Source: Mesorhizobium sp. (lineage in GTDB: Bacteria > Pseudomonadota > Alphaproteobacteria > Rhizobiales > Rhizobiaceae). Taken from it: a stretch of 64,000 nt of DNA. Location of the stretch: positions 62,001 through 126,000 of the forward strand of contig SAJS01000006.1 of assembly GCA_004017535.1 (NCBI GenBank), read 5' to 3'. A model generated the notes under the pieces. The model saw only the letters and a list, made by a program, of their open reading frames with translations, did not search any database and had not been told where the DNA came from. The position numbers were made by a program, and so were the translations under genes. Shown in pieces: positions 1 through 64,000 of this stretch (its first letter is position 1; each line of letters opens with the position of its first letter).

Positions 1-767
1 GTCACGATGATGCACAGGCCGTTCTTTGCGGTGTCGGCATAGGCAAAACCGCCGAGTATCGAAACGTTCATGATCTCCCCGCCGGACCTGGCCTGGCCGT
101 ATCTCATCAGATCGGCGTAGGGTCCCTTGTCGGTGAGAAGCGTCACGGTCGGCGGGCAAACTGGCAGACGGATGACTGCAGACGCTGGCCGCAATCCAGA
201 AAGCATGGAGGTCATTGCAACAGCCGCCTCGCGACCACGAGCCACCATGTCGACATGCGGATTTGTCTGGTAAGCCACCACCAGATTGACTGCCGCGACC
301 ATCCGATCGGAGACGTTTCCATGGAGATCGAGAGTCGCCACGATCGGGCAGTCTTTGCCGACCACGGAACGGGTCATTTCGAAAATCTTGCCGTCGGGAT
401 CTCGGTCCCGTGTCGTGATCATGGCGCCGTGGTTGCATATGTACACCCCGTCGAGCGGCATTGCCGCTTCGAGCCTAGCTTTCATGTCTTCCAACGTCTG
501 GGCGAAGAAGTCATGGTCGATCGGTCCACCTGCCTCAACAAGGCCGATCAGTATCGGAGCGGCTTCCCATTCGACGGATCTGTCCATGGTGGCGCAGAAG
601 CTGTGCATTTCCGCGGGGATCTTTGATTCATCCTTACGGAGTTCTTCGGCCATTTCGAGGCCGGCCACGTAGAGCCGGCTAAGAAAATCATCGCGCCCAG
701 TTACCGGAGCGAAGCTGTTGCTCTCAAGCATAAGTCCCAAAAGGGCGATTCTCTTTTTTCGAAACAT
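1..767 (-). CDS. M81 family metallopeptidase (MlrC-like), C-terminus off the left edge
   Basis: The reverse strand reads open from an ATG at 767 to the window edge (about 255 residues), so the C-terminal half is missing. The protein begins MFRKKRIALLGLMLESNSF and contains ICNHGAM, ATLDLHGNVSD and YQTNPHVDM. These match the conserved LHGA, DxHGN and Y-T-PH-D motifs of M81 peptidases, the family of microcystinase MlrC. The DLHGN and PHVD residues are thought to take part in metal binding. In soil bacteria these enzymes often sit in catabolic clusters and their natural substrates are mostly unknown. It lies 93 bp downstream of a LysR gene on the same strand, which may control it. The family assignment is firm; the substrate is not known. 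Confidence 0.85.
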   Translation of the reverse strand, partial: MFRKKRIALLGLMLESNSFAPVTGRDDFLSRLYVAGLEMAEELRKDESKIPAEMHSFCATMDRSVEWEAAPILIGLVEAGGPIDHDFFAQTLEDMKARLEAAMPLDGVYICNHGAMITTRDRDPDGKIFEMTRSVVGKDCPIVATLDLHGNVSDRMVAAVNLVVAYQTNPHVDMVARGREAAVAMTSMLSGLRPASAVIRLPVCPPTVTLLTDKGPYADLMRYGQARSGGEIMNVSILGGFAYADTAKNGLCIIV

Positions 768-860
768 AAACCGGGCCCTCTCTTGCACCTGTAGAAAGGA
801 TAGACCGGAGTATCGGCCCCCTCCAATGCAAGCTTGGCCTTGTTCGATGCGTGAGGGGTA

Positions 861-1796
861 TCAGCAGTTCTCGGGTGAGGGGGCGTCTGACGGCACGGCC
901 TCACCCTCCAGGATGGACCACAACTCTTCTGCCATCGCGGGCAGCCGCTCGCGCGAGCGGAAGATCCGGATTTCAACGGGGATGAACCATTTCTCGCCGC
1001 CGGCCAACACAAGGCTGCCGGATGCAAGTTCGTCCGAGATATTGCTCTCGGGAAGCCAAGCCATGCCTCGTCCCTCGCGGCTTAGCGTTTTGAGCACAGC
1101 CGCCAACTGGCTGACGAAAACCTTATCCAGATAGACCGGCTCTTCCACATTGTTGATCATGTGTTCAACAGCCTGCCCGATCGCAGACGTCTCGGTATAG
1201 GCTAGATAGTGAATGGGCTCGTCCTCCGTACCAGGAAGTTTATCCAGAGGGGAGCCGGCGGAATCGGGTAGTGTAACGGGCAACAGGCGGTCGGTGCCGA
1301 CAAGCTTCGAGGTGAAGTGCATGGGCGGCAAATTCATCTCTACCTGCGGGTGAGCGTGACTGATGGCAAAATGGGACTCACCCTTGATCAGCGACTGCAT
1401 GCAATCGTTGAATTGACACGAATCCAGCCTGATGTTGAAGGTATGGGTCTTGGCCTCGATCGACCTGATCCAACTGGGAAAGAAAGTCAGTGAAAGGCTG
1501 TGCGTGGCAGAAAAGCGGATCAGATTGGCCGAAGTCTCACCGACCCGACGTGCATCCTCACGTCCTTGAAGGAGTCTTCTAAGGACCTCCTCCGCGACAG
1601 GCCGGAACCGTTCGCCCGAGGGCGTCAGACTGATCGGTTGGGTGGTCCGATCAAAGAGCTTGGCGCCGACCCAATCCTCCAGGCTCTTGATACGTCGGCT
1701 GAAAGCCGGTTGGGTTGTGTATCGCGCCTCGGCCGATCGGGAGAAATTTCGAGTGTCCACCAGGCTGAGAAAGTCCTCAAGCCAACGGCTTTCCAT
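861..1796 (-). CDS. LysR-family transcriptional regulator
   Basis: 311 residues, normal for LysR regulators. The N-terminal winged helix-turn-helix spans about residues 4-65 (WLEDFLSLVDTRNFSRSAEA, then TTQPAFSRRIKSLE). The rest is the effector-binding domain. The opening MESRWLEDFL and the QPAFSRRI recognition helix resemble the HypT/YjiE branch, but this does not establish oxidant sensing. ATG at 1796 is used; the Shine-Dalgarno is weak. It lies between an aldehyde dehydrogenase (131 bp upstream) and the M81 peptidase (93 bp downstream), all on the reverse strand, so either is a plausible target. LysR regulators usually bind T-N11-A sites near their own promoter; no clear one was picked out by eye. 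Confidence 0.9.
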   Translation of the reverse strand: MESRWLEDFLSLVDTRNFSRSAEARYTTQPAFSRRIKSLEDWVGAKLFDRTTQPISLTPSGERFRPVAEEVLRRLLQGREDARRVGETSANLIRFSATHSLSLTFFPSWIRSIEAKTHTFNIRLDSCQFNDCMQSLIKGESHFAISHAHPQVEMNLPPMHFTSKLVGTDRLLPVTLPDSAGSPLDKLPGTEDEPIHYLAYTETSAIGQAVEHMINNVEEPVYLDKVFVSQLAAVLKTLSREGRGMAWLPESNISDELASGSLVLAGGEKWFIPVEIRIFRSRERLPAMAEELWSILEGEAVPSDAPSPENC

Positions 1797-1927
1797 TTCA
1801 CACCCCGGTCCTTGCTTTTGGTCGCAGTATTGTCAAAACGAAAGGCATGTCCAGCCAAGTGAGGGCGTCGTCGCGTATCCTTGGCCGTCATGCCTAAGGC
1901 GCACCGGCTGGAAAGACCGGTGATTTC

Positions 1928-3370
1928 TTACAGCTTGATCCCGACATTCTTGGTCTGCACATAGCCCAAAAGGGCTTCCTGGCCTTTTTCTCGACCATAG
2001 CCGGAACGTCGCGTCCCGCCAAAGGGCGTTTCGACACCACCTACCCACCAGTCATTGACATAGACCTGGCCGGCAACGAGGCGATCGGCCGTCCAAAGCG
2101 CCAGTTTGAGGTCACGGGTGAAGATCCCAGCCGCGAGCCCGTAGTCGGTGCCATTGGCAATGGCGATAGCTTCTTCGGGGGTGTCAAACGGAATAACAAC
2201 CAGGACCGGTCCGAAAAATTCCTCCTGCGCGACGCGCATATCTGGCCGAACGTTAGTGAAAATTGTTGGCGGTAAGAAAAAGCCCTCGCGCTCCAGCCGC
2301 TTCCCGCCCGTCGCCAGTGTGGCTCCTTCGGCAACTCCAACCTCGCACAATGCCTCGATGCGCTGCAGTTGGCGCTCAGAGATCACGGGTCCCATATCGC
2401 AGTCTTCAGCTCCCGGGCCGACAGTGCGTCGAGCTGCCTCGGCCTTGAGTTTCTCGACTAACGGCCCGACGATCGAACGATGGGCCACAAGCCGTGAGGC
2501 GGCTGAACATATTTGGCCGGCATGATGCAGTATCCCGCGGGCGACGTTGCGCGCCGCATTGTCAAGGTCTGCGTCTGCATAGGCAATGGCGGCCGATTTG
2601 CCACCAAGTTCCATGACGCACGGGATAACCCGCTCCGCTGCCGCGCGTAGCACGCTCTTTCCTGTTGCCACTGAGCCGGTGAAGACGATGTGGTCTATAT
2701 CCTTATGCGAAACGAGAGCCGCACCCGCCTCGGAGCCATATCCGCAAACGATGTTGACGGCGCCCTTGGGGACGCCTGCGCGTTCGCAGGCTTGCGCTAA
2801 CACGAACAGGCTGAGGGGAGAATCTTCCGGCGACTTCAGCACCACTGTGTTGCCTGTCACCAGGGCGCAGGCGATAGATCGCGCCCCCACCGGAAGCGGT
2901 CCATTCCAAGGCACGATCTGGGCGGAAACGCCGTACGGCATTCTGATCGTATAATCGACGATGTTGTCTCCGAGCGGGATCTGCCGTCCTTCCAGCTTGT
3001 CGGCCATGCCGCCGTAATAGCGAAGGTAGCGTTGGGTGAGCTTCACCTCGTTGTAGCCGGCGGCGCGCGTCTTGCCGTTATCGTGGATTTCCAGCTCCGC
3101 GATCTCATCGGCGAGGGTTTCGAGCTCCCCGGCAATCGCAAACATCAGTTCGCCTCGAGCCGCGGGCGTCAGTGACTGAAAACGGCGTTCCTGGAAGCAA
3201 CGCCTTGCCGCGGCGACCGCCAGGTCAATCTCAACGGCTCCCCCGCACGCAACCCTGGAGATGAGCTTCCCATTGCCTGGGTCGACGATCGGGATCGAGC
3301 GCCCATCCGAACTATCCAGCCATTCGCCGTCAATAAAGTTTCGCCAGTAAGGTCGAATTTCCGCAACCAC
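1928..3370 (-). CDS. Aldehyde dehydrogenase, NAD(P)-dependent
   Basis: Oxidises an aldehyde to its acid. From GTG at 3370 the product is 480 residues, the usual family length. Visible features: NAD-binding FTGSVATGKS near 231-239, catalytic Glu254 in CVMELGGKS, catalytic Cys288 in AGQICSAASR, and a C-terminal PFGGTRRSGYGREKG. The frame stays open to 3754, but the extra 128 residues look unlike any ALDH N-terminus. The family fold begins at RPYWRNFIDGEW, so GTG 3370 was chosen despite a poor ribosome site. The PWNGPLP segment replaces the common PWNFP, which suggests an unusual substrate pocket. Its neighbour on the other strand is an SDR, so an alcohol-aldehyde-acid sequence is possible. Confidence 0.9.
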   Translation of the reverse strand: MVAEIRPYWRNFIDGEWLDSSDGRSIPIVDPGNGKLISRVACGGAVEIDLAVAAARRCFQERRFQSLTPAARGELMFAIAGELETLADEIAELEIHDNGKTRAAGYNEVKLTQRYLRYYGGMADKLEGRQIPLGDNIVDYTIRMPYGVSAQIVPWNGPLPVGARSIACALVTGNTVVLKSPEDSPLSLFVLAQACERAGVPKGAVNIVCGYGSEAGAALVSHKDIDHIVFTGSVATGKSVLRAAAERVIPCVMELGGKSAAIAYADADLDNAARNVARGILHHAGQICSAASRLVAHRSIVGPLVEKLKAEAARRTVGPGAEDCDMGPVISERQLQRIEALCEVGVAEGATLATGGKRLEREGFFLPPTIFTNVRPDMRVAQEEFFGPVLVVIPFDTPEEAIAIANGTDYGLAAGIFTRDLKLALWTADRLVAGQVYVNDWWVGGVETPFGGTRRSGYGREKGQEALLGYVQTKNVGIKL

Positions 3371-3830
3371 GGTGCACCCGATTTTTTGCTCGCTGATTAC
3401 ATGCCAGGGTAGGTCTTGCACGGCGAGGAGGCCAATGTCTTTCGTCGATGACGTGATGTAAATTTGGAATAGGGTATCCGCCCACGAAGGACCTCCCTTG
3501 CTGAACCAATTCGGTTCCAACCTTCCATGGCGGGCGCCAGGAGAAGAGGCGAGGACGGGTTCCGGCGATGGCCATTGCCGGAGTCCAGTCCCACCATCGG
3601 CAAAAGGCCGATCCGCTGGGCGGCAGCGACATAGCCGAAAACCTGCACTCTTATCGCGCTGGCACCCTGGCTTTGCTGATGAATTCAATAAAGGGCTTAA
3701 CACCGACTGCTGATAGCTATGCCGCAGATGCATCGGAATATCCGAGCTTGGCATTCAACATCGTGTGCGAGGTCGCGTATGCAAGGCGCAGCGATCCTAT
3801 TTCGATGGCTGCGCGTGAGGTGCAACAGCA
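3371..3830. other. 460-bp stretch without a supported gene
   Basis: The reverse-strand frame of the aldehyde dehydrogenase runs on through much of this stretch, and the two other reverse frames also hold short open stretches. No domain was recognised in any of them. Segments such as GYVAAAQRIGLLPMVGLDSG have the look of protein-coding sequence, so this may be a decayed gene. It also separates the reverse-strand block from the forward SDR gene and so should hold promoters, though none is clear. Confidence 0.4.
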
Positions 3831-4613
3831 ATGGGCGTATTTGATCGGCTTCGCCTTGGTGGCAAGCGCGCGTTCATCACGGGCGGCAGTCGGGGGCTGG
3901 GGCGGGAGATGGCCCTCGGGCTCGCCGAAGCTGGCGCCGACATTACGATGGTCGGCCGCACGGTGGAAACTCTGGAGGAGACCGCAGCCGACATCCGCGC
4001 GCTGGGCCGCAAGGTCGCGACTATCGTTGCGGATATGAGCGATCCTTCGGCATGCGAAGCAGCCTGCCTTGAGGCAGTGTCCCTGCAGGGTGGCTTTGAC
4101 ATCCTCGTCAACAATATCGGCGGGCGGCGGATAAACGTACCTGTCGAGGATATGCCCTTGGACCAGTGGAAGGCGTTGGTTGACCTGAATCTGACCTCGA
4201 CCTTTCTGTGCTGTAAGCACATCGGCGGCGCGATGATCCGCCGGGGCCGGGGTGGGCGTGTTATCAACCTTGCCTCGATAAACGCCATGGTAGCGGGTCG
4301 TAACATCCACGGCCGGCATTACGAGACGGCCAAAGCGGGCGTGCTGATGCTGACCCGAAGCCTCGCAGTGGATTGGGCGCGGCACGCAATAACCGTCAAC
4401 GCGATCTGTCCTGGCATCTTCGCAACCCAGCCGAACAGGCTTTGGGCACAGAACAATCCGGAAATCATCGAGGCCTATGTGCAGACCATTCCGATGGGCA
4501 AGTTGGGAGATCCCGAGGACCTCGGCGCGCTGGCGGTATATCTGGCCAGCGATGCCGCCCGCTATATGACTGGCGCGGCACTGGTGATCGATGGCGGTTA
4601 TGTGTGCCTTTAG
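3831..4613 (+). CDS. SDR-family NAD(P)-dependent oxidoreductase
   Basis: 260 residues, a classical short-chain dehydrogenase. The cofactor motif TGGSRGLG is at 17-24, NNIG (usually NNAG) at 94-97, the active-site Ser at about 149, and Tyr164-x3-Lys168 in HYETAKAG. The C-terminus (ALVIDGGYVCL) is typical of gluconate 5-dehydrogenase-like and 3-oxoacyl-reductase-like members. A weak GAGG lies 11 nt before the ATG. The gene ends 53 nt before a tartrate/malate-type dehydrogenase on the same strand, so the two are probably one operon acting on a hydroxy acid or polyol. The substrate is not determinable. Confidence 0.92.
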   Translation: MGVFDRLRLGGKRAFITGGSRGLGREMALGLAEAGADITMVGRTVETLEETAADIRALGRKVATIVADMSDPSACEAACLEAVSLQGGFDILVNNIGGRRINVPVEDMPLDQWKALVDLNLTSTFLCCKHIGGAMIRRGRGGRVINLASINAMVAGRNIHGRHYETAKAGVLMLTRSLAVDWARHAITVNAICPGIFATQPNRLWAQNNPEIIEAYVQTIPMGKLGDPEDLGALAVYLASDAARYMTGAALVIDGGYVCL

Positions 4614-4666
4614 CCGGAGGAAAAATTGGGTGGGAGGATCGCCTTTGCGAGCCAAGGAGATTGACA

Positions 4667-5749
4667 GTGCGCGAATATTCGATTGCCGCAATTCCTGCAG
4701 ACGGAATTGGCCCAGAAGTTATTAATGCCGGCATCACTGTGCTCCAGGTGCTAGCCGATCGGCGCGGCGACCTGAAGCTGGAATTCAGCCACTTCGATTG
4801 GGGATCAGACTATTATAAGCGCAATGGCGTCATGATGCCGGAGGATGGGCTGGAACGGCTCGAGAAATTCGACGCCATCTATTTTGGCGCGGTCGGCGCC
4901 GTCGACATATCCGATCACGTCACGCTTTGGGGACTGCGGCTGCAAATTTGTCAGGGTTTCAATCAATACGCCAACGTGCGGCCGAGCAAGATCCTGCCGG
5001 GCATCGCTTCTCCGTTGCGTGACGTCCGGGCTGGCGACCTGGACTGGGTGATTGTGCGTGAGAATTCGGAGGGTGAATATTCAGGAGCCGGCGGGCGCGT
5101 GCATCGCGACCTGCCGGAAGAAGTCGGCATGGATGTGTCCGTTTTCACGCGTATCGGCGTGGAGCGCATCATTCGCTACGCCTTCCGGTTGGCCCGGTCC
5201 CGACCGAGGAGACTCTTGACCGTCGTCACTAAATCGAACGCGCAGCGCCATGGCATGGTGATGTGGGACGAGATCGCCGAGGACGTGTCACGCGAATTTC
5301 CCGACGTGACCTGGGACAAGATGCTGGTGGACGCCATGACCGCGCGGATGGTGCTGAAACCACAGAGCCTCGACACGATCGTGGCGACCAACCTGCATGC
5401 CGACGTGCTTTCAGATCTCGCAGGCGCGTTGACTGGAAGCCTTGGCGTTGCACCTACCGCCAACATCGATCCCGAAAATCGTTTCCCGTCGATGTTCGAA
5501 CCCATTCACGGAGCAGCCTTCGATATAGCCGGCAAAGGCATTGCCAATCCTATTGCCGCATTCTGCACAGCGGTGCAGATGCTCAGCCACTTGGGCGAGC
5601 AGGGCGCAGCCGATCAGCTCATGCACGCGATCGAGCGAGCTGGCGAAGCCGGCATAATGACGCCCGATGTCGGCGGTAAGGCAACAACGCGCCAAGTCAC
5701 CGAGGCGGTCAGCAACGCCATACGAGAGCGCAACGTCTTGATGGACTGA
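4667..5749 (+). CDS. Tartrate dehydrogenase / D-malate dehydrogenase family protein
   Basis: 360 residues, member of the isocitrate/isopropylmalate dehydrogenase superfamily, most like TtuC/DmlA-type tartrate or D-malate decarboxylating dehydrogenases. Visible features: N-terminal IAAIPADGIGPEV, FGAVGA followed by DHVTLWGLRL (instead of the LeuB pattern), NVRPSKILPG, VRENSEGEYSG, metal-binding Asp residues in HADVLSDLAGALTGSLG, and FEPIHGAAFDIAGKGIANP. The GTG at 4667 follows an AAGGAGA site with 6-nt spacing. The frame is open upstream, but that part overlaps the SDR gene. It likely needs a divalent metal and NAD+. Exact substrate (tartrate, D-malate or another 2-hydroxy acid) cannot be decided. 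Confidence 0.88.
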   Translation: MREYSIAAIPADGIGPEVINAGITVLQVLADRRGDLKLEFSHFDWGSDYYKRNGVMMPEDGLERLEKFDAIYFGAVGAVDISDHVTLWGLRLQICQGFNQYANVRPSKILPGIASPLRDVRAGDLDWVIVRENSEGEYSGAGGRVHRDLPEEVGMDVSVFTRIGVERIIRYAFRLARSRPRRLLTVVTKSNAQRHGMVMWDEIAEDVSREFPDVTWDKMLVDAMTARMVLKPQSLDTIVATNLHADVLSDLAGALTGSLGVAPTANIDPENRFPSMFEPIHGAAFDIAGKGIANPIAAFCTAVQMLSHLGEQGAADQLMHAIERAGEAGIMTPDVGGKATTRQVTEAVSNAIRERNVLMD

Positions 5750-5972
5750 CTTTGCGCTGCTGTTTGTTGAGGGCCGGCTACGAGCGCATTAATCCCGTCC
5801 GAGACGTATTCCGGGTCATGCACCCGAGAGCGATTGGCCAAACGGCTCTTGCCCGAAGTCAAAGCTTTTGAGTCTCTGCCGTGGACAAGACTTCGCCGCC
5901 CAGACCTCACCACAGCCCCGCCGAGAACGTTCAATGGTGTGCGTCTCTCTGCGGGTTCAGGTCCTCACACTA

Positions 5973-6653
5973 TCAGTTTAAGAGACCCATGAGCACCCGA
6001 TAGGCGGCGTCGATATCTGCTTGGACGGCTTTCTTGATGGATGTACTGTCGCGGTCACGAAGAGCTCCAAACATGGCTTGGTGCTGTTCGTTCGCCGTCG
6101 AGTAGTTGCCAGATGCATGCAGCATATTGAAGTACGGGCTGATCTGGAGCCAAAGATTCTCTATGATCTTCAAAAGATTGTCGGATTCTGCCGCGCGGTA
6201 GATGGTGAAATGGAAGGCGTGGTTGGCGCGCAAGTATGCCTTCACATCGCCCGCAGCATTTGCGTTCTCGAGCGCTTGAAGGTGTGGCTGGATTTCCGCC
6301 AGAACGTGGTCCTTGCGGCGCTCGGCGGCCCAGGCAGCGGCAATTGCCTCGATTTCGAACCGCACGTTTCTAAGATCCGTGAGGCGGGAACGGCTCAGTG
6401 GCGGAATGCCGATCGAGCGTCCTGAAACGACTGTCAGCGCGTTGGCTGCGGTCAACCGACGCAACGCTTCGCGCACCGGCATCGGGCTGACCCCGAAGGC
6501 GTCGGCGAGGCTTTGCACGGTGACCATCTCCCCGGGCACGATGCTGCCGTCGAGGATGAGCTCAGTGACCTGCCGGAAGACGCGGTCCTGCAGTGTATCC
6601 CGTGACAGCGGCGCGATTTCTGCACCCTGCCGCCAAAAGGCTGTCATTGTCAT
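5973..6653 (-). CDS. GntR-family regulator with FCD effector domain
   Basis: 226 residues from ATG 6653; a GTG at 6680 and an ATG at 6647 are alternatives. The N-terminal winged helix-turn-helix includes SLADAFGVSPMPVREALRRL. The C-terminal all-helical FCD domain includes RANHAFHFTIYRAAESDNLL, whose Asp/His residues commonly bind a metal in this FadR subfamily. It is divergent from the sugar transporter operon starting at 6842 and is its most likely local repressor. A 15-bp inverted repeat built on GATC lies between the two genes (6748-6762). FCD regulators usually respond to sugar acids or organic acids, which fits the operon. Confidence 0.9.
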   Translation of the reverse strand: MTMTAFWRQGAEIAPLSRDTLQDRVFRQVTELILDGSIVPGEMVTVQSLADAFGVSPMPVREALRRLTAANALTVVSGRSIGIPPLSRSRLTDLRNVRFEIEAIAAAWAAERRKDHVLAEIQPHLQALENANAAGDVKAYLRANHAFHFTIYRAAESDNLLKIIENLWLQISPYFNMLHASGNYSTANEQHQAMFGALRDRDSTSIKKAVQADIDAAYRVLMGLLN

Positions 6654-6747
6654 CCGACCTAGCCTCGCCCCAACGGGCACCTGTCCTTGAGCGCAATGGC
6701 GCCGCCACAGCCTCCTGTCAAGCCTGCGGTCGCCTGCCTTTCATCAT

Positions 6748-6762
6748 TGATCTTTGATCAAA
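6748..6762. promoter_or_regulatory. Candidate operator of the GntR/FCD regulator
   Basis: TTGATCTTTGATCAA is a perfect 6-bp inverted repeat around TTT, overlapping a second palindrome TTTGATCAAA (6754-6763). It sits in the divergent intergenic region between the FCD regulator and the transporter operon. The size and position are usual for GntR-family operators. Binding is inferred. Confidence 0.5.
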
Positions 6763-6841
6763 AGATGATACGGTCGGCGCCATCGGATGGCAAGCGGACC
6801 CCGCTTGGGAGGCATCCGACATTCTCTGGGAGGAGTTTCTG

Positions 6842-7972
6842 ATGGGTATCGTTTCGATAGCCCGGCGCATTGCGCTGATGGCGGGCCTTGTCGCGTCCGC
6901 AGCTTGCGCCGGCTCGGCGGCCGAGGCCGCCGACAAGTACAAGATTTACCTGAGCATGAGCTTCATCGGCAACGACTGGCAAGCCGAGGCGGCCAACATG
7001 GTGAAAGCGATGGCCGCTCACAAGAGCATGGCCGACAAGGTCGACCTGCAGGTCCAAGTCGCCGGCCCCAACGCACAGCGTCAGATTCAACAAATCAATG
7101 CCATGGTGCAGGCCGGCGCTAAAGCCATCGTCATCTTCCCGATCTCACCGACGGCTCTCAATCAGGTCGTCAAGAATGCTTGCGACAAGGGCGTCAAGGT
7201 GTTCGCCTACGATGCCGAGATCACCGAGCCCTGCGCCTACAACATCCACATTGACCAGGAAGAGGCCGGCCGCGTCACCGCCGAATGGCTGGTCAAGAAA
7301 CTCGATGGCAAGGGCAATATCGTCATCTTAACCGGTGTGCCGGGCACCTCCGTCGACGACCAACGCACCAAGGCGGCCAAGGCGGTCTTTGCTAAGTACC
7401 CCAATATCAAGATCGTCGGCGAGGCGGTCGGCATGTGGAGCCAAGCGGTCGCCCGCACCGAACTGTCGAAGATACTGGCCACTCGCAGCTGGGACGACGT
7501 CGACGGACTGTGGCTGCAAGTCGGCTGTTTTACCGCAAACGCCATGCAGCTCGAAGCCGGCAAGAAGCCGAATGAATTAAAACCGTGCGCAGGAGAGGGC
7601 GCGAATGGCGGGCGCATCCAAATGCTGCCGGAGAGCACGAAGGTCGAGGGTGCCTCGCCACCCTACGCGCCGCTCGGTGCGCCACGCATTTCATACGCTT
7701 CGCCGCCCTATTCGGGCGCTCTCGCGCTCAAACTGGCTGTCCAGGCGCTGGAAGGAAAGGACGTGCCGAAGCTGACCATCCTGCCGCTACCGGTCGTCAC
7801 CAGCGAGACGGTCAAGCTATGCGAGGAGGGTACCTGGGAGGAAATGAAGGCCGGATGCAACGCCTTCAACCCAGCACTGGTCAGCAATCCCGGATGGTTC
7901 GCCTCAATCTTTTCGGAACAGACGCCGGAGATCGGCCTCAACGCTGCACTGGTCGGTCAGCCAGAAAACTGA
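6842..7972 (+). CDS. Sugar ABC transporter substrate-binding protein
   Basis: 376 residues with a Sec-type signal peptide (about 1-30, hydrophobic ALMAGLVASAACAGSAAEA). The mature part is a type I periplasmic binding fold of the ribose/galactose family: IYLSMSFIGNDWQAEAANM, QIQQINAMVQAGAKAIVIFP, and a second lobe with VILTGVPGTSVDDQR. The start follows GGGAGGAG. It is the first gene of an operon encoding a double ATPase and a fused permease, so it delivers a sugar, lactone or sugar acid to that importer. Four Cys residues in the mature protein may form disulfides. The ligand is unknown. Confidence 0.93.
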   Translation: MGIVSIARRIALMAGLVASAACAGSAAEAADKYKIYLSMSFIGNDWQAEAANMVKAMAAHKSMADKVDLQVQVAGPNAQRQIQQINAMVQAGAKAIVIFPISPTALNQVVKNACDKGVKVFAYDAEITEPCAYNIHIDQEEAGRVTAEWLVKKLDGKGNIVILTGVPGTSVDDQRTKAAKAVFAKYPNIKIVGEAVGMWSQAVARTELSKILATRSWDDVDGLWLQVGCFTANAMQLEAGKKPNELKPCAGEGANGGRIQMLPESTKVEGASPPYAPLGAPRISYASPPYSGALALKLAVQALEGKDVPKLTILPLPVVTSETVKLCEEGTWEEMKAGCNAFNPALVSNPGWFASIFSEQTPEIGLNAALVGQPEN

Positions 7973-7984
7973 TGGTCCCCCAAA

Positions 7985-8012
7985 GCGCCGCGCGAGTTTC
8001 TCGTCGCGGCGC
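7985..8012 (+). terminator. Strong hairpin after the binding-protein gene
   Basis: GCGCCGCG (7985-7992) pairs with CGCGGCGC (8005-8012), with an inner CGAG-TTT-CTCG stem and one bulged T. It starts 12 nt after the stop codon and has no T-run, so it is better seen as an mRNA-stabilising or attenuating hairpin that keeps binding-protein mRNA high relative to ATPase and permease. Confidence 0.55.
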
Positions 8013-8043
8013 CTCTTCCACGCGCTGCCGCAGACAAGGCCAG

Positions 8044-9576
8044 ATGACTACGCACACGGTGATCCCCGCTATCGAGGTCGACAGCATCGGCAAGGCATTT
8101 GGCCCGACCGTTGCGCTCAAAGATGTCTCCTTCGCTGTGCGGCCGGGCAGCGTGCACGCACTGCTTGGTGAGAACGGAGCCGGTAAGTCCACGCTCGTGA
8201 AGCTCCTGTCCGGCCTGATGCGCCCGAACAGCGGCCGCATACGAATCTTTGGCGAGGAGCGCCGGCTGTCGTCGCCGCGCGAGGCGCACGCCTGCGGTGT
8301 GCAGACAGCATTCCAGGAGATGACGCTGATTCGCGACCTCAGCGTCCTTGACAATATGCTTCTGCCCTATGCATCGATGGGCCCGACCGGGCTCGTCCGC
8401 CGCGTCGCCGCGCGCGCCGCGCTGCGCCGTCATGTCGATGAGCTCGGCTTCTCGGTCGATCTCGACGCGGAGGTAGCGAGCCTTGAGCTGGCTGTGCGCC
8501 AGAAGATCGAGATTGCCCGCGCCGTTTACCGCAAACCGCGTATACTGCTGCTCGACGAGCCGACCTCGACGCTGGCTGGCCGCGACGTCGACTGGCTCGG
8601 CGCAATCATCGCCCGCCTGAAGGCCGCCGGTACCACTATCGTCTTCATTACTCATCGCATGCGCGAGGTTCGCGCCTTCTGCGATACGTTGACCATTCTG
8701 CGCAACGGCCGCCACATCACCACCGCGCCGGTCGGCGAGGTGAGCGACGCGCAGGTGATCGAGAGCATCATCGGCCGTTCCATCGAGCAGACTTTCCCCC
8801 CAAAGCCTGACGCCGGGCAGCCTTTCGGGTCGCCGGTGCTCGGTGTGCGCGATCTGAAGGTGGGGCACAAGCTCGACGGCGTCGGCTTCGACCTCCGCCG
8901 CGGCGAGATACTCGGCGTAGCCGGTCTGCAGGGGATGGGGCAACAGGACCTGTTCCTGGCCTGCTTTGGCATGGCAGAGATCGAGCGCGGTCAGGTGCTG
9001 GTAGATGGTCGGGCGGTTCGACTGAGTTCGCCGGCCGATGCGTTGCGGCCGAACATTGCCATCGGCCTGGTGCCGGAGGATCGTAAGACCGAAGGCCTCT
9101 TTCTCAATCTCTCGGGCCGCGAGAACGCCTCTCTCCCCGTGGTCGACCGCTTCACGCACTTCGGGCTGATCGACGCTGCTGCGGAGGGCGTGGCGGTGGA
9201 GGCTGCGTTCCGCACAGTTGAGGTGGACCGCCGGGCGCTGTGGACCAGTGCCCGCTCCTTTTCCGGCGGCAACCAGCAGAAGATCGCCATCGCCAAGTGG
9301 CTGGTCGCCAAGAGCCGGATCCTGCTGCTGTTCGATCCGACGCGCGGCATCGACGTCGGCACAAAGCACGAACTCTATGTAATGATGCGCCATTACGTCG
9401 AGTCCGGCGGCTCCATCCTGTTCCATTCGACCGAGATTCCCGAACTCGTCCACCTCTGCGACCGCGTCCTCGTCCTCTATGACGGTCGTCTCGCGGCCGA
9501 GCTAGCAGGTGAACGCATCACCGAACCTGACATCATGAGGCCAGCCCTTGGTCACGCTACTGCGGAGATCGCCTGA
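8044..9576 (+). CDS. Sugar ABC transporter ATP-binding protein (two NBDs, RbsA/MglA type)
   Basis: 510 residues with two nucleotide-binding domains. The first has Walker A GENGAGKST, a degenerate signature LELAVRQKIEIARA and Walker B ILLLDEPTSTL. The second has the degenerate GLQGMGQQ in place of Walker A, usual for this family, and signature FSGGNQQKIAIAKW. Its Walker B reads LLLFDPTRGIDVG, so the usual Asp-Glu pair is Phe-Asp. The second site is therefore probably non-hydrolytic or altered. ATG 8044 is the first sensible start; the frame is open further up but overlaps the previous gene. The stop overlaps the permease ATG by one base, indicating translational coupling. Confidence 0.93.
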   Translation: MTTHTVIPAIEVDSIGKAFGPTVALKDVSFAVRPGSVHALLGENGAGKSTLVKLLSGLMRPNSGRIRIFGEERRLSSPREAHACGVQTAFQEMTLIRDLSVLDNMLLPYASMGPTGLVRRVAARAALRRHVDELGFSVDLDAEVASLELAVRQKIEIARAVYRKPRILLLDEPTSTLAGRDVDWLGAIIARLKAAGTTIVFITHRMREVRAFCDTLTILRNGRHITTAPVGEVSDAQVIESIIGRSIEQTFPPKPDAGQPFGSPVLGVRDLKVGHKLDGVGFDLRRGEILGVAGLQGMGQQDLFLACFGMAEIERGQVLVDGRAVRLSSPADALRPNIAIGLVPEDRKTEGLFLNLSGRENASLPVVDRFTHFGLIDAAAEGVAVEAAFRTVEVDRRALWTSARSFSGGNQQKIAIAKWLVAKSRILLLFDPTRGIDVGTKHELYVMMRHYVESGGSILFHSTEIPELVHLCDRVLVLYDGRLAAELAGERITEPDIMRPALGHATAEIA

Positions 9577-11645
9577 TGAGCCTCGTCTCGGCGCGCGGAC
9601 CCAAAGCGACCGTCCCTCTCGCACGCTGGCTCGCGCGCAACCGCGGCGCCCTGATCGCCGCCATCGTGTTCGCGCTCTCGCTTGGGGTGGTCGACTGGGT
9701 CGGCGCCGGGCCGCTGACCTATTTCGACGTGTCCTTCCTGTCCAGCGGCGGCGCCACCTCGGCGATTGCCGCGATGGGCCAGACGCTGGTCGTGCTGTCC
9801 GGTGGCTTTGACCTGTCAGCAGGCGCAGTGGTGTCGCTGGTCAATGTTGCGCTGGCCTCAAGCATGGATCCGCTGGCGCCGGGCGCCAACGTCGTCCTGT
9901 GGACGCTGGCGGGTATCGGCATTGGGATGACGGTCGGCGCCTTCAACGGTTTCTTTATTGCCTGGCTGCGCATGCAGCCGATCGTCGTCACTTTGTCGAC
10001 CATGTTTATCCTGCAGGGCGTCACCCTGCTGGTAATGGACAAGCCGGGCGGCTTTGTCTCCCCAGACCTAGGCTCGTTTTACCTCGGCGACGCGGTGCCC
10101 AACCTGGTGCCAATGCCCCTGGCAGTGATCGGCGTCGTGCTGCTGATGTGGCTGTGGCTGAAGGGCTCCCGCTTCGGTACCGCGCTGTACGCGGTCGGCA
10201 GTGATCCGGATTCAGCTGCCGCCGTCGGCGTCAGTGTCGTGATGGTGCGTTTCCTGATCTACGTGATCGCCGGCGGTTGCTACGGTCTGGCCGGAGTGTT
10301 CATCAGCGCCCAGACCGGTAGCGGTGATCCGCTGGTCGGCAACCCGCTGCTGCTGTCGATGTTCGCCGCCGTCGTGGTCGGCGGCACTCGGCTGGGCGGG
10401 GGGCAGGGCGGTCCGACTGGCACCGTTTTCGGCGCCTACATCCTGATGATGGTCGTCAACATACTGCTGGCACTTAACGTCTCGGCCTACTATTCGACCA
10501 TTGCCGAGGGTACCATCCTGATCTTGGCCGTGCTTGCCGGCTCGATCTCGCGCGGCTCGGTGCTGGCGGTGAAGCTACGCGCCGCGCGTTCTCAGTTCGC
10601 CGCCTGGCGCGCCGGTACTCTACCGGCCCAGCTCGAGCGCGTCGACCGCCGCATGCGGATCGCTCCGCCTACGCCGTCGCGCCCCGTCACCGCACCCCCC
10701 TTGCACGTTCGCTATGCCGAAACCCTCCGCTACGCGCTGCCAGCCTATATCTGTCTGGTTGTGATCGTTATCGTCACCCAGCTCTGGCTCGGCCGCGCCA
10801 TCCTCAATCCCGGCTACTGGAACTCGCTTCTGGTCCTGTCGTCCTTCCTCGCGGTGCTTGCGCTGGGGCAGGGCACGGTCATCCTCACCGGCGGCCTCGA
10901 CCTCTCGGTGCCGTGGACCATTGGCCTCTGCGGCATCATTCTCGCCGGCATGGTCAACGGGTCCGATGTCGCGCTGGCCTACGCGCTGCCTACGGTATTG
11001 GTGATGGGGCTGTCGATCGGCTTCGCCAACGGCGCCGGAATAGTCTATCTCGGCATCTCACCGATCGTCATGACGCTTGCCACCAACGGCATTCTGCAGG
11101 GCTTTGCGTTGCTCTATTCGCAGGGCACGCCCGCCGGCTTTTCATCGCCTATGCTGCGTTGGTTCATGACCGGGCGCCTCGCGGGCGTCACCCCAGTGGT
11201 GCCGTTCATGCTCGCCTTCGTTGCCGTCGCGGTGCTGGTGCTCGGGCGCACGCCCTTCGGACGCCGCGTATACGGCATTGGCAACGGCGTCCGCGCCGCG
11301 CAGCTTTCCGGCATTCGCGTCGAGCGCACGCTTATCCTCGTCTATATGCTCTCGTCGCTATGCGCGGCCGTGGTGGGCGTCATGCTGACTGGCTTCTCCG
11401 GCCAGGCCAGCCTCGGCATGGGCGACGACTATCTGCTGCCATCGATCGCAGTGGTGGTTGTCGGCGGCACGCTGATCACCGGCGGCCGCGGCCATTACTT
11501 GGGCATGCTCGGCGGCGTACTTCTGCTCACCGCGCTGCAGATGCTGCTCGCCGGCACCACGCTGCCTTATGCCACCCGCGCGATACTATACGGCCTTGTC
11601 GTGCTCGCTGCCGTCATGGCCCTGCGCGAGCGGCGCGTCCAATAA
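9576..11645 (+). CDS. Fused double ABC permease (RbsC-type x2)
   Basis: 689 residues, about twice the usual 320-350. Two homologous halves are visible. The N-half (about 1-335) carries LVVLSGGFDLSAGAVVSLVN and VVVGGTRLGGGQGGPTGT. The C-half (about 375-689) carries VILTGGLDLSVPWTIGL and VVVGGTLITGGRGHYLG. Each half holds about 8-10 hydrophobic helices of the BPD_transp_2 fold, and a polar linker (about 335-375) joins them. Such importers normally use a homodimer or heterodimer of permeases; here both are one chain, fixing a 1:1 pairing. It is coupled to the ATPase gene by a 1-nt overlap. Confidence 0.93.
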   Translation: MSLVSARGPKATVPLARWLARNRGALIAAIVFALSLGVVDWVGAGPLTYFDVSFLSSGGATSAIAAMGQTLVVLSGGFDLSAGAVVSLVNVALASSMDPLAPGANVVLWTLAGIGIGMTVGAFNGFFIAWLRMQPIVVTLSTMFILQGVTLLVMDKPGGFVSPDLGSFYLGDAVPNLVPMPLAVIGVVLLMWLWLKGSRFGTALYAVGSDPDSAAAVGVSVVMVRFLIYVIAGGCYGLAGVFISAQTGSGDPLVGNPLLLSMFAAVVVGGTRLGGGQGGPTGTVFGAYILMMVVNILLALNVSAYYSTIAEGTILILAVLAGSISRGSVLAVKLRAARSQFAAWRAGTLPAQLERVDRRMRIAPPTPSRPVTAPPLHVRYAETLRYALPAYICLVVIVIVTQLWLGRAILNPGYWNSLLVLSSFLAVLALGQGTVILTGGLDLSVPWTIGLCGIILAGMVNGSDVALAYALPTVLVMGLSIGFANGAGIVYLGISPIVMTLATNGILQGFALLYSQGTPAGFSSPMLRWFMTGRLAGVTPVVPFMLAFVAVAVLVLGRTPFGRRVYGIGNGVRAAQLSGIRVERTLILVYMLSSLCAAVVGVMLTGFSGQASLGMGDDYLLPSIAVVVVGGTLITGGRGHYLGMLGGVLLLTALQMLLAGTTLPYATRAILYGLVVLAAVMALRERRVQ

Positions 11646-11670
11646 AGCGAATGACGAAGGGAATGACATC

Positions 11671-12477
11671 ATGAGTTCGAGAGCGCCGCATTCGGCCGAT
11701 GACTATCTCTCCGGCCTTGCCGGCCAACGGGTGCTGGTCACCGCCGGCGCCGGGGGAATTGGCCTTGCCATCGCAGAGACGCTTGGCCGGCTCGGCGCCC
11801 GGCTGGTCGTCTGCGACGTCTCCGATGCCGCGCTGGCCGCGGTCGGCAACACCGTGACGGTCGAGGCCGCGGTCAAGGCAGATGTCTCCAGCGAGGCCGA
11901 CGTTGACCGGCTGTTCGAGAAGGTGACCGGGGCACTCGGGGGGCTCGACGCGCTGATCAACAATGCTGGAATTGCTGGTCCAACCGGGGGCGTCGACGAA
12001 ATCGCCCCCGAAGACTGGCGCCGCTGCATCGACGTCTGCCTGACGGGTCAATTCCTGTGTGCGCGGCGCGCCGTGCCGATGCTCAAGGCCGCTGGAGGGG
12101 GTTCCATCGTCTCCATGTCCTCGGCCGCGGGCCGCCACGGCTACGCCTTCCGCACTCCTTATTCGGCCGCCAAGTTTGGTGTCGTCGGCTTTACCCAAAG
12201 CCTCGCCAAGGAACTCGGACCGAGTGGCATCCGCGTCAATGCAATTCTGCCCGGCATCATCGAAGGGCCGCGAATCGAGAGCGTCATCTCGGCGCGAGCC
12301 CAGCAACTAGGCATCACTCATGAGGAGATGACCGGCCGTTATCTGCAAAACATCTCTTTGCGGCGGATGACCAGCCCCTACGATGTGGCATCCATGGTCG
12401 CGTTTCTGCTCTCGGACGCCGGGTTGAACATCTCGGGCCAGTCACTTGGCGTGGATGGAAATGTCGAGACCCTTTAG
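11671..12477 (+). CDS. SDR-family oxidoreductase
   Basis: 268 residues from ATG 11671, preceded by GAAGGGA. Classical SDR features: TAGAGGIG at 24-31, NNAG at 97-100, Ser near 150, Tyr164 and Lys168 in TPYSAAKFG, and a C-terminal SGQSLGVDGNVETL. It lies 25 bp after the permease and leads the catabolic part of the operon. A sugar 1-dehydrogenase role, making a lactone for the two SMP-30 lactonases downstream, would fit, but other positions on the sugar are possible. No signal peptide is seen, so it acts in the cytoplasm. Confidence 0.92.
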   Translation: MSSRAPHSADDYLSGLAGQRVLVTAGAGGIGLAIAETLGRLGARLVVCDVSDAALAAVGNTVTVEAAVKADVSSEADVDRLFEKVTGALGGLDALINNAGIAGPTGGVDEIAPEDWRRCIDVCLTGQFLCARRAVPMLKAAGGGSIVSMSSAAGRHGYAFRTPYSAAKFGVVGFTQSLAKELGPSGIRVNAILPGIIEGPRIESVISARAQQLGITHEEMTGRYLQNISLRRMTSPYDVASMVAFLLSDAGLNISGQSLGVDGNVETL

Positions 12478-12530
12478 CTGCAGCACAAGAAGACGATCTA
12501 ATCCTGTCCTCACAGTGTCCGGAGAATAGT

Positions 12531-13478
12531 ATGACTACGGTAGCTATTGTCGGCAGCGGCTTCATTGGACGAGGTTGGGCGATCAGCTTTGCTCGCTCGG
12601 GCCATGCGGTGCGCATGTGGGATCATCTTCCCGAAGCTGCCGAAGGCGCCCGCAATTACATCGCTGGCGTGCTCGGTGACCTCGCGGCGAACGACCTTTT
12701 ACGTGGGCAGATGCCCGACGAGGTGCTTGCCCGCATAACGATCGTAAATGAACTCGGCGAGGCGGTCCGCGACGCGGCGCATATCCAGGAGAACACCCCT
12801 GAGAAACGCGAGATTAAGCGCGAGATCTTCACGCGAATCGATGCCGCCGCCGATCCCGCCGCCGTCATCGCAAGTTCGACGTCGGCTCTCCTTCCATCGA
12901 CCTTCACCGACCATCTTGCAGGTCGCCACCGCTGCCTGGTCGTACACCCGATAAACCCGCCATACCTTGTCCCGGCCGCGGAAGTGGTGCCGGCGCCGTG
13001 GACGTCCCCCGAAACCATCGACAAGACCCGCGCCTTTCTGATTTCGGCGGGCCACGCACCACTCGTCATGACAAAGGAGCTGGACGGTTTCATCATGAAC
13101 CGGATGCAAGGCGCGCTACTCGAGGAGGCGTTCCGGTTGGTTGCGGGCGGCTATGCGAGCGTCGAGGACGTGGATGTCGGCATCAGGGAGGGCCTGGCCC
13201 TACGCTGGTCGTTTATGGGGCCGTTCGAGACGATCGACCTCAATGCACCGGGCGGCGTGCGTGACTATGTCGAGCGGTACCAGTCGATCTACTCGAACAT
13301 CTTTCCGCAGATGCGGCATCGCGTGGATTGGGCTGGCGAGGTTCTCCAGACGGTGGAGAGCGAACGCCGCCGCCGGCTCCCCCAAGAGAGATTGCTGGAC
13401 CGGCAGGTCTGGCGCGACCGTCGCCTCATGGCGTTGGCGGCGCACAAGAAGAAGGCGGATGAGGAGTTCGGCAAATGA
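12531..13478 (+). CDS. 3-hydroxyacyl-CoA dehydrogenase-like enzyme (L-gulonate 3-dehydrogenase / carnitine dehydrogenase group)
   Basis: 315 residues. N-terminal Rossmann motif GSGFIGRGW (8-16) and the family pattern ENTPEKREIKREIF, then SSTSALLPS, HPINPPYLVP and FIMNRMQGALLEEAFRL. This length and pattern are those of lambda-crystallin-like L-gulonate 3-dehydrogenase and bacterial L-carnitine dehydrogenase, which oxidise the 3-hydroxyl of free acids rather than CoA esters. Its stop overlaps the ATG of a beta-keto acid cleavage enzyme by four bases (ATGA), so the two are translated together. A 3-keto acid product passed straight to that enzyme is the natural reading. In this sugar context a 3-hydroxy aldonate is more likely than carnitine. 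Confidence 0.88.
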   Translation: MTTVAIVGSGFIGRGWAISFARSGHAVRMWDHLPEAAEGARNYIAGVLGDLAANDLLRGQMPDEVLARITIVNELGEAVRDAAHIQENTPEKREIKREIFTRIDAAADPAAVIASSTSALLPSTFTDHLAGRHRCLVVHPINPPYLVPAAEVVPAPWTSPETIDKTRAFLISAGHAPLVMTKELDGFIMNRMQGALLEEAFRLVAGGYASVEDVDVGIREGLALRWSFMGPFETIDLNAPGGVRDYVERYQSIYSNIFPQMRHRVDWAGEVLQTVESERRRRLPQERLLDRQVWRDRRLMALAAHKKKADEEFGK

Positions 13479-14449
13479 CGCAAGCAGGCGCCACCACGAC
13501 ACGCAAATCAACCGGCCCGCAAACGACGGGCAAGGTCATCATCACCTGCGCTGTAACGGGGGCGATACACACCCCGACCATGTCGCCCTATCTCCCGATC
13601 ACGCCGGACGAGATCGCATCCGAGGCGATCTCGGCAGCCGAGGCGGGCGCGGCGATCCTTCATTTACACGCGCGCGATCCTGAGACTGGTAAGCCCGACC
13701 AGACGCCCGAAGCCTTCGCGCGCTTCCTGCCCCGGATCAAGCAGGGCACGAAAGCGGCGATAAACATCACTACCGGCGGCAGCCCCTATATGAAAGTAGA
13801 GGAGCGTGTCCGGCCAGCTGCACAGTTCAAGCCGGAGGTCGCCTCGCTCAACATGGGCTCGATCAACTTTGGCCTCTATCACCTTCTCGACAAGTACCGG
13901 ACCTTCAAGTTCGACTGGGAAAAGCAACATCTGGAGGCCACTAGAGACCTCGTTTTCCGCAACTCTTTCAAGGACATCGAGTACATCCTTTCGACCTGCT
14001 ACGACAACGGCACCCGCTTCGAATTCGAATGCTACGACATCGCGCATCTCTACAACCTGGCGCATTTCGCCGAGCGCGGTTTGGTCAAACCACCCTTCTT
14101 CGTCCAGTCGGTGTTCGGGCTGCTTGGCGGCATCGGGACACATCCTGAGGATGTCGCCCACATGAAGCGCACCGCCGACCGCCTGTTCGGCGATCAATTC
14201 CGCTGGTCGGTACTCGGCGCAGGTGCCAGCCAGCTGCGCATCGCGGCCCAGGCGGCTGCCCTGGGCGGCAACATCCGCGTCGGCCTTGAGGACAGCCTCT
14301 GGGCTGGCCGCGGCAAGCTCGCCAAATCGAATGCCGAGCAGGTTCAACTCGCTCGTAAGATCATCGAAGGGTTGGGCATGGAAGTTGCTACGCCCGACGA
14401 GGCGCGCGAGATTCTGTCGCTGAAAGGCGGCGACAAGGTCGCCTTTTGA
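13475..14449 (+). CDS. Beta-keto acid cleavage enzyme (BKACE, DUF849 family)
   Basis: 324 residues. BKACE enzymes are Zn-dependent and condense a beta-keto acid with acetyl-CoA, giving acetoacetate plus a shortened acyl-CoA; Kce of lysine fermentation is the type member. The metal ligands are visible in ILHLHARDP (His63, His65), and TTGGSPYM and LEDSLWAGRGKLAKSNAEQV are family hallmarks. It is longer at the N-terminus and in the 140-185 insert (HLEATRDLVFRNSFKDIEYI) than Kce, placing it in a larger subgroup. The four-base overlap with the upstream 3-dehydrogenase argues that its substrate is that enzyme's product. Family firm, substrate inferred. Confidence 0.9.
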   Translation: MTQAGATTTRKSTGPQTTGKVIITCAVTGAIHTPTMSPYLPITPDEIASEAISAAEAGAAILHLHARDPETGKPDQTPEAFARFLPRIKQGTKAAINITTGGSPYMKVEERVRPAAQFKPEVASLNMGSINFGLYHLLDKYRTFKFDWEKQHLEATRDLVFRNSFKDIEYILSTCYDNGTRFEFECYDIAHLYNLAHFAERGLVKPPFFVQSVFGLLGGIGTHPEDVAHMKRTADRLFGDQFRWSVLGAGASQLRIAAQAAALGGNIRVGLEDSLWAGRGKLAKSNAEQVQLARKIIEGLGMEVATPDEAREILSLKGGDKVAF

Positions 14450-14459
14450 GGGTCGCGCC

Positions 14460-15332
14460 ATGCTGAGGATCGAAGTGCTCTCCGACAGGCCAGATCAACT
14501 CGGCGAAGGACCGTTATGGGATGTGCGTGAGCAGCGGCTCTACTGGATCGATTCCTACAAGCCCTCGATCCATTCCTCAGATTGCGCGGGCGGCGATCGC
14601 AAGAGCTGGAGTGTGCCGGAACCGATCGGCTCGATGGCTCTGCGTGAGCAGGGGGGCGCGATCTTGTCGCTTCGCGACGGCTTCTACACCTTCGACTTCG
14701 ACAGTGGCCAGGCACAACGCATCGTCGAGACGCAACCAGGCGAACTGCGCCCACGGATGAATGACGGAAAGGTCGACCGACAGGGACGCTTCGTCGCCGG
14801 ATCCATGGACTTCGAGGAACGCGAGCCCGTCGGAAAACTGTTCCGGCTGAACCATGACCTGTCGCTCAGCACGCTCGACGCCGGCATCATCTGTTCCAAC
14901 GGACCCTGCTGGAGTCCGGATGGCCGCACGTTCTATTTTGCCGATACGGGCAAGCGGGTCATCTGGGCATACGCATACGATGTCGTGACTGGCCACGTAC
15001 GCTCTCGGCGTGTCTTTACCAGCTTCGAGAACCTGCGAGGGCTGCCGGATGGCGCGACGGTCGATTCCGAGGGTTACCTCTGGAGCACGGAGGTCTATTC
15101 GGGTCGCCTTATCCGGTTCGATCCAAGCGGGGTAGTTGACCGCATCGTCGGTCTGCCTGTCCAATCGACGACCAGCGTCATTTTCGGCGGCCCCGATCTC
15201 GACATTGCCTATGTGACTTCGATGGCTAGGCCTTTCCAGTGCCAATATCATCGCGAGCGCGAGGCGGGGTTCGTCTTTGCGATCCATGGCCTGGGCGTTC
15301 GAGGCATTGAGGAGCCGCGGTTCAAGGGTTGA
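14460..15332 (+). CDS. SMP-30/gluconolactonase family protein 1
   Basis: 290 residues, a six-bladed beta-propeller lactonase. Conserved metal-site residues are seen in LGEGPLWD (Glu), RMNDGKVD (Asn) and the later propeller strands ICSNGPCWSPDG and GATVDSEGYLW. It would hydrolyse an aldono-lactone to the acid. The next gene is a paralogue of the same architecture, starting 29 bp further on, so the operon may handle two lactones or two anomers. Short gap to the BKACE gene (10 bp) supports one transcript. Confidence 0.9.
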   Translation: MLRIEVLSDRPDQLGEGPLWDVREQRLYWIDSYKPSIHSSDCAGGDRKSWSVPEPIGSMALREQGGAILSLRDGFYTFDFDSGQAQRIVETQPGELRPRMNDGKVDRQGRFVAGSMDFEEREPVGKLFRLNHDLSLSTLDAGIICSNGPCWSPDGRTFYFADTGKRVIWAYAYDVVTGHVRSRRVFTSFENLRGLPDGATVDSEGYLWSTEVYSGRLIRFDPSGVVDRIVGLPVQSTTSVIFGGPDLDIAYVTSMARPFQCQYHREREAGFVFAIHGLGVRGIEEPRFKG

Positions 15333-15361
15333 CGGTTCGCATGATGAATGGAGGATGTGCC

Positions 15362-16240
15362 ATGAAGATCGACGTCGTCGTTGACGTAAAGACAACACTT
15401 GGCGAGGGGCCGCTCTGGGACGTCGGGCAACAGCGGCTTTACTGGATCGATTCCTTCGACGGGCGGGTGTTCCGCGCCACGCATGACGGCCGCGAGATCC
15501 GCTCGTGGGACCTGCCTATGAAGATCGGTTCGATGGCGCTGCGCAAGGATGGGGATGGTGCGATCGTCAGCCTCGCGCGCGGCTTTCATCTCCTCGATTT
15601 CAAGACGGGCGATGTCGAGCTGATCCACGATCCGGAACCAGACAAGCCGTCCAACCGCATCAATGACGGCAAGGTCGACAAGCGCGGCCGCTTCGTGGCC
15701 GGTTCGATGGACACCATGGAAAGTGGGCCCAATGGCGCGCTGTATCGCGTCGATCCTGATTTCAGCGTGCACAAGCTCGACGACGGCATCATCGTGTCCA
15801 ACGGTCCCTGTTGGAGCCCCGACGGAACCATCTTCTATTTTGCCGATTCCTGGTCGGGCGAAATCTGGGCCTACGACTACGATCTTGAAACCGGAAACGT
15901 CTCCAACCGGCGCACCTTCGCCAAAGTCGACACCGCTAGGGGCGGCGCCGCCGATGGCTCAACCGTGGACGAGGAAGGCTGCCTCTGGAACGCGCAGGTC
16001 TACGACGCGAAAATAGTTCGCTACCGGCCGGATGGCACCGTCGACCGGGTCATCGAAATGCCAGTTAAGAAAGTCACTTCAGTGATGTTCGGAGGCCCGA
16101 ACCTCGACATCCTCTACGTGACTTCGATGGCAAAACCTCCGCTGCCACGTTTTCCAGGCGATGGCGTCTTGCGCGGCAGTCTGTTCGCCATCTGCGGCCT
16201 CGGCATCCGCGGCGTTCCTGAGCCGCGCTTCGGCGGCTGA
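15362..16240 (+). CDS. SMP-30/gluconolactonase family protein 2
   Basis: 292 residues from ATG 15362, chosen because GAGGA lies 6 nt upstream; earlier in-frame starts (from 15329) lack a site. Same motifs as its neighbour: LGEGPLWD, RINDGKVDKRGRFVAGSMD, IVSNGPCWSPDG and GSTVDEEGCLWNAQ. The two differ mainly in the C-terminal loop after TSMAKP. It is the last gene of the operon; a hairpin follows at 16278-16298. Substrate unknown. Confidence 0.9.
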   Translation: MKIDVVVDVKTTLGEGPLWDVGQQRLYWIDSFDGRVFRATHDGREIRSWDLPMKIGSMALRKDGDGAIVSLARGFHLLDFKTGDVELIHDPEPDKPSNRINDGKVDKRGRFVAGSMDTMESGPNGALYRVDPDFSVHKLDDGIIVSNGPCWSPDGTIFYFADSWSGEIWAYDYDLETGNVSNRRTFAKVDTARGGAADGSTVDEEGCLWNAQVYDAKIVRYRPDGTVDRVIEMPVKKVTSVMFGGPNLDILYVTSMAKPPLPRFPGDGVLRGSLFAICGLGIRGVPEPRFGG

Positions 16241-16277
16241 ACAGCCAATTTCCACAGAACGCATTCCGGCAGAAGTG

Positions 16278-16298
16278 GCGCCAAGTGCCACTTGGTGC
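16278..16298 (+). terminator. Hairpin downstream of the sugar operon
   Basis: Nine base pairs (one G-T) formed by GCGCCAAGT and ACTTGGTGC around a GCC loop, 37 nt after the last operon gene. No T-run follows, so it may be a weak or Rho-assisted terminator. Confidence 0.4.
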
Positions 16299-16932
16299 TC
16301 GCAGAGGAACTTTCCTTTCCCAAATCACGCTTGTGCACCGAAGCGAAGCCTACGACTGGCCTCGTACGGTGATTGCCGCCGTTTATCTGCTTGCGGAAAC
16401 CGTCGCATCGGGAACAACGGTAGGAGCACAGCAGGTAGCTTTATCGACGGGGAGTCCAGTTTGGCTGGGGTTCTTGGAAGCTTTTCGAACTTTCTGGGTC
16501 GCGCCTCAGGCGGAATTGCGGGCGCTAATGGATAAAGCGGGACAGCAGATGCGGGTTCGGACCGTTTAGGATGCGTCGGGCGTGGACGGCAGCTTCGCGC
16601 CCCCATGTCGGTCATTTAAATCGGCTTTGCCATTCCCGAAAGCTGCCGTCGCGTGCGACGGCGTAAGATAGCGCCGCTCTCGATATTGCCAGCGAGAAAT
16701 CGCAGGCGGCGCAACGGCCTGGTTGCCCCTGGTGCACGCATCCATTGGCGCGGTCACCCCAGCCGCAAGTGTTGTAACGTGCTGGGCCCGCCTTGTGGCC
16801 GGCGGTTCGGGCAGGCAGGTAACCGTCATCGGTCGAGGGATGACATGGGTTTGAGCGCTGCGTTTGAGCTGATACGGCGAAGGCAAACGCCCTTTATCCT
16901 CACTTGCAGGATCGGATAACGGCCTCGTCTCA
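16299..16932. other. Gene-poor stretch between the sugar operon and the catabolic island
   Basis: About 630 bp with only short overlapping frames of no recognised family on either strand. It marks the boundary between the sugar operon, where no IclR-type motif was seen, and the island that carries it. No transposon end or tRNA was recognised. Confidence 0.4.
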
Positions 16933-18240
16933 TCAACTTCGCAAATGATCGCGGAATGTGAGACCCTTGTAGTCCGTTCGGAAGATTCCTCGGCGTTGAA
17001 GTTCCGGGACGACGCCGTCCACGAACTGCACATAGGACGATGGGGTAAGTGAAGGACATACGATAAAACCGTCACAGGCTTCGCCTTCGAACAAATCCTG
17101 CATATGGTCCGCAACCGTTTTTGGTGTTCCCACAAGTTGTGGGTTCATTTGGCTGACACCCCAGGCCCGGCCAGCATCTCGGAGCGTCTTGCCCTCCGAC
17201 CCCTGCAATATGACGTCGAGCATTCCCCGTGGCCCTTGCGTGATCTCCATGTCCTCCAGCGGTTTGTCGAGAGGATAGTTAGACAGATCGACGCCGATAG
17301 AGTTCGAGATCCCGGCGACGCCAAGCTCTGGGCTGACTAGCGAATTGAGATAATCCGCCTTTTCGCGCGCAATTGTCTCGGTTTCCCCGATGATAACGTC
17401 GACGGACGGGAGGATGGCGCAATGAGAAGGGTCCCGGCCATGCTTGACAACCCTGCTCTTAACGTCGTCGTAAAACGCCTTCATGTGCTTCTTGCTGGAG
17501 TGTATGGCGAAAATGACTTCTGCCCATCTACCTGCAAACTCCCGACCCCGGTCCGAGGCGCCGGCTTGCATAATCACCGGCGAACCCTGCGGGCAACGTG
17601 GTGTGGTGAGTGGGCCGCGGGTGCTGACGTACTTCCCGCGATAGTTTACGTGATGAACTTTCGAGGGATCGGCGTAGATCGCATTTTCCCGATCGAGGAT
17701 GAAGGCGTCGGCCTCCCAACTGTCCCAGAGAGCATGAGTTGCTTCGAGTACCTCGTCTCCTTGGTCGTACCTAAGCGACTTTTCCAGAAGCCTTTCGAAG
17801 CCGAAATTCTTTGCTTCATTGTCGTTGGCGGAGGTCACAACATTCCATCCGGCCCTGCCACCGCTGATATGGTCCAGGCTCGCGAACGCCTTTGCGATAT
17901 GGAACGGCGGGTACAAGGACGTCGACATCGTTGCAGCAAGGCCCAGTCGCGAGGTGACACGTGCGATCGTGGCTAACAGTTGCATTGGATCGAGTAGCCA
18001 GGTTTGCCCAGGCTGGTGCAAATTCGCGTTGAAATTACCGCCAAAAACTTCCTCGATCATCTGGACGTCGACGAAGAACATGCCGTCAAATTTTCCCCTC
18101 TCTAGGATGCGCGCTATGTTCTCATAACGCTGGGGGTCTAGCGCGTCCAAAGCGTCACTTTCGAAGTGCCGCCATGACCCGTTGTGGTGCCAAGTTGGCG
18201 TTGCGCAGCAATAGCCGATCAGATGCATCTCTTTCGCCAT
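16933..18240 (-). CDS. LLM-class flavin-dependent monooxygenase (NtaA/SnaA/DszA family), copy 1
   Basis: 435 residues from ATG 18240, preceded by GGAGGAG; an upstream extension to 18294 is unlikely. It belongs to the FMNH2-dependent bacterial-luciferase-like monooxygenases related to nitrilotriacetate monooxygenase A and dibenzothiophene-sulfone monooxygenase. Visible family blocks are RYENIARILERGKFDGMFF, RLGLAATMSTSLYPPFHIA, DHISGGRAGWNVVTS, SPVIMQAGASDRGREFA and DGFIVCPSLTP. Such enzymes need a separate flavin reductase; a candidate is at 53463-53999. A close paralogue is at 52138-53451. An IclR-type motif lies 73 nt upstream. They typically cleave C-N or C-S bonds oxidatively; the substrate here is unknown. 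Confidence 0.93.
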   Translation of the reverse strand: MAKEMHLIGYCCATPTWHHNGSWRHFESDALDALDPQRYENIARILERGKFDGMFFVDVQMIEEVFGGNFNANLHQPGQTWLLDPMQLLATIARVTSRLGLAATMSTSLYPPFHIAKAFASLDHISGGRAGWNVVTSANDNEAKNFGFERLLEKSLRYDQGDEVLEATHALWDSWEADAFILDRENAIYADPSKVHHVNYRGKYVSTRGPLTTPRCPQGSPVIMQAGASDRGREFAGRWAEVIFAIHSSKKHMKAFYDDVKSRVVKHGRDPSHCAILPSVDVIIGETETIAREKADYLNSLVSPELGVAGISNSIGVDLSNYPLDKPLEDMEITQGPRGMLDVILQGSEGKTLRDAGRAWGVSQMNPQLVGTPKTVADHMQDLFEGEACDGFIVCPSLTPSSYVQFVDGVVPELQRRGIFRTDYKGLTFRDHLRS

Positions 18241-18313
18241 GGCTCTCCTCCATTTCAACACGGACAGCGATTGTGCCACCGTACCGGCAAGCACGAATAA
18301 GGCAAGGAGAAAT

Positions 18314-18328
18314 CAAAATTTAATTCCG
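18314..18328. promoter_or_regulatory. IclR-type 15-bp motif, site 1
   Basis: CAAAATTTAATTCCG, a partial match to TGRAATTNARTTYCR with one good half-site. It is upstream of the monooxygenase that starts at 18240. The rest of 18241-18726 holds no supported gene. Confidence 0.45.
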
Positions 18329-18726
18329 ATTTCAGAACCTGATTGTCGCCCGCGGCGCTCGGCTCTGCCCTCGTAGGCAGAAGCTAGTCGAATTTGCTTC
18401 GTGCCCACCACATTCGTCGGGTGCCCTACGGCCAAACGCTTCTGTGGGAGTTGCGCAGGCGGATGGAATAACAGGTGGGCTCTGCGAGCGGCTGTCGACG
18501 CCGGCGCCGAATTCGGCATAAAGGCCGTTGGCGATCGCGCGTCGAAAGCCCTTCGGACAAAAGCCCGGACTTCCGCTTCATTGATACGTTGATCGGGCCC
18601 CGCACACCTGCCCATCTTGCGAATGTTTCTCTCAACAGATCATGGGTCCGCCGGTTAACGCCCGCCTTGCTCATGACACCTGAACCCCAGGAGCACAGTG
18701 CTCGGACCACCGCGGCAGGGGCGGCA

Positions 18727-19581
18727 TTAATAGATTAGCTCGCCCCGCTCTTCCGCCTGCTCTGCCGCCTGCGCTAGACCTTCCAATTTCAGACGTCTTT
18801 TGTGTTCGCGCCGCCGACCGATCTCGTATGTGACACCGCCCGCGACAGCTATCAGGATCATGATAACGGCTAGGGCGTTTATCTGGGGCGTCACCCCAAT
18901 TCGCACCTGAGACGCAATGTAAATCGTGACGGTCTCGGCATTCCCCCGGGCGAACAGTGGCACGTTAAATGCCTCCAAAGCCTGCAGGAACGCGATCATG
19001 GCGCCTACGGCAATCGCCGGACGAAGATGTGGGAGCATGACCATGGTCAAGACTTGCCAGTTGGTCGCCCCCAAATCGAGCGCAGCGTCTTCGAGCGCGC
19101 GGTCGAAGCTTTGCAAGCGCGCCAGCACTAGCAGCATGACAAATGCCGATATGATTGAGGACACTCCGAGCGTGGTCATGAAAATGCCAGCTGGCACGTT
19201 CACGCCTCGCCAGAAGATCAGTGTCGAGATGCCCACCACCGCTGCCGGCGTCAGGATAGGAGCGGTCATGAGCGCATACAGCAAGGCTCTGGACTTGCCC
19301 TTCGTGTTATTCAAAACGATCGCTGCGGCCGTGCCGATCGGGACGGAGAGCAAAGTCACTCCCACGGCGAGCATAAGTGTATTCCAAACGGCGACGAGGA
19401 GCTGGCGGTTCTCCGCCATTTGCGTAAACCAGTGAAGGGTCGATGCCTTCCAAGGCCACACAGACGGAAATCGCGTATCGTTGAACGCCGCCCCTCCTAC
19501 AATCAGCAGGGGAAGCAGTAGGAAGCCTATGAATAGGGCGACATACCCTACCATCAAATAGTGCGAGTAGGAGCGCTTCAT
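18727..19581 (-). CDS. ABC transporter permease, PotC-like (system A)
   Basis: 284 residues, about six hydrophobic helices. The EAA loop that docks on the ATPase reads EDAALDLGATNWQVLTMVMLP (about residues 180-200). A charged C-terminal tail (RRREHKRRLK, then EQAEERGELIY) is longer than usual. It is the last gene of a four-gene reverse-strand operon (binding protein, ATPase, permease, permease) of the spermidine/putrescine type, 8 bp after the other permease. Transported ligand probably an amine or a small charged compound; this is inferred from family only. Confidence 0.92.
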   Translation of the reverse strand: MKRSYSHYLMVGYVALFIGFLLLPLLIVGGAAFNDTRFPSVWPWKASTLHWFTQMAENRQLLVAVWNTLMLAVGVTLLSVPIGTAAAIVLNNTKGKSRALLYALMTAPILTPAAVVGISTLIFWRGVNVPAGIFMTTLGVSSIISAFVMLLVLARLQSFDRALEDAALDLGATNWQVLTMVMLPHLRPAIAVGAMIAFLQALEAFNVPLFARGNAETVTIYIASQVRIGVTPQINALAVIMILIAVAGGVTYEIGRRREHKRRLKLEGLAQAAEQAEERGELIY

Positions 19582-19589
19582 TCCAGAGC

Positions 19590-20501
19590 CTAACGGGTGA
19601 TGTCGGCGAGATTAACGCGGAAGAGTTTCATGACCAAGGACACAAACAAGAGACAGACAAGCAAAAGCAGGAATGCGTAAGCAGCCGCCGAATTCCAATC
19701 CTGCCCTTCGAACATTGAGCGGATAATTATCTCCGTAAACCACCGAGAATTCGGTGACCCAAGCAGCGTTGGTACTAGAACGGAGCCAACGGCAAACATG
19801 AAGACCATTGTAGCACCTGAACTTATCCCTGGTTTGGCGTGCGGCATGATGACATTGAGATGAGCTTGCCAGCTGCGCGCGCCAAGATCCTTTGCTGCCT
19901 CAATTTGATTATTATCCAGGGCAGTCAAGCTATTGTAGATAGGGAAAAACATGAAAAGAATATAAGTGTACACCATCCCTATGATTATGCCGTTGTAGCC
20001 GGAGAGCCAGCGCACTTTAGATAAGCCCACCGCGTCAAGCAGTGCGTTCAACGGGCCCTGGTAAGCCAGGATTATGAACCATGCAAAGGTCCTGAGCATT
20101 TCGCTGACAAAAAGCGGGATAGCCAGCATTAAGAAAAGCGTTGGAATCTGCGCCGGCGCCGCCTTCTTCGCCAAAAAATAGGCTGCCGGATACGCCAGTG
20201 CGAAACAGATAATAGTCACGCCGCAGCTGTAGAACACCGTGATAAGGAACACTTGAACAGCGATGGGAACCATAAGCCCTAGGAACTCACTGCTCGCACT
20301 CATATCAAACAATGACAGGTAGTTTGCCAACGTATATCGGTCGGAAGGCCCGCCGATCTCGCTGACAGGCAAGTAAAGCCGGAAGGATTTCTCAATCATT
20401 ACGGAGTAAGGCACCCATACCAAGGCAAGCAGCCAGAACGCCGTCAACGTAACCAGAATCGCGGACAGCCCCCAGCCGTAACGGCGAACGAAATCACTCA
20501 T
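19590..20501 (-). CDS. ABC transporter permease, PotB-like (system A)
   Basis: 303 residues from ATG 20501, which has CAGGAG about 8 nt upstream; the in-frame start at 20528 would overlap the ATPase stop. About six membrane helices, with EAA loop IEAAKDLGARSWQAHLNVIMP. It pairs with the PotC-like subunit to form the membrane channel of the importer. Confidence 0.92.
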   Translation of the reverse strand: MSDFVRRYGWGLSAILVTLTAFWLLALVWVPYSVMIEKSFRLYLPVSEIGGPSDRYTLANYLSLFDMSASSEFLGLMVPIAVQVFLITVFYSCGVTIICFALAYPAAYFLAKKAAPAQIPTLFLMLAIPLFVSEMLRTFAWFIILAYQGPLNALLDAVGLSKVRWLSGYNGIIIGMVYTYILFMFFPIYNSLTALDNNQIEAAKDLGARSWQAHLNVIMPHAKPGISSGATMVFMFAVGSVLVPTLLGSPNSRWFTEIIIRSMFEGQDWNSAAAYAFLLLLVCLLFVSLVMKLFRVNLADITR

Positions 20502-20524
20502 GGTCCGAACTCCTGTTGGCGAGC

Positions 20525-21613
20525 TCACTCGACCTTCAGAACCTTCGCGGCATCGGCCGCAAATGTGAATTTGATCTGCTCGCCAACCGACGGCAGCATC
20601 AGGCCTGGTCGGTTCGTGAACTGGGATGTCAGATGGGCGCCGCTTTCCGTTCGCCCGATGACACTGACCACATTGCCTTCGAATATCACGCTGTTCACGA
20701 CGACAGGCAGAGTGTTGACCTGCTCATCACCTATCTTGATCGTTTCTGGGCGGATGTACACTTTCGTTCGAGCTGCGTTTGTCAGATCCGGGCCTGCCAC
20801 GCAGGCAATCGCACCGTCCGCTGTCACGAAGCACGGCTGGCTTCTGTCGAGCTGTTGTATACGTCCCTCCAGGATGGAATTCTCGCCCACAAACGACGCG
20901 ACAAATCCGTTGACTGGATCGTTGTAAATTCGTTCGGGAGTGTCCACCTGCTGCAGGCGTCCCTTGGACATCACACCAACGCGATCCGACATTGCCAAGG
21001 CTTCATTCTGGTCGTGAGTGATGTAGATGAATGTTACCTTCGTGCGCTCCTGAATGGCCCGCAGTTCGCTACGCATATGTTGACGAAGCTTCAGGTCGAG
21101 TGCCGATAAAGGCTCGTCCAGCAACATCACCTTGGGCTCGACAGCCAAGGCGCGCGCAATCGCGATCCTTTGCTTCTGACCGCCGGACAATTGCGCTATC
21201 ATCTTGTGGGCTGCATCAGGAAGGTCGACTATCCGCAGCAAATCCTCCGCGCGACGTCGACGTTCCGCCTTATCGATCCCTCTCACTTTGAGACCGAATG
21301 AGATGTTCTCCCAAACATTCATCAGCGGAAACAGCGCGAGATTCTGGAAGATAAGAGCCGTTGGTCGCTTGTTCGGACCAATTCCTCTCATGGGACGTCC
21401 GCCGATACTAATGCTGCCCTCCGTCGGTTCGAGGAAGCCGGAAATCGCACGGAGAATTGTCGTCTTGCCGCATCCGGAGGGCCCGAGGAAGGAGAAGAAC
21501 TCTCCTGGGCGAATATCAACCGACACGTTATCCACTGCTCTGAATCGCCCAAAGTCCACGCTGACTCGGCTGATCTCGACCCCCTCACTCATATCTTCTT
21601 GTCCGAACTCCAT
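20525..21613 (-). CDS. ABC transporter ATP-binding protein, PotA-like (system A)
   Basis: 362 residues. Walker A GPSGCGKTT, Q-loop FQNLALFP, signature LSGGQKQRIAIARA, Walker B VMLLDEPLSALD and switch His in YITHDQNEA are all intact. A C-terminal TOBE domain (about 280-360) follows, as in PotA/FbpC. An in-frame ATG at 21592 is an alternative start. A strong terminator-like hairpin separates it from the binding-protein gene, so it probably is expressed at a lower level by readthrough. Confidence 0.93.
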   Translation of the reverse strand: MEFGQEDMSEGVEISRVSVDFGRFRAVDNVSVDIRPGEFFSFLGPSGCGKTTILRAISGFLEPTEGSISIGGRPMRGIGPNKRPTALIFQNLALFPLMNVWENISFGLKVRGIDKAERRRRAEDLLRIVDLPDAAHKMIAQLSGGQKQRIAIARALAVEPKVMLLDEPLSALDLKLRQHMRSELRAIQERTKVTFIYITHDQNEALAMSDRVGVMSKGRLQQVDTPERIYNDPVNGFVASFVGENSILEGRIQQLDRSQPCFVTADGAIACVAGPDLTNAARTKVYIRPETIKIGDEQVNTLPVVVNSVIFEGNVVSVIGRTESGAHLTSQFTNRPGLMLPSVGEQIKFTFAADAAKVLKVE

Positions 21614-21641
21614 GCCGCCATCGCGTCTGAATTAAGAAAAT

Positions 21642-21669
21642 TTGGGCACCCTTGGAGTTGAGTGCCCAA
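21642..21669 (-). terminator. Terminator-like hairpin between binding protein and ATPase (system A)
   Basis: TTGGGCAC and GTGCCCAA form a perfect 8-bp stem with a 12-nt loop, followed on the reverse strand by AAATTTTCTT. It lies just after the binding-protein stop and before the ATPase gene and looks like a partial intrinsic terminator. Confidence 0.65.
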
Positions 21670-21688
21670 TAGCTCATCATGCCGTCTT

Positions 21689-22819
21689 TCACGCGGAACG
21701 GAAGCGATCCGAGTATTCGCCGCGCAGTTTGACAAACCAAGGCTCCTGAGCCGGCCACCACCACATCTTGGCAACGGCCTCTGGAGGATAGGCCTTGACG
21801 CTGAAGTCCTTGAACGGACCCGTTAGCAGGTCGATCGATCCAGCGGCGCTAGAAAGTCCTTGGTTCGCAACGCCCCAGCGCACACCGTTTTTCGGCCGGG
21901 AAATCCACCTTAGATACTCGTAGGCCTGGTCGACATTCTTGGCGCCCTTCGTAAGGACGTAGCCTTGGTTCCATCCGAAAGCTCCCTCCTTCGGAGTGAC
22001 CCAGCGTACGTTGGTACCTTGGTCGGCAAGCGAACGCCCGATCGACTCCCAAACCAAACCCACCCGGCAGCCGTTGGTGGCGAAGGCGCCGATGCCCTCG
22101 TTGTCGTTCGTCCAGAACTGCGCGACGTTCTTTTTGTGCTTCACCGCTTCTGCGAGGATGACGTCGTACACAGCCCTCATCGACGCCTCGTCCTTGTAGG
22201 CGTCGAGATAGGGTTTGGGCAACTTTCCCTCAGCTTCCATGATCCGACCTAGCGCCGCAAGCCCGGAATAGGGCCGTAGCGTGACCTGGCCTTCGAACTT
22301 CGGGTCGAAAAGATCCGCAAGGCTTGCCGAGCCGAATTCATGGCCCTCGACGTCGCTCGCGTAAGCCATGCCCTCGCCGCCCCATAGCGCCGACATATAG
22401 TAGAGCTTGCCGCCCACATAGGCGCTATCGCCTTCGACAGTCCCGGGCATGCCTTTGGAAGTGTTGGTGAGTTCCAATTTGGCAGGATCGAGCGGCTGCA
22501 CGATCCCACTGGCGGGATAGACCGGCAGGTTGGTTATGGTAGCCTCGACCAAGTCCAGTTCGCCGGGGTTGGCCAGCTTCGCCTGCGCGAGGATGCTGTC
22601 GGAGTCAGGTTGGCCGATTTCATTCACCGTGATGCCGGTGTCTGCCTTGAACGCGTCGAAGACGTCCTTGTGCAAGGGAAAACCGGCATAGGTGAGAAGA
22701 TTGAGCTCACCTGAGGACGCCAGCGCTTTGGAAGAAATGATAGCGGGGGCGGCGAGAAACGCACCCGTCGCTGCCGCGCCTTTGAGTACGCTGCGTCTGT
22801 TTACGATTAGGTTCTTCAT
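21689..22819 (-). CDS. ABC transporter substrate-binding protein, polyamine type (system A)
   Basis: 376 residues from ATG 22819 with GGAG upstream; the open frame to 22942 has no export signal at its start. The N-terminus NRRSVLKGAAATGAFLAAP is Tat-like (twin Arg followed by a hydrophobic stretch). The mature part is a PotD/PotF-like type II binding fold (ELNLLTYAGFPLHKDVFDAF; WGGEGMAYASD; VGLVWESIGRSLADQG). It is the first gene of the system A operon. An IclR-type motif is about 280 nt upstream, shared with the divergent GMC gene. Confidence 0.9.
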   Translation of the reverse strand: MKNLIVNRRSVLKGAAATGAFLAAPAIISSKALASSGELNLLTYAGFPLHKDVFDAFKADTGITVNEIGQPDSDSILAQAKLANPGELDLVEATITNLPVYPASGIVQPLDPAKLELTNTSKGMPGTVEGDSAYVGGKLYYMSALWGGEGMAYASDVEGHEFGSASLADLFDPKFEGQVTLRPYSGLAALGRIMEAEGKLPKPYLDAYKDEASMRAVYDVILAEAVKHKKNVAQFWTNDNEGIGAFATNGCRVGLVWESIGRSLADQGTNVRWVTPKEGAFGWNQGYVLTKGAKNVDQAYEYLRWISRPKNGVRWGVANQGLSSAAGSIDLLTGPFKDFSVKAYPPEAVAKMWWWPAQEPWFVKLRGEYSDRFRSA

Positions 22820-23099
22820 TGTTGCTCCATCCTCTGTTGAGTTCATTCCGTTTGCTCGCTGATCGGCACTTTGCCCTCGCGCAGCTTTGGTGGACTGGTC
22901 GGACCGGGTTGGCGTTCTCGGCATGACTGGCGGTGGAACCACAACGATCGGCTCCTAGATTGAACCGGCCGTCATTGATCGCGCGCCGCGGCAGGATTGT
23001 CTGGAACTCGATCCCATTGTTGCGACCCCGCTGCGTTCTGTTTCGTTATTGTGCAGCACCTAATGCTTGCCACAAGCGCGAGATCGTGGCAATCATTTT

Positions 23100-23114
23100 C
23101 GGAATATAATTCTA
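23100..23114. promoter_or_regulatory. IclR-type 15-bp motif, site 2
   Basis: CGGAATATAATTCTA. It lies in the 517-bp divergent gap (22820-23336) between transporter system A and a GMC oxidoreductase and could serve both. No gene is supported in this gap. Confidence 0.55.
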
Positions 23115-23336
23115 TAAATTCTCGAGCGATTGCGATGCTGCGACAGCGTCCGGCACTTCGATCGGCTTCGTATTTGGAGTGCTGATAGCGTGAGGCTACC
23201 TGCAGTCTGGGCGCTGTCGGATGCAGTGAGGCAGATCGCGGGGCGTCACCAGCTACAACCGCATCGATGGTTTTAGTCGCCCATTTTACTGCGGCCATGA
23301 CTGGCTGCTGTTAAATGGCCTTCGGAGGATGCGGTC

Positions 23337-24941
23337 ATAAACGAAACCTACGACATCATAGTCGCTGGCGCTGGCTCGGCCGGTTGCGTGCTTGCAAACT
23401 TGCTCTCCGAGAATCCCGGCACCAGAGTGCTGCTTCTTGAGGCCGGTGGGAGCGATTGGAATCCGCTGGTGTCGGTTCCCCTTGGCGCACGCAAGCTGCT
23501 CGACTGGGGTTGGTATCAATGGAACGACCAGTCAGAACCGGATCCAGGCTTGAATGGGCGTCGGCAACAGGTGCCGCACGGCAAGCTCATAGGTGGAACC
23601 TCTTCGATCAACTTCATGGCGCATGTGCGCGGGCACCCCCACGACTACGCCAACTGGGTCAGGTGCGGCGCAACGAGCTGGAGCTACGAGGCCGTGCTGC
23701 CATTTTTCCGTCGAAGCGAGCGCTGGCTACTCGGGGCGGATGCGTGGCGTGGGGCCGAAGGACACGTCAGCGTGGAACCGTCGGCATTGCGTGACCCCAT
23801 CGCACAAAGCTGGTTCGCGGCAATCGACGCCTCCGGCCAGGGCAGAACGACCGACTACAATGGAGAGAGCCCTGAGGGTTTCGGTCCAATGCAATATTCT
23901 GTGGATCACGGTCGCAGAAGTTCTGCTGCCTCGGCATACCTGAAACCGGCGCTATCCCGTCCAAACTTGCGGCTGATAAAACGGGCTACCGTCACTCGAG
24001 TGTTGTTCGACGGGCGGCGGGCTGTGGGCGTCGAGTACATGCGGGCCGGTCGGAATGTGCAAGCGTTATGTTCCGACCGCCTCGTTCTCTCGATGGGGGC
24101 GATCAATACCCCGCAAGTCCTTATGCTGTCCGGGGTCGGGCCCGCCAGTCATTTGAAGGAGGTTGGGATCGATCCGGTTCTCGATCTCCCGGTTGGCAAG
24201 AATCTGGAGGATCATCTCGGCTACTTCCTGGAATGGGAAAGGCGCGACCTCGATCCGTTTCACGCATCGCTTAGGCTCGATCGAATAGCCATCAATATGA
24301 TGCGGGCATACCTGTTTCGCACAGGGCCCGCAGCGCATCTCCCAGGGTCGATTGGCGGCTTCATTCGATCGTCCCCCGACTTTGTCGCGCCCGATCTTCA
24401 GTTTCTCATTCCATTCATTAGCCCTAGTGCGAATGTTTGGCTGCCGTTCCAAAATGTGCGGACCCAGGCTGAGTTTGCCGTCAAGGTCCAACTCACATCG
24501 CAACGGAGCAGGGGAGAGGTCAAACTCGCTTCTGCCGATTTCCGTACTCGGCCTCAGATCGTCTACAATTCGCTTTCGGATGATCACGATTTAAAGGTGC
24601 TGCGAGCGGGCTTCAGGATCGCCCAAGATCTTGGTAATTCCCCAGCGCTGGCAGCCTTTAGAAAAGCCCCGAGAAACCCTGACCGGGTGCTTGACCATGA
24701 CAAGGACATCGACAGCTTCATTCGATCCACGGCAATTCAGCAGTATCATCCAGCCAGCACGTGCGCGATGGGAGGTGACAGTCGAGCTGTCCTCACGAAC
24801 GAATTGAAGGTCCGCGGAACGGCCAACCTGTTCGTAGTTGATGCCTCTGCCATGCCCCGTCTCATTTCTGGCAATCCCAACATCGTGATCATTATGATGG
24901 CCGCGCGTGCTGTCGACCTTTGGAAACAGATGCCCACTTAG
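23337..24941 (+). CDS. GMC-family FAD oxidoreductase, copy 1 (non-standard start codon)
   Basis: About 534 residues, choline/alcohol dehydrogenase-like. The FAD motif GAGSAG, signature PHGKLIGGTSSINFMAHVRG, second signature GAINTPQVLMLSGVGPASHL, active-site His in QQYHPASTC and Asn in SGNPN are all present. The reading frame opens after a stop at 23298 with no ATG, GTG or TTG before the FAD motif. The first standard start (GTG 23388) would remove GAGSAG. The alignment to the paralogue at 33347-34942 (MAETFDTVIVGAG) puts the start at the ATA codon 23337, which has a perfect GGAGG 8 nt upstream. It therefore uses AUA, or the gene has an ATG-to-ATA change. It oxidises an alcohol to an aldehyde; the substrate is unknown. 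Confidence 0.88.
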   Translation: MNETYDIIVAGAGSAGCVLANLLSENPGTRVLLLEAGGSDWNPLVSVPLGARKLLDWGWYQWNDQSEPDPGLNGRRQQVPHGKLIGGTSSINFMAHVRGHPHDYANWVRCGATSWSYEAVLPFFRRSERWLLGADAWRGAEGHVSVEPSALRDPIAQSWFAAIDASGQGRTTDYNGESPEGFGPMQYSVDHGRRSSAASAYLKPALSRPNLRLIKRATVTRVLFDGRRAVGVEYMRAGRNVQALCSDRLVLSMGAINTPQVLMLSGVGPASHLKEVGIDPVLDLPVGKNLEDHLGYFLEWERRDLDPFHASLRLDRIAINMMRAYLFRTGPAAHLPGSIGGFIRSSPDFVAPDLQFLIPFISPSANVWLPFQNVRTQAEFAVKVQLTSQRSRGEVKLASADFRTRPQIVYNSLSDDHDLKVLRAGFRIAQDLGNSPALAAFRKAPRNPDRVLDHDKDIDSFIRSTAIQQYHPASTCAMGGDSRAVLTNELKVRGTANLFVVDASAMPRLISGNPNIVIIMMAARAVDLWKQMPT

Positions 24942-25279
24942 GAGAAGGACTGGTTGACGGAGACCCGCACGCGGTCAGCGGTTGTCGCACCAGCTGTGAC
25001 GCACAGGCTCCAGTCGATCGCCCCTGTGATGCTGAAGCGAAGACACGTGTTGCCTACCGTTATTCGACTCGTACCCTGCGGAGTGGTCATGCAGGCCAGC
25101 TCGAACAGGGATGGCCAGCGACTGTCTGATGTGTTGTGAGCATCCCAATGAGGGAGGCGACCCATATCCAGCAGTTGACGGGTTACGGAGTGCAAATTGG
25201 ACGGACGATGCGATTACAGTGTCCTGCACCCGGTTGTACGATTCTGGCAGGGGAGGGAAGCTTCCCCTGAGCGTGTGAG
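24942..25279. other. 338-bp convergent intergenic region
   Basis: It lies between the converging ends of the GMC gene and the amine-oxidase-like gene. Only short shadow frames are present; no gene, repeat or clear terminator was recognised. Confidence 0.4.
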
Positions 25280-26584
25280 CTAAGCGCCGCGCAGAGCTCG
25301 GTCGGCGGCCCGTTGGCCGCTGCGGATGCCACTTTCCATGTGAATGCTGTCGTAGTCGGTGCCGGCGAAAGAGACCCCTTTCAGCCGTTCCGCGCTTGCT
25401 TTAAAATCCAGCACCTTGCGGTGCATTCCAGGTTCGTAACGGGCGAGGCCCCAGTGGTGCCGAACCACCTGCGCCTCTTCGATCGCGGCGGGGAATTCGG
25501 GGAAGAAATCCTCCAGGTCTTTCTTCGCAAGTTCGATCAACTCCGTGTCGGAGCGGCCAAACAGCTCGACGACTGCAGGAAATGCCGGCCACGCTGAGAT
25601 GAGGCCTTTGCCGCTTGGCACAAGATAGGGCGTCTTAGCAGCGTGGTTCACCGCCATGTTGAAGGTCGCCTCGCGATACCCATGGCCCATATAGGCGTAG
25701 GCCTCACTTTTGACTGGTCGGTCCAAGAAGAAGAAAACCAGTGGCATCGGCGTATGCGTGAAATTAGATAGGAAACTCTTTTGATACTGAAATTCCTCCG
25801 GCAAAGCAGAACCCGCTGCTCCGGCCGTGCATGCCAAGATCACGTGCTTTGCTTTCAAGGCCCTGCCGTCCTCGAGGAGGACGCCGTCGACCGACCCTGA
25901 GGTTGTCAGAACAGACTGGACGCGGCTTCCGTATTCAATCCGCAAGTCCTGCGCCATGCGCTGCGGAAGCGACGCAATACCTCCCCGCAGCCCCAGAATT
26001 TTGGTCGTCATCCGAAGGCGCAGCCCGTTGACGATGTAGTACATGCTGATCTTGTCGGGTTTGGAATTCGCCATGGCCCAAGACATCGGTCGCAGCACGA
26101 AATCGGTGAAATTCCGTCCGGCCCAGCGCAGCTCCTCGGCGGCGCTGACATTGTCGTATTCCGGGATATCCGTACTGAGCTCAAACTGAGAAAAGGGCTT
26201 TGCGTAGGTGAAGTATTGGGTCCAGAATCGAGCGAGATCCAAGCTGCCACGAACGCCGATGATTCGAGCGAGATCCATGTTGCTGCCTGATATGCGTGGG
26301 CGCCCTAGGCGATCCAGATATTGCAACTTGCGGCCTGTGGGCATGACATCCCCGGTCATTCCATAGTTGGCAATGAGGCCCAGCATCTCGGTATAGTTTG
26401 AATGGAGGCCTTGCGCTCCAGCCTCTGCCCGGTCACCATTTCTGCGGATGATACGGGTGATGCGGCCGCCCGGTCGTTCAGTGGCTTCCAACACGAGAAC
26501 CTTTTGCCCCGCGCGCTGCAATTTGATTGCGGCGGTTAGACCGGCAATCCCTGAACCAACGACGATGGTATCGAAACCGGACAC
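25280..26584 (-). CDS. FAD-dependent amine-oxidase-family protein, copy 1
   Basis: 434 residues from GTG 26584, supported by GAGGAG 8 nt upstream; the TTG at 26590 is too close to that site. N-terminal FAD motif GSGIAG (10-15), LVLEATERPGGRITRI, and a C-terminal FAGTDYDSIHMESGIRSGQRAA segment define the flavin monoamine oxidase / phytoene-desaturase superfamily. Residues 40-75 (RAEAGAQGLHSNYTEMLGLI) are nearly the same as in the paralogue at 34987-36291, which has exactly the same length. No signal peptide. It may oxidise an amine or a C-C bond. An IclR-type motif lies 30 nt upstream. Confidence 0.9.
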   Translation of the reverse strand: MSGFDTIVVGSGIAGLTAAIKLQRAGQKVLVLEATERPGGRITRIIRRNGDRAEAGAQGLHSNYTEMLGLIANYGMTGDVMPTGRKLQYLDRLGRPRISGSNMDLARIIGVRGSLDLARFWTQYFTYAKPFSQFELSTDIPEYDNVSAAEELRWAGRNFTDFVLRPMSWAMANSKPDKISMYYIVNGLRLRMTTKILGLRGGIASLPQRMAQDLRIEYGSRVQSVLTTSGSVDGVLLEDGRALKAKHVILACTAGAAGSALPEEFQYQKSFLSNFTHTPMPLVFFFLDRPVKSEAYAYMGHGYREATFNMAVNHAAKTPYLVPSGKGLISAWPAFPAVVELFGRSDTELIELAKKDLEDFFPEFPAAIEEAQVVRHHWGLARYEPGMHRKVLDFKASAERLKGVSFAGTDYDSIHMESGIRSGQRAADRALRGA

Positions 26585-26614
26585 TCGCAAGGCTCCTCAC
26601 GTACGGACACGAAG

Positions 26615-26629
26615 TGGAATTTAGTTCCA
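26615..26629. promoter_or_regulatory. IclR-type 15-bp motif, site 3 (best palindrome)
   Basis: TGGAATTTAGTTCCA, a near-perfect inverted repeat (TGGAA-N5-TTCCA). It fits the TGGAAATNATTTCCA consensus I recall for E. coli IclR. It is 30 nt upstream of the amine-oxidase-like gene and also in front of the divergent DAO gene. Confidence 0.65.
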
Positions 26630-26793
26630 GAAATTCATAAAAGATGCAACTGTTTATGTGGCCCAACGCGTTTGAAATAGACCTAGCTGCGTCACAGTGA
26701 CGTTGCAGCGAAGGCATGGGCCAGGGAGAGCTTGGACGTGCTGCGCATGGCGGTTCGCACGCGAATTCCCGCAGCGTTCAATACCAAAACAAA

Positions 26794-26809
26794 GTTTCAT
26801 TTTTGAAAC
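26794..26809. promoter_or_regulatory. Second inverted repeat, GTTTCA-TTTT-TGAAAC
   Basis: Perfect 6-bp arms with a 4-bp spacer, 71 nt upstream of the DAO-family gene. It differs from the 15-bp island motif and could be another regulator's operator. Similar TGAAAC arms occur in KdgR-type IclR-family sites. Confidence 0.4.
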
Positions 26810-26880
26810 GCCTCGCTTGACGATCTTGTCGCCTTGGCATAATCCAACAGTGCGTCAACCACTCTGGACGATGAACCCCC

Positions 26881-28140
26881 TTGACCAACTTTCCATACAA
26901 GGTGAGCTTCTGGGCCACTGGTAATTTCGAGCCGACCGATCCGCTTGGTGATAGCGACATCAGCGTGGATATATTGGTCGTCGGCGCGGGATTTGCCGGC
27001 ATCTCTTCCGCTTACTACCTCAAGAAGGCGGCACCCGACCTGAACATCGCAGTTGTGGAGGCCGAATATGTTGGCTTCGGCCCAAGTGGTCGCAATTTCG
27101 GTGGGGTGACGACCGGAATGCGTGAACTGCGTACCTCGTTTATCACCGGCTTTGATCTCGAGGAGGAACGTTTTGCGGCTAAGTACTTCCTTAGGAGCCG
27201 CGACGAATTTGAAAAGCGCATCGCGGACGGCGCAATCGAGTGTGAGTATCGTGACGAACCAATCCTCATGCACGCTCTCGACGCCGAAGCCTGGCAGACG
27301 TTGCAGCATGAATCGGAGCTACTCCACCGGCGTGGCACTCCAAACAAGCTCTTGAGCGGCGATGAAGTTCGGCGGGCCCTTCCGGTACCTTATGAGATAC
27401 ATGGCGGAATGGTGCTCACGGCTTGGCGCTCGGTTCAGCCTTTTAAGCTTGTGCGAGGTCTCGCTGACCAGCTTCGCGGCATGGGCGTGGCGATCCACGA
27501 AGCCACGAAAGCGTCAGATATCAATGATGACGGTTCCAGGGTTTTTGTGACCACAACGGACGGAGGCACAATCAAGACGAGCAAGGTGGTGCTTGCGACG
27601 AATGCTTACACATACCACATGAAGCCCTTCAAGGAACTCCTGTTTCCGCGCCAATCCTATGTGGTCGCGACCGTTCCGTTGCCGGATGACATTTTCCAGA
27701 GCCTTGGTCTGAAAGAGTTCAGTTATATCGAGGACGTCGGAATGACGTTCTATTATGCCAGGGCCTATAAAAATCGCCTGCTTTTTGGAGGCGGCATGCC
27801 GACCAAGGGCTTGTTTTCGCCATCAACGGTGGACAGGGCGGCAGACACAGACCCGATCGAGTATGAACGTGTCTACGAGGAAATGCAGCGCCGTTTTCCG
27901 CAGCTTACGGGAGTTTCGCTTGAAGCTGTATGGTCCGGTCCGATCGACATCACGGAAAACTTCGCACCGATCACCAGGCCCATGGCAGGGATGCCAAACG
28001 TTATCGCAAATATCGGCTTCAACGGGGAGGGGCTCTTCGCCGGCAGTCTGTCGGGTAAGATGGTCGTTGGGCAGGTTCTGGGCAGTGGCCATTTGGATCC
28101 AGATGCGGAACGGGTTCGCCGTTATCTGAACGGGAACTGA
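26881..28140 (+). CDS. FAD-binding oxidoreductase, DAO / PuuB-like
   Basis: 419 residues from TTG 26881; a stop codon in the same frame at 26872 leaves no earlier option. FAD motif VVGAGFAGISSAYYL is at about 33-47, then VEAEYVGFGPSGRNFGGVTTG, as in glycine/D-amino-acid oxidases and gamma-glutamylputrescine oxidase. The C-terminus has NIGFNGEGLFAGSLSGKMV. The N-terminal 30 residues (FWATGNFEPTDPLG) match this group's usual pre-FAD segment and support the TTG start. It would oxidise a C-N bond of an amine or amino acid, releasing aldehyde/keto acid and amine or ammonia, which fits the polyamine-type transporters nearby. Confidence 0.88.
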   Translation: MTNFPYKVSFWATGNFEPTDPLGDSDISVDILVVGAGFAGISSAYYLKKAAPDLNIAVVEAEYVGFGPSGRNFGGVTTGMRELRTSFITGFDLEEERFAAKYFLRSRDEFEKRIADGAIECEYRDEPILMHALDAEAWQTLQHESELLHRRGTPNKLLSGDEVRRALPVPYEIHGGMVLTAWRSVQPFKLVRGLADQLRGMGVAIHEATKASDINDDGSRVFVTTTDGGTIKTSKVVLATNAYTYHMKPFKELLFPRQSYVVATVPLPDDIFQSLGLKEFSYIEDVGMTFYYARAYKNRLLFGGGMPTKGLFSPSTVDRAADTDPIEYERVYEEMQRRFPQLTGVSLEAVWSGPIDITENFAPITRPMAGMPNVIANIGFNGEGLFAGSLSGKMVVGQVLGSGHLDPDAERVRRYLNGN

Positions 28141-28209
28141 ATGCGTTCGCATCCCGCCATCCGCTCGAGCCACAAGTGCCATGTCAATTAGAGTTCATGA
28201 GCTCCGCCA

Positions 28210-28419
28210 ATGAGGATCAATGCGCCTTCGATGAAGCTAGATATGCTTCTGTGCGGTGTCGAGATTCGCGAACAGCGCCCGGTCATCACGTGCCGGATCG
28301 GTTCCTATAATGCGACAACCGAGTTGTCTCGGGAGGATATGCGCAACTTCGTCCGGTCCATGCTTCGGCCGAAGGTCGCGTGGGCCTTCGCAAAGGTCTT
28401 TTTCGGTAAGTCGCAATAG
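28210..28419 (+). CDS. Small hypothetical protein
   Basis: 69 residues, 69 bp after the DAO gene. The sequence (LLCGVEIREQRPVITCRIG, then ELSREDMRNFVRSMLRP) looks like a folded small protein rather than a random frame, but no family was recognised and no strong ribosome site is seen. It may be a downstream member of the oxidase operon. From its end to 28623 nothing else is supported. Confidence 0.4.
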   Translation: MRINAPSMKLDMLLCGVEIREQRPVITCRIGSYNATTELSREDMRNFVRSMLRPKVAWAFAKVFFGKSQ

Positions 28420-28623
28420 TTGCCGGCAGCAAGCTGTCCTTAGCACCGAAACAAGTCAAATTGCTGTGGAGCTTTGGTCGTCTGACCGCGGAGAGAACGC
28501 TGGCCTTCGCGCCTGTCAAGAACCTGGGTCTGCAGTGCTCTCTTCCTTCCGCGGACCTGCGCGCAGTCCGTCCACCCGGCGGATTGAGATCTGCCGCAAA
28601 CGAATGCTCGCACTGAGCGGTCG

Positions 28624-30060
28624 TCATCCTTTCCGAGTCACGAACCGGGTCTCGAGATACGGTTCAACGGCCTGAGAGCCTCCTTCAGTACCGTAACCAG
28701 AATCCTTGATGCCTCCAAAGGGAACCTCAGGGAGTGCGAAGCCCAGGTGATTGATCGTGGTCATGCCAGCTTCGACTTCGTTGGCGAGGCGGGTCGCCAA
28801 CGCTGTATCACGAGTATAGGCATAGGCAGCCAGCCCATACGGAAGTCGGTTTGCCTCCGCGATAGCCTCGTCGATCGCCGAGAATCGATTGATTACCGCC
28901 ACCGGTCCAAAAGGTTCCTCATTCATAATTCGAGCCGACGTGGGTACGTCGGCCAGTACTGTCGGCTCGTAAAAACAGCCTTGGTTACCGATCCGCCTGC
29001 CGCCAACCACCAACTTGGCGCCTTGTCTAACAGCATCCGTAACCAACTCATCGATCGCGTTTACGCGCTTCTCGTTGATGAGCGGACCCATTTCGGTTGC
29101 CGGATCAAGGCCACTACCGACCTTGATTTTGTTCGCCGCAACTCCGAAGCGCTCCGCGAAGCTGTCGGCCAACTCGTCCTGCACCAAAAAACGCGTCGGT
29201 GAAATGCATACCTGTCCTGCATTGCGGAACTTGAACTGCACCAACGACGAAAGCGCGTGGTCCAGGTCGGCGTCCTTGGTGATGATTACCGGGGCATGAC
29301 CACCAAGCTCCATGGTGGCGCGCTTCATGTGAAGGCCTGCGAGTGCAGCGAGCTCTTTCCCGACGGGTGTTGATCCCGTGAAGCTGATCTTGCGAATGAT
29401 TGGACTGGGGATGAGGTAGCGCGAAATTTCAGTTGATCGGCCATTGACGAGATTGACCACTCCCGCCGGAATGCCCGCGCGCGCGAACGCCTGAATAAGA
29501 CCGCACGGGCTAGCGGGAGTTTCCACCGGCGCCTTGACAATAATTGAACACCCCGCGGCTAATGCGGCTGAAAGTTTGCGTACAATCTGGTTCAGGGGGA
29601 AGTTCCACGGGGTGAACGCCGCCACAGGACCCACCGGCACTTTCATTGTGAACTGCAGAACGTCCGATGATCGGGCCGGAATAACCTGGCCATAGGTGCG
29701 TTGTGCTTCACCGGCGAACCAATCGATAATATCCGCAGCGGCCAACGTCTCGAGGCGAGACTGCGAGAGCGGCTTGCCCTGTTCCAGGGTCATCCACCTG
29801 CTGATATCCTCGACGTCGGCACGAACATTTTCTGCAGCACGTCGCATGAGTTTGGCGCGCTCGAAGGGCGAAGTGGCAGCCCAAGCCTTGAACCCGCCTT
29901 CTGCGGCGGCCAGCGCATCATCGAGATCGCGCTCGGAAGCATGCGCGACACGCCCGATCTCAAGATTGGTCGAGGGATCGCTCACCGGAATCCAGCGGTT
30001 CCCTTCGGCCGGACGCCAGGTTCCGTTGATGTAAAGGTTAACGTCAGGATAGTTGGTCAT
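28624..30060 (-). CDS. Aldehyde dehydrogenase, succinate-semialdehyde dehydrogenase group
   Basis: 478 residues from ATG 30060; a GTG at 30108 is an alternative but would add an atypical leader. Catalytic Glu251 (MELGGHAP), Cys285 (AGQVCISPTR), cofactor site FTGSTPVGKE and C-terminal PFGGIKDSGYGTEGG are present. The group includes SSADH (GabD) and related enzymes for short omega-acid aldehydes. It may take the aldehyde formed by the amine or alcohol oxidases in the island. An IclR-type motif is 155 nt upstream. Confidence 0.92.
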   Translation of the reverse strand: MTNYPDVNLYINGTWRPAEGNRWIPVSDPSTNLEIGRVAHASERDLDDALAAAEGGFKAWAATSPFERAKLMRRAAENVRADVEDISRWMTLEQGKPLSQSRLETLAAADIIDWFAGEAQRTYGQVIPARSSDVLQFTMKVPVGPVAAFTPWNFPLNQIVRKLSAALAAGCSIIVKAPVETPASPCGLIQAFARAGIPAGVVNLVNGRSTEISRYLIPSPIIRKISFTGSTPVGKELAALAGLHMKRATMELGGHAPVIITKDADLDHALSSLVQFKFRNAGQVCISPTRFLVQDELADSFAERFGVAANKIKVGSGLDPATEMGPLINEKRVNAIDELVTDAVRQGAKLVVGGRRIGNQGCFYEPTVLADVPTSARIMNEEPFGPVAVINRFSAIDEAIAEANRLPYGLAAYAYTRDTALATRLANEVEAGMTTINHLGFALPEVPFGGIKDSGYGTEGGSQAVEPYLETRFVTRKG

Positions 30061-30215
30061 CCCGGTCCCCAAAACTCCGTGACTGCTCAGAGCGGCCGCC
30101 TCCGACACCTAGCATTCGACGCGCACCCATTTCAGCAGGCGGTGAAGCTAGAGCGCGGCGGACGTTGAGCGGAGAGTACTAATGGCAGTGAGCCTCTCGA
30201 TCGTCAACGAATATT

Positions 30216-30230
30216 TGAAATTAAATTTCG
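30216..30230. promoter_or_regulatory. IclR-type 15-bp motif, site 4
   Basis: TGAAATTAAATTTCG, upstream of the aldehyde dehydrogenase starting at 30060 and just downstream of the alpha/beta-hydrolase stop. Confidence 0.6.
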
Positions 30231-30292
30231 CTTTTTCGCTTCCAGGATACCGTGGGTCGGTTTGGATTTCCTGAGCCCATTGCGCCCCCGCT

Positions 30293-31162
30293 TCACCTCA
30301 AATCCACCTTCGCAAGCAGCTTCTCGATAGCGGCCAGCGACGCCGGCTCGGTCAGTAGGAGAGGGTGACCGCGGCCCTCGACCACAGTGAGCGTGGCCTT
30401 CGCGTTTGCAGCGGCCATCCTCTCTCCTAGGTCCTGCGGAAGAAAGTCGGATAGCGCTCCCCTCAACACCGCTATTGGTATGTTGAGCCCTTCGAACTCG
30501 TTCCAAAGGGACGGCTTATCCGCGCGAAAGCGCTTTGTTTCTTCGCTCGTCAGCGGGTCGAAATCGCGCACGTACTGGCCGCTCGCTGTTTCGCGATGGG
30601 AGAGTTTGGCGAACCACCGCCAGTCCTCATCGTCGAACTCTGGGAAGTATTTGCTATTGATTTCCTTCAGAGTGGTGGCGAGTACGTCGAGGGGCCGTTC
30701 AAGGTGATCGACGGTCCCGCCGAGCCGCTTACTGCCCGGCGGCGTCGTTTCCGTCCCGGCGTCGTTGAGCACGATGCCGGCCACGCGGTTCGGACAATCG
30801 TGAGCCATCTGAATGGCCATGAATGCGCCGAGGGCGGTCCCGACGACCACTAGCTTGTCCATGTGCAGATGATCGGCAAGCTTCCAGACGTCATCAATCA
30901 ACGTCTCAAATCTGTATTCCGAAGGATCTGACGCGCGTGTCGAGTTGCCACGGCCCCGCATGTCAGGGGTAACGACACGCCGCGTTGGCGACAGATGCAG
31001 CGCAAGACCCTCGAAATCGCGAGCATTGCGCCAGAAACCGGGAAGGCAGATGGTCGGTGTAGCGCCCTGGGCGCCCGGGTAATCCCTGAAATACAGCCGA
31101 TGATTTTGGCCAACGTCGATATAGTTTTCCTCGTTGTCGACAACTGCCCTTGTGGAACTCAT
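30293..31162 (-). CDS. Alpha/beta-hydrolase-fold protein lacking the nucleophilic Ser, copy 1
   Basis: 289 residues from ATG 31162 (GAGGGA 6 nt upstream). The fold is clear: ICLPGFWRNARDF (oxyanion strand), VVTPDMRGRGNSTR, nucleophile elbow VVVGTALGAF, RGALSDFLPQDL and a final EGRGHPLLLTEPASL with His266. The elbow, normally G-x-S-x-G, reads G-T-A-L-G, so Ala110 replaces the nucleophile; the codon is clearly GCC. Its paralogue at 44088-44963 has the same change. As I recall, RutD of the pyrimidine Rut pathway also has GHALG. It may therefore be a non-nucleophilic hydrolase or lyase. It is the 3' gene of the reverse operon starting at 36291. Confidence 0.88.
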   Translation of the reverse strand: MSSTRAVVDNEENYIDVGQNHRLYFRDYPGAQGATPTICLPGFWRNARDFEGLALHLSPTRRVVTPDMRGRGNSTRASDPSEYRFETLIDDVWKLADHLHMDKLVVVGTALGAFMAIQMAHDCPNRVAGIVLNDAGTETTPPGSKRLGGTVDHLERPLDVLATTLKEINSKYFPEFDDEDWRWFAKLSHRETASGQYVRDFDPLTSEETKRFRADKPSLWNEFEGLNIPIAVLRGALSDFLPQDLGERMAAANAKATLTVVEGRGHPLLLTEPASLAAIEKLLAKVDLR

Positions 31163-31325
31163 GTTTTTTCCCTCACGATCCGGCTGGCTTACGGGTGAAT
31201 GGATTCTCGATGCCTTTAGCCGGCCGATACAGCTTTGGGCATCGGCTCGTCTGTTGGATGCTGCGAGCATGCCGGTGGGGCGGGGATCCAGGTCGTGGAT
31301 GTCTTCGGCGAAGCCGATGCGTCGC

Positions 31326-33278
31326 TTAGATGACGTTGCGGGCCGACAGGAACATAGGGCCGCCCTTACCCCGCGGGAAGCCGTAGCCGTGCACCTCGAC
31401 GAGGTCGATGGCTTCCGGACCGTCGGCGATGCCCTCTTCCAAGATCTTGCGGCCCTCGTCGGCCATCGCCTTGACCAACCGGCCGATGATCTTGCCAGGA
31501 TCGACCCGCTTCGGTGCGCCCACTAACGGCGCGAGCAGGCGGGTCGTCGTGGCTGAGGGCTGCGGTTTGCGCTCGCCGGGTTCATAATCGTACCAGCCAC
31601 CGCCGGTCTTCTGTCCCTTGCGCCCTGCGCGTACCAAGATATCGCCAAGCGTCTCCGGAACGTTCTCGCCCCTGCTGCGGGCCGCTTCGCGGTTCATGAA
31701 CGAAATGTCGAGACCCGCCAAATCCTGCATCTCGAAGGGACCCATGGCGTATCCGAAATCCCTTAGAGCGGCGTCAATAGCCGCGAAATCCACCCCCTCG
31801 GCCACCATCTGCTCCGCTTCGCCCCGATAGCGCTTGAGGATGCGGTTGCCGATGAAGCCCTCGCAGATGCCGGATCTGACCGGGACCTTTGCCAGCCGTT
31901 TTGCCAGGTCGAACCCCGTTGCCTTCACGTCCGCCGCGGTCTGTGGCAAGGGGATGATCTCTAGAAGCTTCATGACCTGCGCGGGGCTGAAGAAATGTAG
32001 GCCGATGAAACGTTCCTGGTTGTCAAATCCCGCCACGATAAGCCGGGGATCGATATAGGACGTGTTCGTGGCCAAGATCGCATCGGCACGGCAGATTTGT
32101 GAGAGCCTGGCGAACACGTCCCGCTTTACTTCGAGGTCTTCAAATACGGCCTCAATGACCAAGTCGCAGCCGGCCAGTTCGTCGAGACCAACCGTCCCCC
32201 TGAGGCGCGCCAACCTGTCTCGGCCTTCCTGGTCGGAGTGCAGCTTGCGCTTGGCCTGGGCGGCGAACACAGCCTCCAGCGCCGTCCTTGCGCGGTCCAG
32301 GCTCGCCGCGTCCCGCTCGGAAATCACTACAGTCAATCCAGCATTGAGGAGCGCGGCGGCGATGCCTACCCCCATCGTTCCGCCGCCGACGACCCCGGCC
32401 AGGTCGATACGGCGTGGCTCGACGCCGCGAAGCGACGCCAAGCGGGACGCAGATCGCTCGGCGAAGAACAAATAGCGCAGGGCTGCCGCCTCGTCCGAAG
32501 CTCGAAGGCGCAGAAACGTCTCACGCTCGAACCTCAACCCCTCCACAACGCCTTTCTGGACACCCAAGCGCAGCGACTCGAGGGCCGCGAGAGGCGCCTG
32601 GGCGCCTTTGGCAGACTTGCGAATTCGGGCGGCGGCTTCAGTCCAGAAATCCTCGTCGGGATCGGCGATTGGCAGGTCGGCTGCAGGGAAAGGTAAAGGG
32701 AGCATCGCCATCTCGGCCGCGGCCGCGATGGAACCCGCGAGGAAGTCACCCTCGACCAGCTCGGCGGCGAGGTGCAGCTCGACCGCGCGCTGACCATCGA
32801 TCTGAGCGTTTTCCGCAATAACTGGCAGAGCGGCCTCCACGCCAACCAGCCGCGCAAGACGCTGCGTACCGCCTGCTCCCGGAATGATGCCAAGGTTGAT
32901 CTCAGGCAACCCGAACCGAGCCTTGGGCGAGACCAGACGGTAGTGGCAAGCCAGCGCCAGCTCCGCGCCGCCGCCAAGCGCCGGACCGTTGACTGCCGCG
33001 AACCAAGGCTTGCCCGAACGCTCAATCCTTTCCAGCAACTCTGGAAGGTGCGGCGCTTGCGGCGGGCGGTCGAACTCCGTGATATCGGCGCCCCCGACGA
33101 ACAGCGATCCGGCTCCCGTCAACACCACCCCGGCAACGGCTGCGTCGGCTTCCAGTTCGGGGACCAACCCGAGTAGCCGCTGACGCACGCCCAACCCGAG
33201 CGCGTTGACAGGCGGATTGTCGATCGTCACCAAAGCTATTGCACCGCGGCGTTCAAGCTTCACCGGCATATCGGACAT
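31326..33278 (-). CDS. Enoyl-CoA hydratase / 3-hydroxyacyl-CoA dehydrogenase fusion (FadB/FadJ-like)
   Basis: 650 residues from ATG 33278. N-terminal crotonase domain (about 1-190): ALVTIDNPPVNALG, oxyanion-hole GGGAELALACHYRL and catalytic PEINLGIIPGAGGTQRL. The NAD-binding 3-hydroxyacyl-CoA dehydrogenase domain follows (about 290-470): GVVGGGTMGVGIA, VIEAVFEDLEVKRDVF, HFFSPAQVMKLLEI. The C-terminal helical domain ends KGGPMFLSARNVI. Shorter than E. coli FadB (about 715). It gives two steps of beta-oxidation and joins the acyl-CoA dehydrogenase and CoA-transferase elsewhere in the island. No thiolase was found in the window. Confidence 0.93.
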   Translation of the reverse strand: MSDMPVKLERRGAIALVTIDNPPVNALGLGVRQRLLGLVPELEADAAVAGVVLTGAGSLFVGGADITEFDRPPQAPHLPELLERIERSGKPWFAAVNGPALGGGAELALACHYRLVSPKARFGLPEINLGIIPGAGGTQRLARLVGVEAALPVIAENAQIDGQRAVELHLAAELVEGDFLAGSIAAAAEMAMLPLPFPAADLPIADPDEDFWTEAAARIRKSAKGAQAPLAALESLRLGVQKGVVEGLRFERETFLRLRASDEAAALRYLFFAERSASRLASLRGVEPRRIDLAGVVGGGTMGVGIAAALLNAGLTVVISERDAASLDRARTALEAVFAAQAKRKLHSDQEGRDRLARLRGTVGLDELAGCDLVIEAVFEDLEVKRDVFARLSQICRADAILATNTSYIDPRLIVAGFDNQERFIGLHFFSPAQVMKLLEIIPLPQTAADVKATGFDLAKRLAKVPVRSGICEGFIGNRILKRYRGEAEQMVAEGVDFAAIDAALRDFGYAMGPFEMQDLAGLDISFMNREAARSRGENVPETLGDILVRAGRKGQKTGGGWYDYEPGERKPQPSATTTRLLAPLVGAPKRVDPGKIIGRLVKAMADEGRKILEEGIADGPEAIDLVEVHGYGFPRGKGGPMFLSARNVI

Positions 33279-33346
33279 CCTAACTCCAGGAACATTCGAA
33301 TAGAGATTGTTGCGTCGATATAGGCCCGGTTGCTGGGGGAAAGTTC

Positions 33347-34942
33347 TCAGTGCTGCCACATAGCCGCCACCCTCGCGGCCATCATCATGATCACGACATT
33401 CGGGTTGCCGCCGATAAGGTGAGGCATTGCCGAAGCATCGACGACATTGAGTGCGTCAAACCCCTTGACGCTCAGATCGGCATTCAGGACGCTGCGTTCG
33501 TCATTGCCCATCCGACAGGTGCAGGCGGGGTGGTATTGCTGGAACGAATTGGCGCGGACGAAAGCGTCGATCTCGTCATCGGTATTGAGGGGCTTGGGCG
33601 GAAGGATTGTTTCCGCCCTCATTGGGGCCATTGCGGTGGCCTCCCCGAGAGCCATGGCAAGATGATAGCCTCGGCGCATAGTCGCCAGATCCTCCGGCGC
33701 CTCGAGTGACCTATAGACGATGCGCGGCCGCTCCAAGGGATTTGTGGATCGCAGAAGCACCTCGCCCCGGCTTCTCTGACTGAGCAGATTGACCTTCAAA
33801 CCGAAAGAGCCGGTTCCGGGACCGTTGATGAAAGGGTACCAGAGATTGGCTTCCGGCGAGATCATCGAAATGACGAGTTGGATGTCGGGCTGGGCGAGGC
33901 CGGCCTCGGACTTGAGGAAAGCCATGATCGCGCCAGGCAAATGCGCGGCTGGGCCGGTTCCAAGGAAGTGGGCACGCAGCATGTTCACAGCGATGCGGTC
34001 GAGCCGCAGCGACTTGTGAAACGGGTCAGGCTGCTTGCGGCGCCAGAGCAATGGGAAGGCCAGATGGTCCTCAAGCGACTTTCCGACGGGCAGATCGGCA
34101 AGCGGGGCGATACCGGACGCCAGCAGATGATCGCCAGGTCCGACACCGGAGAGCAGGAGGAGGTGGGGCGTGTTGATCGCGCCGAGGCACAATGCAACGC
34201 GCTCCAACGCGCGCACGACGTGGCGCTGGCCGCGCTTGACATATTCAACACCGACGGCGCGCCGTCCCTCGAAGATAACCTTCGTTACGTGCGCGCCGGT
34301 CCGCAGGGTGAGATTCCTGCGGCTCATCGCCGGCCGCAGGAAGGCCCTGGACGGTGAAGAGCGCCGACCATCCCGGATAGTGTACTGGATCGCGCCGAAG
34401 CCTTCGTTCTGTTCGCCATTGTAATCGTCGGTCAGTGGATGGCCGAGCTCCTTGGCTGCAGCGAACCAAGCCCGAGGGAGCGGATCGACAAATTTGGCCC
34501 TGGACGCCCCGAGGGGGCCGGCGCCGCCACGCCACTCGTTCTCGCCGCCTTCCCAGGTCTCGCATTGCTTGAAGAAGGGGAGCACCTCGCGGTAGCTCCA
34601 CCCCTTGGCGCCCTGTTCGACCCAGCGTCTGTAATCGTTTGGATGGCCCCTCACATGAGCCATGAAGTTCAGCGAACCGGTTCCGCCTATAACCTTGCCG
34701 TGGGGGACGCTTTGGCGGTGGTCGTCAAGGGTCGGGTCGGGATCAGAGATGTCGCCCCACTGGAACATAGAATGGTCGAACATCTTGCGGGCGCCGTATG
34801 GGATATGGATCAGCGGATTCCAGTCCCATCTGCCCGCCTCCAGCAGCAGCACGCGCCGACCCTGATCGAGCGAAAGCCGGTCGGCAAGGACACAGCCGGC
34901 GGTGCCCGCGCCGACAATGACGGTATCGAACGTTTCGGCCAT
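33347..34942 (-). CDS. GMC-family FAD oxidoreductase, copy 2
   Basis: 531 residues; ATG 34942 with GGAGGAAT upstream. FAD motif GAGTAG (11-16), PHGKVIGGTGSLNFMAHVRG, GAINTPHLLLLSGVGPGDHL, active-site His471 in QQYHPACTC and Asn515 in GGNPN. Very similar along its whole length to the copy at 23337-24941. It lies 44 bp after the second amine-oxidase-like gene and is probably in the same transcript. Confidence 0.93.
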   Translation of the reverse strand: MAETFDTVIVGAGTAGCVLADRLSLDQGRRVLLLEAGRWDWNPLIHIPYGARKMFDHSMFQWGDISDPDPTLDDHRQSVPHGKVIGGTGSLNFMAHVRGHPNDYRRWVEQGAKGWSYREVLPFFKQCETWEGGENEWRGGAGPLGASRAKFVDPLPRAWFAAAKELGHPLTDDYNGEQNEGFGAIQYTIRDGRRSSPSRAFLRPAMSRRNLTLRTGAHVTKVIFEGRRAVGVEYVKRGQRHVVRALERVALCLGAINTPHLLLLSGVGPGDHLLASGIAPLADLPVGKSLEDHLAFPLLWRRKQPDPFHKSLRLDRIAVNMLRAHFLGTGPAAHLPGAIMAFLKSEAGLAQPDIQLVISMISPEANLWYPFINGPGTGSFGLKVNLLSQRSRGEVLLRSTNPLERPRIVYRSLEAPEDLATMRRGYHLAMALGEATAMAPMRAETILPPKPLNTDDEIDAFVRANSFQQYHPACTCRMGNDERSVLNADLSVKGFDALNVVDASAMPHLIGGNPNVVIMMMAARVAAMWQH

Positions 34943-34986
34943 GTGAGCTCAATTCCTCCCGGCGGCTGATTTTCCGGTCCCGGGGA

Positions 34987-36291
34987 TCATGCGCCGCGCA
35001 GGGCGCGGGCGGCGGCGCGCTGCCCACTGCGCACGCCACTTTCCATGTGGATGCTGTCGTAATCCGTCCCAGCGAAAGAAACGCCGCGAAACGTGCCGGC
35101 TTGCTTCTTGAAATCGAGCACCTTGCGGTACATTCCTGGCTCATAGCGTGCCGCGGCGCGATGGTGGCGGACGACCCGAGCTTCTTCGATCCAAGACGAA
35201 AACCCGGGGAAAAAGCCCTCCAGGTCTGTTCGCGCCTGTTCGATGATCTCGGCATCGGTGCGCTTCATGAGATCTACCGACCTAGGGAAGGCCGGCCAGG
35301 CGGAAATGATGGCCTTGCCGGAGGGGGCGAGAAAGGGCGTCTTCTTGGAATGATCCAGCGCCATATTGAACATGGCATCGCGAAAAGGATGGCCCATAAA
35401 CGAATAAGCCTCCTTACCAAGCGGCCGATCAAGGAAGAAGAAGACAAGCGAGAGCGGCGTGTGCGTGTAGTTCGTCAGGAACCGCTTTGCTTGACCGAAA
35501 TCTTCCGTGAGCAGTTGGCCGGCGATCGCAGCAGTGCAAGACAAAATGACGTGGTTCGCCTTGATGGCCGTCCCGTCCTCAAGCTCAACGCCGTCTACCA
35601 CGCCGTTCGTGGTGAGCACGGTTTTGACCGGCGCACCATATTGCACCGGCACAGTGCTCGCGAGCTTTGTCAGCAGAGATTCATTGCCATGCAACAGGCT
35701 CATGATCTTCGTAGTCATCCGAAGGCGCAGCCCGTTGACGATGTAGTACATGCCGATCTTATCCGGGGTGGAATTTGCCATGGCCCAGGACATTGGACGC
35801 AGCACGAAGTCGGTGAAATTTCGCCCGGCCCAGCGCAGCTCCTGGGCGGCACTGACATTGTCGTATTGCGGAATGTCCCTGACCGCCTCGAACTGGGGGA
35901 ATTTCCTGGCAAAAGTGAAGTAGCGCGTCCAGAAGTAGGCGAGGTCGAGCCTTCCACGTGTTCCGACGATCTTTGCGAGGTCCGAATTCCCGCCGGATAT
36001 TCGGGGCGCGCCGGAATGGTCGAGATACTGGACTTTGCCAAAGGACGGCCGTAGGTCGCCTTTCATGCCGAACCGGTCGAGCATCCCGAGCATTTCGGTA
36101 TAGTTGGAATGGATACCTTGCGCGCCAGCTTCAGCCGCGTCGCCGTTCTTCCTCGTTATCTTCACTATGCGGCCGCCGGGCCGGTTGGTTGCCTCCAGCA
36201 CCAGAACCTTCTGGCCGCCCCGCTGCAGTGCCTCAGCTGCCGTCAGACCGCCAATTCCGGCGCCGACGATGACGGTATCGAACGTTGACAC
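34987..36291 (-). CDS. FAD-dependent amine-oxidase-family protein, copy 2
   Basis: 434 residues from GTG 36291, matching the length and start context of copy 1; the ATG at 36324 would overlap closely with the operator. FAD motif GAGIGG, LVLEATNRPGGRIVKI, AEAGAQGIHSNYTEMLGML and C-terminal FAGTDYDSIHMESGVRSGQRA are visible. First gene of a reverse operon: amine oxidase-like, GMC, FadB-like, hydrolase. An IclR-type motif starts 36 nt upstream. Confidence 0.9.
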   Translation of the reverse strand: MSTFDTVIVGAGIGGLTAAEALQRGGQKVLVLEATNRPGGRIVKITRKNGDAAEAGAQGIHSNYTEMLGMLDRFGMKGDLRPSFGKVQYLDHSGAPRISGGNSDLAKIVGTRGRLDLAYFWTRYFTFARKFPQFEAVRDIPQYDNVSAAQELRWAGRNFTDFVLRPMSWAMANSTPDKIGMYYIVNGLRLRMTTKIMSLLHGNESLLTKLASTVPVQYGAPVKTVLTTNGVVDGVELEDGTAIKANHVILSCTAAIAGQLLTEDFGQAKRFLTNYTHTPLSLVFFFLDRPLGKEAYSFMGHPFRDAMFNMALDHSKKTPFLAPSGKAIISAWPAFPRSVDLMKRTDAEIIEQARTDLEGFFPGFSSWIEEARVVRHHRAAARYEPGMYRKVLDFKKQAGTFRGVSFAGTDYDSIHMESGVRSGQRAAARALRGA

Positions 36292-36327
36292 TATCTGGAA
36301 CTCCCGACGAAAGGCATCAGTCAAAAA

Positions 36328-36342
36328 AGAAACTTAATTTCG
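36328..36342. promoter_or_regulatory. IclR-type 15-bp motif, site 5
   Basis: AGAAACTTAATTTCG, 36 nt upstream of the GTG of the amine-oxidase-like gene, heading a four-gene operon. Confidence 0.55.
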
Positions 36343-36630
36343 ATAATCAACTATGTTGAGGGAAATTGCAACTCGCACCCTACACTCCACCGATGCCCTG
36401 ACGATGATGCCAGGCCGCATGCCGCGCTGACCACACAGAAGCCGAACCATTCATGCCAGGCCCGAACCAGTGGCGCGGCCGTATTCAAGGGAAGATGAAG
36501 CGCAAACGGTCGGCTGTGGACATAGCCGACCGTTTTCTCTGACGGAGAGCCGTCGTGCTGGCTCCCCCAATTCCTGGATTGAGGTCAGTAGACCGGAAAG
36601 TCGCTCTGGCGGACGCCACGTTGCGACCAG

Positions 36631-37452
36631 CTATTCAGGTGTGTTTCCGAGAGTCGGATCCTCTAAGCGCTCACGAAGGTGTCGCGCGGCCGCAACAAGT
36701 TCATGTCCGACGGTTGAGAGGCATGCGTCTCTTGAAAGGATGTCGGATATGCCTCCGCAGGTTAGTGCCACAAGAGGCGATCCGTCTGTAGGTCGGAATG
36801 GCACTCCGACTGCGTTGATATAGCTGTACCAGGTGCCGAAAGAGCAAACATAGCCTCGTTCTCGGTACATATTCATAGCTTCATCAACGGCTTGCCGTAT
36901 CGCACGGCGACTCTTTGGGTCACTCGCAATCAACTGCTTTATCAGATCACTGCGCAGTTCTGGCATCATCCCCACGACATAGGCGAGACCCATGGCTGTG
37001 CGCCAGATGGGCAACTGCGACCCAACATTCAGTTGTAACGTCACCGGTCCATAAGCCCGGCAGTTTGCAAGATAGATCATCTCCAGCCCATTCCGGGTCC
37101 CCAAGGCTGCAGCTACTCCGGTCTTATCTGCAAGGCGTCGCAGCAAAGGCTGCACGACGCGCACCACCGGTGTAGAGCTTAGGGCGGAATATCCGAGCGA
37201 AATGGTCGACGGACCGATGCTGTAGCGCCCCATCGCCTCGTCGTAGTTCAGATAACCCATGCTCACCAAGGCGTAAGTGAGGCGGGAGACCGTGGCTTTG
37301 GCAAGTCCAGTTCTGTCTATCAAGTCCTGGTTGCCCAACGTCGAATCGGTTGCCCTGAATGCCCGCAGGATTTCGAGTCCGCGGACCAGGGAACTTGCGG
37401 CCACACTGTCGTCCCCTGCGACTTCGTCGGGTGTCTTGGTTCGTTTTCTCAT
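36631..37452 (-). CDS. IclR-family transcriptional regulator, probable master regulator of the island
   Basis: 273 residues. N-terminal winged helix-turn-helix at about 19-80 (ASSLVRGLEILRAF, then RTGLAKATVSRLTYALVSMG); the C-terminal effector domain is about 100-260 (LANCRAYGPVTLQLNVGSQLPIWRTAMGLA). It is the only IclR-family gene in the window and lies mid-way in the region in which 12 copies of an IclR-like palindrome occur. Two copies flank it, one (37507-37521) 54 nt before its own start, suggesting autoregulation. Repressor or activator role cannot be told from sequence. The gene stands alone on its strand between the amine-oxidase operon and the acyl-CoA dehydrogenase. Confidence 0.92.
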   Translation of the reverse strand: MRKRTKTPDEVAGDDSVAASSLVRGLEILRAFRATDSTLGNQDLIDRTGLAKATVSRLTYALVSMGYLNYDEAMGRYSIGPSTISLGYSALSSTPVVRVVQPLLRRLADKTGVAAALGTRNGLEMIYLANCRAYGPVTLQLNVGSQLPIWRTAMGLAYVVGMMPELRSDLIKQLIASDPKSRRAIRQAVDEAMNMYRERGYVCSFGTWYSYINAVGVPFRPTDGSPLVALTCGGISDILSRDACLSTVGHELVAAARHLRERLEDPTLGNTPE

Positions 37453-37506
37453 GCCTCAAGCTCCAGCTACCGTGCGTGGCATCCCAATGACACCTCTATA
37501 AGGAAA

Positions 37507-37521
37507 TGAAATATAAATCCA
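37507..37521. promoter_or_regulatory. IclR-type 15-bp motif, site 6
   Basis: TGAAATATAAATCCA, 54 nt upstream of the IclR gene. 13 of 15 positions fit the derived consensus. Confidence 0.5.
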
Positions 37522-37652
37522 CAACGGCCGTTCAGCGTCGTGTGAGGGGTCACTGTGCATGCGAATCGAGTGACCAACCCTTCGATGATGGGTCGCACCA
37601 TTTATCATGGCCAAACAGATAGCGTCTCACAGAAGGTCGCTATGCATAAAAA

Positions 37653-37667
37653 TGGAATTTAGTTTCG
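37653..37667. promoter_or_regulatory. IclR-type 15-bp motif, site 7
   Basis: TGGAATTTAGTTTCG, 84 nt upstream of the acyl-CoA dehydrogenase; only one base of the right half-site and the last base differ from site 3. Confidence 0.6.
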
Positions 37668-37751
37668 TTGGTGTTGATGTCGCCGGCGTGATGTGGCAGA
37701 ACGACGTCCACATCGCGCAACGCGCATCCCCAGGTCTGGCGGTAGAGTGCT

Positions 37752-38891
37752 GTGATTAGAGACGAACACCTTCTCAATGGTCTGGTGGAAACGGTTCGAC
37801 GGTTCGTGCGGGAGCGGCTGATCCCTGCCGAGAACGAGGTTGAGGCATCGAACGCGGTGCCGCCCGGTATCATCCAGGAGATGCGAGAACTCGGTTTGTT
37901 TGGTCTGTCGATCCCGGAGGAGTATGGCGGGCTAGGTCTGACCATGGAAGAAGAAGTGGCGCTTGCCTTCGAACTTGGCTACGCGTCGCCGGCGTTCCGC
38001 TCAGTGATCGGTACGAATAATGGGATCGGCTCGCAGGGCATCATTGTCGATGGAACGGAGGCCCAAAAGTCCTACTGGTTGCCTCGGCTCGCGTCCGGAG
38101 AAGCTATAGGTTCATTCGCTCTTACCGAGCCGGACGTTGGCTCCGACGCTGGCTCGGTCAAGACCAGTGCGGTGCGCGATGGCGATCACTACGTCCTGAA
38201 TGGCACGAAGCGCTATATTACAAACGCGCCGCTTGCGAATGTTTTCACGCTAATGGCGCGAACCGGCGGCCCTGGGCCGAGCGGCGTCACCGCCTTTCTG
38301 GTTCGCAGCGACGCGCCCGGTTTGTCCCTGGGCGCGGTGGACGGGAAAATGGGACAGCGCGGCACGCGGACCTGCGACGTGATTCTGGAGGACTGTCGGG
38401 TTCCTGCCGACGCCGTTATCGGCGGAGTGGAAGGCCGCGGCTTTAAGACGGCGATGAAGGTGCTAAATCGCGGGCGACTTCATATCTCGGCCGTTTGTGT
38501 CGGCGCTGCGGAGCGGCTGTGCGATGAGGCGAGCGCCTTCGCAAGAATGCGTATCCAGTTCGGCAAACCAATCGCGGAACACCAGCTCGTGCAGGCAATG
38601 CTCGCCGATAGCTTGACCGAGACTTACGCCGGGCGTTGCATGGTGGTGGACACAGCCAAGCGGTATGATAGCGGCGAGCGGATTGTCAAAGAGACGGCAG
38701 CCTCCAAGCTCTTCTGTTCGGAGATGGTAGGCCGCGTTGCCGATCGCGCGGTGCAGGTTCACGGCGGTGCTGGGTACATGCAGGCGTCGGCCGTCGAGCA
38801 CTTTTACAGGGATGTCAGACTGTTTCGTCTTTATGAGGGAACATCCCAGATACAGCAGATCATCATAGCGCGCGAGATGATGGCCGACTAA
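37752..38891 (+). CDS. Acyl-CoA dehydrogenase
   Basis: 379 residues, GTG start. FAD-linked alpha,beta-dehydrogenation of an acyl-CoA. Motifs: FALTEPDVGSDAGSVKT, YITNAPLANVF, NRGRLHISAVCVGAAERL, VQVHGGAGYMQ, and catalytic Glu362 in RLYEGTSQIQQ, the position used by short-chain enzymes. Electrons would go to ETF. It starts a forward operon followed by a TPP enzyme (92 bp) and an IlvD/EDD dehydratase. Confidence 0.92.
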   Translation: MIRDEHLLNGLVETVRRFVRERLIPAENEVEASNAVPPGIIQEMRELGLFGLSIPEEYGGLGLTMEEEVALAFELGYASPAFRSVIGTNNGIGSQGIIVDGTEAQKSYWLPRLASGEAIGSFALTEPDVGSDAGSVKTSAVRDGDHYVLNGTKRYITNAPLANVFTLMARTGGPGPSGVTAFLVRSDAPGLSLGAVDGKMGQRGTRTCDVILEDCRVPADAVIGGVEGRGFKTAMKVLNRGRLHISAVCVGAAERLCDEASAFARMRIQFGKPIAEHQLVQAMLADSLTETYAGRCMVVDTAKRYDSGERIVKETAASKLFCSEMVGRVADRAVQVHGGAGYMQASAVEHFYRDVRLFRLYEGTSQIQQIIIAREMMAD

Positions 38892-38983
38892 GTGCTCACT
38901 GTTGACACTGCAATAGCCGGCAGACCCTTTGCCTCATCGTGGCACTTGGTGAAGCAAGACGAAGATAGACAGGAGATCAGTGC

Positions 38984-40552
38984 ATGGCCGCAGCCGCAAA
39001 AGGCAACATGAACGGCGCGCAAAGCCTTGTTCATACGCTGATCGATTGTGGAATCGACACCTGTTTCGCCAATCCTGGGACGAGCGAAATGCATTTCGTT
39101 GCCGCACTTGATCAGATCCCCGGAATCCGCTGCATCCTTGGCCTTCAGGAAAACGTCGTGACAGGCATGGCCGACGGCTATTATCGCATTGCTGAGCGTC
39201 CCGCCGCGAGCCTTCTGCATTGCGGTCCTGGTTTGGCCAATGGCTTCTCTAACGTCCATAATGCGCGCCGTGGACGAAGCGGCATGGTCAATGTCGTCGG
39301 CGACCAGGCGACTTGGCATAGGTCATTCGACGCGCCTTTGACAACTGACACAGAAGCGATCGCACGTGCCTGCTCAGATTGGGTCTTCACCTGCAATAAG
39401 TCCGGCGACGTCGGACGCGACGGCGCGCGCGCTGTGCAGATCGCTCGCCGATACGGTGGCGGCGTCGCGACTCTGATCTTGCCGTCGGATGCCTCCTGGG
39501 ACGATGGCGGGGCGACCTCACAACCGCTGCCGGATGAAGAGCCAACCGATGTAGATCCGCACGCTCTTGAGACAGCGGCAAGGATTCTTCGCGAGCACGG
39601 CAAGGACACGCTCATCCTTCTCGGCGCGCGCGCGACACTTGCCGATGCGCAGGAAGCCGCCTTCCGTGTCGCTCAGGCTACCGGGGCCTCGCTGCTGGCG
39701 GAATATGTTTGCGCTCGAATCTCGCGCGGCCGCGGACGGCTCCAGCTCGACCGTGTCGGCTACACAGCCGAGGCGGCGAAGAAAGGGCTCTGGCGATTTA
39801 GCCATATCATCCTGGTTGGAGCGAAGCCGCCGGTCGGCTTCTTCGGCTATCCCGGAAAGCCATCGATTCATCACAATCCGGAGACGATTTTCCATCATCT
39901 GTCGCGCTATGACCAGAGCGCGCTGGATGCGCTCTCCCAACTTGCAGCGATTTTGCACGCACCGAAGATCGGCATACCAGATCCTGGCCCGCGGCCGGAG
40001 GCTGCGAGAGGCACCGTGACTCCAGAGGGCCTTGCGCGCACCGTTGCGGCTCTGATGCCGGACGACTCAATCGTGGCCGACGAAAGCGTTTCCTTTGGGC
40101 GCGGGTTCTACAAAGAGACTTTCGCCGCGCCAGCTCATGAGTGGCTGCACCTGACGGGTGGTGCGATCGGCGATGGCCTGCCAGTGGGCACCGGGGCTGC
40201 GGTCGCGGGGGGCGGCAGGCGAGTGATTGGATTGCAGGCGGATGGTTCGGCAATGTACTCGCTGCAGTCACTTTGGACGCAAGCCCGTGAGCGGCTACCG
40301 GTAACAACCATCATCCTATCCAATCGCAAGTACAAAATCCTTATCGACGAATATCAGGGCGTCGGCGCAACACCCGGGCCTACAGCCGTGAACATGCTCG
40401 ATCTCTCCAACCCTGACATCGACTGGATCAAGATCGCCAATGGCATGGGTGTTGACGGAGCGCGCGCCGACACACTGGAGCGTTGCGGTGACCTGATGAA
40501 GCAGAGCTTCAAGATCGACGCGCCATTTGTGATTGAGCTGTCGATCGGGTGA
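38984..40552 (+). CDS. Thiamine-diphosphate-dependent lyase/decarboxylase (acetolactate synthase-like)
   Basis: 522 residues; AGGAG precedes the ATG. Pyr domain with CFANPGTSEMHF and the conserved activating Glu56 in GLQENVVTGMADGYYR. The PP domain contains TGGAIGDGLPVGTGAAVAGG and LQADGSAMYSLQSLW, the ThDP-Mg site, ending in ILSNRKYKI. Shorter than biosynthetic acetolactate synthase (about 560-600), and closer in layout to benzoylformate decarboxylase-type catabolic enzymes. It would split or condense a 2-keto acid. With the downstream dehydratase, which makes 2-keto acids, a dehydration then decarboxylation sequence is a reasonable guess. Confidence 0.9.
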   Translation: MAAAAKGNMNGAQSLVHTLIDCGIDTCFANPGTSEMHFVAALDQIPGIRCILGLQENVVTGMADGYYRIAERPAASLLHCGPGLANGFSNVHNARRGRSGMVNVVGDQATWHRSFDAPLTTDTEAIARACSDWVFTCNKSGDVGRDGARAVQIARRYGGGVATLILPSDASWDDGGATSQPLPDEEPTDVDPHALETAARILREHGKDTLILLGARATLADAQEAAFRVAQATGASLLAEYVCARISRGRGRLQLDRVGYTAEAAKKGLWRFSHIILVGAKPPVGFFGYPGKPSIHHNPETIFHHLSRYDQSALDALSQLAAILHAPKIGIPDPGPRPEAARGTVTPEGLARTVAALMPDDSIVADESVSFGRGFYKETFAAPAHEWLHLTGGAIGDGLPVGTGAAVAGGGRRVIGLQADGSAMYSLQSLWTQARERLPVTTIILSNRKYKILIDEYQGVGATPGPTAVNMLDLSNPDIDWIKIANGMGVDGARADTLERCGDLMKQSFKIDAPFVIELSIG

Positions 40553-40587
40553 CGATTTGGCGCGAACTAATCCCATTGGAGGTGCCC

Positions 40588-42312
40588 ATGGCCGCACGTG
40601 ATCCTTCTAACCTGCGAAGCGCGCGTTGGTTTGGACCGGACGATATGCGCACTCTTAGCCATCGCGCCCGGATGAAGCAGATGGGCTATGCGAGCGATGA
40701 TTTCGACGGCAAGCCCGTCATAGCTATCCTAAATACATGGAGCGACCTCAACCCGTGCCACGCGCATTTCAAGACTCGCGTCGACGACGTCAAGCGGGGC
40801 ATCGTCCAGGCCGGCGGCTTCCCGGTCGAGCTGCCGGCGATGGCGCTCGGCGAGGTGTTCATGAAGCCTTCGACCATGCTTTATCGAAACCTCCTTTCGA
40901 TGCAGGCCGAAGAGCAACTGCGTGCCAATCCGGTGGATGGAGTGGTGCTCATGGGCGGGTGCGACAAGACGGTTCCGGGGCTGCTGATGGGTGCTTTCAG
41001 CATGAACCTGCCAACGATCTTCGTGCCTGCGGGACCGATGCTTAGCGGTAACTGGCGGGGCGAGCGGCTCGGCAGTGGAAGTGACATCTGGAAATTCTGG
41101 GCTGATCGTCGCGCGGGCAGCGCGGACAAATCGATGCAGGAGGGCATCGAAAGCGGCATCGCGCGCTCGCCCGGAACCTGCATGACGATGGGGACCGCCT
41201 CGACTATGGCTGCGATCACCGAAACGCTCGGCATGTCGCTGCCTGGCGCCGCCACTATTCCTGCGGTCGATGCGGCGCATACCAGGATGGCGTCTGCGTC
41301 TGGGCGACGGATCGTCGACATGGTTTGGGAGGACCTCAAACCATCCGACATCATCTCGCCGGCGAGCTTTGACAATGCAATCAAGATTGCGCTCGCGATG
41401 GGCGGCTCCACGAACGCGGTGATTCATGTCGTCGCGCTTGCCCGGCGAATGGGGATCAAGCTCGATCCGGAGCGCTTTGGCGAATTTTCCGTCGAGACGC
41501 CGTTCATCGTGAACGTGCGCCCTTCGGGGAAATACCTGATGGAGGATTTCCATTTTGCAGGGGGCGTTGGGGCAGCGCTCAAGGTGCTTGCGGAGCGCCT
41601 CGATTTGACCACACGAACCGTCGGCGGGATCTCGCTGGGTGAGGCGATCGCGCCATTCGAGGTCTATCTGCCTGATGTAATCAGGCCACTCGACAACCCT
41701 GTCGAGCCGGCCGGTGCTCTGGTCGTCATGAAGGGCAGCCTGGCTCCCGACGGGGCGGTCATCAAGCGTACCGCCGCCGAGCCGAGGCTTCTGAAGCATC
41801 GTGGCGCGGCCTTGGTCTTCAAGGACTACAACGACATGACTGCGCGGATCGACGATCCGAGTCTTGATGTGGATGAAAATTCGGTGCTTGTGCTGCAAAA
41901 CAGCGGCCCAAATGGCGGTCCCGGAATGCCTGAATGGGGGCAATTGCCGATTCCAAAAAAGCTTTTGGAAAAAGGCGTACGGGACATGATCCGCATTTCC
42001 GACGCCCGCATGAGCGGAACGAGCTACGGCGCCTGCGTGCTGCATGTTGCGCCGGAGTCTTTCGTCGGCGGGCCGATCGGCCTGCTGCGCGACGGCGACA
42101 TCATCGAGATCGATGTCGATGGCCGGCGCATCGACGTTCTAATATCAGCGGAGGAGATGGAGGCGCGCCGCCAGGCTTGGGTCGCTCCAGGCCGCAAGTA
42201 TGAACGGGGCTACGGGGCTATGTACGGTCGTCATGTCACACAGGCGAATCTTGGCTGCGACTTCGATTTCTTGACTGGTAATGCGCCGACGGCGGAGCCG
42301 GAGATCCATTGA
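40588..42312 (+). CDS. IlvD/EDD-family dehydratase (sugar-acid dehydratase group)
   Basis: 574 residues from ATG 40588 with GGAGG 5 nt upstream. Fe-S cluster ligands are visible: Cys57 (DLNPCHAHF), Cys125 (MGGCDKTVPG) and Cys198 (SPGTCMTMGTAST). Length and the NTWSDLNPC motif fit pentonate/aldonate dehydratases more than biosynthetic IlvD. It converts a 2,3-dihydroxy acid to a 2-keto-3-deoxy acid. It lies 35 bp after the TPP enzyme and is likely co-transcribed. Exact substrate unknown. Confidence 0.92.
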   Translation: MAARDPSNLRSARWFGPDDMRTLSHRARMKQMGYASDDFDGKPVIAILNTWSDLNPCHAHFKTRVDDVKRGIVQAGGFPVELPAMALGEVFMKPSTMLYRNLLSMQAEEQLRANPVDGVVLMGGCDKTVPGLLMGAFSMNLPTIFVPAGPMLSGNWRGERLGSGSDIWKFWADRRAGSADKSMQEGIESGIARSPGTCMTMGTASTMAAITETLGMSLPGAATIPAVDAAHTRMASASGRRIVDMVWEDLKPSDIISPASFDNAIKIALAMGGSTNAVIHVVALARRMGIKLDPERFGEFSVETPFIVNVRPSGKYLMEDFHFAGGVGAALKVLAERLDLTTRTVGGISLGEAIAPFEVYLPDVIRPLDNPVEPAGALVVMKGSLAPDGAVIKRTAAEPRLLKHRGAALVFKDYNDMTARIDDPSLDVDENSVLVLQNSGPNGGPGMPEWGQLPIPKKLLEKGVRDMIRISDARMSGTSYGACVLHVAPESFVGGPIGLLRDGDIIEIDVDGRRIDVLISAEEMEARRQAWVAPGRKYERGYGAMYGRHVTQANLGCDFDFLTGNAPTAEPEIH

Positions 42313-42322
42313 GTCGTTCGTG

Positions 42323-42346
42323 GCACGTCCCCAAGCACGTCCCCAA
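42323..42346 (+). repeat. Perfect 12-bp tandem duplication
   Basis: GCACGTCCCCAA occurs twice head to tail, 10 nt after the dehydratase stop. It looks like a recent slippage duplication; no function is evident. Confidence 0.7.
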
Positions 42347-42367
42347 GATTGACAAGGGAGAACGAGA

Positions 42368-42907
42368 TTGACGACAGTGGACCGCAGTCTGAGCACGCCT
42401 CCGCCGCTGGACGGGTTTCTTCCTCCGATTTCGCAAATTGCCTATGTGGTGGATGACCTCGAACTGGCCGTACTGTTCTGGGCCAGGCACATGCGCGTCG
42501 GCCCGTTCCGCGTAATCCCGCACATCCGTTTCGTGGAGAGCGAATATCGGGGGGCGTTCACTGAGTTCGATCTGAGTATCGCCCTTGCGTGGCGGGAAGG
42601 GGTCGAGATCGAGCTGATGCAGTTGCACTCAAAGGCCCCCAGCATCATCGATCACGCGACAGTTTCTGGAGGCGTGCACCATGTCGGGATGCGGACTTCG
42701 AATATCATCAACGATGAGCGCAGACTCGTCGCAGCGGGAATGCGTCGGTTGCAAAGGAATGTCTCGACAACTGGAACCGAGACGATGTTCTTCGAGGGGC
42801 CGCTCGGCCTGGTCGAACTGATCGCGGTGCCCGAAGGAAGCCCGCACGCTGAGAGGCTCAAGCAGGCCGCCCTGACATGGGACGGCAACGATCCGGTCCT
42901 GCCGTGA
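42368..42907 (+). CDS. VOC/glyoxalase-superfamily protein
   Basis: 179 residues, TTG start with GGGAG upstream. One glyoxalase-like fold: ISQIAYVVDDLELAVLFW at the N-terminus and GGVHHVGMRTSNIINDERRL then FFEGPLGLVELIAV in the second half. Putative metal-site residues are His (HHVG) and Glu (VELI). Members act as isomerases, epimerases, lyases or dioxygenases; the reaction here is not clear. Placed 55 bp after the dehydratase, it probably belongs to the same operon. Confidence 0.85.
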   Translation: MTTVDRSLSTPPPLDGFLPPISQIAYVVDDLELAVLFWARHMRVGPFRVIPHIRFVESEYRGAFTEFDLSIALAWREGVEIELMQLHSKAPSIIDHATVSGGVHHVGMRTSNIINDERRLVAAGMRRLQRNVSTTGTETMFFEGPLGLVELIAVPEGSPHAERLKQAALTWDGNDPVLP

Positions 42908-42961
42908 CATATTTGTTCCCAGCTTCATTTGAGCTTGCCCACGTCGGCGCCTGGGTGTAAT

Positions 42962-42976
42962 TGGAATTAAAGTTCG
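42962..42976. promoter_or_regulatory. IclR-type 15-bp motif, site 8
   Basis: TGGAATTAAAGTTCG, 100 nt upstream of the cupin gene that heads a forward operon of six genes. Nearly identical to site 11. Confidence 0.6.
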
Positions 42977-43076
42977 ATCCTGCCGCGTCGGTGATCTTTG
43001 TGCTATGCCTGCAGAGCAAGCCATTTCCGTCCTCGGCAGCACGATTGGTGATCTTTGAAGAAGGCGACATGCTCCC

Positions 43077-43649
43077 ATGACGGTGACGATCGAAAAACAC
43101 TTCTTTGAAGGAAATGGGCGCGTTCCGAATTCCCGGCTTCCGCTGCTAATTTACCGGAATGTTATCCGCTGGGATGTTCCGACGATGGAAGCCATCATGC
43201 GACAGAACAAGTGGATACCTGCTTGGCACGCTCACGATGGAATGTGGCCGCGACACCACTTCCACACTGAGGCCCACGAATTCATCTGTGTGACCAAGGG
43301 AGTGCACATTGGAAAATTCGGCGGCCACAATGGTGTCAAATCGCAGCTCAATGCAGGCGACGTCGTCGTCATTCCTGCTGGCGTCGGGCACTGCGGATTC
43401 GAATTCAGCGACGACCTTGATCTCACCGGCGGTTTTCACGAGGGCTTTGGTGTTGTCGATTTCCGGATGGGGTTTCCGGATGAATACTACGAACTATGTC
43501 AGCGCGCGCGTGAAATACCGGTGATCGATTACGATCCCTTCTTCGGCGTAGCGGGCCCGCTCGCTCAGATATGGAAACGCGCCGACGTCGGTATACGAGA
43601 TGCCGAGCCAGAGACCTACTCGGCGGATCTGCTGTCGACGCTCCTTTAA
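43077..43649 (+). CDS. Cupin-domain protein (YjlB-like)
   Basis: 190 residues. Both cupin motifs are seen: HFHTEAHEFICVTKGVHIGKF and GDVVVIPAGVGHCGFEF, giving His/Glu metal ligands. The arrangement resembles B. subtilis YjlB, of unknown function. It may be an isomerase or lyase acting on a pathway intermediate. First gene of a forward operon running to 47796. Confidence 0.88.
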   Translation: MTVTIEKHFFEGNGRVPNSRLPLLIYRNVIRWDVPTMEAIMRQNKWIPAWHAHDGMWPRHHFHTEAHEFICVTKGVHIGKFGGHNGVKSQLNAGDVVVIPAGVGHCGFEFSDDLDLTGGFHEGFGVVDFRMGFPDEYYELCQRAREIPVIDYDPFFGVAGPLAQIWKRADVGIRDAEPETYSADLLSTLL

Positions 43650-43674
43650 CACTCAAGATGATCGGAACTTACAA

Positions 43675-43950
43675 ATGGCAATGAAGAGGGCAAATCCCGA
43701 GGATCTCGACACTCTCGCCCATCAGGCCGAATACGCCAAGGCGAGCGGAGGAGGAGAGCATCCCAACCACGTCGAGAACCTACGACACCTTCATTCCAAG
43801 CTCGTCCAGAGAAGACGAAATCTGGCCCAAGATGCCATGCATTATCCAATCGCCTACATGGGACGCGGGCTGGATATTGGCAAGCTGCAGCCGGTCATCG
43901 AGGCTGTCGAGCGTGCCATTGCCGACGAAGAGCGTCGCTCCGCGCCCTGA
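43675..43950 (+). CDS. Small hypothetical protein
   Basis: 91 residues from ATG 43675 (a second ATG follows at 43681). It is helical and charged, with HPNHVENLRHLHSKLVQRRR and GLDIGKLQPVIEAVERAI. No family recognised. It lies 25 bp after the cupin gene and 137 bp before the hydrolase on the same strand, so it is likely part of the operon. Confidence 0.6.
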   Translation: MAMKRANPEDLDTLAHQAEYAKASGGGEHPNHVENLRHLHSKLVQRRRNLAQDAMHYPIAYMGRGLDIGKLQPVIEAVERAIADEERRSAP

Positions 43951-44087
43951 TTTCTTTGAGAACTGCCCCGCTTCGATCGGCTCGCGCCGGAGCCATCGTG
44001 CTGACGCGTGCTTCATCCTGCGGTTTTGAACCTCATTGCGCGATAACGGCTGCCGCTGGCGAAGCGCTGCTATAATGGACAGAAAGA

Positions 44088-44963
44088 ATGGAACAATCAT
44101 TCACGGTAACCGAAAACCATTTCGACGTTGGCGGTGGGATGAATGTTTTCTATAAAGATTACGCACCGCGCACGCACGCGCAGGTGGTTCCTCTGGTCTA
44201 TCTCCCGGGCCTTATGCGCACGGCGCGGGATTTCGATCGCGTTGCATCGCGGCTTGCCGCCGAAAGGCGGGTCATCACCATCGACACGCGGGGGCGGGGA
44301 AGAGGCGGACGATCGACGAACCCTGCTGACTATCGCTTCGACGCGCTCATTGACGACGTTTGGAGGCTGACCGAGGCTCTGGGGATCCAGCAAATGGTGT
44401 TGGCAGGTCTGGCAATTGGCGTTTTCATGTCTTGGCGCATGGCGGCGAGCCGGTCAGGGCGCATCAGGGGCATTATCGCGAACGATACAGGAACCGAGAC
44501 GTACAATCCGCTGGGCAAGAAGATGGTCGCCCTGGCCGATCACGGCGAGTACAGCCTCGACGAAGCTGCGGAGAAACTGCGGGTCCCGAATGAGAAGGGA
44601 TTTCCGGACTTCGGCCTCGACGATTGGCGGATGTACGCACGGCAGGTCTATGGGGAAATCTCGCCTGGTAAATGGGTGCGTGACTTCGATCCGGGAATTC
44701 ACGTGGAGTGGGAGCGCGTCAAGACGGAGACTCCGAGCTTATGGGATGAGTTCGTGAGGGTCGGTGATATACCTGTGGCCATCTGCCGGGGAGAGAACTC
44801 ACAATTCCTGACCCGCGAACATGCCGAGAAGATGGCTGCGGCGCTGCCGTCCTCCTGGGTCGTGAACGTGCAGGGCCGCGCCCATCCGCTGCTTCTCGAC
44901 GAACCTGCTTCTCTCGCCGCCATACGCAAAGTTCTCGCGCTGGCGGACGGACGCTCGGCATAA
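44088..44963 (+). CDS. Alpha/beta-hydrolase-fold protein lacking the nucleophilic Ser, copy 2
   Basis: 291 residues. The same layout as the protein at 30293-31162: VYLPGLMRTARDF, ITIDTRGRGRGG, elbow VLAGLAIGVF, CRGENSQFLTREH and QGRAHPLLLDEPASL (His266). The elbow reads G-L-A-I-G with Ala109 at the nucleophile position. In addition, the segment aligned with the usual catalytic-acid SD (present in copy 1) reads SQ. Only His of the usual triad is clearly kept. It lies 12 bp before the DenD-like gene. Confidence 0.87.
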   Translation: MEQSFTVTENHFDVGGGMNVFYKDYAPRTHAQVVPLVYLPGLMRTARDFDRVASRLAAERRVITIDTRGRGRGGRSTNPADYRFDALIDDVWRLTEALGIQQMVLAGLAIGVFMSWRMAASRSGRIRGIIANDTGTETYNPLGKKMVALADHGEYSLDEAAEKLRVPNEKGFPDFGLDDWRMYARQVYGEISPGKWVRDFDPGIHVEWERVKTETPSLWDEFVRVGDIPVAICRGENSQFLTREHAEKMAAALPSSWVVNVQGRAHPLLLDEPASLAAIRKVLALADGRSA

Positions 44964-44975
44964 TCGGGAGGTAAA

Positions 44976-45962
44976 ATGCGCGTTCTCGTAACCGGTGCGG
45001 CCGGCATGCTTGGAAGCAGGTTAGTGAAGCGGCTGCTCGAGCAGGGCGTCGCTGGCCGTGCCGTAACGGCGATGGATCTTTTCGACGCCTTTCCCTGCAC
45101 GCCATCCGACGCTCCTGGCGTCGAGATTCGCACGTTCCAGGGCGATATAGCTGACCTCGAAATTTGCGAGCATCTCGCCGCATCGAAGCCCGATTTCGTG
45201 TTCCACCTGGCGAGCATCGTTTCGGGCGAAGCCGAGACGAACTTCCACCTCGGCTATCGCGTCAATCTGCAAGGAGGACTCGCGCTTCTGGAGGGGTTGC
45301 GGGCTCACGGCAATCGACCGCGCTTCGTCTTTTCCTCTTCGGGTGCGGTTTTCGGCGGGCCGGTACCGGACCTCATCGATGACGACTTCGCGCCGACGCC
45401 TCTGACCTCCTACGGTTCGCAAAAACTGATCGTTGAAGCTCTTGTCCAGGATTATACCCGTAAGGGCTTCATCGATGGCGTTTCGATCCGCCTTCCTGCG
45501 ATATGCATCCGTCCGGGTAAGCCCAACAAAGCTGCGTCCGGGTTTTACTCCGGCATCATCCGGGAGCCGCTCAACGGCGTCGAGGCTGTCGTTCCGGTAT
45601 CACGGGACATTGTGCACAGCAGCGCCAGTCCGCGCTCGGCGGTGGGGTTCCTGATCCATGCAGCAGAAATCGACAGCGACCGCATCGGACATCGGCGCAG
45701 CCTTAATATGCCTGGCGTCTTCTGCACCGTCGGCGAACAGATCGAGGCGATGGCGCGCGTCGCCGGACCTCAGTATCTGCGCTTGCTGCGCGACGAGATC
45801 GATCCCGCGATCGAGCGCATCGTAAGCACATGGCCAAAGGGTTACCGGGCCACGCGTGCTAAGGATCTCGGCTTTACTGCCGAGGCCAACTTCGATGAGA
45901 TCATTCGCATCTACATCGAAGAGGAAATGCCGGACGGTCTGCCGCCCGTGAGCAATCGGTAG
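44976..45962 (+). CDS. NAD-dependent epimerase/dehydratase family, D-erythronate dehydrogenase (DenD)-like
   Basis: 328 residues; GGGAGG precedes the ATG. Extended SDR: GAAGMLG (7-13), FSSSGAVFGGP, Tyr146 and Lys150 in TSYGSQKL, and the block RLPAICIRPGKPNKAASGF followed by GIIREPLNGVEAVVPV, which is characteristic of DenD/DltD-type enzymes that oxidise C2 of D-erythronate-like acids. The specific substrate may differ. Co-transcribed with the hydrolase before it and the SDR after it. Confidence 0.87.
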   Translation: MRVLVTGAAGMLGSRLVKRLLEQGVAGRAVTAMDLFDAFPCTPSDAPGVEIRTFQGDIADLEICEHLAASKPDFVFHLASIVSGEAETNFHLGYRVNLQGGLALLEGLRAHGNRPRFVFSSSGAVFGGPVPDLIDDDFAPTPLTSYGSQKLIVEALVQDYTRKGFIDGVSIRLPAICIRPGKPNKAASGFYSGIIREPLNGVEAVVPVSRDIVHSSASPRSAVGFLIHAAEIDSDRIGHRRSLNMPGVFCTVGEQIEAMARVAGPQYLRLLRDEIDPAIERIVSTWPKGYRATRAKDLGFTAEANFDEIIRIYIEEEMPDGLPPVSNR

Positions 45963-45972
45963 AGAAACTGTC

Positions 45973-46725
45973 ATGGCAAGAGGCACTGCAATTGTCACTG
46001 GCGCGGGAACCGGGATCGGAAAGGCAGTCGCGCACGCTCTCCTCGCAGAGGAATGGAACGTCACGTTTTGCGGCCGGCGGCTTGATCGGCTGAGCGTCGC
46101 GATCGCGGAATCTGGCGTGTCTGCTGGTCGGACGCTTGCGAAGACCTGCGATGTGTCGAATTCGGCCGAGGTCGAAGAGCTATTCGCTAAGACGGTTGAG
46201 ACCTTCGGACGGGTCGACCTGCTCTTCAACAATGCTGGATCAAGCCATCCCTATGCCATGATCGACGAGGTGCCTGTCGATGCGTGGGAGAGGATCGTGT
46301 CCGTAAATCTAACTGGAGCGTTCTTGTGCGCGCGAGAGGCTTTCCGCGTCATGCGCAATCAGAGACCAATGGGGGGCAGGATCATCAATAACGGCTCCAT
46401 CTCGGCCCACGCGCCGCGGCCGGGCTCCGTGCCCTACACGACAACGAAGCACGCTATCAGCGGGCTCACCAGGTCGCTCGCATTGGATGGGCGGGCCTAT
46501 TCTATCGCTTGCGGACAGATCGACATCGGCAATGCCGAGACGGATATGACGCAACGGATGTCCAGTGGTGTTCGTCAGCCCGACGGTCAAATGCGACCTG
46601 AGCCGGTTATGGACGTCCGTAACGTGGCGAAAGGGGTGGCGTACATGGCCGGTATGAGCCTTGACGCAAATGTCCTGTTCATGACTGTGATGGCGAGCGG
46701 CATGCCGTTTGTCGGGCGAGGCTAA
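45973..46725 (+). CDS. SDR-family oxidoreductase
   Basis: 250 residues. TGAGTGIG cofactor motif (9-16), NNAG (86-89), Ser142/Ser144 in NNGSISAH, Tyr155 and Lys159 in VPYTTTKHA. Long C-terminal part (DIGNAETDMTQRM, VMDVRNVAKGVAYMAGM). Substrate unknown; 10 bp after the DenD-like gene, so one operon. Confidence 0.92.
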   Translation: MARGTAIVTGAGTGIGKAVAHALLAEEWNVTFCGRRLDRLSVAIAESGVSAGRTLAKTCDVSNSAEVEELFAKTVETFGRVDLLFNNAGSSHPYAMIDEVPVDAWERIVSVNLTGAFLCAREAFRVMRNQRPMGGRIINNGSISAHAPRPGSVPYTTTKHAISGLTRSLALDGRAYSIACGQIDIGNAETDMTQRMSSGVRQPDGQMRPEPVMDVRNVAKGVAYMAGMSLDANVLFMTVMASGMPFVGRG

Positions 46726-46815
46726 CCCTTTCTTTCGATGTTGCTCGAAGGCAGCGCAGTTGGCCAAGAGCCGCTACCCAGGCGCGAGCTGAAGCCGCCT
46801 AGATGGATGGATCCC

Positions 46816-47796
46816 ATGGGAAGCAAAAGCGGATCACTGGCTGGCGGGCGGGCTGCTCTCATTGTGGCTGGGCCGCTGCCTCAATGCGTGGAGGCCATCC
46901 TCGAACCGCAATTCGACCTTTTCGTCCTGCCTCGACCTGACGCCGGCTTAGTGACTCGCGAAATAGCTGGGGCGGCGCGAGGGGCCGCGGTGATGGGGGG
47001 CGCCGGAGCTCCGTTCATCGAGGCCCTGCCGCAGCTCGAAATCATTTCGAGCCTAGGTGTCGGCTACGACAAAGTCGATGTCGACGCGGCACTGGCGAAA
47101 AACATAGTCGTTACGCATACGCCGGACATCCTGAATGAGGAGGTCGCCGATGCTGCGATCGGCCTGCTCCTCAACACGCTGCGAGAGCTGCCGCGAGCGG
47201 AGGCGTTCCTGCGGGAAGGTCGGTGGCTGGAGGGTGCGTTTCCATTGACACGGGGAACATTACGCGGGCGCAAGGTCGGAATATACGGGCTCGGGCGCAT
47301 TGGCCAGGCAATTGCGCGGCGTCTCGACGCCTTCGGCGTCGCTGTATCCTACCACAATCGCAAGCCGGTGCCTGACGTCACCTGGCATTGGGAGCCGACG
47401 CTGCTCGGTCTGGCACGCAGCGTGGATACGCTTGTATGCGTGGTTCCTGGCGGACCAGGCACGGTACATGCCGTTAACGCGGAGATCCTCTCGGCGCTCG
47501 GCACGAACGGTGTGTTGATCAATATCGGGCGTGGCTCGACAGTCGATGAGGCCGCATTGGCGCACGCACTGCGCAGCGGCGTGATTCTGGCGGCCGGGCT
47601 CGATGTGTTCGAGCATGAGCCGCGCGTGCCGGCCGAATTGCTCGACCTGCCGAACGCTTGCCTGCTGCCTCACGTCGGATCGTCGACAATCCACACGCGA
47701 CACCTGATGGGCGAGCTAGTGGCGCGGAACTTGGTCAACTGGTTCACCGAGGCGAAGGCGGTCACGCCGATTCCGGAATGCGCCGGCCCTAGGTGA
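46816..47796 (+). CDS. D-isomer-specific 2-hydroxyacid dehydrogenase (glyoxylate/hydroxypyruvate reductase-like)
   Basis: 326 residues from ATG 46816; ATGs at 46807 and 46738 are in frame and the true start is uncertain. NAD motif GIYGLGRIGQAIARR, catalytic Arg in NIGRGSTVDE, Glu in DVFEHEPRVP and His in LLPHVGSST are intact. It interconverts a 2-keto acid and a D-2-hydroxy acid. Last gene of the operon starting at 43077. Confidence 0.9.
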   Translation: MGSKSGSLAGGRAALIVAGPLPQCVEAILEPQFDLFVLPRPDAGLVTREIAGAARGAAVMGGAGAPFIEALPQLEIISSLGVGYDKVDVDAALAKNIVVTHTPDILNEEVADAAIGLLLNTLRELPRAEAFLREGRWLEGAFPLTRGTLRGRKVGIYGLGRIGQAIARRLDAFGVAVSYHNRKPVPDVTWHWEPTLLGLARSVDTLVCVVPGGPGTVHAVNAEILSALGTNGVLINIGRGSTVDEAALAHALRSGVILAAGLDVFEHEPRVPAELLDLPNACLLPHVGSSTIHTRHLMGELVARNLVNWFTEAKAVTPIPECAGPR

Positions 47797-47861
47797 ACTC
47801 AGGCCGCGCGACGATGATCAGGGCCGCCGCGCCATCGTTCCACTCTCTCCTGAAACGTCAC

Positions 47862-48015
47862 TCGTCATGGCTGGCGTAGGTTTTCCTATAGCAGCTGCGA
47901 GCAAAAGAGTTCCGGTGGCGATCGTCGCGGACCCGAACACGGCACCCGGGCTGGGAATCTCGCCAAACAGCACAAGACCTCCGGGACAAGACGCGGCCAG
48001 CACAGAATGCACGAA
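47862..48015 (-). pseudogene. Remnant of a DMT/EamA-family permease
   Basis: A reverse-strand frame reads FVHSVLAASCPGGLVLFGEI then PSPGAVFGSATIATGTLLL, the pattern of the last two helices of an EamA transporter (LLFGE-P-G-LI--G-LL). The rest of the gene is absent. It lies in the promoter region of the D-serine dehydratase gene, partly explaining that gap (47797-48097). Confidence 0.5.
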
Positions 48016-48024
48016 GTCAATAAT

Positions 48025-48039
48025 CGAAATAAAATTCCA
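48025..48039. promoter_or_regulatory. IclR-type 15-bp motif, site 9
   Basis: CGAAATAAAATTCCA, 58 nt upstream of the D-serine dehydratase gene. Confidence 0.55.
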
Positions 48040-48097
48040 TTGCTGAACGCCGGCGGCGAGGGTAAATGTCAATCGCTCAATAGCGGAGGCCGCGCCA

Positions 48098-49402
48098 ATG
48101 CCCAATCTCCTATCCAACCTCCCGGTTGACCAGGCGCTGCGCAGCAGGGAGCCTTGCCTGTGGACTAACTCGTGCGTGGCAGGGCCGACCCATCCTGAGG
48201 CGGGTCTTCTCCGCCAAGCCGACGACGCAGCCGACCGTTTGAGGCGCGCCGATCGGCTGTTATCGGCTAGGTTCGGTATTCCGCAGAGCGACGAGCCGGT
48301 GATATCATCCGCGCTGCTTGACGCCAGCCATTATGGGCAGTCGGTGGGCATTCCCGGTTCTTGGATGGTAAAAGCGGATCACGCCTTACCGGTGGCCGGT
48401 TCGGTCAAGGCGCGCGGTGGCTTCCACGAGGTGATCGCGCTGGCAGAGCGCCTTGCGATCGCGAACAATCTGACCAGAGAGGGCGCCGATCTCATCGCGC
48501 TCGATACACCATCGGCAAGATCGCTTTTCTCGTCATACACGATCGCCGTGGGCAGCACGGGCAACCTTGGCCTGAGTATCGGCATGATGGCGTCCGCCCT
48601 GGGATTCCGCGCAGTCGTGCATATGTCGAGCGATGCGAAGGAGTGGAAGAAGGATAGATTGCGCGACCGCGGCGTCGAGGTCGTTGAGCACCTAGGCGAC
48701 TACGCGGAAGCGGTGGCGAAGGGTCGAGAGCTCGCTGAGCGGGATCCACGGACTCACTTCGTGGATGACGAACGCTCGATCAACCTTTTTGTCGGGTATG
48801 CGGCCGCTGCGCGCGAGCTCGCGAAACAGCTCGAAACAGCTGCCATTGCCGTCAATTCGGACCATCCGCTGTTCGTCTATATACCTTGCGGAGTGGGAGG
48901 AGCACCGGGGGGAATTACCTTTGGCCTGAAGCGGATCTTTGGCCGGAACGTGCACTGCTTTTTTGCGGAACCGGTGGCATCGCCCTGCATGTTGGTCCAG
49001 CTGCTTTCAAGCTCCGACGACCCGGTTTCCGTGTATGACATTGGCTTGGACAATCAAACCGAGTTGGACGGGCTGGCGGTCGGCCAGGCTTCCATGTTGG
49101 TCGCGCCGCTGATGAAGACTCGGTTGAGCGGCATCTTTACCGTATCCGACGATGAGGCGTTCCGCCTTCTTGGGCGCGCCCATGACATCATGGGGCTTGA
49201 CGTCGAACCATCGGCAGCGTCGGCCTTCGCCGGGCCGGTGAGGTTGACGCAAAGCGACGTGGGCCGCGCTTATCTGTCCCGGCATGGAATAGAGCACAAA
49301 CTCGCTGCATCGACGCATGTCATCTGGACGACCGGCGGTGCGTTGGTTCCTGGGCCAGAGCGCGAGCGCTTTCTCGCCCGGGCACAGGCGCTTGCTGGAT
49401 GA
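48098..49402 (+). CDS. dsdA: D-serine dehydratase
   Basis: 434 residues, fold-type II PLP enzyme that deaminates D-serine to pyruvate and ammonia. The PLP lysine is Lys104 in VAGSVKARGGFHEV; the phosphate-binding loop is VGSTGNLGLSIG; a further glycine cluster is PCGVGGAPGGI, all as in DsdA. GGAGG lies 9 nt before the ATG. Its inclusion in the island suggests an amino-hydroxy-acid or D-amino acid intermediate; related beta-hydroxy-amino acids such as D-threonine are also possible substrates. It stands alone, with an operator just upstream. Confidence 0.88.
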   Translation: MPNLLSNLPVDQALRSREPCLWTNSCVAGPTHPEAGLLRQADDAADRLRRADRLLSARFGIPQSDEPVISSALLDASHYGQSVGIPGSWMVKADHALPVAGSVKARGGFHEVIALAERLAIANNLTREGADLIALDTPSARSLFSSYTIAVGSTGNLGLSIGMMASALGFRAVVHMSSDAKEWKKDRLRDRGVEVVEHLGDYAEAVAKGRELAERDPRTHFVDDERSINLFVGYAAAARELAKQLETAAIAVNSDHPLFVYIPCGVGGAPGGITFGLKRIFGRNVHCFFAEPVASPCMLVQLLSSSDDPVSVYDIGLDNQTELDGLAVGQASMLVAPLMKTRLSGIFTVSDDEAFRLLGRAHDIMGLDVEPSAASAFAGPVRLTQSDVGRAYLSRHGIEHKLAASTHVIWTTGGALVPGPERERFLARAQALAG

Positions 49403-49476
49403 GTCCCAGAACAATCCTAGACTCCCCGCATCGTCTACGCTCGCTTCCCGTGCAGAAGCTTTAGGCAATCTAGCGC

Positions 49477-50709
49477 TTAGTCGTTGAAACCCGAAATGAC
49501 ACCTGCGGTTTCAAGAGAAATGATCGCTTTGTCGGAATAGCCCAGCACGTCCTTCAGAATGTGGTGGGTATGTTGACCCAGCAGTGGCGGCGCCAAATAG
49601 TCTGCTTCCTTCTGGGCTGCCAATCCGTGGGCTGGGCGGATCAGCTTGACTGGGCCGAGATGCGGATTTTGCAGCGTTTGCACCATCGATCTCTCTTGGA
49701 CACCCCTGCTGTTCAGCGCTTCTTCAACCGTCTTGACAATCCCGGCAGGCACTTCTGCCGCACTGCAGGCGTCCATCCAATGTTGCCGGCTTCCCGAGCG
49801 GAAAGCTTCCTCGAGGATCGGGACAAGGACTTCCCGATTCCTAGCTCTGGCATTCGCAGTTTGGAACCTCGGATCATCTGACAGGTCGGGCTTGCTGATC
49901 ACTGACTCGCAGAGGGCCTTAAACTGGCGGTCATTTCCAACCGCAAGAGCAAACGAACCATCCGAGCAGTCAAATATCTGGTAAGGTACGACCGTTGGAT
50001 GGGCGTTCCCATAGCGCCCTACCTGAGTATCGCTGTTTAGAAAGCCGGTTCCGACATTGATGAGGAGATTGAGGGCGCAATCCATCAGCGAAACATCGAT
50101 GTGCTGCCCCTCTCCGGTGCGCTCCCGATGAAAAAGTGCTCCGAGAATGGATTGTGTCGCCACCATCCCGCACGCAATATCCGTGATGGCAATGCCAAAG
50201 CGGAGAGGCTGGCCGCCCTTTTCGCCAGTGATGGCCATGAGACCGCTTTCGGCCTGCGCGATGAAATCATAGCCAGGGCGCCGCGCCTCGGAAGTGTCGC
50301 GCCCGTAACCGGAAATCGAGCAATAAACCACATCCGGCCTTATCGCTCGCAACTGCTCATAGCCGACCCCGAGGCGCTCGGCCGTGCCGACTCGGAAATT
50401 CTCGACGACCACATCGCACTGCTCTGCTAGGCTCCGCACGATCGCCAGTCCCTCGGGTGATTTTATGTCCAGGGCCAAGGATCTTTTCCCTCGGTTGGCA
50501 CACAGATAGTATGTACTGACACCCTTGTAGCTGGGCACAGACCAAGCGCGCGTGTCGTCTCCTCCATCGACGTTTTCGACCTTCCAGACCTCGGCGCCCA
50601 AATCGCTCAGGCTCATAGTTGCCCAGGGACCCGCCAGCACTCGGGAAAGATCGAGCACCTTTATGCCTTCTAATGGAAGACGACCTTTCGGCTTGTCTTG
50701 TGTAGTCAC
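49477..50709 (-). CDS. CaiB/BaiF-type (family III) CoA-transferase
   Basis: 410 residues; GTG start with GGAGGA 6 nt upstream. Typical blocks: [48 protein letters not shown] and catalytic Asp148 in [13 protein letters not shown]. It transfers CoA between acids (for example from succinyl-CoA) and could activate the pathway acid for the acyl-CoA dehydrogenase and FadB-like steps. An IclR-type motif starts 40 nt upstream. Confidence 0.92.
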
Positions 50710-50749
50710 GTGAGTCCTCCCGGGCCTGCGCTGCCAACGCAGTCACTAT

Positions 50750-50764
50750 TGAAATTAAATTCCG
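50750..50764. promoter_or_regulatory. IclR-type 15-bp motif, site 10
   Basis: TGAAATTAAATTCCG, full match to the derived consensus, 40 nt upstream of the CoA-transferase GTG. The following 330 bp (to 51095) hold no supported gene. Confidence 0.62.
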
Positions 50765-51095
50765 TTTTGTAATCAATATAAGCAATGGCGGAGCGGTTCA
50801 ATAGGGTCCATCATTCAAAGGCAACTTTGATAGGTGACGCGTCTAGCTTGGTACTCGATGATGTCCCGAGAGTGGTGTAGCTGGCGACATTGGTGGCCTC
50901 CGGCGTGGGCCGGATTGATCTGCGCGCCAGGGCTGGCAGGCTGAGCGAGGGAAGAGCTCCTCGACCCCGACCTGGTACCCGTCGCGAGTTGCCGAAGCTT
51001 ACCCGCGATGCGGCGGCTAACGCGCACTGAGGCTCGGTAGGACCAGGATTTAAAGGTTGTCTGAATCTAAACGCCGCAGAAGGCGGTGAACCAGA

Positions 51096-51860
51096 TCAGC
51101 ACCCAATATCCGTTTCTTGCACTGGGATCACGTCCGGCAGGAAAGAGCGCAAGTACAATACCGCCGCCCGAGCTGACTCCTCTGCGTAGTGGGTCGTGAT
51201 CTTACCGTGCATAGCGTACGAAAGGGATTGGATGCCATCCACTAGTGCGATGGCGGTTGCGACCTTGTCAGCCAGATCATCGACTTCTGGCATCCGGAAA
51301 AAGTGATGAAGGGCCCTAACACGAGCGTTTGCCACGCTGAATATTCCGGCGACATTGTCTCGACGCAGCTCAGAGAAGTAGGGGCCGAGCAAAAGCCTCA
51401 TTACACCAGGCTTTGCATTGCAATACTCTGCAGAAGCCATGACTCGCTCAGAAATATATGATTGCCAGCTGTCCGGTTGACGATTTAGAGCGGCTTCCGA
51501 AAGTCGTTCGAAATCCTGCAAATATTTACGAGCCAGCTGGAAAAAGGCTGCCTCCCGATTCGGAAAGAAGTGGTAGACAGAGCTGATAGGGACACGCGCC
51601 CGCTCGGCTATGTGTTGCAGGCTGATTTCGTGCAGTTCTCGTTCGGATACAAGCTCGTCGGTTGCAGCCATTAAGAGCTGAAGTCGCGCTTTCCCGCGCT
51701 CGCGTCGGGCTTTTGGCCTATCGGGGATTTCCTTGTCCAAGGTGTTCGCGCCGAGCTCATTCGCCGGTGAGGCTGATTTGCGAGGGAACAGGCGAAACCC
51801 GCCTGCATGGCTTCTCCATATAATCGAATTAAGTCCGAGAATGTCAACCGCCTCAGCCAA
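51096..51860 (-). CDS. TetR-family transcriptional regulator
   Basis: Up to 254 residues. The helix-turn-helix is ISLQHIAERARVPISSVYHF (about 79-98), typical of TetR, followed by a helical ligand domain. The start is uncertain: TTG 51860 gives about 50 residues before the usual TetR N-terminus, and a TTG at 51740 would give a normal length; neither has a strong ribosome site. The gene is divergent from the monooxygenase operon at 52138. A separate palindrome, TCGAATAAATTCGA, lies upstream and may be its operator, so the monooxygenase may respond to both regulators. Confidence 0.85.
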   Translation of the reverse strand: MAEAVDILGLNSIIWRSHAGGFRLFPRKSASPANELGANTLDKEIPDRPKARRERGKARLQLLMAATDELVSERELHEISLQHIAERARVPISSVYHFFPNREAAFFQLARKYLQDFERLSEAALNRQPDSWQSYISERVMASAEYCNAKPGVMRLLLGPYFSELRRDNVAGIFSVANARVRALHHFFRMPEVDDLADKVATAIALVDGIQSLSYAMHGKITTHYAEESARAAVLYLRSFLPDVIPVQETDIGC

Positions 51861-51897
51861 TCGGGCGGCATTCCTTCAATCTTCTTGGCTTGGAAAG

Positions 51898-51911
51898 TCG
51901 AATAAATTCGA
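51898..51911. promoter_or_regulatory. Candidate TetR operator
   Basis: TCGAAT-AA-ATTCGA is a perfect inverted repeat, 37 nt before the TetR reading frame. Further TCGAATT copies are at 51824 and 51934. Position suits autoregulation and control of the divergent operon. Confidence 0.5.
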
Positions 51912-52066
51912 TTTTCTCTCTTTACGAAGCGAATCGAATTTGGTTAGATGGCGGTGTCCGCTGCGGAATTGGCCCTCAGGGCTTTGACGCGGCAACCATC
52001 ACGCACAGCATGACCCTAACAATGCAGCCATTGCTGGAGGGGAAAGGGCGGGCCGGATATCTTTGG

Positions 52067-52081
52067 TGGAATTAAAGTTCA
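52067..52081. promoter_or_regulatory. IclR-type 15-bp motif, site 11
   Basis: TGGAATTAAAGTTCA, 56 nt upstream of the second monooxygenase. Confidence 0.6.
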
Positions 52082-52137
52082 TAAAAAAGGCAGTGACGGT
52101 CCGCGTGACCTAGAGTTCGCCATGCTGGGAGATTTGA

Positions 52138-53451
52138 ATGACGCGTCAGATGCATCTTGTTGGATACTGCTGCATCACTCCGACCTGGCACCACAATGGC
52201 GCTTGGCGGCATCCTGAGAGTGATGCGGTCCGTCCGCTCGATCCTGAGCGCTATGAGAATATGGCCCGGATCCTGGAGCGGGGGAAATTCGATGGGATGT
52301 TTATCGTCGACCTCATGATGCTGCACGATACCTACGGCGGCACCTTCGAACCAAATCTTCGACAGCCGGGGCAGACTTGGATGCTCGAACCGTTGCAGGT
52401 CTTGGCTGGGGTTGCGCGCGTTACTTCGCGCCTGGGTCTGGCAGCGACAATGTCGACATCTCTCTATCCGCCCTTCCACATAGCTCGCGCCTTCGCGACG
52501 CTGGACCATCTGAGTGGTGGCCGCGCTGGATGGAATTGTGTGACTTCAACCAACGACCGAGAGATTCAGAACTTCGGCGGCGACAGGCTAATGGAGAAGG
52601 GGCTGCGATACGACTACGCCGACGAGGTTGTCGAAGCCTGCCACGCGCTCTGGAATACGTGGGAGGATGGCGCGTTGGTCATCGATCAAAAGAACGGCAT
52701 CTTCGCCGACCCGTCGAAAGTTCACTACGCCAATTATCAGGGCAAGTATGTCAAAACGCGCGGACCTCTAACAACGCCTCGCTCACCACAGGGGTCACCC
52801 GTGATTATGCAAGCTGGGGCTTCAGATCGCGGTCGCGAGTTTGCGGCTCGATGGGCGGAGGTCATCTTCACGTTGCATTCCGACACGGCGCACATGAAGA
52901 AATTCTACGATGACGTGAAAAGTAGGGTCCAAAACGGAGGTCGCGACCCAAATCACTGTGCGATCCTTCCGTCGGTCGATGTCGTTGTCGGCGAGACGGA
53001 TTCGATCGCGCAGGAGAAGGCCGACTACATCAACTCCCTGGTCAGCGCCGAGCTCGGTGTAGCAGAAGTCTCGAACGCGATAGGCGTCGATCTGTCGGCC
53101 TATCCACTCGACAAGCCGTTGGAAGATATGGAGATCACGCAAGGGGCCCGCGGAATGATGGACATCATCCTGCAAGGTTCCGAGGGCCGGACCCTTCGCG
53201 ACGTGGGCTACATCTGGGGTGTCAGGCAAATGGCGCCACAGCTCATTGGTTCCCCCACCACTGTAGCCGATTCCCTGTGTGAAATGTTCGAAGCTCAGGC
53301 CTGTGACGGCTTCATTATCTGCCCCTCGCTGACACCCACTTCCTATAGCCAATTCGTCGATATGGTCGTGCCTGAGCTTCAGAGGCGCGGTGTCTACCGG
53401 AAAGAATACCAGGGACGAACCTTTCGCGAACATCTGCGCCAAGCGCTGTGA
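52138..53451 (+). CDS. LLM-class flavin-dependent monooxygenase (NtaA/SnaA/DszA family), copy 2
   Basis: 437 residues; GGGAGA 6 nt before the ATG. It is collinear with the enzyme at 16933-18240, with the same blocks RYENMARILERGKFDGMF, RLGLAATMSTSLYPPFHIA, DHLSGGRAGWNCVTS and SPVIMQAGASDRGREFA. The flavin reductase follows within 11 bp, making this a two-component system that uses FMNH2 and O2. The adjacent RutE-like gene points to nitrogen-compound breakdown. Confidence 0.93.
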   Translation: MTRQMHLVGYCCITPTWHHNGAWRHPESDAVRPLDPERYENMARILERGKFDGMFIVDLMMLHDTYGGTFEPNLRQPGQTWMLEPLQVLAGVARVTSRLGLAATMSTSLYPPFHIARAFATLDHLSGGRAGWNCVTSTNDREIQNFGGDRLMEKGLRYDYADEVVEACHALWNTWEDGALVIDQKNGIFADPSKVHYANYQGKYVKTRGPLTTPRSPQGSPVIMQAGASDRGREFAARWAEVIFTLHSDTAHMKKFYDDVKSRVQNGGRDPNHCAILPSVDVVVGETDSIAQEKADYINSLVSAELGVAEVSNAIGVDLSAYPLDKPLEDMEITQGARGMMDIILQGSEGRTLRDVGYIWGVRQMAPQLIGSPTTVADSLCEMFEAQACDGFIICPSLTPTSYSQFVDMVVPELQRRGVYRKEYQGRTFREHLRQAL

Positions 53452-53462
53452 GGACCACGACC

Positions 53463-53999
53463 ATGCAACACGCTCACGCCGTCAATTTCCAGGAAAGTCT
53501 CTCGATGGAATGGGTTTCGATTTCTCAAATCGATGGCAGCAGCTTGCGATCGGTTTTTGCGTGTTTCCCCTCAGGTGTGGTTGCGCTATGCGCCCTGATC
53601 GATGGGGTGCCAACTGGAATGGCAATCAGCTCATTCACGTCAGTGTCGCTTGAGCCGGCGCTGGTCTCTATCTGCATCCAGAAAAGCTCCTCAACTTGGC
53701 AAAAGCTGGAGCGCTGTGATTGGACGGGGTTATCGATACTGGGGGCTTCGCAAGCCGAAACGTGTCGTCAGCTTTCTCAAAAGACGGGTGATCGATTCGC
53801 TAATGTCGAATGGAGCAGTTCTCCCCGCGGCGCCGTTTTCATAAACGGCGCGATCGCTTGCCTGGAATGTCGCTTCTACAAAACTGTCGACGCCGGCGAT
53901 CACATCTTGGCCCTTCTGGAATTATCAGCCCATTCCGTGCCGCGGCCTGCTCAGCCGCTGGTCTTTCATGATCGACGCTTTCGCGAATTAGCCGTCTGA
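53463..53999 (+). CDS. Flavin reductase-like protein (HpaC/RutF/NtaB type)
   Basis: 178 residues from ATG 53463 (GAGGA 8 nt upstream); a GTG at 53448 overlapping the previous stop is possible. FMN-binding split-barrel: FACFPSGVVALCALIDGVPTGMAISSF, SLEPALVSICIQKSSSTW, and DHILALLELSA near the end. It supplies reduced flavin to the monooxygenase just upstream and perhaps to the copy at 16933. Confidence 0.88.
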   Translation: MQHAHAVNFQESLSMEWVSISQIDGSSLRSVFACFPSGVVALCALIDGVPTGMAISSFTSVSLEPALVSICIQKSSSTWQKLERCDWTGLSILGASQAETCRQLSQKTGDRFANVEWSSSPRGAVFINGAIACLECRFYKTVDAGDHILALLELSAHSVPRPAQPLVFHDRRFRELAV

Positions 54000-54014
54000 A
54001 CGCGCAGCACAATC

Positions 54015-54647
54015 ATGGGAGGTGCTTTGAGGCCCGAAGTGACTGAACTCGAGACACATCCGGCTGAGCTGCCGGAATCGGCATTGGATCGGCTTTTCCG
54101 AGAGGCGCGAACCCACAATGGTTGGCTCGACGGGCAGGTGACGGACGCGACGCTGAGACGGCTCTACGATTTGGTCAAAATGGGACCGACATCCGGCAAT
54201 TGCTGTCCCGGTCGTTTTGTTTTTGTCCGCACGGCCAAGGGAAAGGAGCGGCTGCGGCCGGCGCTGTCTTCAGGCAATATGGAAAAGACCATGTCTGCCC
54301 CGGTCACCGTGATTGTGGCGCACGACATGTCATTCTACGACAAACTGCCCGAGCTCTTCCCGCATAGGGACGCCAGACCATGGTTCACTTCAAGCCCGGC
54401 CCTGGCGGAAGAGACTGCGTTCCGAAATGGCACCTTGCAAGGAGCCTACCTTATTTTGGCAGCCCGTGCGCTCGGGCTCGATACGGGACCAATGTCAGGC
54501 TTCAAAAACGACGTGATAGACGAAGCGTTTTTTAAGGGAACGACCTGGCGATCAAATTTTCTCGTGAATCTCGGCCATGGCGACCCAGAGAGACTGTTCG
54601 GACGGCTACCCCGTCTGACAATGGATGACGCCTGCAGGTTCGAGTGA
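54015..54647 (+). CDS. rutE: Nitroreductase-family protein, RutE-like (malonic semialdehyde reductase type)
   Basis: 210 residues. RutE family: [89 protein letters not shown] all follow the RutE pattern closely. In pyrimidine use, RutE reduces malonic semialdehyde to 3-hydroxypropionate with NADPH. Here it is in an operon with a flavin monooxygenase and flavin reductase but without RutB or RutC, so the small aldehyde may arise from a different compound. Confidence 0.88.
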
Positions 54648-54658
54648 GGCGGCAAAAC

Positions 54659-54673
54659 CAAAATTAAATTTCA
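54659..54673. promoter_or_regulatory. IclR-type 15-bp motif, site 12
   Basis: CAAAATTAAATTTCA, 122 nt upstream of the second transporter operon. 13 of 15 positions fit. Confidence 0.5.
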
Positions 54674-54795
54674 TTTTGTTTGACACGCGACTTCTCCAGC
54701 ATATGATGATTGAGCGGAGCCCCGCGGAACCAAGAAAAAAATGGCCAGGAGGACTGGTCGACAGAAACTATCAAACGGAACAATGGGAGTTGAAA

Positions 54796-55869
54796 ATGAA
54801 AGGCGAAAATTCACTTCACAGGTTGTCGCGCCGGCAGTTGCTGAAGACGGCAGTCGCAGGGTCGGCCGCCTTTACGATAGCGGGGCTCGCGGCCCCGTCG
54901 ATCGCCAGGAGCCAGCCGAAGGAACTCATGGTGACTTGCGGAGGCGGGGACTGGCTGGAGCTTTTGAAAAAAGCCTGGTTCAACGACTATGCCAAGGTCG
55001 ACATTCCGATCAATCCGCAGCCGTACAAGGGCCTGGCGGAGCTCAAGGCCATGGTGGAGGCCAAGGCTTGGGGCCAGGCAGACATTGTGCTAGGCTCCGC
55101 CGGCGACGCGGCCATGGCGCAGGCCATGGGCCTGTCGGAACCGATCGACTATAGCATCGTGGACAAGTCTTCGCTTCTGCCAGGCACGTTCGACGATAAC
55201 TATATCATTGTCGATGTCGCCGCCTCCGTGCTCGCTTGGAACACCGATGCGTTTCCATCCGGCAAGGAGCCGAAGAACTGGACGGAATTTTTCAGCCCCG
55301 ATCTCAAGTCTCCCCGGGCTCTCTTCAAGGGCTCAAACCAGACGCTGGAGATCGCCACGCTCAGCCGCGGGATCTCAATCAAGGATCTCTATCCTTTCGA
55401 CATCACAAAGGCGCTGGACGTGCTCCAAAAAGTGCGGGATTCGATTTCCTGGTATGAAGGCGGTGCTCAGTCGCAGCAGATGATAAGCAGTCGCGAGGTT
55501 GACCTCGCAATGCTCTGGATCAACCGGGCTGACACGCTCGTCCAAGACAAGCGCCCCGTTAATTACACCCCGACCAATACGGTACTGGACGGCGACGCTA
55601 TCATCATTCCGAAAGGCCATCCCAATAAGGATGCAGCGATGAAGTTTGCTGCCTATATGGCCAGTCCAGAACCGCAGGCGCGGCTGACCAATCTGGTGGC
55701 TCTGGGGCCCTCGAACACCAAGGCTGTACCCCTTTGCGATCCAGCGCGCCTTGCCAGGACGGCAATGGATCCGAAGTATGCTTCGACCAACCGGTTCCAG
55801 GATTTCAAGTGGCTGGCGGCGAACGCCGACAAGCTGAACACTGAATGGAATAAGTGGCTTTTGGGTTGA
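54796..55869 (+). CDS. ABC transporter substrate-binding protein, polyamine type (system B)
   Basis: 357 residues from ATG 54796 (GGGAG 6 nt upstream). Tat-type leader LSRRQLLKTAVAGSAAF followed by TIAGLAAPSIARS. The mature part is a PotD-like fold (ELMVTCGGGDWLELLKKAWF; DIVLGSAGDAAMAQAMG; PVNYTPTNTVLDGDAIIIPKG). It begins transporter system B. It is only distantly similar to the system A protein, so two ligands or a recent recruitment are possible. Confidence 0.9.
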   Translation: MKGENSLHRLSRRQLLKTAVAGSAAFTIAGLAAPSIARSQPKELMVTCGGGDWLELLKKAWFNDYAKVDIPINPQPYKGLAELKAMVEAKAWGQADIVLGSAGDAAMAQAMGLSEPIDYSIVDKSSLLPGTFDDNYIIVDVAASVLAWNTDAFPSGKEPKNWTEFFSPDLKSPRALFKGSNQTLEIATLSRGISIKDLYPFDITKALDVLQKVRDSISWYEGGAQSQQMISSREVDLAMLWINRADTLVQDKRPVNYTPTNTVLDGDAIIIPKGHPNKDAAMKFAAYMASPEPQARLTNLVALGPSNTKAVPLCDPARLARTAMDPKYASTNRFQDFKWLAANADKLNTEWNKWLLG

Positions 55870-55888
55870 TTGCCTCCCAGGCTGATCA

Positions 55889-55921
55889 GGTGCCGCCGAT
55901 CGGAACTTGATCGGCGGCACC
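55889..55921 (+). terminator. Strong hairpin after the binding-protein gene (system B)
   Basis: A perfect 13-bp stem (GGTGCCGCCGATC with GATCGGCGGCACC) around a 7-nt loop, 19 nt after the binding-protein stop. No T-run; probably an attenuator or mRNA 3'-end protector. Confidence 0.6.
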
Positions 55922-55989
55922 ACTTTGGTGATCGATATGCAGACCGGTTTGTCAAATCGGTGACTCGACGTTTTCAAGGGATTGGCGAT

Positions 55990-56841
55990 ATGAGCCGTCA
56001 GAAGGCATGGACGCCCGAGAGGGCCCTTCAGTTCATGATCATTCCGCCCGCCTTGCTGCTGGTCCCTACGTTCGTTCTACCGTTGGCGGTTGTGCTATCG
56101 CGAAGCGTTAGCGGAACCTCCTTTGACTTCACCCAGTTTCAAGAAATTCTCGGCAACGCTGTCTATCTCAAAGTGCTCTATATCACATTCAAGACAGCCT
56201 TGATTTCGACCGTAGTCGCGCTACTAATTGGATTTCCTATAGCCCAAGTGATTTCCACTTCACCTCCTGTCGTCGCGAACCTGCTGTTCGCCTGTGTCAT
56301 GGTACCGCTCTGGACCAGCGTAGTTACACGAACTTACGCTTGGCTCGCGATACTTGGCAGGGGCGGAGTTCTGAATTCTGCTCTACAGAGCCTTGGTTGG
56401 ATCGATCAGCCTCTAACTCTCATCCACAACCAGCTCTCCGTGCAGATAGGCATGGTACAGGTAATGATGCCTATGATGATACTGCCTTTATCTAGTACAA
56501 TGCGGCAGATTGATCGCACGAAGCTAATGGCAGCCGCGATTTTAGGTGCCAATCCGATCCGAGCTTTTGTTCACATTTACATTCCAATGTGCCTGCCAGG
56601 CATCGTGTCCGGTTCGGTTCTGGTCTTTATCACCGCGCTTGGATTCTACGTGACGCCCGCATTGCTGGGGGGTGATCAGAACACGATGATTGCCGTCCTC
56701 ATCGAGCAGCAAGTGACAAAGACACTGAATTGGCCTCTTGCTTCTGCATTGGCCACGGTGCTTTTGCTCGTCGTGATAACCACGCTTTGGGTGATTTCAC
56801 TTGTAGCCAAATGGCGCGGCATCAAGATCGGTGTGTCGTGA
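55990..56841 (+). CDS. ABC transporter permease, PotB-like (system B)
   Basis: 283 residues from ATG 55990; the frame is open upstream but that covers the hairpin. Six helices with LGANPIRAFVHIYIPMCLPGI as the ATPase-docking loop. Its stop overlaps the next ATG by one base, so it is translationally coupled to the second permease. Confidence 0.92.
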   Translation: MSRQKAWTPERALQFMIIPPALLLVPTFVLPLAVVLSRSVSGTSFDFTQFQEILGNAVYLKVLYITFKTALISTVVALLIGFPIAQVISTSPPVVANLLFACVMVPLWTSVVTRTYAWLAILGRGGVLNSALQSLGWIDQPLTLIHNQLSVQIGMVQVMMPMMILPLSSTMRQIDRTKLMAAAILGANPIRAFVHIYIPMCLPGIVSGSVLVFITALGFYVTPALLGGDQNTMIAVLIEQQVTKTLNWPLASALATVLLLVVITTLWVISLVAKWRGIKIGVS

Positions 56842-57653
56842 TGTGGCCGCTGTTCAATCGATTGGTTAAAGCCGTGTCATTGGCAGTGACGGCAGTCAGC
56901 GTGATTTACATGCTGACGCCGATTTTGGTCATTGTTCCGGTTTCCTTCAGCTCGGACCGCTACATCAGTTTTCCGGTTCCAGGTTATTCGCCGCAGTGGT
57001 ACGAAAAAATGCTCGGGAGCGAGGGCTACCGATTGGCAATCTGGAATACGTTGATAACAGGCACGTCTGTTGCGGCGATCGCCGCAATCTTCGGCACACT
57101 AACTGCGCTTGCGATCGTCCGAGGCAAGGTTCGTTTTGGTCGCGCCCTGACAGGTTTGGCGGTTGCCCCGTTGATCATGCCCCAAATCATAGTGGCCATT
57201 GGAGCATACCCGGTAGTGGCGTCAGTCGGTCTTATCGGCACAAAGCTTGGGGTGATACTGATCCATTCAGCGATCGCATTACCACTGGTATTCATTACGG
57301 TATCGAGTTCTCTTCGCAGTTACTCCCCCAATATGGAATTGGCGGCTATGACACTCGGCGCCGATGACTGGCGCACTTTCGTTCACGTAACCTGGCCGAT
57401 GATCCGCCTTGGAGTGATTGTTGGAGCAATCTTCGCCTTCGCTGCCTCGTTCGACGAGATTATCATCGCTCTGTTCCTGACGGACGCGTCTTCGGTGACA
57501 TTGCCGGTGTACATGTGGAACGAGTTGCGGTTCCAGATGGAGCCAACCATCGCGGCGGCCTCGACGCTCGCCATCGTCGTATCCTTGAGTCTTCTTTCGG
57601 CGGTGGCGCTGCTGCAGCGAGCAGGCCACAAGAAGTTCCACAAGCAGGGATAG
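56841..57653 (+). CDS. ABC transporter permease, PotC-like (system B)
   Basis: 270 residues. Six helices; docking loop ELAAMTLGADDWRTFVHVTWP. Overlaps the previous gene by one base. Pairs with the PotB-like subunit. Confidence 0.92.
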   Translation: MWPLFNRLVKAVSLAVTAVSVIYMLTPILVIVPVSFSSDRYISFPVPGYSPQWYEKMLGSEGYRLAIWNTLITGTSVAAIAAIFGTLTALAIVRGKVRFGRALTGLAVAPLIMPQIIVAIGAYPVVASVGLIGTKLGVILIHSAIALPLVFITVSSSLRSYSPNMELAAMTLGADDWRTFVHVTWPMIRLGVIVGAIFAFAASFDEIIIALFLTDASSVTLPVYMWNELRFQMEPTIAAASTLAIVVSLSLLSAVALLQRAGHKKFHKQG

Positions 57654-57710
57654 GGTCAGCGCCCAATGGGTATCAGTTTCTTTCACACGCAGACCGGAGG
57701 CCGGAACGCT

Positions 57711-58796
57711 ATGAATCCTGCAATCGGAAAGCGTATCGACTATCGGGGCATCACAAAGGCCTATGGCAAGCATGTTGCTTTAAAGCCAACGGATCTCACG
57801 ATCGAAGCAGGAGAGTTCTTCGCTATCATCGGACCGAGTGGATCGGGCAAGACAACCTTGCTGGGTCTAACCGCGGGATTTGTAGCGCCGTCTGGGGGAG
57901 ACATTCTCATAGATGGGCGGTCGATCGGAGGTGTCCCGCCGTTTAAGCGCAATATTGGGATGGTCTTTCAAAACTATTCACTTTTCCTGCACAAGACAGT
58001 CGCCGAAAACGTCGCCTTTCCACTGAAAATGCGCGGAGTGGCAGCTCGAGAAATTGAGGCACGGGTTGCCGACGCGCTCGCTCAGGTGAGGCTCGCCGAC
58101 TATGCCGGCCGCCTTCCGACTGCTCTCTCTGGCGGTCAGCAGCAACGTGTCGCCTTTGCCCGTGCCGCGGTCTACAATCCGTCACTCCTAGTCATGGATG
58201 AGCCGCTGAGCGCGCTCGACAAGAACCTACGAGAGGGACTCCAGTTCGAGATCAAGCAGCTGCACGCGAAGTTTGGTTCCACGGTCCTCTATGTGACGCA
58301 CGACCAAGGTGAGGCCGCGGCCATGGCCAACCGCATCGCAATCATGGATGCGGGCGAGATCGTGCAGATAGGCTCTGCGAAAGAGCTTTACAGTCGCCCC
58401 CGAAATCGCTTCGTCGCGTCGTTCTTGGGAAGTGCCAACATTTTTCCGGTTGATACGTTAGAACGGCGTGGGACGACTGCAATAGCGCATTGCGAAGGCG
58501 GCCTCACCCTCAAGGGGATCCTCTCGGGGGACGTTCAGCAAAGGGCCTGCGTCTGCGTACGCCCAGAGGCGATCGTCGTCACACCAGTGAGGATCGACCG
58601 CGAAAACGCGCTTGAAGGCGAGGTCATCGACACGACCTTCTCAAATGGAATCCAAAGGCACTGGGTACGGTTAAGCACCGGTGCCGTCGTGGAACAGCAG
58701 CAGCACATCAACCGAGACAGATACGCCGCAGGTGTAGGTGAGCAGGTATTTGTCGAGTGGAGCGCGGGCGACAGCCTAGTCATTAATATGGAGTAA
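57711..58796 (+). CDS. ABC transporter ATP-binding protein, PotA-like (system B)
   Basis: 361 residues from ATG 57711 (GGAGG upstream); an ATG at 57666 lacks a ribosome site. Walker A GPSGSGKTT, signature LSGGQQQRVAFARA, Walker B LLVMDEPLSALD and YVTHDQGEA are intact; a TOBE domain follows (about 270-360). Last gene of system B, which ends next to an IS remnant. Confidence 0.93.
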   Translation: MNPAIGKRIDYRGITKAYGKHVALKPTDLTIEAGEFFAIIGPSGSGKTTLLGLTAGFVAPSGGDILIDGRSIGGVPPFKRNIGMVFQNYSLFLHKTVAENVAFPLKMRGVAAREIEARVADALAQVRLADYAGRLPTALSGGQQQRVAFARAAVYNPSLLVMDEPLSALDKNLREGLQFEIKQLHAKFGSTVLYVTHDQGEAAAMANRIAIMDAGEIVQIGSAKELYSRPRNRFVASFLGSANIFPVDTLERRGTTAIAHCEGGLTLKGILSGDVQQRACVCVRPEAIVVTPVRIDRENALEGEVIDTTFSNGIQRHWVRLSTGAVVEQQQHINRDRYAAGVGEQVFVEWSAGDSLVINME

Positions 58797-58849
58797 GAGA
58801 GGCTTAGGTTCCGATCGACAGATCTGAGGCTCAGTTAGGCGCCGGTAAC

Positions 58850-58967
58850 TGGAAGGCGAAGTGTGGCGGGATGGACGCGTTCGACGCCAAGCACCTGAAG
58901 GCCCTGGAAGACGAGAGTGCGAACCTGAAGAAGCTGCTGGCGGATCAGATGCTGGAAGCCTCGGCGT
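58850..58967 (+). mobile_element. IS3-family transposase OrfA remnant
   Basis: The forward frame from 58850 reads CGGMDAFDAKHLKALEDESA then NLKKLLADQMLEA, the conserved leucine-rich end of IS3-family OrfA. Only about 35 codons remain; OrfB and inverted repeats are absent. It marks an old insertion or recombination point between the catabolic island and the transfer genes. The sequence at 58797-58849 is unassigned. Confidence 0.7.
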
Positions 58968-59203
58968 ATCTTTGCTCGAAGTGGCTCCTCGTGTCCGCAA
59001 TGGGGTCGTAAACGGACAGGAAAATATTGCCTGACGAAGCGGCCGCTGAACGACAGCTTCACCGCCACGCGTCCCATAACCGGACAGTCCGCAGTCGGCC
59101 CCGGATCGGACGTTTGGCATCCCGAGAAGGCAACCTCGCCCGCCGGCATGATGGCGAGCAGCGCTTCGATGTTGAGGTCTCCGCGCCGCTCGCCATCGGC
59201 CAC
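58962..59203 (-). pseudogene. Truncated reading frame after traD
   Basis: Begins at a GTG 2 nt after the traD stop and reads MADGERRGDLNIEALLA then IMPAGEVAFSGCQTSDPG. It runs into the IS3 remnant, where the native sequence is lost (the frame nominally stays open to 58835). No family recognised. traG is usually found after traD in related modules, but this frame does not look like the TraG N-terminus. Confidence 0.4.
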
Positions 59204-59205
59204 AC

Positions 59206-59454
59206 CTATTTTCCCTGGCTGTTTTGCTTTTCATGCCGTTCCGCATTGAATGCCTGCTTTCCCTTTGCGGCCCAAAGGTCCCGCGCATGCTCGGCTTCAT
59301 GGCTATTGAGTTTGTCGGCCATCCAGAGCAGAGCGCCGTAGATGATGGCGCGATCGTCTTTGGTCAGGTCGAGGATGCCGGCTTTGACGACGAGCCCGCC
59401 GAGTTCAATCAGATGACGAGTGCGCTTGCGGCGCTCGACCTGCCAGGTACGCAT
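59206..59454 (-). CDS. traD: Conjugal transfer protein TraD
   Basis: 82 residues. RKRTRHLIELGGLVVKAGIL and DLTKDDRAIIYGALLWMA match the small TraD of Ti-type and rhizobial transfer regions, not the large coupling protein TraD of F. Starts 1 nt after the traC stop. Assists relaxosome assembly at oriT; precise role is unknown. Confidence 0.85.
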   Translation of the reverse strand: MRTWQVERRKRTRHLIELGGLVVKAGILDLTKDDRAIIYGALLWMADKLNSHEAEHARDLWAAKGKQAFNAERHEKQNSQGK

Positions 59455-59455
59455 G

Positions 59456-59782
59456 TCATTGCGATCCCGAGCCGCCTGCCGGCGATTGCGGGCTGGCTTG
59501 ATGCGCTGGAGCGCTACGTCGGTTGCTTTGAGATGCCGAAGCAGTTCGCCGGGAACCGCTCTCGAAAAACGTCACCCCACGCTTTGCCCATGCCTCACGC
59601 TTTCCGGTATCTTTCGTTTCAGCGATGGCTGCGAGCGCCCCAGCGAGTTCGTCCGTGCTGAGTTGATCGGCGCCCGTCGCGATCACCAGTTCGCCAAGCT
59701 GCTGCACCTTTCGCGTTCTGAGCTCTCGCGCCTTTTCTTCCAGCGCCTTCAGTTCGGCGTCGAAGTCACGTGGTTTGCGCAT
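59456..59782 (-). CDS. traC: Conjugal transfer protein TraC
   Basis: 108 residues from ATG 59782 (GGAG 6 nt upstream); an ATG at 59794 is less likely. The N-terminal coiled region (FDAELKALEEKARELRTRKV) and QLGELVIATGADQLSTDELA follow Ti-plasmid TraC, an accessory relaxosome protein. The C-terminal 30 residues are Ser/Gln/Ala-rich and less conserved. Divergent from traA across oriT. Confidence 0.85.
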   Translation of the reverse strand: MRKPRDFDAELKALEEKARELRTRKVQQLGELVIATGADQLSTDELAGALAAIAETKDTGKREAWAKRGVTFFESGSRRTASASQSNRRSAPAHQASPQSPAGGSGSQ

Positions 59783-59896
59783 GACTGTCTCCATCGGTTG
59801 TCGATGCGGCGATGATAGGGGAGCACCTGCCGGATGGCTTCAGGGTTGCCGAGACAGCCCGGGACGGGCTGGTCCATCCCGAGATTTTTTCGAGGG

Positions 59897-59924
59897 AGGG
59901 CGCGCTTATACGTCGTGCCGACGT
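59897..59924. other. Origin of transfer (oriT) core
   Basis: AGGGCGCGCTTATACGTCG (59897-59915) is close to the nic region I recall for pTiC58 and RSF1010-like oriT sites. It is followed by a perfect inverted repeat ACGTCG-TGC-CGACGT (59910-59924). It lies between divergent traC and traA, the standard place for this transfer family. The relaxase TraA would nick here. Confidence 0.75.
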
Positions 59925-59954
59925 GCGCTTTGACGTGCAAATGATCTGGTCGCG

Positions 59955-62900
59955 ATGGCGATCTATCATCTTCACGTCAAGGTCATTGGCCGCAAGGCAG
60001 GCTCGAGCGTTGTTGCGTCGGCCGCCTACCGTTCGGCCTCGCGGCTGCGCGACGAGCGGATCGAACGCACCCATGACTTCTCGGCCAAGCGCGGCGTTGT
60101 CCATTCCGAGGTGATGCTGCCGGACAATGCGCCGGAAGCCTGGAGCGACCGCGAACGGCTTTGGAACGAGGTCGAGGCCTTCGAGGTGAGGAAGGACGCG
60201 CAGCTTGCCCGCGAGGTGGAGTTTGCCATTCCACGCGAACTGAGCCAGGCGCAAGGCGTCGAGCTGGCGCGCAACTTCGTGCAGGCCGAGTTTGTCAGCC
60301 GGGGCATGGTCGCGGATATCAATGTGCATTGGGACAGGGCAGAAGATGGAAGCCCCAAACCGCATGCCCATGTCATGCTCACCATGCGGTCCGTCGACGA
60401 GAACGGTTTCGGGGCCAAGGTTCGGGACTGGAATGCTACCCAGATGGTCGAGCGCTGGCGCCAGCGATGGGCTGAGCTTGCCAATGAGCGTTTGGCTGAA
60501 CTCGATATCGACGCCCGCATCGATCATCGCAGTCTGGACGCGCAGGGCATTGCCTTGGAACCGCAAACCCAGATTGGGGCACCGGCCCAACGCATCGAGG
60601 ACAGCGGGCTTGACGGCGCCGGCATCGAAGCAGATCGCGCCGAACTGCATCGCGAGATCGCGCGCAACAACGGCGCGCGGATCGTCGCGGATCCATCTGT
60701 GGCGCTGGATGCGATCACGCATCAGCAATCGACCTTCACCCGAAAAGACATTGCGAAGTTCGCGCATCGCCACAGCGACGGAATGGAGCAGTTCGACGCG
60801 GTGATGGCAACCATCGGCGGCGCGCCCGACCTGGTCGAACTCGGCAAGGATGGACGCGGCGAAGATCGCTTCACCACGCGGCAGATGATCGAGACCGAAC
60901 AGCGGCTGCATCGTGCGGCAGAACGCATGGCCGCAGAGGGACAGCATGCGATGAGTGATCGGCATCGTGCGACGGCTTTGGCGCACGCCAGGCAGAGCGG
61001 GCTTGTCCTCTCAGCCGAGCAGAGCGATGCACTGGATCACGTCACGGATGGCCGCGGCCTTGGTGTCGTTGTCGGTTTTGCCGGCACCGGCAAGAGCGCG
61101 ATGCTGGGCGTTGCGCGGCAGGCATGGGCAGCAGCGGGCTACGAGGTTCGAGGCGCCGCACTCTCCGGCATTGCGGCCGAGAATCTCGAAAGCGGTTCCG
61201 GCATCTCGTCCCGAACCATCGCCAGCATGGAACACAGCTGGGGACAGGGCCGCGATCTGCTCACAGCGCGTGATGTCCTGGTGATCGACGAGGCAGGCAT
61301 GGTCGGCACGCGCCAGTTGGAGCGCGTGCTTTCCCATGCGGCGGACGCTGGCGCAAAGGTCGTGCTGGTCGGCGATCCGCAGCAGTTGCAGGCGATCGAG
61401 GCGGGTGCTGCGTTCCGTTCGATCCACGAACGCCACGGCGGCGTCGAAATCGGCCAGGTGCGCCGGCAGCGCGAGGAGTGGCAGCGTGATGCCACGCGCG
61501 ATCTTGCAACCGGCAGGATCGGCGCCGCGATCGGCGCCTATGACACGCAAGGCATGGTGCACCAGGCTGCCTCGCGCGATCAGGCGCGCAGCGATCTAGT
61601 CGAGCGCTGGGATCGCGATAGGAAGGCGCAGCCAGAGGCAAGCCGGATCATTCTCACCCACACAAATGAAGAAGTGCGCGCGCTGAACAAGGCGGCACGC
61701 GAACGCATGCGCGCGACCGGAGATCTCGGCGAAGAAGTGCAGGTGGATGTCGAACGCGGTGCAAGGACCTTTGCACGCGGCGACCGCATCATGTTCCTGC
61801 GCAACGAGCGCGGTCTGGGCGTCAAGAACGGGACGCTTGGCATCGTGGATGAGGTCAGCGCACAGAGCATGACGGCACGCACCGACGACGGCAGGTTGGT
61901 GCGCTTCGATCTGAAAGACTACGCCCACATCGACCACGGCTATGCCGCGACCATTCACAAGGCGCAGGGCATGACGGTCGACCGCATCCACGTCTTGGCG
62001 ACGCCGGGCATGGATGCGCATGGCAGCTACGTGTCCCTGTCGCGGCATCGCGATGGGATGGACCTGCATTACGCCAGCGACGATTTTGCTACGCGGGAAA
62101 AGCTCGTCCGGACCCTGTCACGTGACCGCGCCAAGGACATGGCGTCAGATTACGACCAGATCGATCCCGCGCAACACTATGCCGAGCGGCGCGGAATCAC
62201 CTTCCGCCAGCGTGTGGCCGAGATCATGCGCCGGATCGTTCCGGAGAAGCTCCGCGACAGGACCGAAGGGTTGATGGACGGGTTGCGCGCGCCCGCAGGC
62301 GCCGAGTTCGGCCAAGACCGGTGGCGCAGCCCGGAAAGAGGAGATGGTGGGACTAGGCACGGCGATGCCGGCGTCGCACACGAAAGAGAAGCTGCTGCCA
62401 GGGGAGCGCAGCGCGAAACGGGTGCGTCGCTGGACCCGGAAGCGGCGCTGCGCCGCGCTCGCACGAATGCGCTTGTGCGTCACGCTCGAGCGCTCCTTGC
62501 TATGGCGAGTAGCGGAAATCCGGACGGGCAGGGGACTCCTGAGCAGATGCGCGAATTGAGAGAGGCGCGCGACGCTTTCGAGAAGGTTCGGCCTCATGGC
62601 TGGCGCGACGCCGAAGCGGCCTATGTCAAGGATCCCAAGCTAGTTCGTGAAGCGGCCGCCGGCCGAGTCAATCGCATCGTACTCGCTCTCCAGCTTGAAA
62701 CCGAAATCCGCACCGGACTGGACGCCGATCCGATCGGCCGCGCCGACCGTTTTGTGGAACGCTGGCAGAAGCTCCACCGGACCAGCCAGGATCAATACCA
62801 GTCCGGCGACATGTCCGGTTACAAGTCAACGCGCTCGGCCATGTTCGACATGGCCAAGAGCCTCGAACGCGATCCGCAACTGGAATCGCTACTCGCCAAT

Positions 62901-63002
62901 CATAAGAAGGCGCTTGGCATCGAAGTCGAGTCCGGCCGGCGCCTGGGTGTGGAACTCGCGTTCAGCCATGGCATCGGCAGGGGTCGCGGAATCGGTATCT
63001 GA
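59955..63002 (+). CDS. traA: Ti-type conjugative relaxase/helicase TraA
   Basis: 1015 residues. N-terminal MOBQ relaxase (about 1-220): probable nicking Tyr25 in SAAYRSASRL and metal-binding HAH (His137, His139) in PKPHAHVMLTM. The TraI/RecD-like helicase follows: Walker A GFAGTGK (374-380), Walker B VIDEAG (443-448), LVGDPQQLQAIEAG and GYAATIHKAQGMTVDR. The C-terminus ends LGVELAFSHGIGRGRGIGI, as in full-length homologues, so the gene seems intact though a little shorter than TraA of pTiC58 (about 1100). The usual traF and traB are not found downstream. Confidence 0.92.
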   Translation: MAIYHLHVKVIGRKAGSSVVASAAYRSASRLRDERIERTHDFSAKRGVVHSEVMLPDNAPEAWSDRERLWNEVEAFEVRKDAQLAREVEFAIPRELSQAQGVELARNFVQAEFVSRGMVADINVHWDRAEDGSPKPHAHVMLTMRSVDENGFGAKVRDWNATQMVERWRQRWAELANERLAELDIDARIDHRSLDAQGIALEPQTQIGAPAQRIEDSGLDGAGIEADRAELHREIARNNGARIVADPSVALDAITHQQSTFTRKDIAKFAHRHSDGMEQFDAVMATIGGAPDLVELGKDGRGEDRFTTRQMIETEQRLHRAAERMAAEGQHAMSDRHRATALAHARQSGLVLSAEQSDALDHVTDGRGLGVVVGFAGTGKSAMLGVARQAWAAAGYEVRGAALSGIAAENLESGSGISSRTIASMEHSWGQGRDLLTARDVLVIDEAGMVGTRQLERVLSHAADAGAKVVLVGDPQQLQAIEAGAAFRSIHERHGGVEIGQVRRQREEWQRDATRDLATGRIGAAIGAYDTQGMVHQAASRDQARSDLVERWDRDRKAQPEASRIILTHTNEEVRALNKAARERMRATGDLGEEVQVDVERGARTFARGDRIMFLRNERGLGVKNGTLGIVDEVSAQSMTARTDDGRLVRFDLKDYAHIDHGYAATIHKAQGMTVDRIHVLATPGMDAHGSYVSLSRHRDGMDLHYASDDFATREKLVRTLSRDRAKDMASDYDQIDPAQHYAERRGITFRQRVAEIMRRIVPEKLRDRTEGLMDGLRAPAGAEFGQDRWRSPERGDGGTRHGDAGVAHEREAAARGAQRETGASLDPEAALRRARTNALVRHARALLAMASSGNPDGQGTPEQMRELREARDAFEKVRPHGWRDAEAAYVKDPKLVREAAAGRVNRIVLALQLETEIRTGLDADPIGRADRFVERWQKLHRTSQDQYQSGDMSGYKSTRSAMFDMAKSLERDPQLESLLANHKKALGIEVESGRRLGVELAFSHGIGRGRGIGI

Positions 63003-63130
63003 ACCCCTCCAATTTGCCGCCGTTCCTACGCCCAACATCGATGAGATGACAAATCGGATTGCGCACGAGCCTTGGGTGTCCTGTCTGGTTCCAGCAGGTG
63101 TCAAATGCTCTCGCAAAAGGCAAGGCTGCC

Positions 63131-63352
63131 ATGCCTGAACCGGATCGTATCATTCGCCTCAGGACCGTCCTCGCGCGGACCGGCTTGTCGCGCTCAACGA
63201 TGTACCGCAAAATCGCCGAAGGCACGTTCCCGGCTCAGATCAAGATCAGCGTTAACGGCGCTGGCTGGCGTGAATCCGACATCAATCAGTGGGTCACTGA
63301 TCCTGTCCGCTGGCATACCAGACCCGGACGAAAAAACAGCGCTGGTGGTTGA
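63131..63352 (+). CDS. AlpA-family DNA-binding regulator
   Basis: 73 residues from ATG 63131. MerR-like winged helix: IIRLRTVLARTGLSRSTMYR then KIAEGTFPAQIKIS and WRESDINQWV, typical of AlpA/excisionase-like proteins. These regulate excision or integrase genes of integrative elements. Position after traA suggests the module is part of an integrative element rather than a plasmid, although no integrase is in the window. Confidence 0.85.
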   Translation: MPEPDRIIRLRTVLARTGLSRSTMYRKIAEGTFPAQIKISVNGAGWRESDINQWVTDPVRWHTRPGRKNSAGG

Positions 63353-63544
63353 ATAGCACGTTGCCGTCATTGAGCACTCCTCGATGAGCAAGTTCAAGAA
63401 TGGCCGGTTCCCGACCGTGTGGTTCTGGAGAGAAATCCGTGGCTCGTGCAGTCGGATGAGACCGGCTAGCCAAAAAACCTGGGAAGTATGCGGATCTCAA
63501 TTTGAGTTCGATGACATCATCCGCTCTTTCGGTGAGAATGAAGC

Positions 63545-64000
63545 ATGACCTCTCGAATACGCCGAGTCGCCGCACCACGCCATGAGGTAGATCCGCAATG
63601 GCTGGTTGCTGGACCTACGAAAGAAACTGTTAGTCCCCCGGTCAATACGCGGGGGGACATGCTTCCGTTCCTGGGACTCAGTTGGGAGGATTTTGAGAGA
63701 CTTTGTCGACGGCTCGCTGAAGCCAGCGGGGATGTCGAGCGCGCATGGGCCTATGGTACGCGCGGACAGAAGCAATATGGCATCGATCTTCTCGTCCGTC
63801 GCACCGATGATAGCTATGAGGTCTGGCAAACTAAGCGTTACAAGAAAGCTATCGCCGGCGATGTAGCAGCGGCACTTGAGATTTTTCTGAAGCACCCATG
63901 GGCCGAAAAAGCGAAGCGATTTGTGCTTGTCTTCGCCTGCGCACTGGAAGAGACGAAAGTTGTAGAGTCGATCGAGGACGCCGGAACTAACCTCTCATCA
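63545..64000 (+). CDS. Restriction-endonuclease-fold protein, N-terminal part (right edge)
   Basis: Open from ATG 63545 to the window end (152 residues); an ATG at 63659 is an alternative start. After a basic leader, MLPFLGLSWEDFERLCRRLA, DVERAWAYGTRGQKQYGIDLL and YEVWQTKRYKK follow the Mrr-like PD-(D/E)xK pattern, with Asp in GIDLL and Lys in WQTKR as likely metal/catalytic residues. Such domains often start large STAND/NACHT-type or other multidomain defence proteins. Only the nuclease part is visible, so the effector architecture is unknown. A 7-bp inverted repeat, GTCCCCC and GGGGGAC, occurs at 63633-63658. Confidence 0.75.
   Translation, partial: MTSRIRRVAAPRHEVDPQWLVAGPTKETVSPPVNTRGDMLPFLGLSWEDFERLCRRLAEASGDVERAWAYGTRGQKQYGIDLLVRRTDDSYEVWQTKRYKKAIAGDVAAALEIFLKHPWAEKAKRFVLVFACALEETKVVESIEDAGTNLSS

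What the first reader, a model, noticed from the sequence alone, without database searches (positions are those of the whole stretch)
18314..54673. Twelve copies of an IclR-like 15-bp operator define one island-wide regulon
The motif TGRAATTNARTTYCR (both strands equivalent) was found at 18314, 23100, 26615, 30216, 36328, 37507, 37653, 42962, 48025, 50750, 52067 and 54659. All copies lie in gaps upstream of transcription units and I saw none inside genes. They precede both NtaA-like monooxygenases, both polyamine-type ABC transporters, both GMC/amine-oxidase modules, an ALDH, acyl-CoA dehydrogenase, cupin operon, dsdA, CoA-transferase and the IclR gene itself. No copy was noticed in the sugar operon or tra region. 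The shape matches TGGAAATNATTTCCA, which I recall as the E. coli IclR consensus, and the only IclR gene is central. This ties about 25 genes, spread over 36 kb on both strands, into one predicted pathway.
Basis: partly seen in the sequence, partly recalled or inferred. Interest (0 to 1): 0.88.

Follow-up and report, generated by a model that had tools for sequence, protein, structure and literature searches.

The report
One IclR switch across catabolic island
Twelve copies of one short DNA address, all between genes, mark a 36 kb bacterial gene island as probably controlled by a single IclR-type regulator encoded in its middle; the same regulator and address recur in related bacteria, partly with different breakdown genes attached.

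Summary
Confirmed and strengthened. All 12 sites are present (4 exact, 4 with one, 4 with two mismatches) and none overlaps a chosen gene. A matrix learned de novo from iclR promoters of 11 loci in other genomes gives exactly these 12 as the window's top 12 positions. Over the 6.86 Mb genome a pattern built to cover the sites hits 13 places in the island and 12 elsewhere; reversed control 10. In 400 kb of the same genome no position passes score 18, which 14 island positions pass.

Attribution to the island's IclR protein is well supported, not proven: the site lies 46-104 bp before the iclR match in 12 of 14 loci with an orthologue, while TetR relatives occur in 2 of 9 other genomes. In six relatives a TTGAC -35-like box starts 14 bp past the operator centre, each time on the side facing away from iclR; activation is plausible, repression nearly as likely. 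A CoA-transferase gene accompanies iclR in 14 of 14 loci, acyl-CoA dehydrogenase in 11; upper modules vary. Substrate unknown. New member of a known kind: an IclR-family local regulon with a group 2-like motif.

The parts
36631..37452 (-). IclR-family regulator gene (HTH_IclR + IclR_C), the proposed binder of all sites
   Evidence: Pfam; nearest named NCBIfam family PcaR/PcaU/PobR, 114.7 bits, below its cut-off 284.75
37507..37521 (.). operator before iclR itself (autoregulation); counterpart in G127
37653..37667 (.). operator before acyl-CoA dehydrogenase / TPP enzyme / IlvD-type dehydratase / glyoxalase-like genes (37752-42907 +)
   Evidence: sites before acyl-CoA dehydrogenase in relatives
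18314..18328 (.). operator before NtaA/DmoA-family monooxygenase 1 (16933-18294 -)
23100..23114 (.). operator between ABC transporter 1 (18727-22942 -) and GMC oxidoreductase 1 (23388-24941 +)
   Evidence: weaker counterpart before transporter 1 in G127
26615..26629 (.). operator before FAD amine oxidase-family gene 1 (25280-26590 -), divergent from the DAO gene
26785..26799 (.). weaker 13th site, before DAO-type oxidoreductase (26881-28140 +)
   Evidence: rank 18 in the list
30216..30230 (.). operator before aldehyde dehydrogenase (28624-30108 -)
36328..36342 (.). operator before amine oxidase 2 - GMC 2 - hydratase/3-hydroxyacyl-CoA dehydrogenase - alpha/beta hydrolase (30293-36324 -)
   Evidence: counterpart in G127
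42962..42976 (.). operator before cupin - hydrolase - D-erythronate dehydrogenase-like - SDR - 2-hydroxyacid dehydrogenase genes (43077-47796 +)
   Evidence: counterpart in G127
48025..48039 (.). operator before D-serine ammonia-lyase family gene (48098-49402 +)
50750..50764 (.). operator before class III CoA-transferase (49477-50709 -)
   Evidence: counterpart in G127
52067..52081 (.). operator before monooxygenase 2 - flavin reductase - malonic semialdehyde reductase-like gene (52138-54647 +); the TetR gene lies on its other side
   Evidence: sites before the relatives in G127 and G073
54659..54673 (.). operator before ABC transporter 2 (54796-58796 +), just upstream of TTGACA-N16-TATGAT
51096..51860 (-). 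TetR-family regulator, considered and judged unlikely to be the general binder
   Evidence: relatives in 2 of 9 other genomes

Best explanation
The IclR-family protein encoded at 36631-37452 binds, presumably as a dimer per site, the 15-bp palindrome TGRAATTNAATTYCA at 12 (perhaps 13) places and so co-regulates about 32 genes in about 14 transcription units, its own gene included. At several catabolic promoters the operator sits just upstream of a -35-like box (centre about -50), so I favour effector-dependent activation by contact with RNA polymerase (about 0.55 for the sign); at its own gene the site lies between weak -35-like and -10-like hexamers, which would suit autorepression. Shown by computation: the sites, their island specificity, their recurrence with iclR, and the operator to -35 spacing in relatives. 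Inferred: binding, oligomeric state, sign of regulation, operon limits, and an effector from the CoA-ester or dicarboxylate end of the pathway.
For: De novo symmetric EM on 200 bp before iclR in 11 loci of other genomes finds TGAAATTATATTCCA and ranks the 12 window sites 1-12. With 8 non-redundant promoters it recovers 12 of 12 at widths 13 and 15, 11 at 17 and 19, 10 at 21; eight sets of shuffled promoters gave 0,5,0,0,1,0,0,0. The site lies directly before iclR in 12 of 14 loci with 50-81% identical orthologues. Six operators are 76/90 identical between window and G127 while aligned flanks (317/540, 59%) are near the 55% of unrelated sequence (the G127 sites had been found with the window matrix, which raises their identity). 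Genome-wide specificity. Six relatives keep TTGAC exactly 14 bp past the operator centre (6 of 48 orientations; about 0.07 expected per offset). Relatives of monooxygenase 2 (E<=1e-150) occur in 4 of 297 genomes of the family, the window's included, all with an iclR match on the same contig.
Against: No binding or expression data. The recognition helix does not separate site-bearing orthologues from more distant homologues: G137 and G256 carry the same helix residues but show no site in the 3.7 kb examined. G073 and G089 have no site directly before iclR. G080 has one site above score 12 in 60 kb although relatives of the monooxygenases and transporter lie nearby. Acyl-CoA dehydrogenase relatives occur in 4 of 297 genomes without an iclR match at E<=1e-50. 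The six TTGAC boxes at +14 all belong to one promoter type, the one facing away from iclR, so they are not independent, and TTGAC with the GTCAA downstream is also an inverted repeat; in the window only 4 of 26 orientations have TTG[AC]C at +13 to +17, 0.41 expected.
Confidence: 0.87

Rival explanations
1. Same regulator and sites, but the protein is a classical repressor: it occludes promoters until an inducer releases it, as E. coli IclR does at aceBAK (recalled).
For: Operators end about 6 bp before the -35-like box or overlap promoter-like hexamers in several units, so a footprint longer than 15 bp could block polymerase; E. coli IclR and KdgR, with similar A/T-rich motifs, are repressors (recalled).
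Against: An operator at a fixed distance upstream of the -35 box is the usual place of an activator; PcaU and PobR, of the nearest named subfamily, are activators (recalled).
Confidence: 0.42
2. The TetR-family protein at 51096-51860 reads the 12 sites.
For: It lies in the island and a site (52067) lies between it and monooxygenase 2; TetR operators are also palindromes. TetR relatives also lie in the loci of G073, G080 and plasmid locus L059.
Against: The motif is present before iclR in genomes without a TetR relative; at E<=1e-15 relatives occur in 2 of 9 other genomes searched. The gene has a different perfect palindrome, TCGAATAAATTCGA, at 51898-51911, about 38 bp before its longest ORF, though one such copy is within chance.
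Confidence: 0.04
3. The repeats are not operators but A/T-rich promoter elements (UP elements) that look alike.
For: All lie in A/T-rich upstream regions.
Against: The sites keep dyad symmetry and GAA/TTC ends, no position of 400 kb of the same genome scores above 18, and they stay alike between window and G127 where flanks do not.
Confidence: 0.03
4. A different IclR-family protein encoded elsewhere in the genome binds the sites in trans, alone or in competition.
For: Other IclR-like candidates exist in the genome (first look: 10 candidates for G000, not examined).
Against: The motif accompanies this orthologue in 12 of 14 loci, directly before its own gene.
Confidence: 0.06

Closest known systems
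IclR-family regulons with group 2 motif TGRAACAN1-2TGTTYCA (Suvorova and Gelfand 2021, PMC8222616)
   Same: A/T-rich palindrome with TGRAA...TTYCA ends and short central spacing, local catabolic regulon, site before the regulator gene
   Different: inner half-site is TT rather than CA; whether this orthologous group is among their 181 could not be checked because the supplements were not readable here
E. coli IclR (operator TGGAAATNATTTCCA)
   Same: 15-bp odd palindrome with the outer bases TGGAA/TTCCA
   Different: protein far below the IclR equivalog cut-off (51.7 against 380 bits), inner bases differ, target genes unrelated, 12 or more operators instead of few (last point recalled)
PcaR/PcaU/PobR subfamily (beta-ketoadipate regulators)
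   Same: best NCBIfam match of the protein (114.7 bits); operators upstream of the promoter (recalled); CoA-ester chemistry nearby
   Different: below cut-off 284.75; operator lacks the GTNCG-N5-6-CGNAC pattern; no consistent third box seen by eye at the 12 sites
iclR-linked plasmid clusters of Shinella sp. HZN7 and WSC3-e and Agrobacterium sp. T29
   Same: iclR orthologue (62-63%), operator before iclR and before acyl-CoA dehydrogenase; CoA-transferase, hydratase/dehydrogenase and aldehyde dehydrogenase in the locus
   Different: dipeptide-type ABC transporter, keto-acid dehydrogenase, aminotransferases and C4-acid-sugar kinase instead of monooxygenases, polyamine-type transporters and oxidases

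Membership tests
IclR-family transcription factor | N-terminal HTH_IclR and C-terminal IclR_C domains | tested here: met
   Pfam 59.0 and 63.8 bits, both above gathering scores 22 and 24
E. coli-type IclR (glyoxylate bypass) | NCBIfam equivalog score above cut-off | tested here: not met
   51.7 bits against 380
PcaR/PcaU/PobR subfamily | TIGR02431 score above 284.75 | tested here: not met
   114.7 bits
PcaR/PcaU/PobR subfamily | GTNCG-N5-6-CGNAC operator | tested here: not met
   sites read TGRAATTNAATTYCA
IclR group 2 motif (PMC8222616) | palindrome TGRAACAN1-2TGTTYCA | tested here: inconclusive
   outer TGRAA/TTYCA and spacing agree; inner CA/TG replaced by TT/AA
local regulon of one regulator | motif recurs in other genomes before the regulator gene and orthologous target genes | tested here: met
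   exceptions G073, G089 (no site before iclR) and G080 (one site)
local regulon of one regulator | regulator binds the sites and changes expression | not testable with these tools
   needs gel shift or ChIP and a deletion strain

The most novel reading that the evidence does not exclude
The operator, with its set distance to the -35 box, is a portable address: a conserved core (iclR, CoA-transferase, mostly acyl-CoA dehydrogenase, often hydratase/dehydrogenase or aldehyde dehydrogenase) recruits exchangeable upper pathways and transporters that acquire the same operator, so that one regulator, sensing a common downstream intermediate, governs different substrates in different bacteria. In the window this has grown to 12-13 operators and about 32 genes for an unknown, probably nitrogen-containing substrate attacked by two FMN-dependent monooxygenases.
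Probability: 0.35. Interest if true: 0.6.

Novelty: new member of a known kind. Interest (0 to 1): 0.45.

Why it matters
It turns some 32 separately transcribed, vaguely annotated genes into one testable unit with a named regulator and operator, and gives a cross-genome matrix that can find further members. It also offers a case in which regulator, operator and part of the lower pathway stay while upper pathways change, which bears on how catabolic regulons are assembled.

Tried and rejected
Substrate: family matches suggest oxidation of a nitrogen-containing compound, acid activation by CoA transfer and beta-oxidation, with a trio recalling RutA/RutF/RutE (monooxygenase, flavin reductase, malonic semialdehyde reductase-like), but no substrate could be named; lactams, polyamine-like compounds or unusual amino acids stayed guesses. 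Three-box or tandem operators: flanks printed were looked at by eye; no consistent third box at the 12 sites; 26785 is followed by a GTTTC...GAAAC pair. Recognition helix as discriminator: not sharp. A first matrix from relatives was partly circular because its training sites were picked with the window matrix; it placed all 12 sites within the top 19 positions, with 54664, 26785 and 51897 and some register shifts of true sites among those above the weakest site; one search replaced it. Non-symmetric EM runs (five widths) found the same sequence in shifted register and my centre-based score read 0 of 12 each time; I do not count these for or against. My earlier start for substrate-binding protein 2 (54703/54706) would lie inside the -10-like hexamer; one search moved it to 54796. 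Close DNA relatives in plasmids: none of 26 records with a match covers 80% of 30000-54000 (best 6%). Literature: among titles and abstract beginnings I saw no paper on this regulon; searches returned none. The supplements of PMC8222616 were not readable, so an earlier prediction of this group cannot be excluded.
Full report
Observation. The pattern search finds all 12 stated sites: 4 exact, 4 with one and 4 with two mismatches on the better strand; 25 strand-matches in the window against 3.35 +/- 2.17 in shuffled sequence. In leave-one-out matrices each site is outranked by at most 13 of about 64,000 positions. Under my gene choice 12.5% of the island (38,937 bp) is intergenic, and 0 of 13 sites overlap a gene. 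The second substrate-binding protein needs care: its longest ORF starts at 54625, before site 54659, but ATG 54796 precedes a twin-arginine-type signal sequence and homologues in G127 and G073 match only from residues 48 and 67 of the long ORF, so the site is upstream. Nothing above score 11 lies outside 18308-54664 in the window.

Independent test. No window DNA went in; symmetry and width were my choice, prompted by the finding. It returned TGAAATTATATTCCA, and its 12 best positions in the window are exactly the 12 listed sites. For G073, one of the 11, it picked a poor sequence. With 8 non-redundant promoters the number of the 12 recovered in the top 12 was 12, 12, 11, 11, 10 at widths 13, 15, 17, 19, 21; eight sets of shuffled promoters gave 0, 5, 0, 0, 1, 0, 0, 0; non-symmetric runs found the same sequence out of register and scored 0 by my centre-based count at all five widths.

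Genome-wide. The core GRAAYTWARTTYC occurs exactly 5 times in 6.86 Mb, all 5 in the island; with up to one mismatch there are 28 places, 10 in the island and 18 outside, against 15 for the reversed control. A degenerate pattern made to cover all 12 sites gives 25 places: 13 in the island and 12 elsewhere, while the reversed control gives 10 strand-hits, so the outside number is about chance. In 400 kb sampled from three contigs, 100 kb of it from the same contig, 0 positions exceed score 18 and 1 exceeds 16; the island has 14 and 14.

Who reads it. The protein at 36631-37452 is an IclR-family regulator. In 14 loci with an orthologue at 50-81% identity (8 genomes, G386, 5 plasmid loci; one further plasmid hit, H5, was not fetched) the site lies directly before iclR in 12, at 46-104 bp from the start of the protein match. 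The exceptions are G073, where iclR follows transporter 2 genes that carry a site, and G089, a 5.3 kb fragment with a site elsewhere. Of 8 homologues at 38-43% examined, 1 (L017) has a site; four plasmid homologues at 42-46% (H8-H11) were not fetched. TetR relatives at E<=1e-15 occur in 2 of 9 other genomes; plasmid locus L059 also holds one at 36% identity. The recognition helix does not discriminate sharply.

Conservation. G127 is probably the same contig as L005, Corticibacterium sp. UT-5YL-CI-8 (same length, 32,350, and same 81% match). Between window and G127 six operators before orthologous genes are 76/90 identical while flanks align at 317/540, near the 55% of unrelated segments; the G127 sites were found with the window matrix, which favours likeness. 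Two weaker symmetric sites before both G127 transporters (18081 and 24711) appear at a lower threshold. In G073 sites precede the TPP enzyme, monooxygenase 2 and transporter 2. Relatives of monooxygenase 2 at E<=1e-150 occur in 4 of 297 family genomes, the window's own included, all four with an iclR match on the same contig. Acyl-CoA dehydrogenase relatives at that level occur in 11 of 297, 4 of them (G064, G070, G097, G171) without an iclR match at E<=1e-50. Against the simple picture, G080 has one site above score 12 in 60 kb although relatives of the monooxygenases, a transporter and TetR genes lie nearby.

Changing cargo. By tblastn in the 14 loci a CoA-transferase relative (62-76%) is present in 14, acyl-CoA dehydrogenase (67-89%) in 11, hydratase/dehydrogenase (57-74%) in 7 and aldehyde dehydrogenase (63-71%) in 7; the loci differ in length, from 3.7 to 60 kb. 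In the three plasmid loci with annotation (Shinella HZN7 and WSC3-e, Agrobacterium T29) the rest is a dipeptide-type transporter, keto-acid dehydrogenase parts, aminotransferases and a C4-acid-sugar kinase; keto-acid dehydrogenase genes also adjoin sites in G178, G106 and G271. The Sinorhizobium RAC02 and Rhizobium SSA_523 loci carry no annotation. The window, G127, G073 and G080 instead carry relatives of the FMN-dependent monooxygenases and polyamine-type transporters.

How it may work. In relatives TTGAC starts exactly 14 bp after the operator centre in 6 of 48 orientations, about 0.07 expected per offset. The six come from six different loci and all lie in the promoter facing away from iclR, followed by TTGTCAATAT or similar where a -10 box would be. 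So this is one promoter type kept in six genomes, not six independent cases, and the same letters also form a TTGAC/GTCAA inverted repeat. In the window TTG[AC]C falls at +13 to +17 in 4 of 26 orientations, 0.41 expected; transporter 2 has TTGACA-N16-TATGAT with the operator centre near -48. I therefore favour activation next to RNA polymerase, with autorepression at iclR, but repression is nearly as likely (0.42). These promoters are predictions.

Known context. PMC8222616 (outline with abstract, passages and the Results section read) lists E. coli IclR as TGGAAATNATTTCCA and describes group 2 motifs TGRAACAN1-2TGTTYCA, site centres mostly at -20 to -80, and regulogs of 1 to 55 regulated COGs. 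The present motif resembles group 2 with a different inner half-site, and about 32 genes lies within that range. PMC13273656 was seen in passages only. I found no paper on this regulon in the listings; that library lacks most subscription journals.

Noticed in passing
16933-18294 and 52138-53451: The two NtaA/DmoA-family monooxygenases are 74% identical; GMC and amine-oxidase genes also come in pairs, so the island seems to hold duplicated modules. G080 also has two such monooxygenases.
   Followed up: partly
52138-54647: Monooxygenase, flavin reductase and malonic semialdehyde reductase-like genes recall the rutA/rutF/rutE part of the pyrimidine pathway, a hint to the chemistry.
   Followed up: partly
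51898-51911: Perfect palindrome TCGAATAAATTCGA just before the TetR gene, a possible operator of its own; a single copy is within chance.
   Followed up: partly
59955-63002: Ti-type TraA relaxase, 85% identical to one on a Mesorhizobium sp. WSM1497 plasmid: the island borders a conjugation region.
   Followed up: partly
26785-26815: The weak 13th site is followed by a GTTTC...GAAAC inverted pair, so it may be a composite or another regulator's site.
   Followed up: no
L058, L059 and L062, some 20-35 bp after the operator before acyl-CoA dehydrogenase: A shared GCAC...GTGC element follows the operator in these promoters, function unknown.
   Followed up: no
G188, G178, G106, G080, G271 and L059, promoter facing away from iclR: TTGAC and GTCAA in these promoters form an inverted repeat besides fitting -35 and -10 positions; a second binding site is possible.
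   Followed up: no
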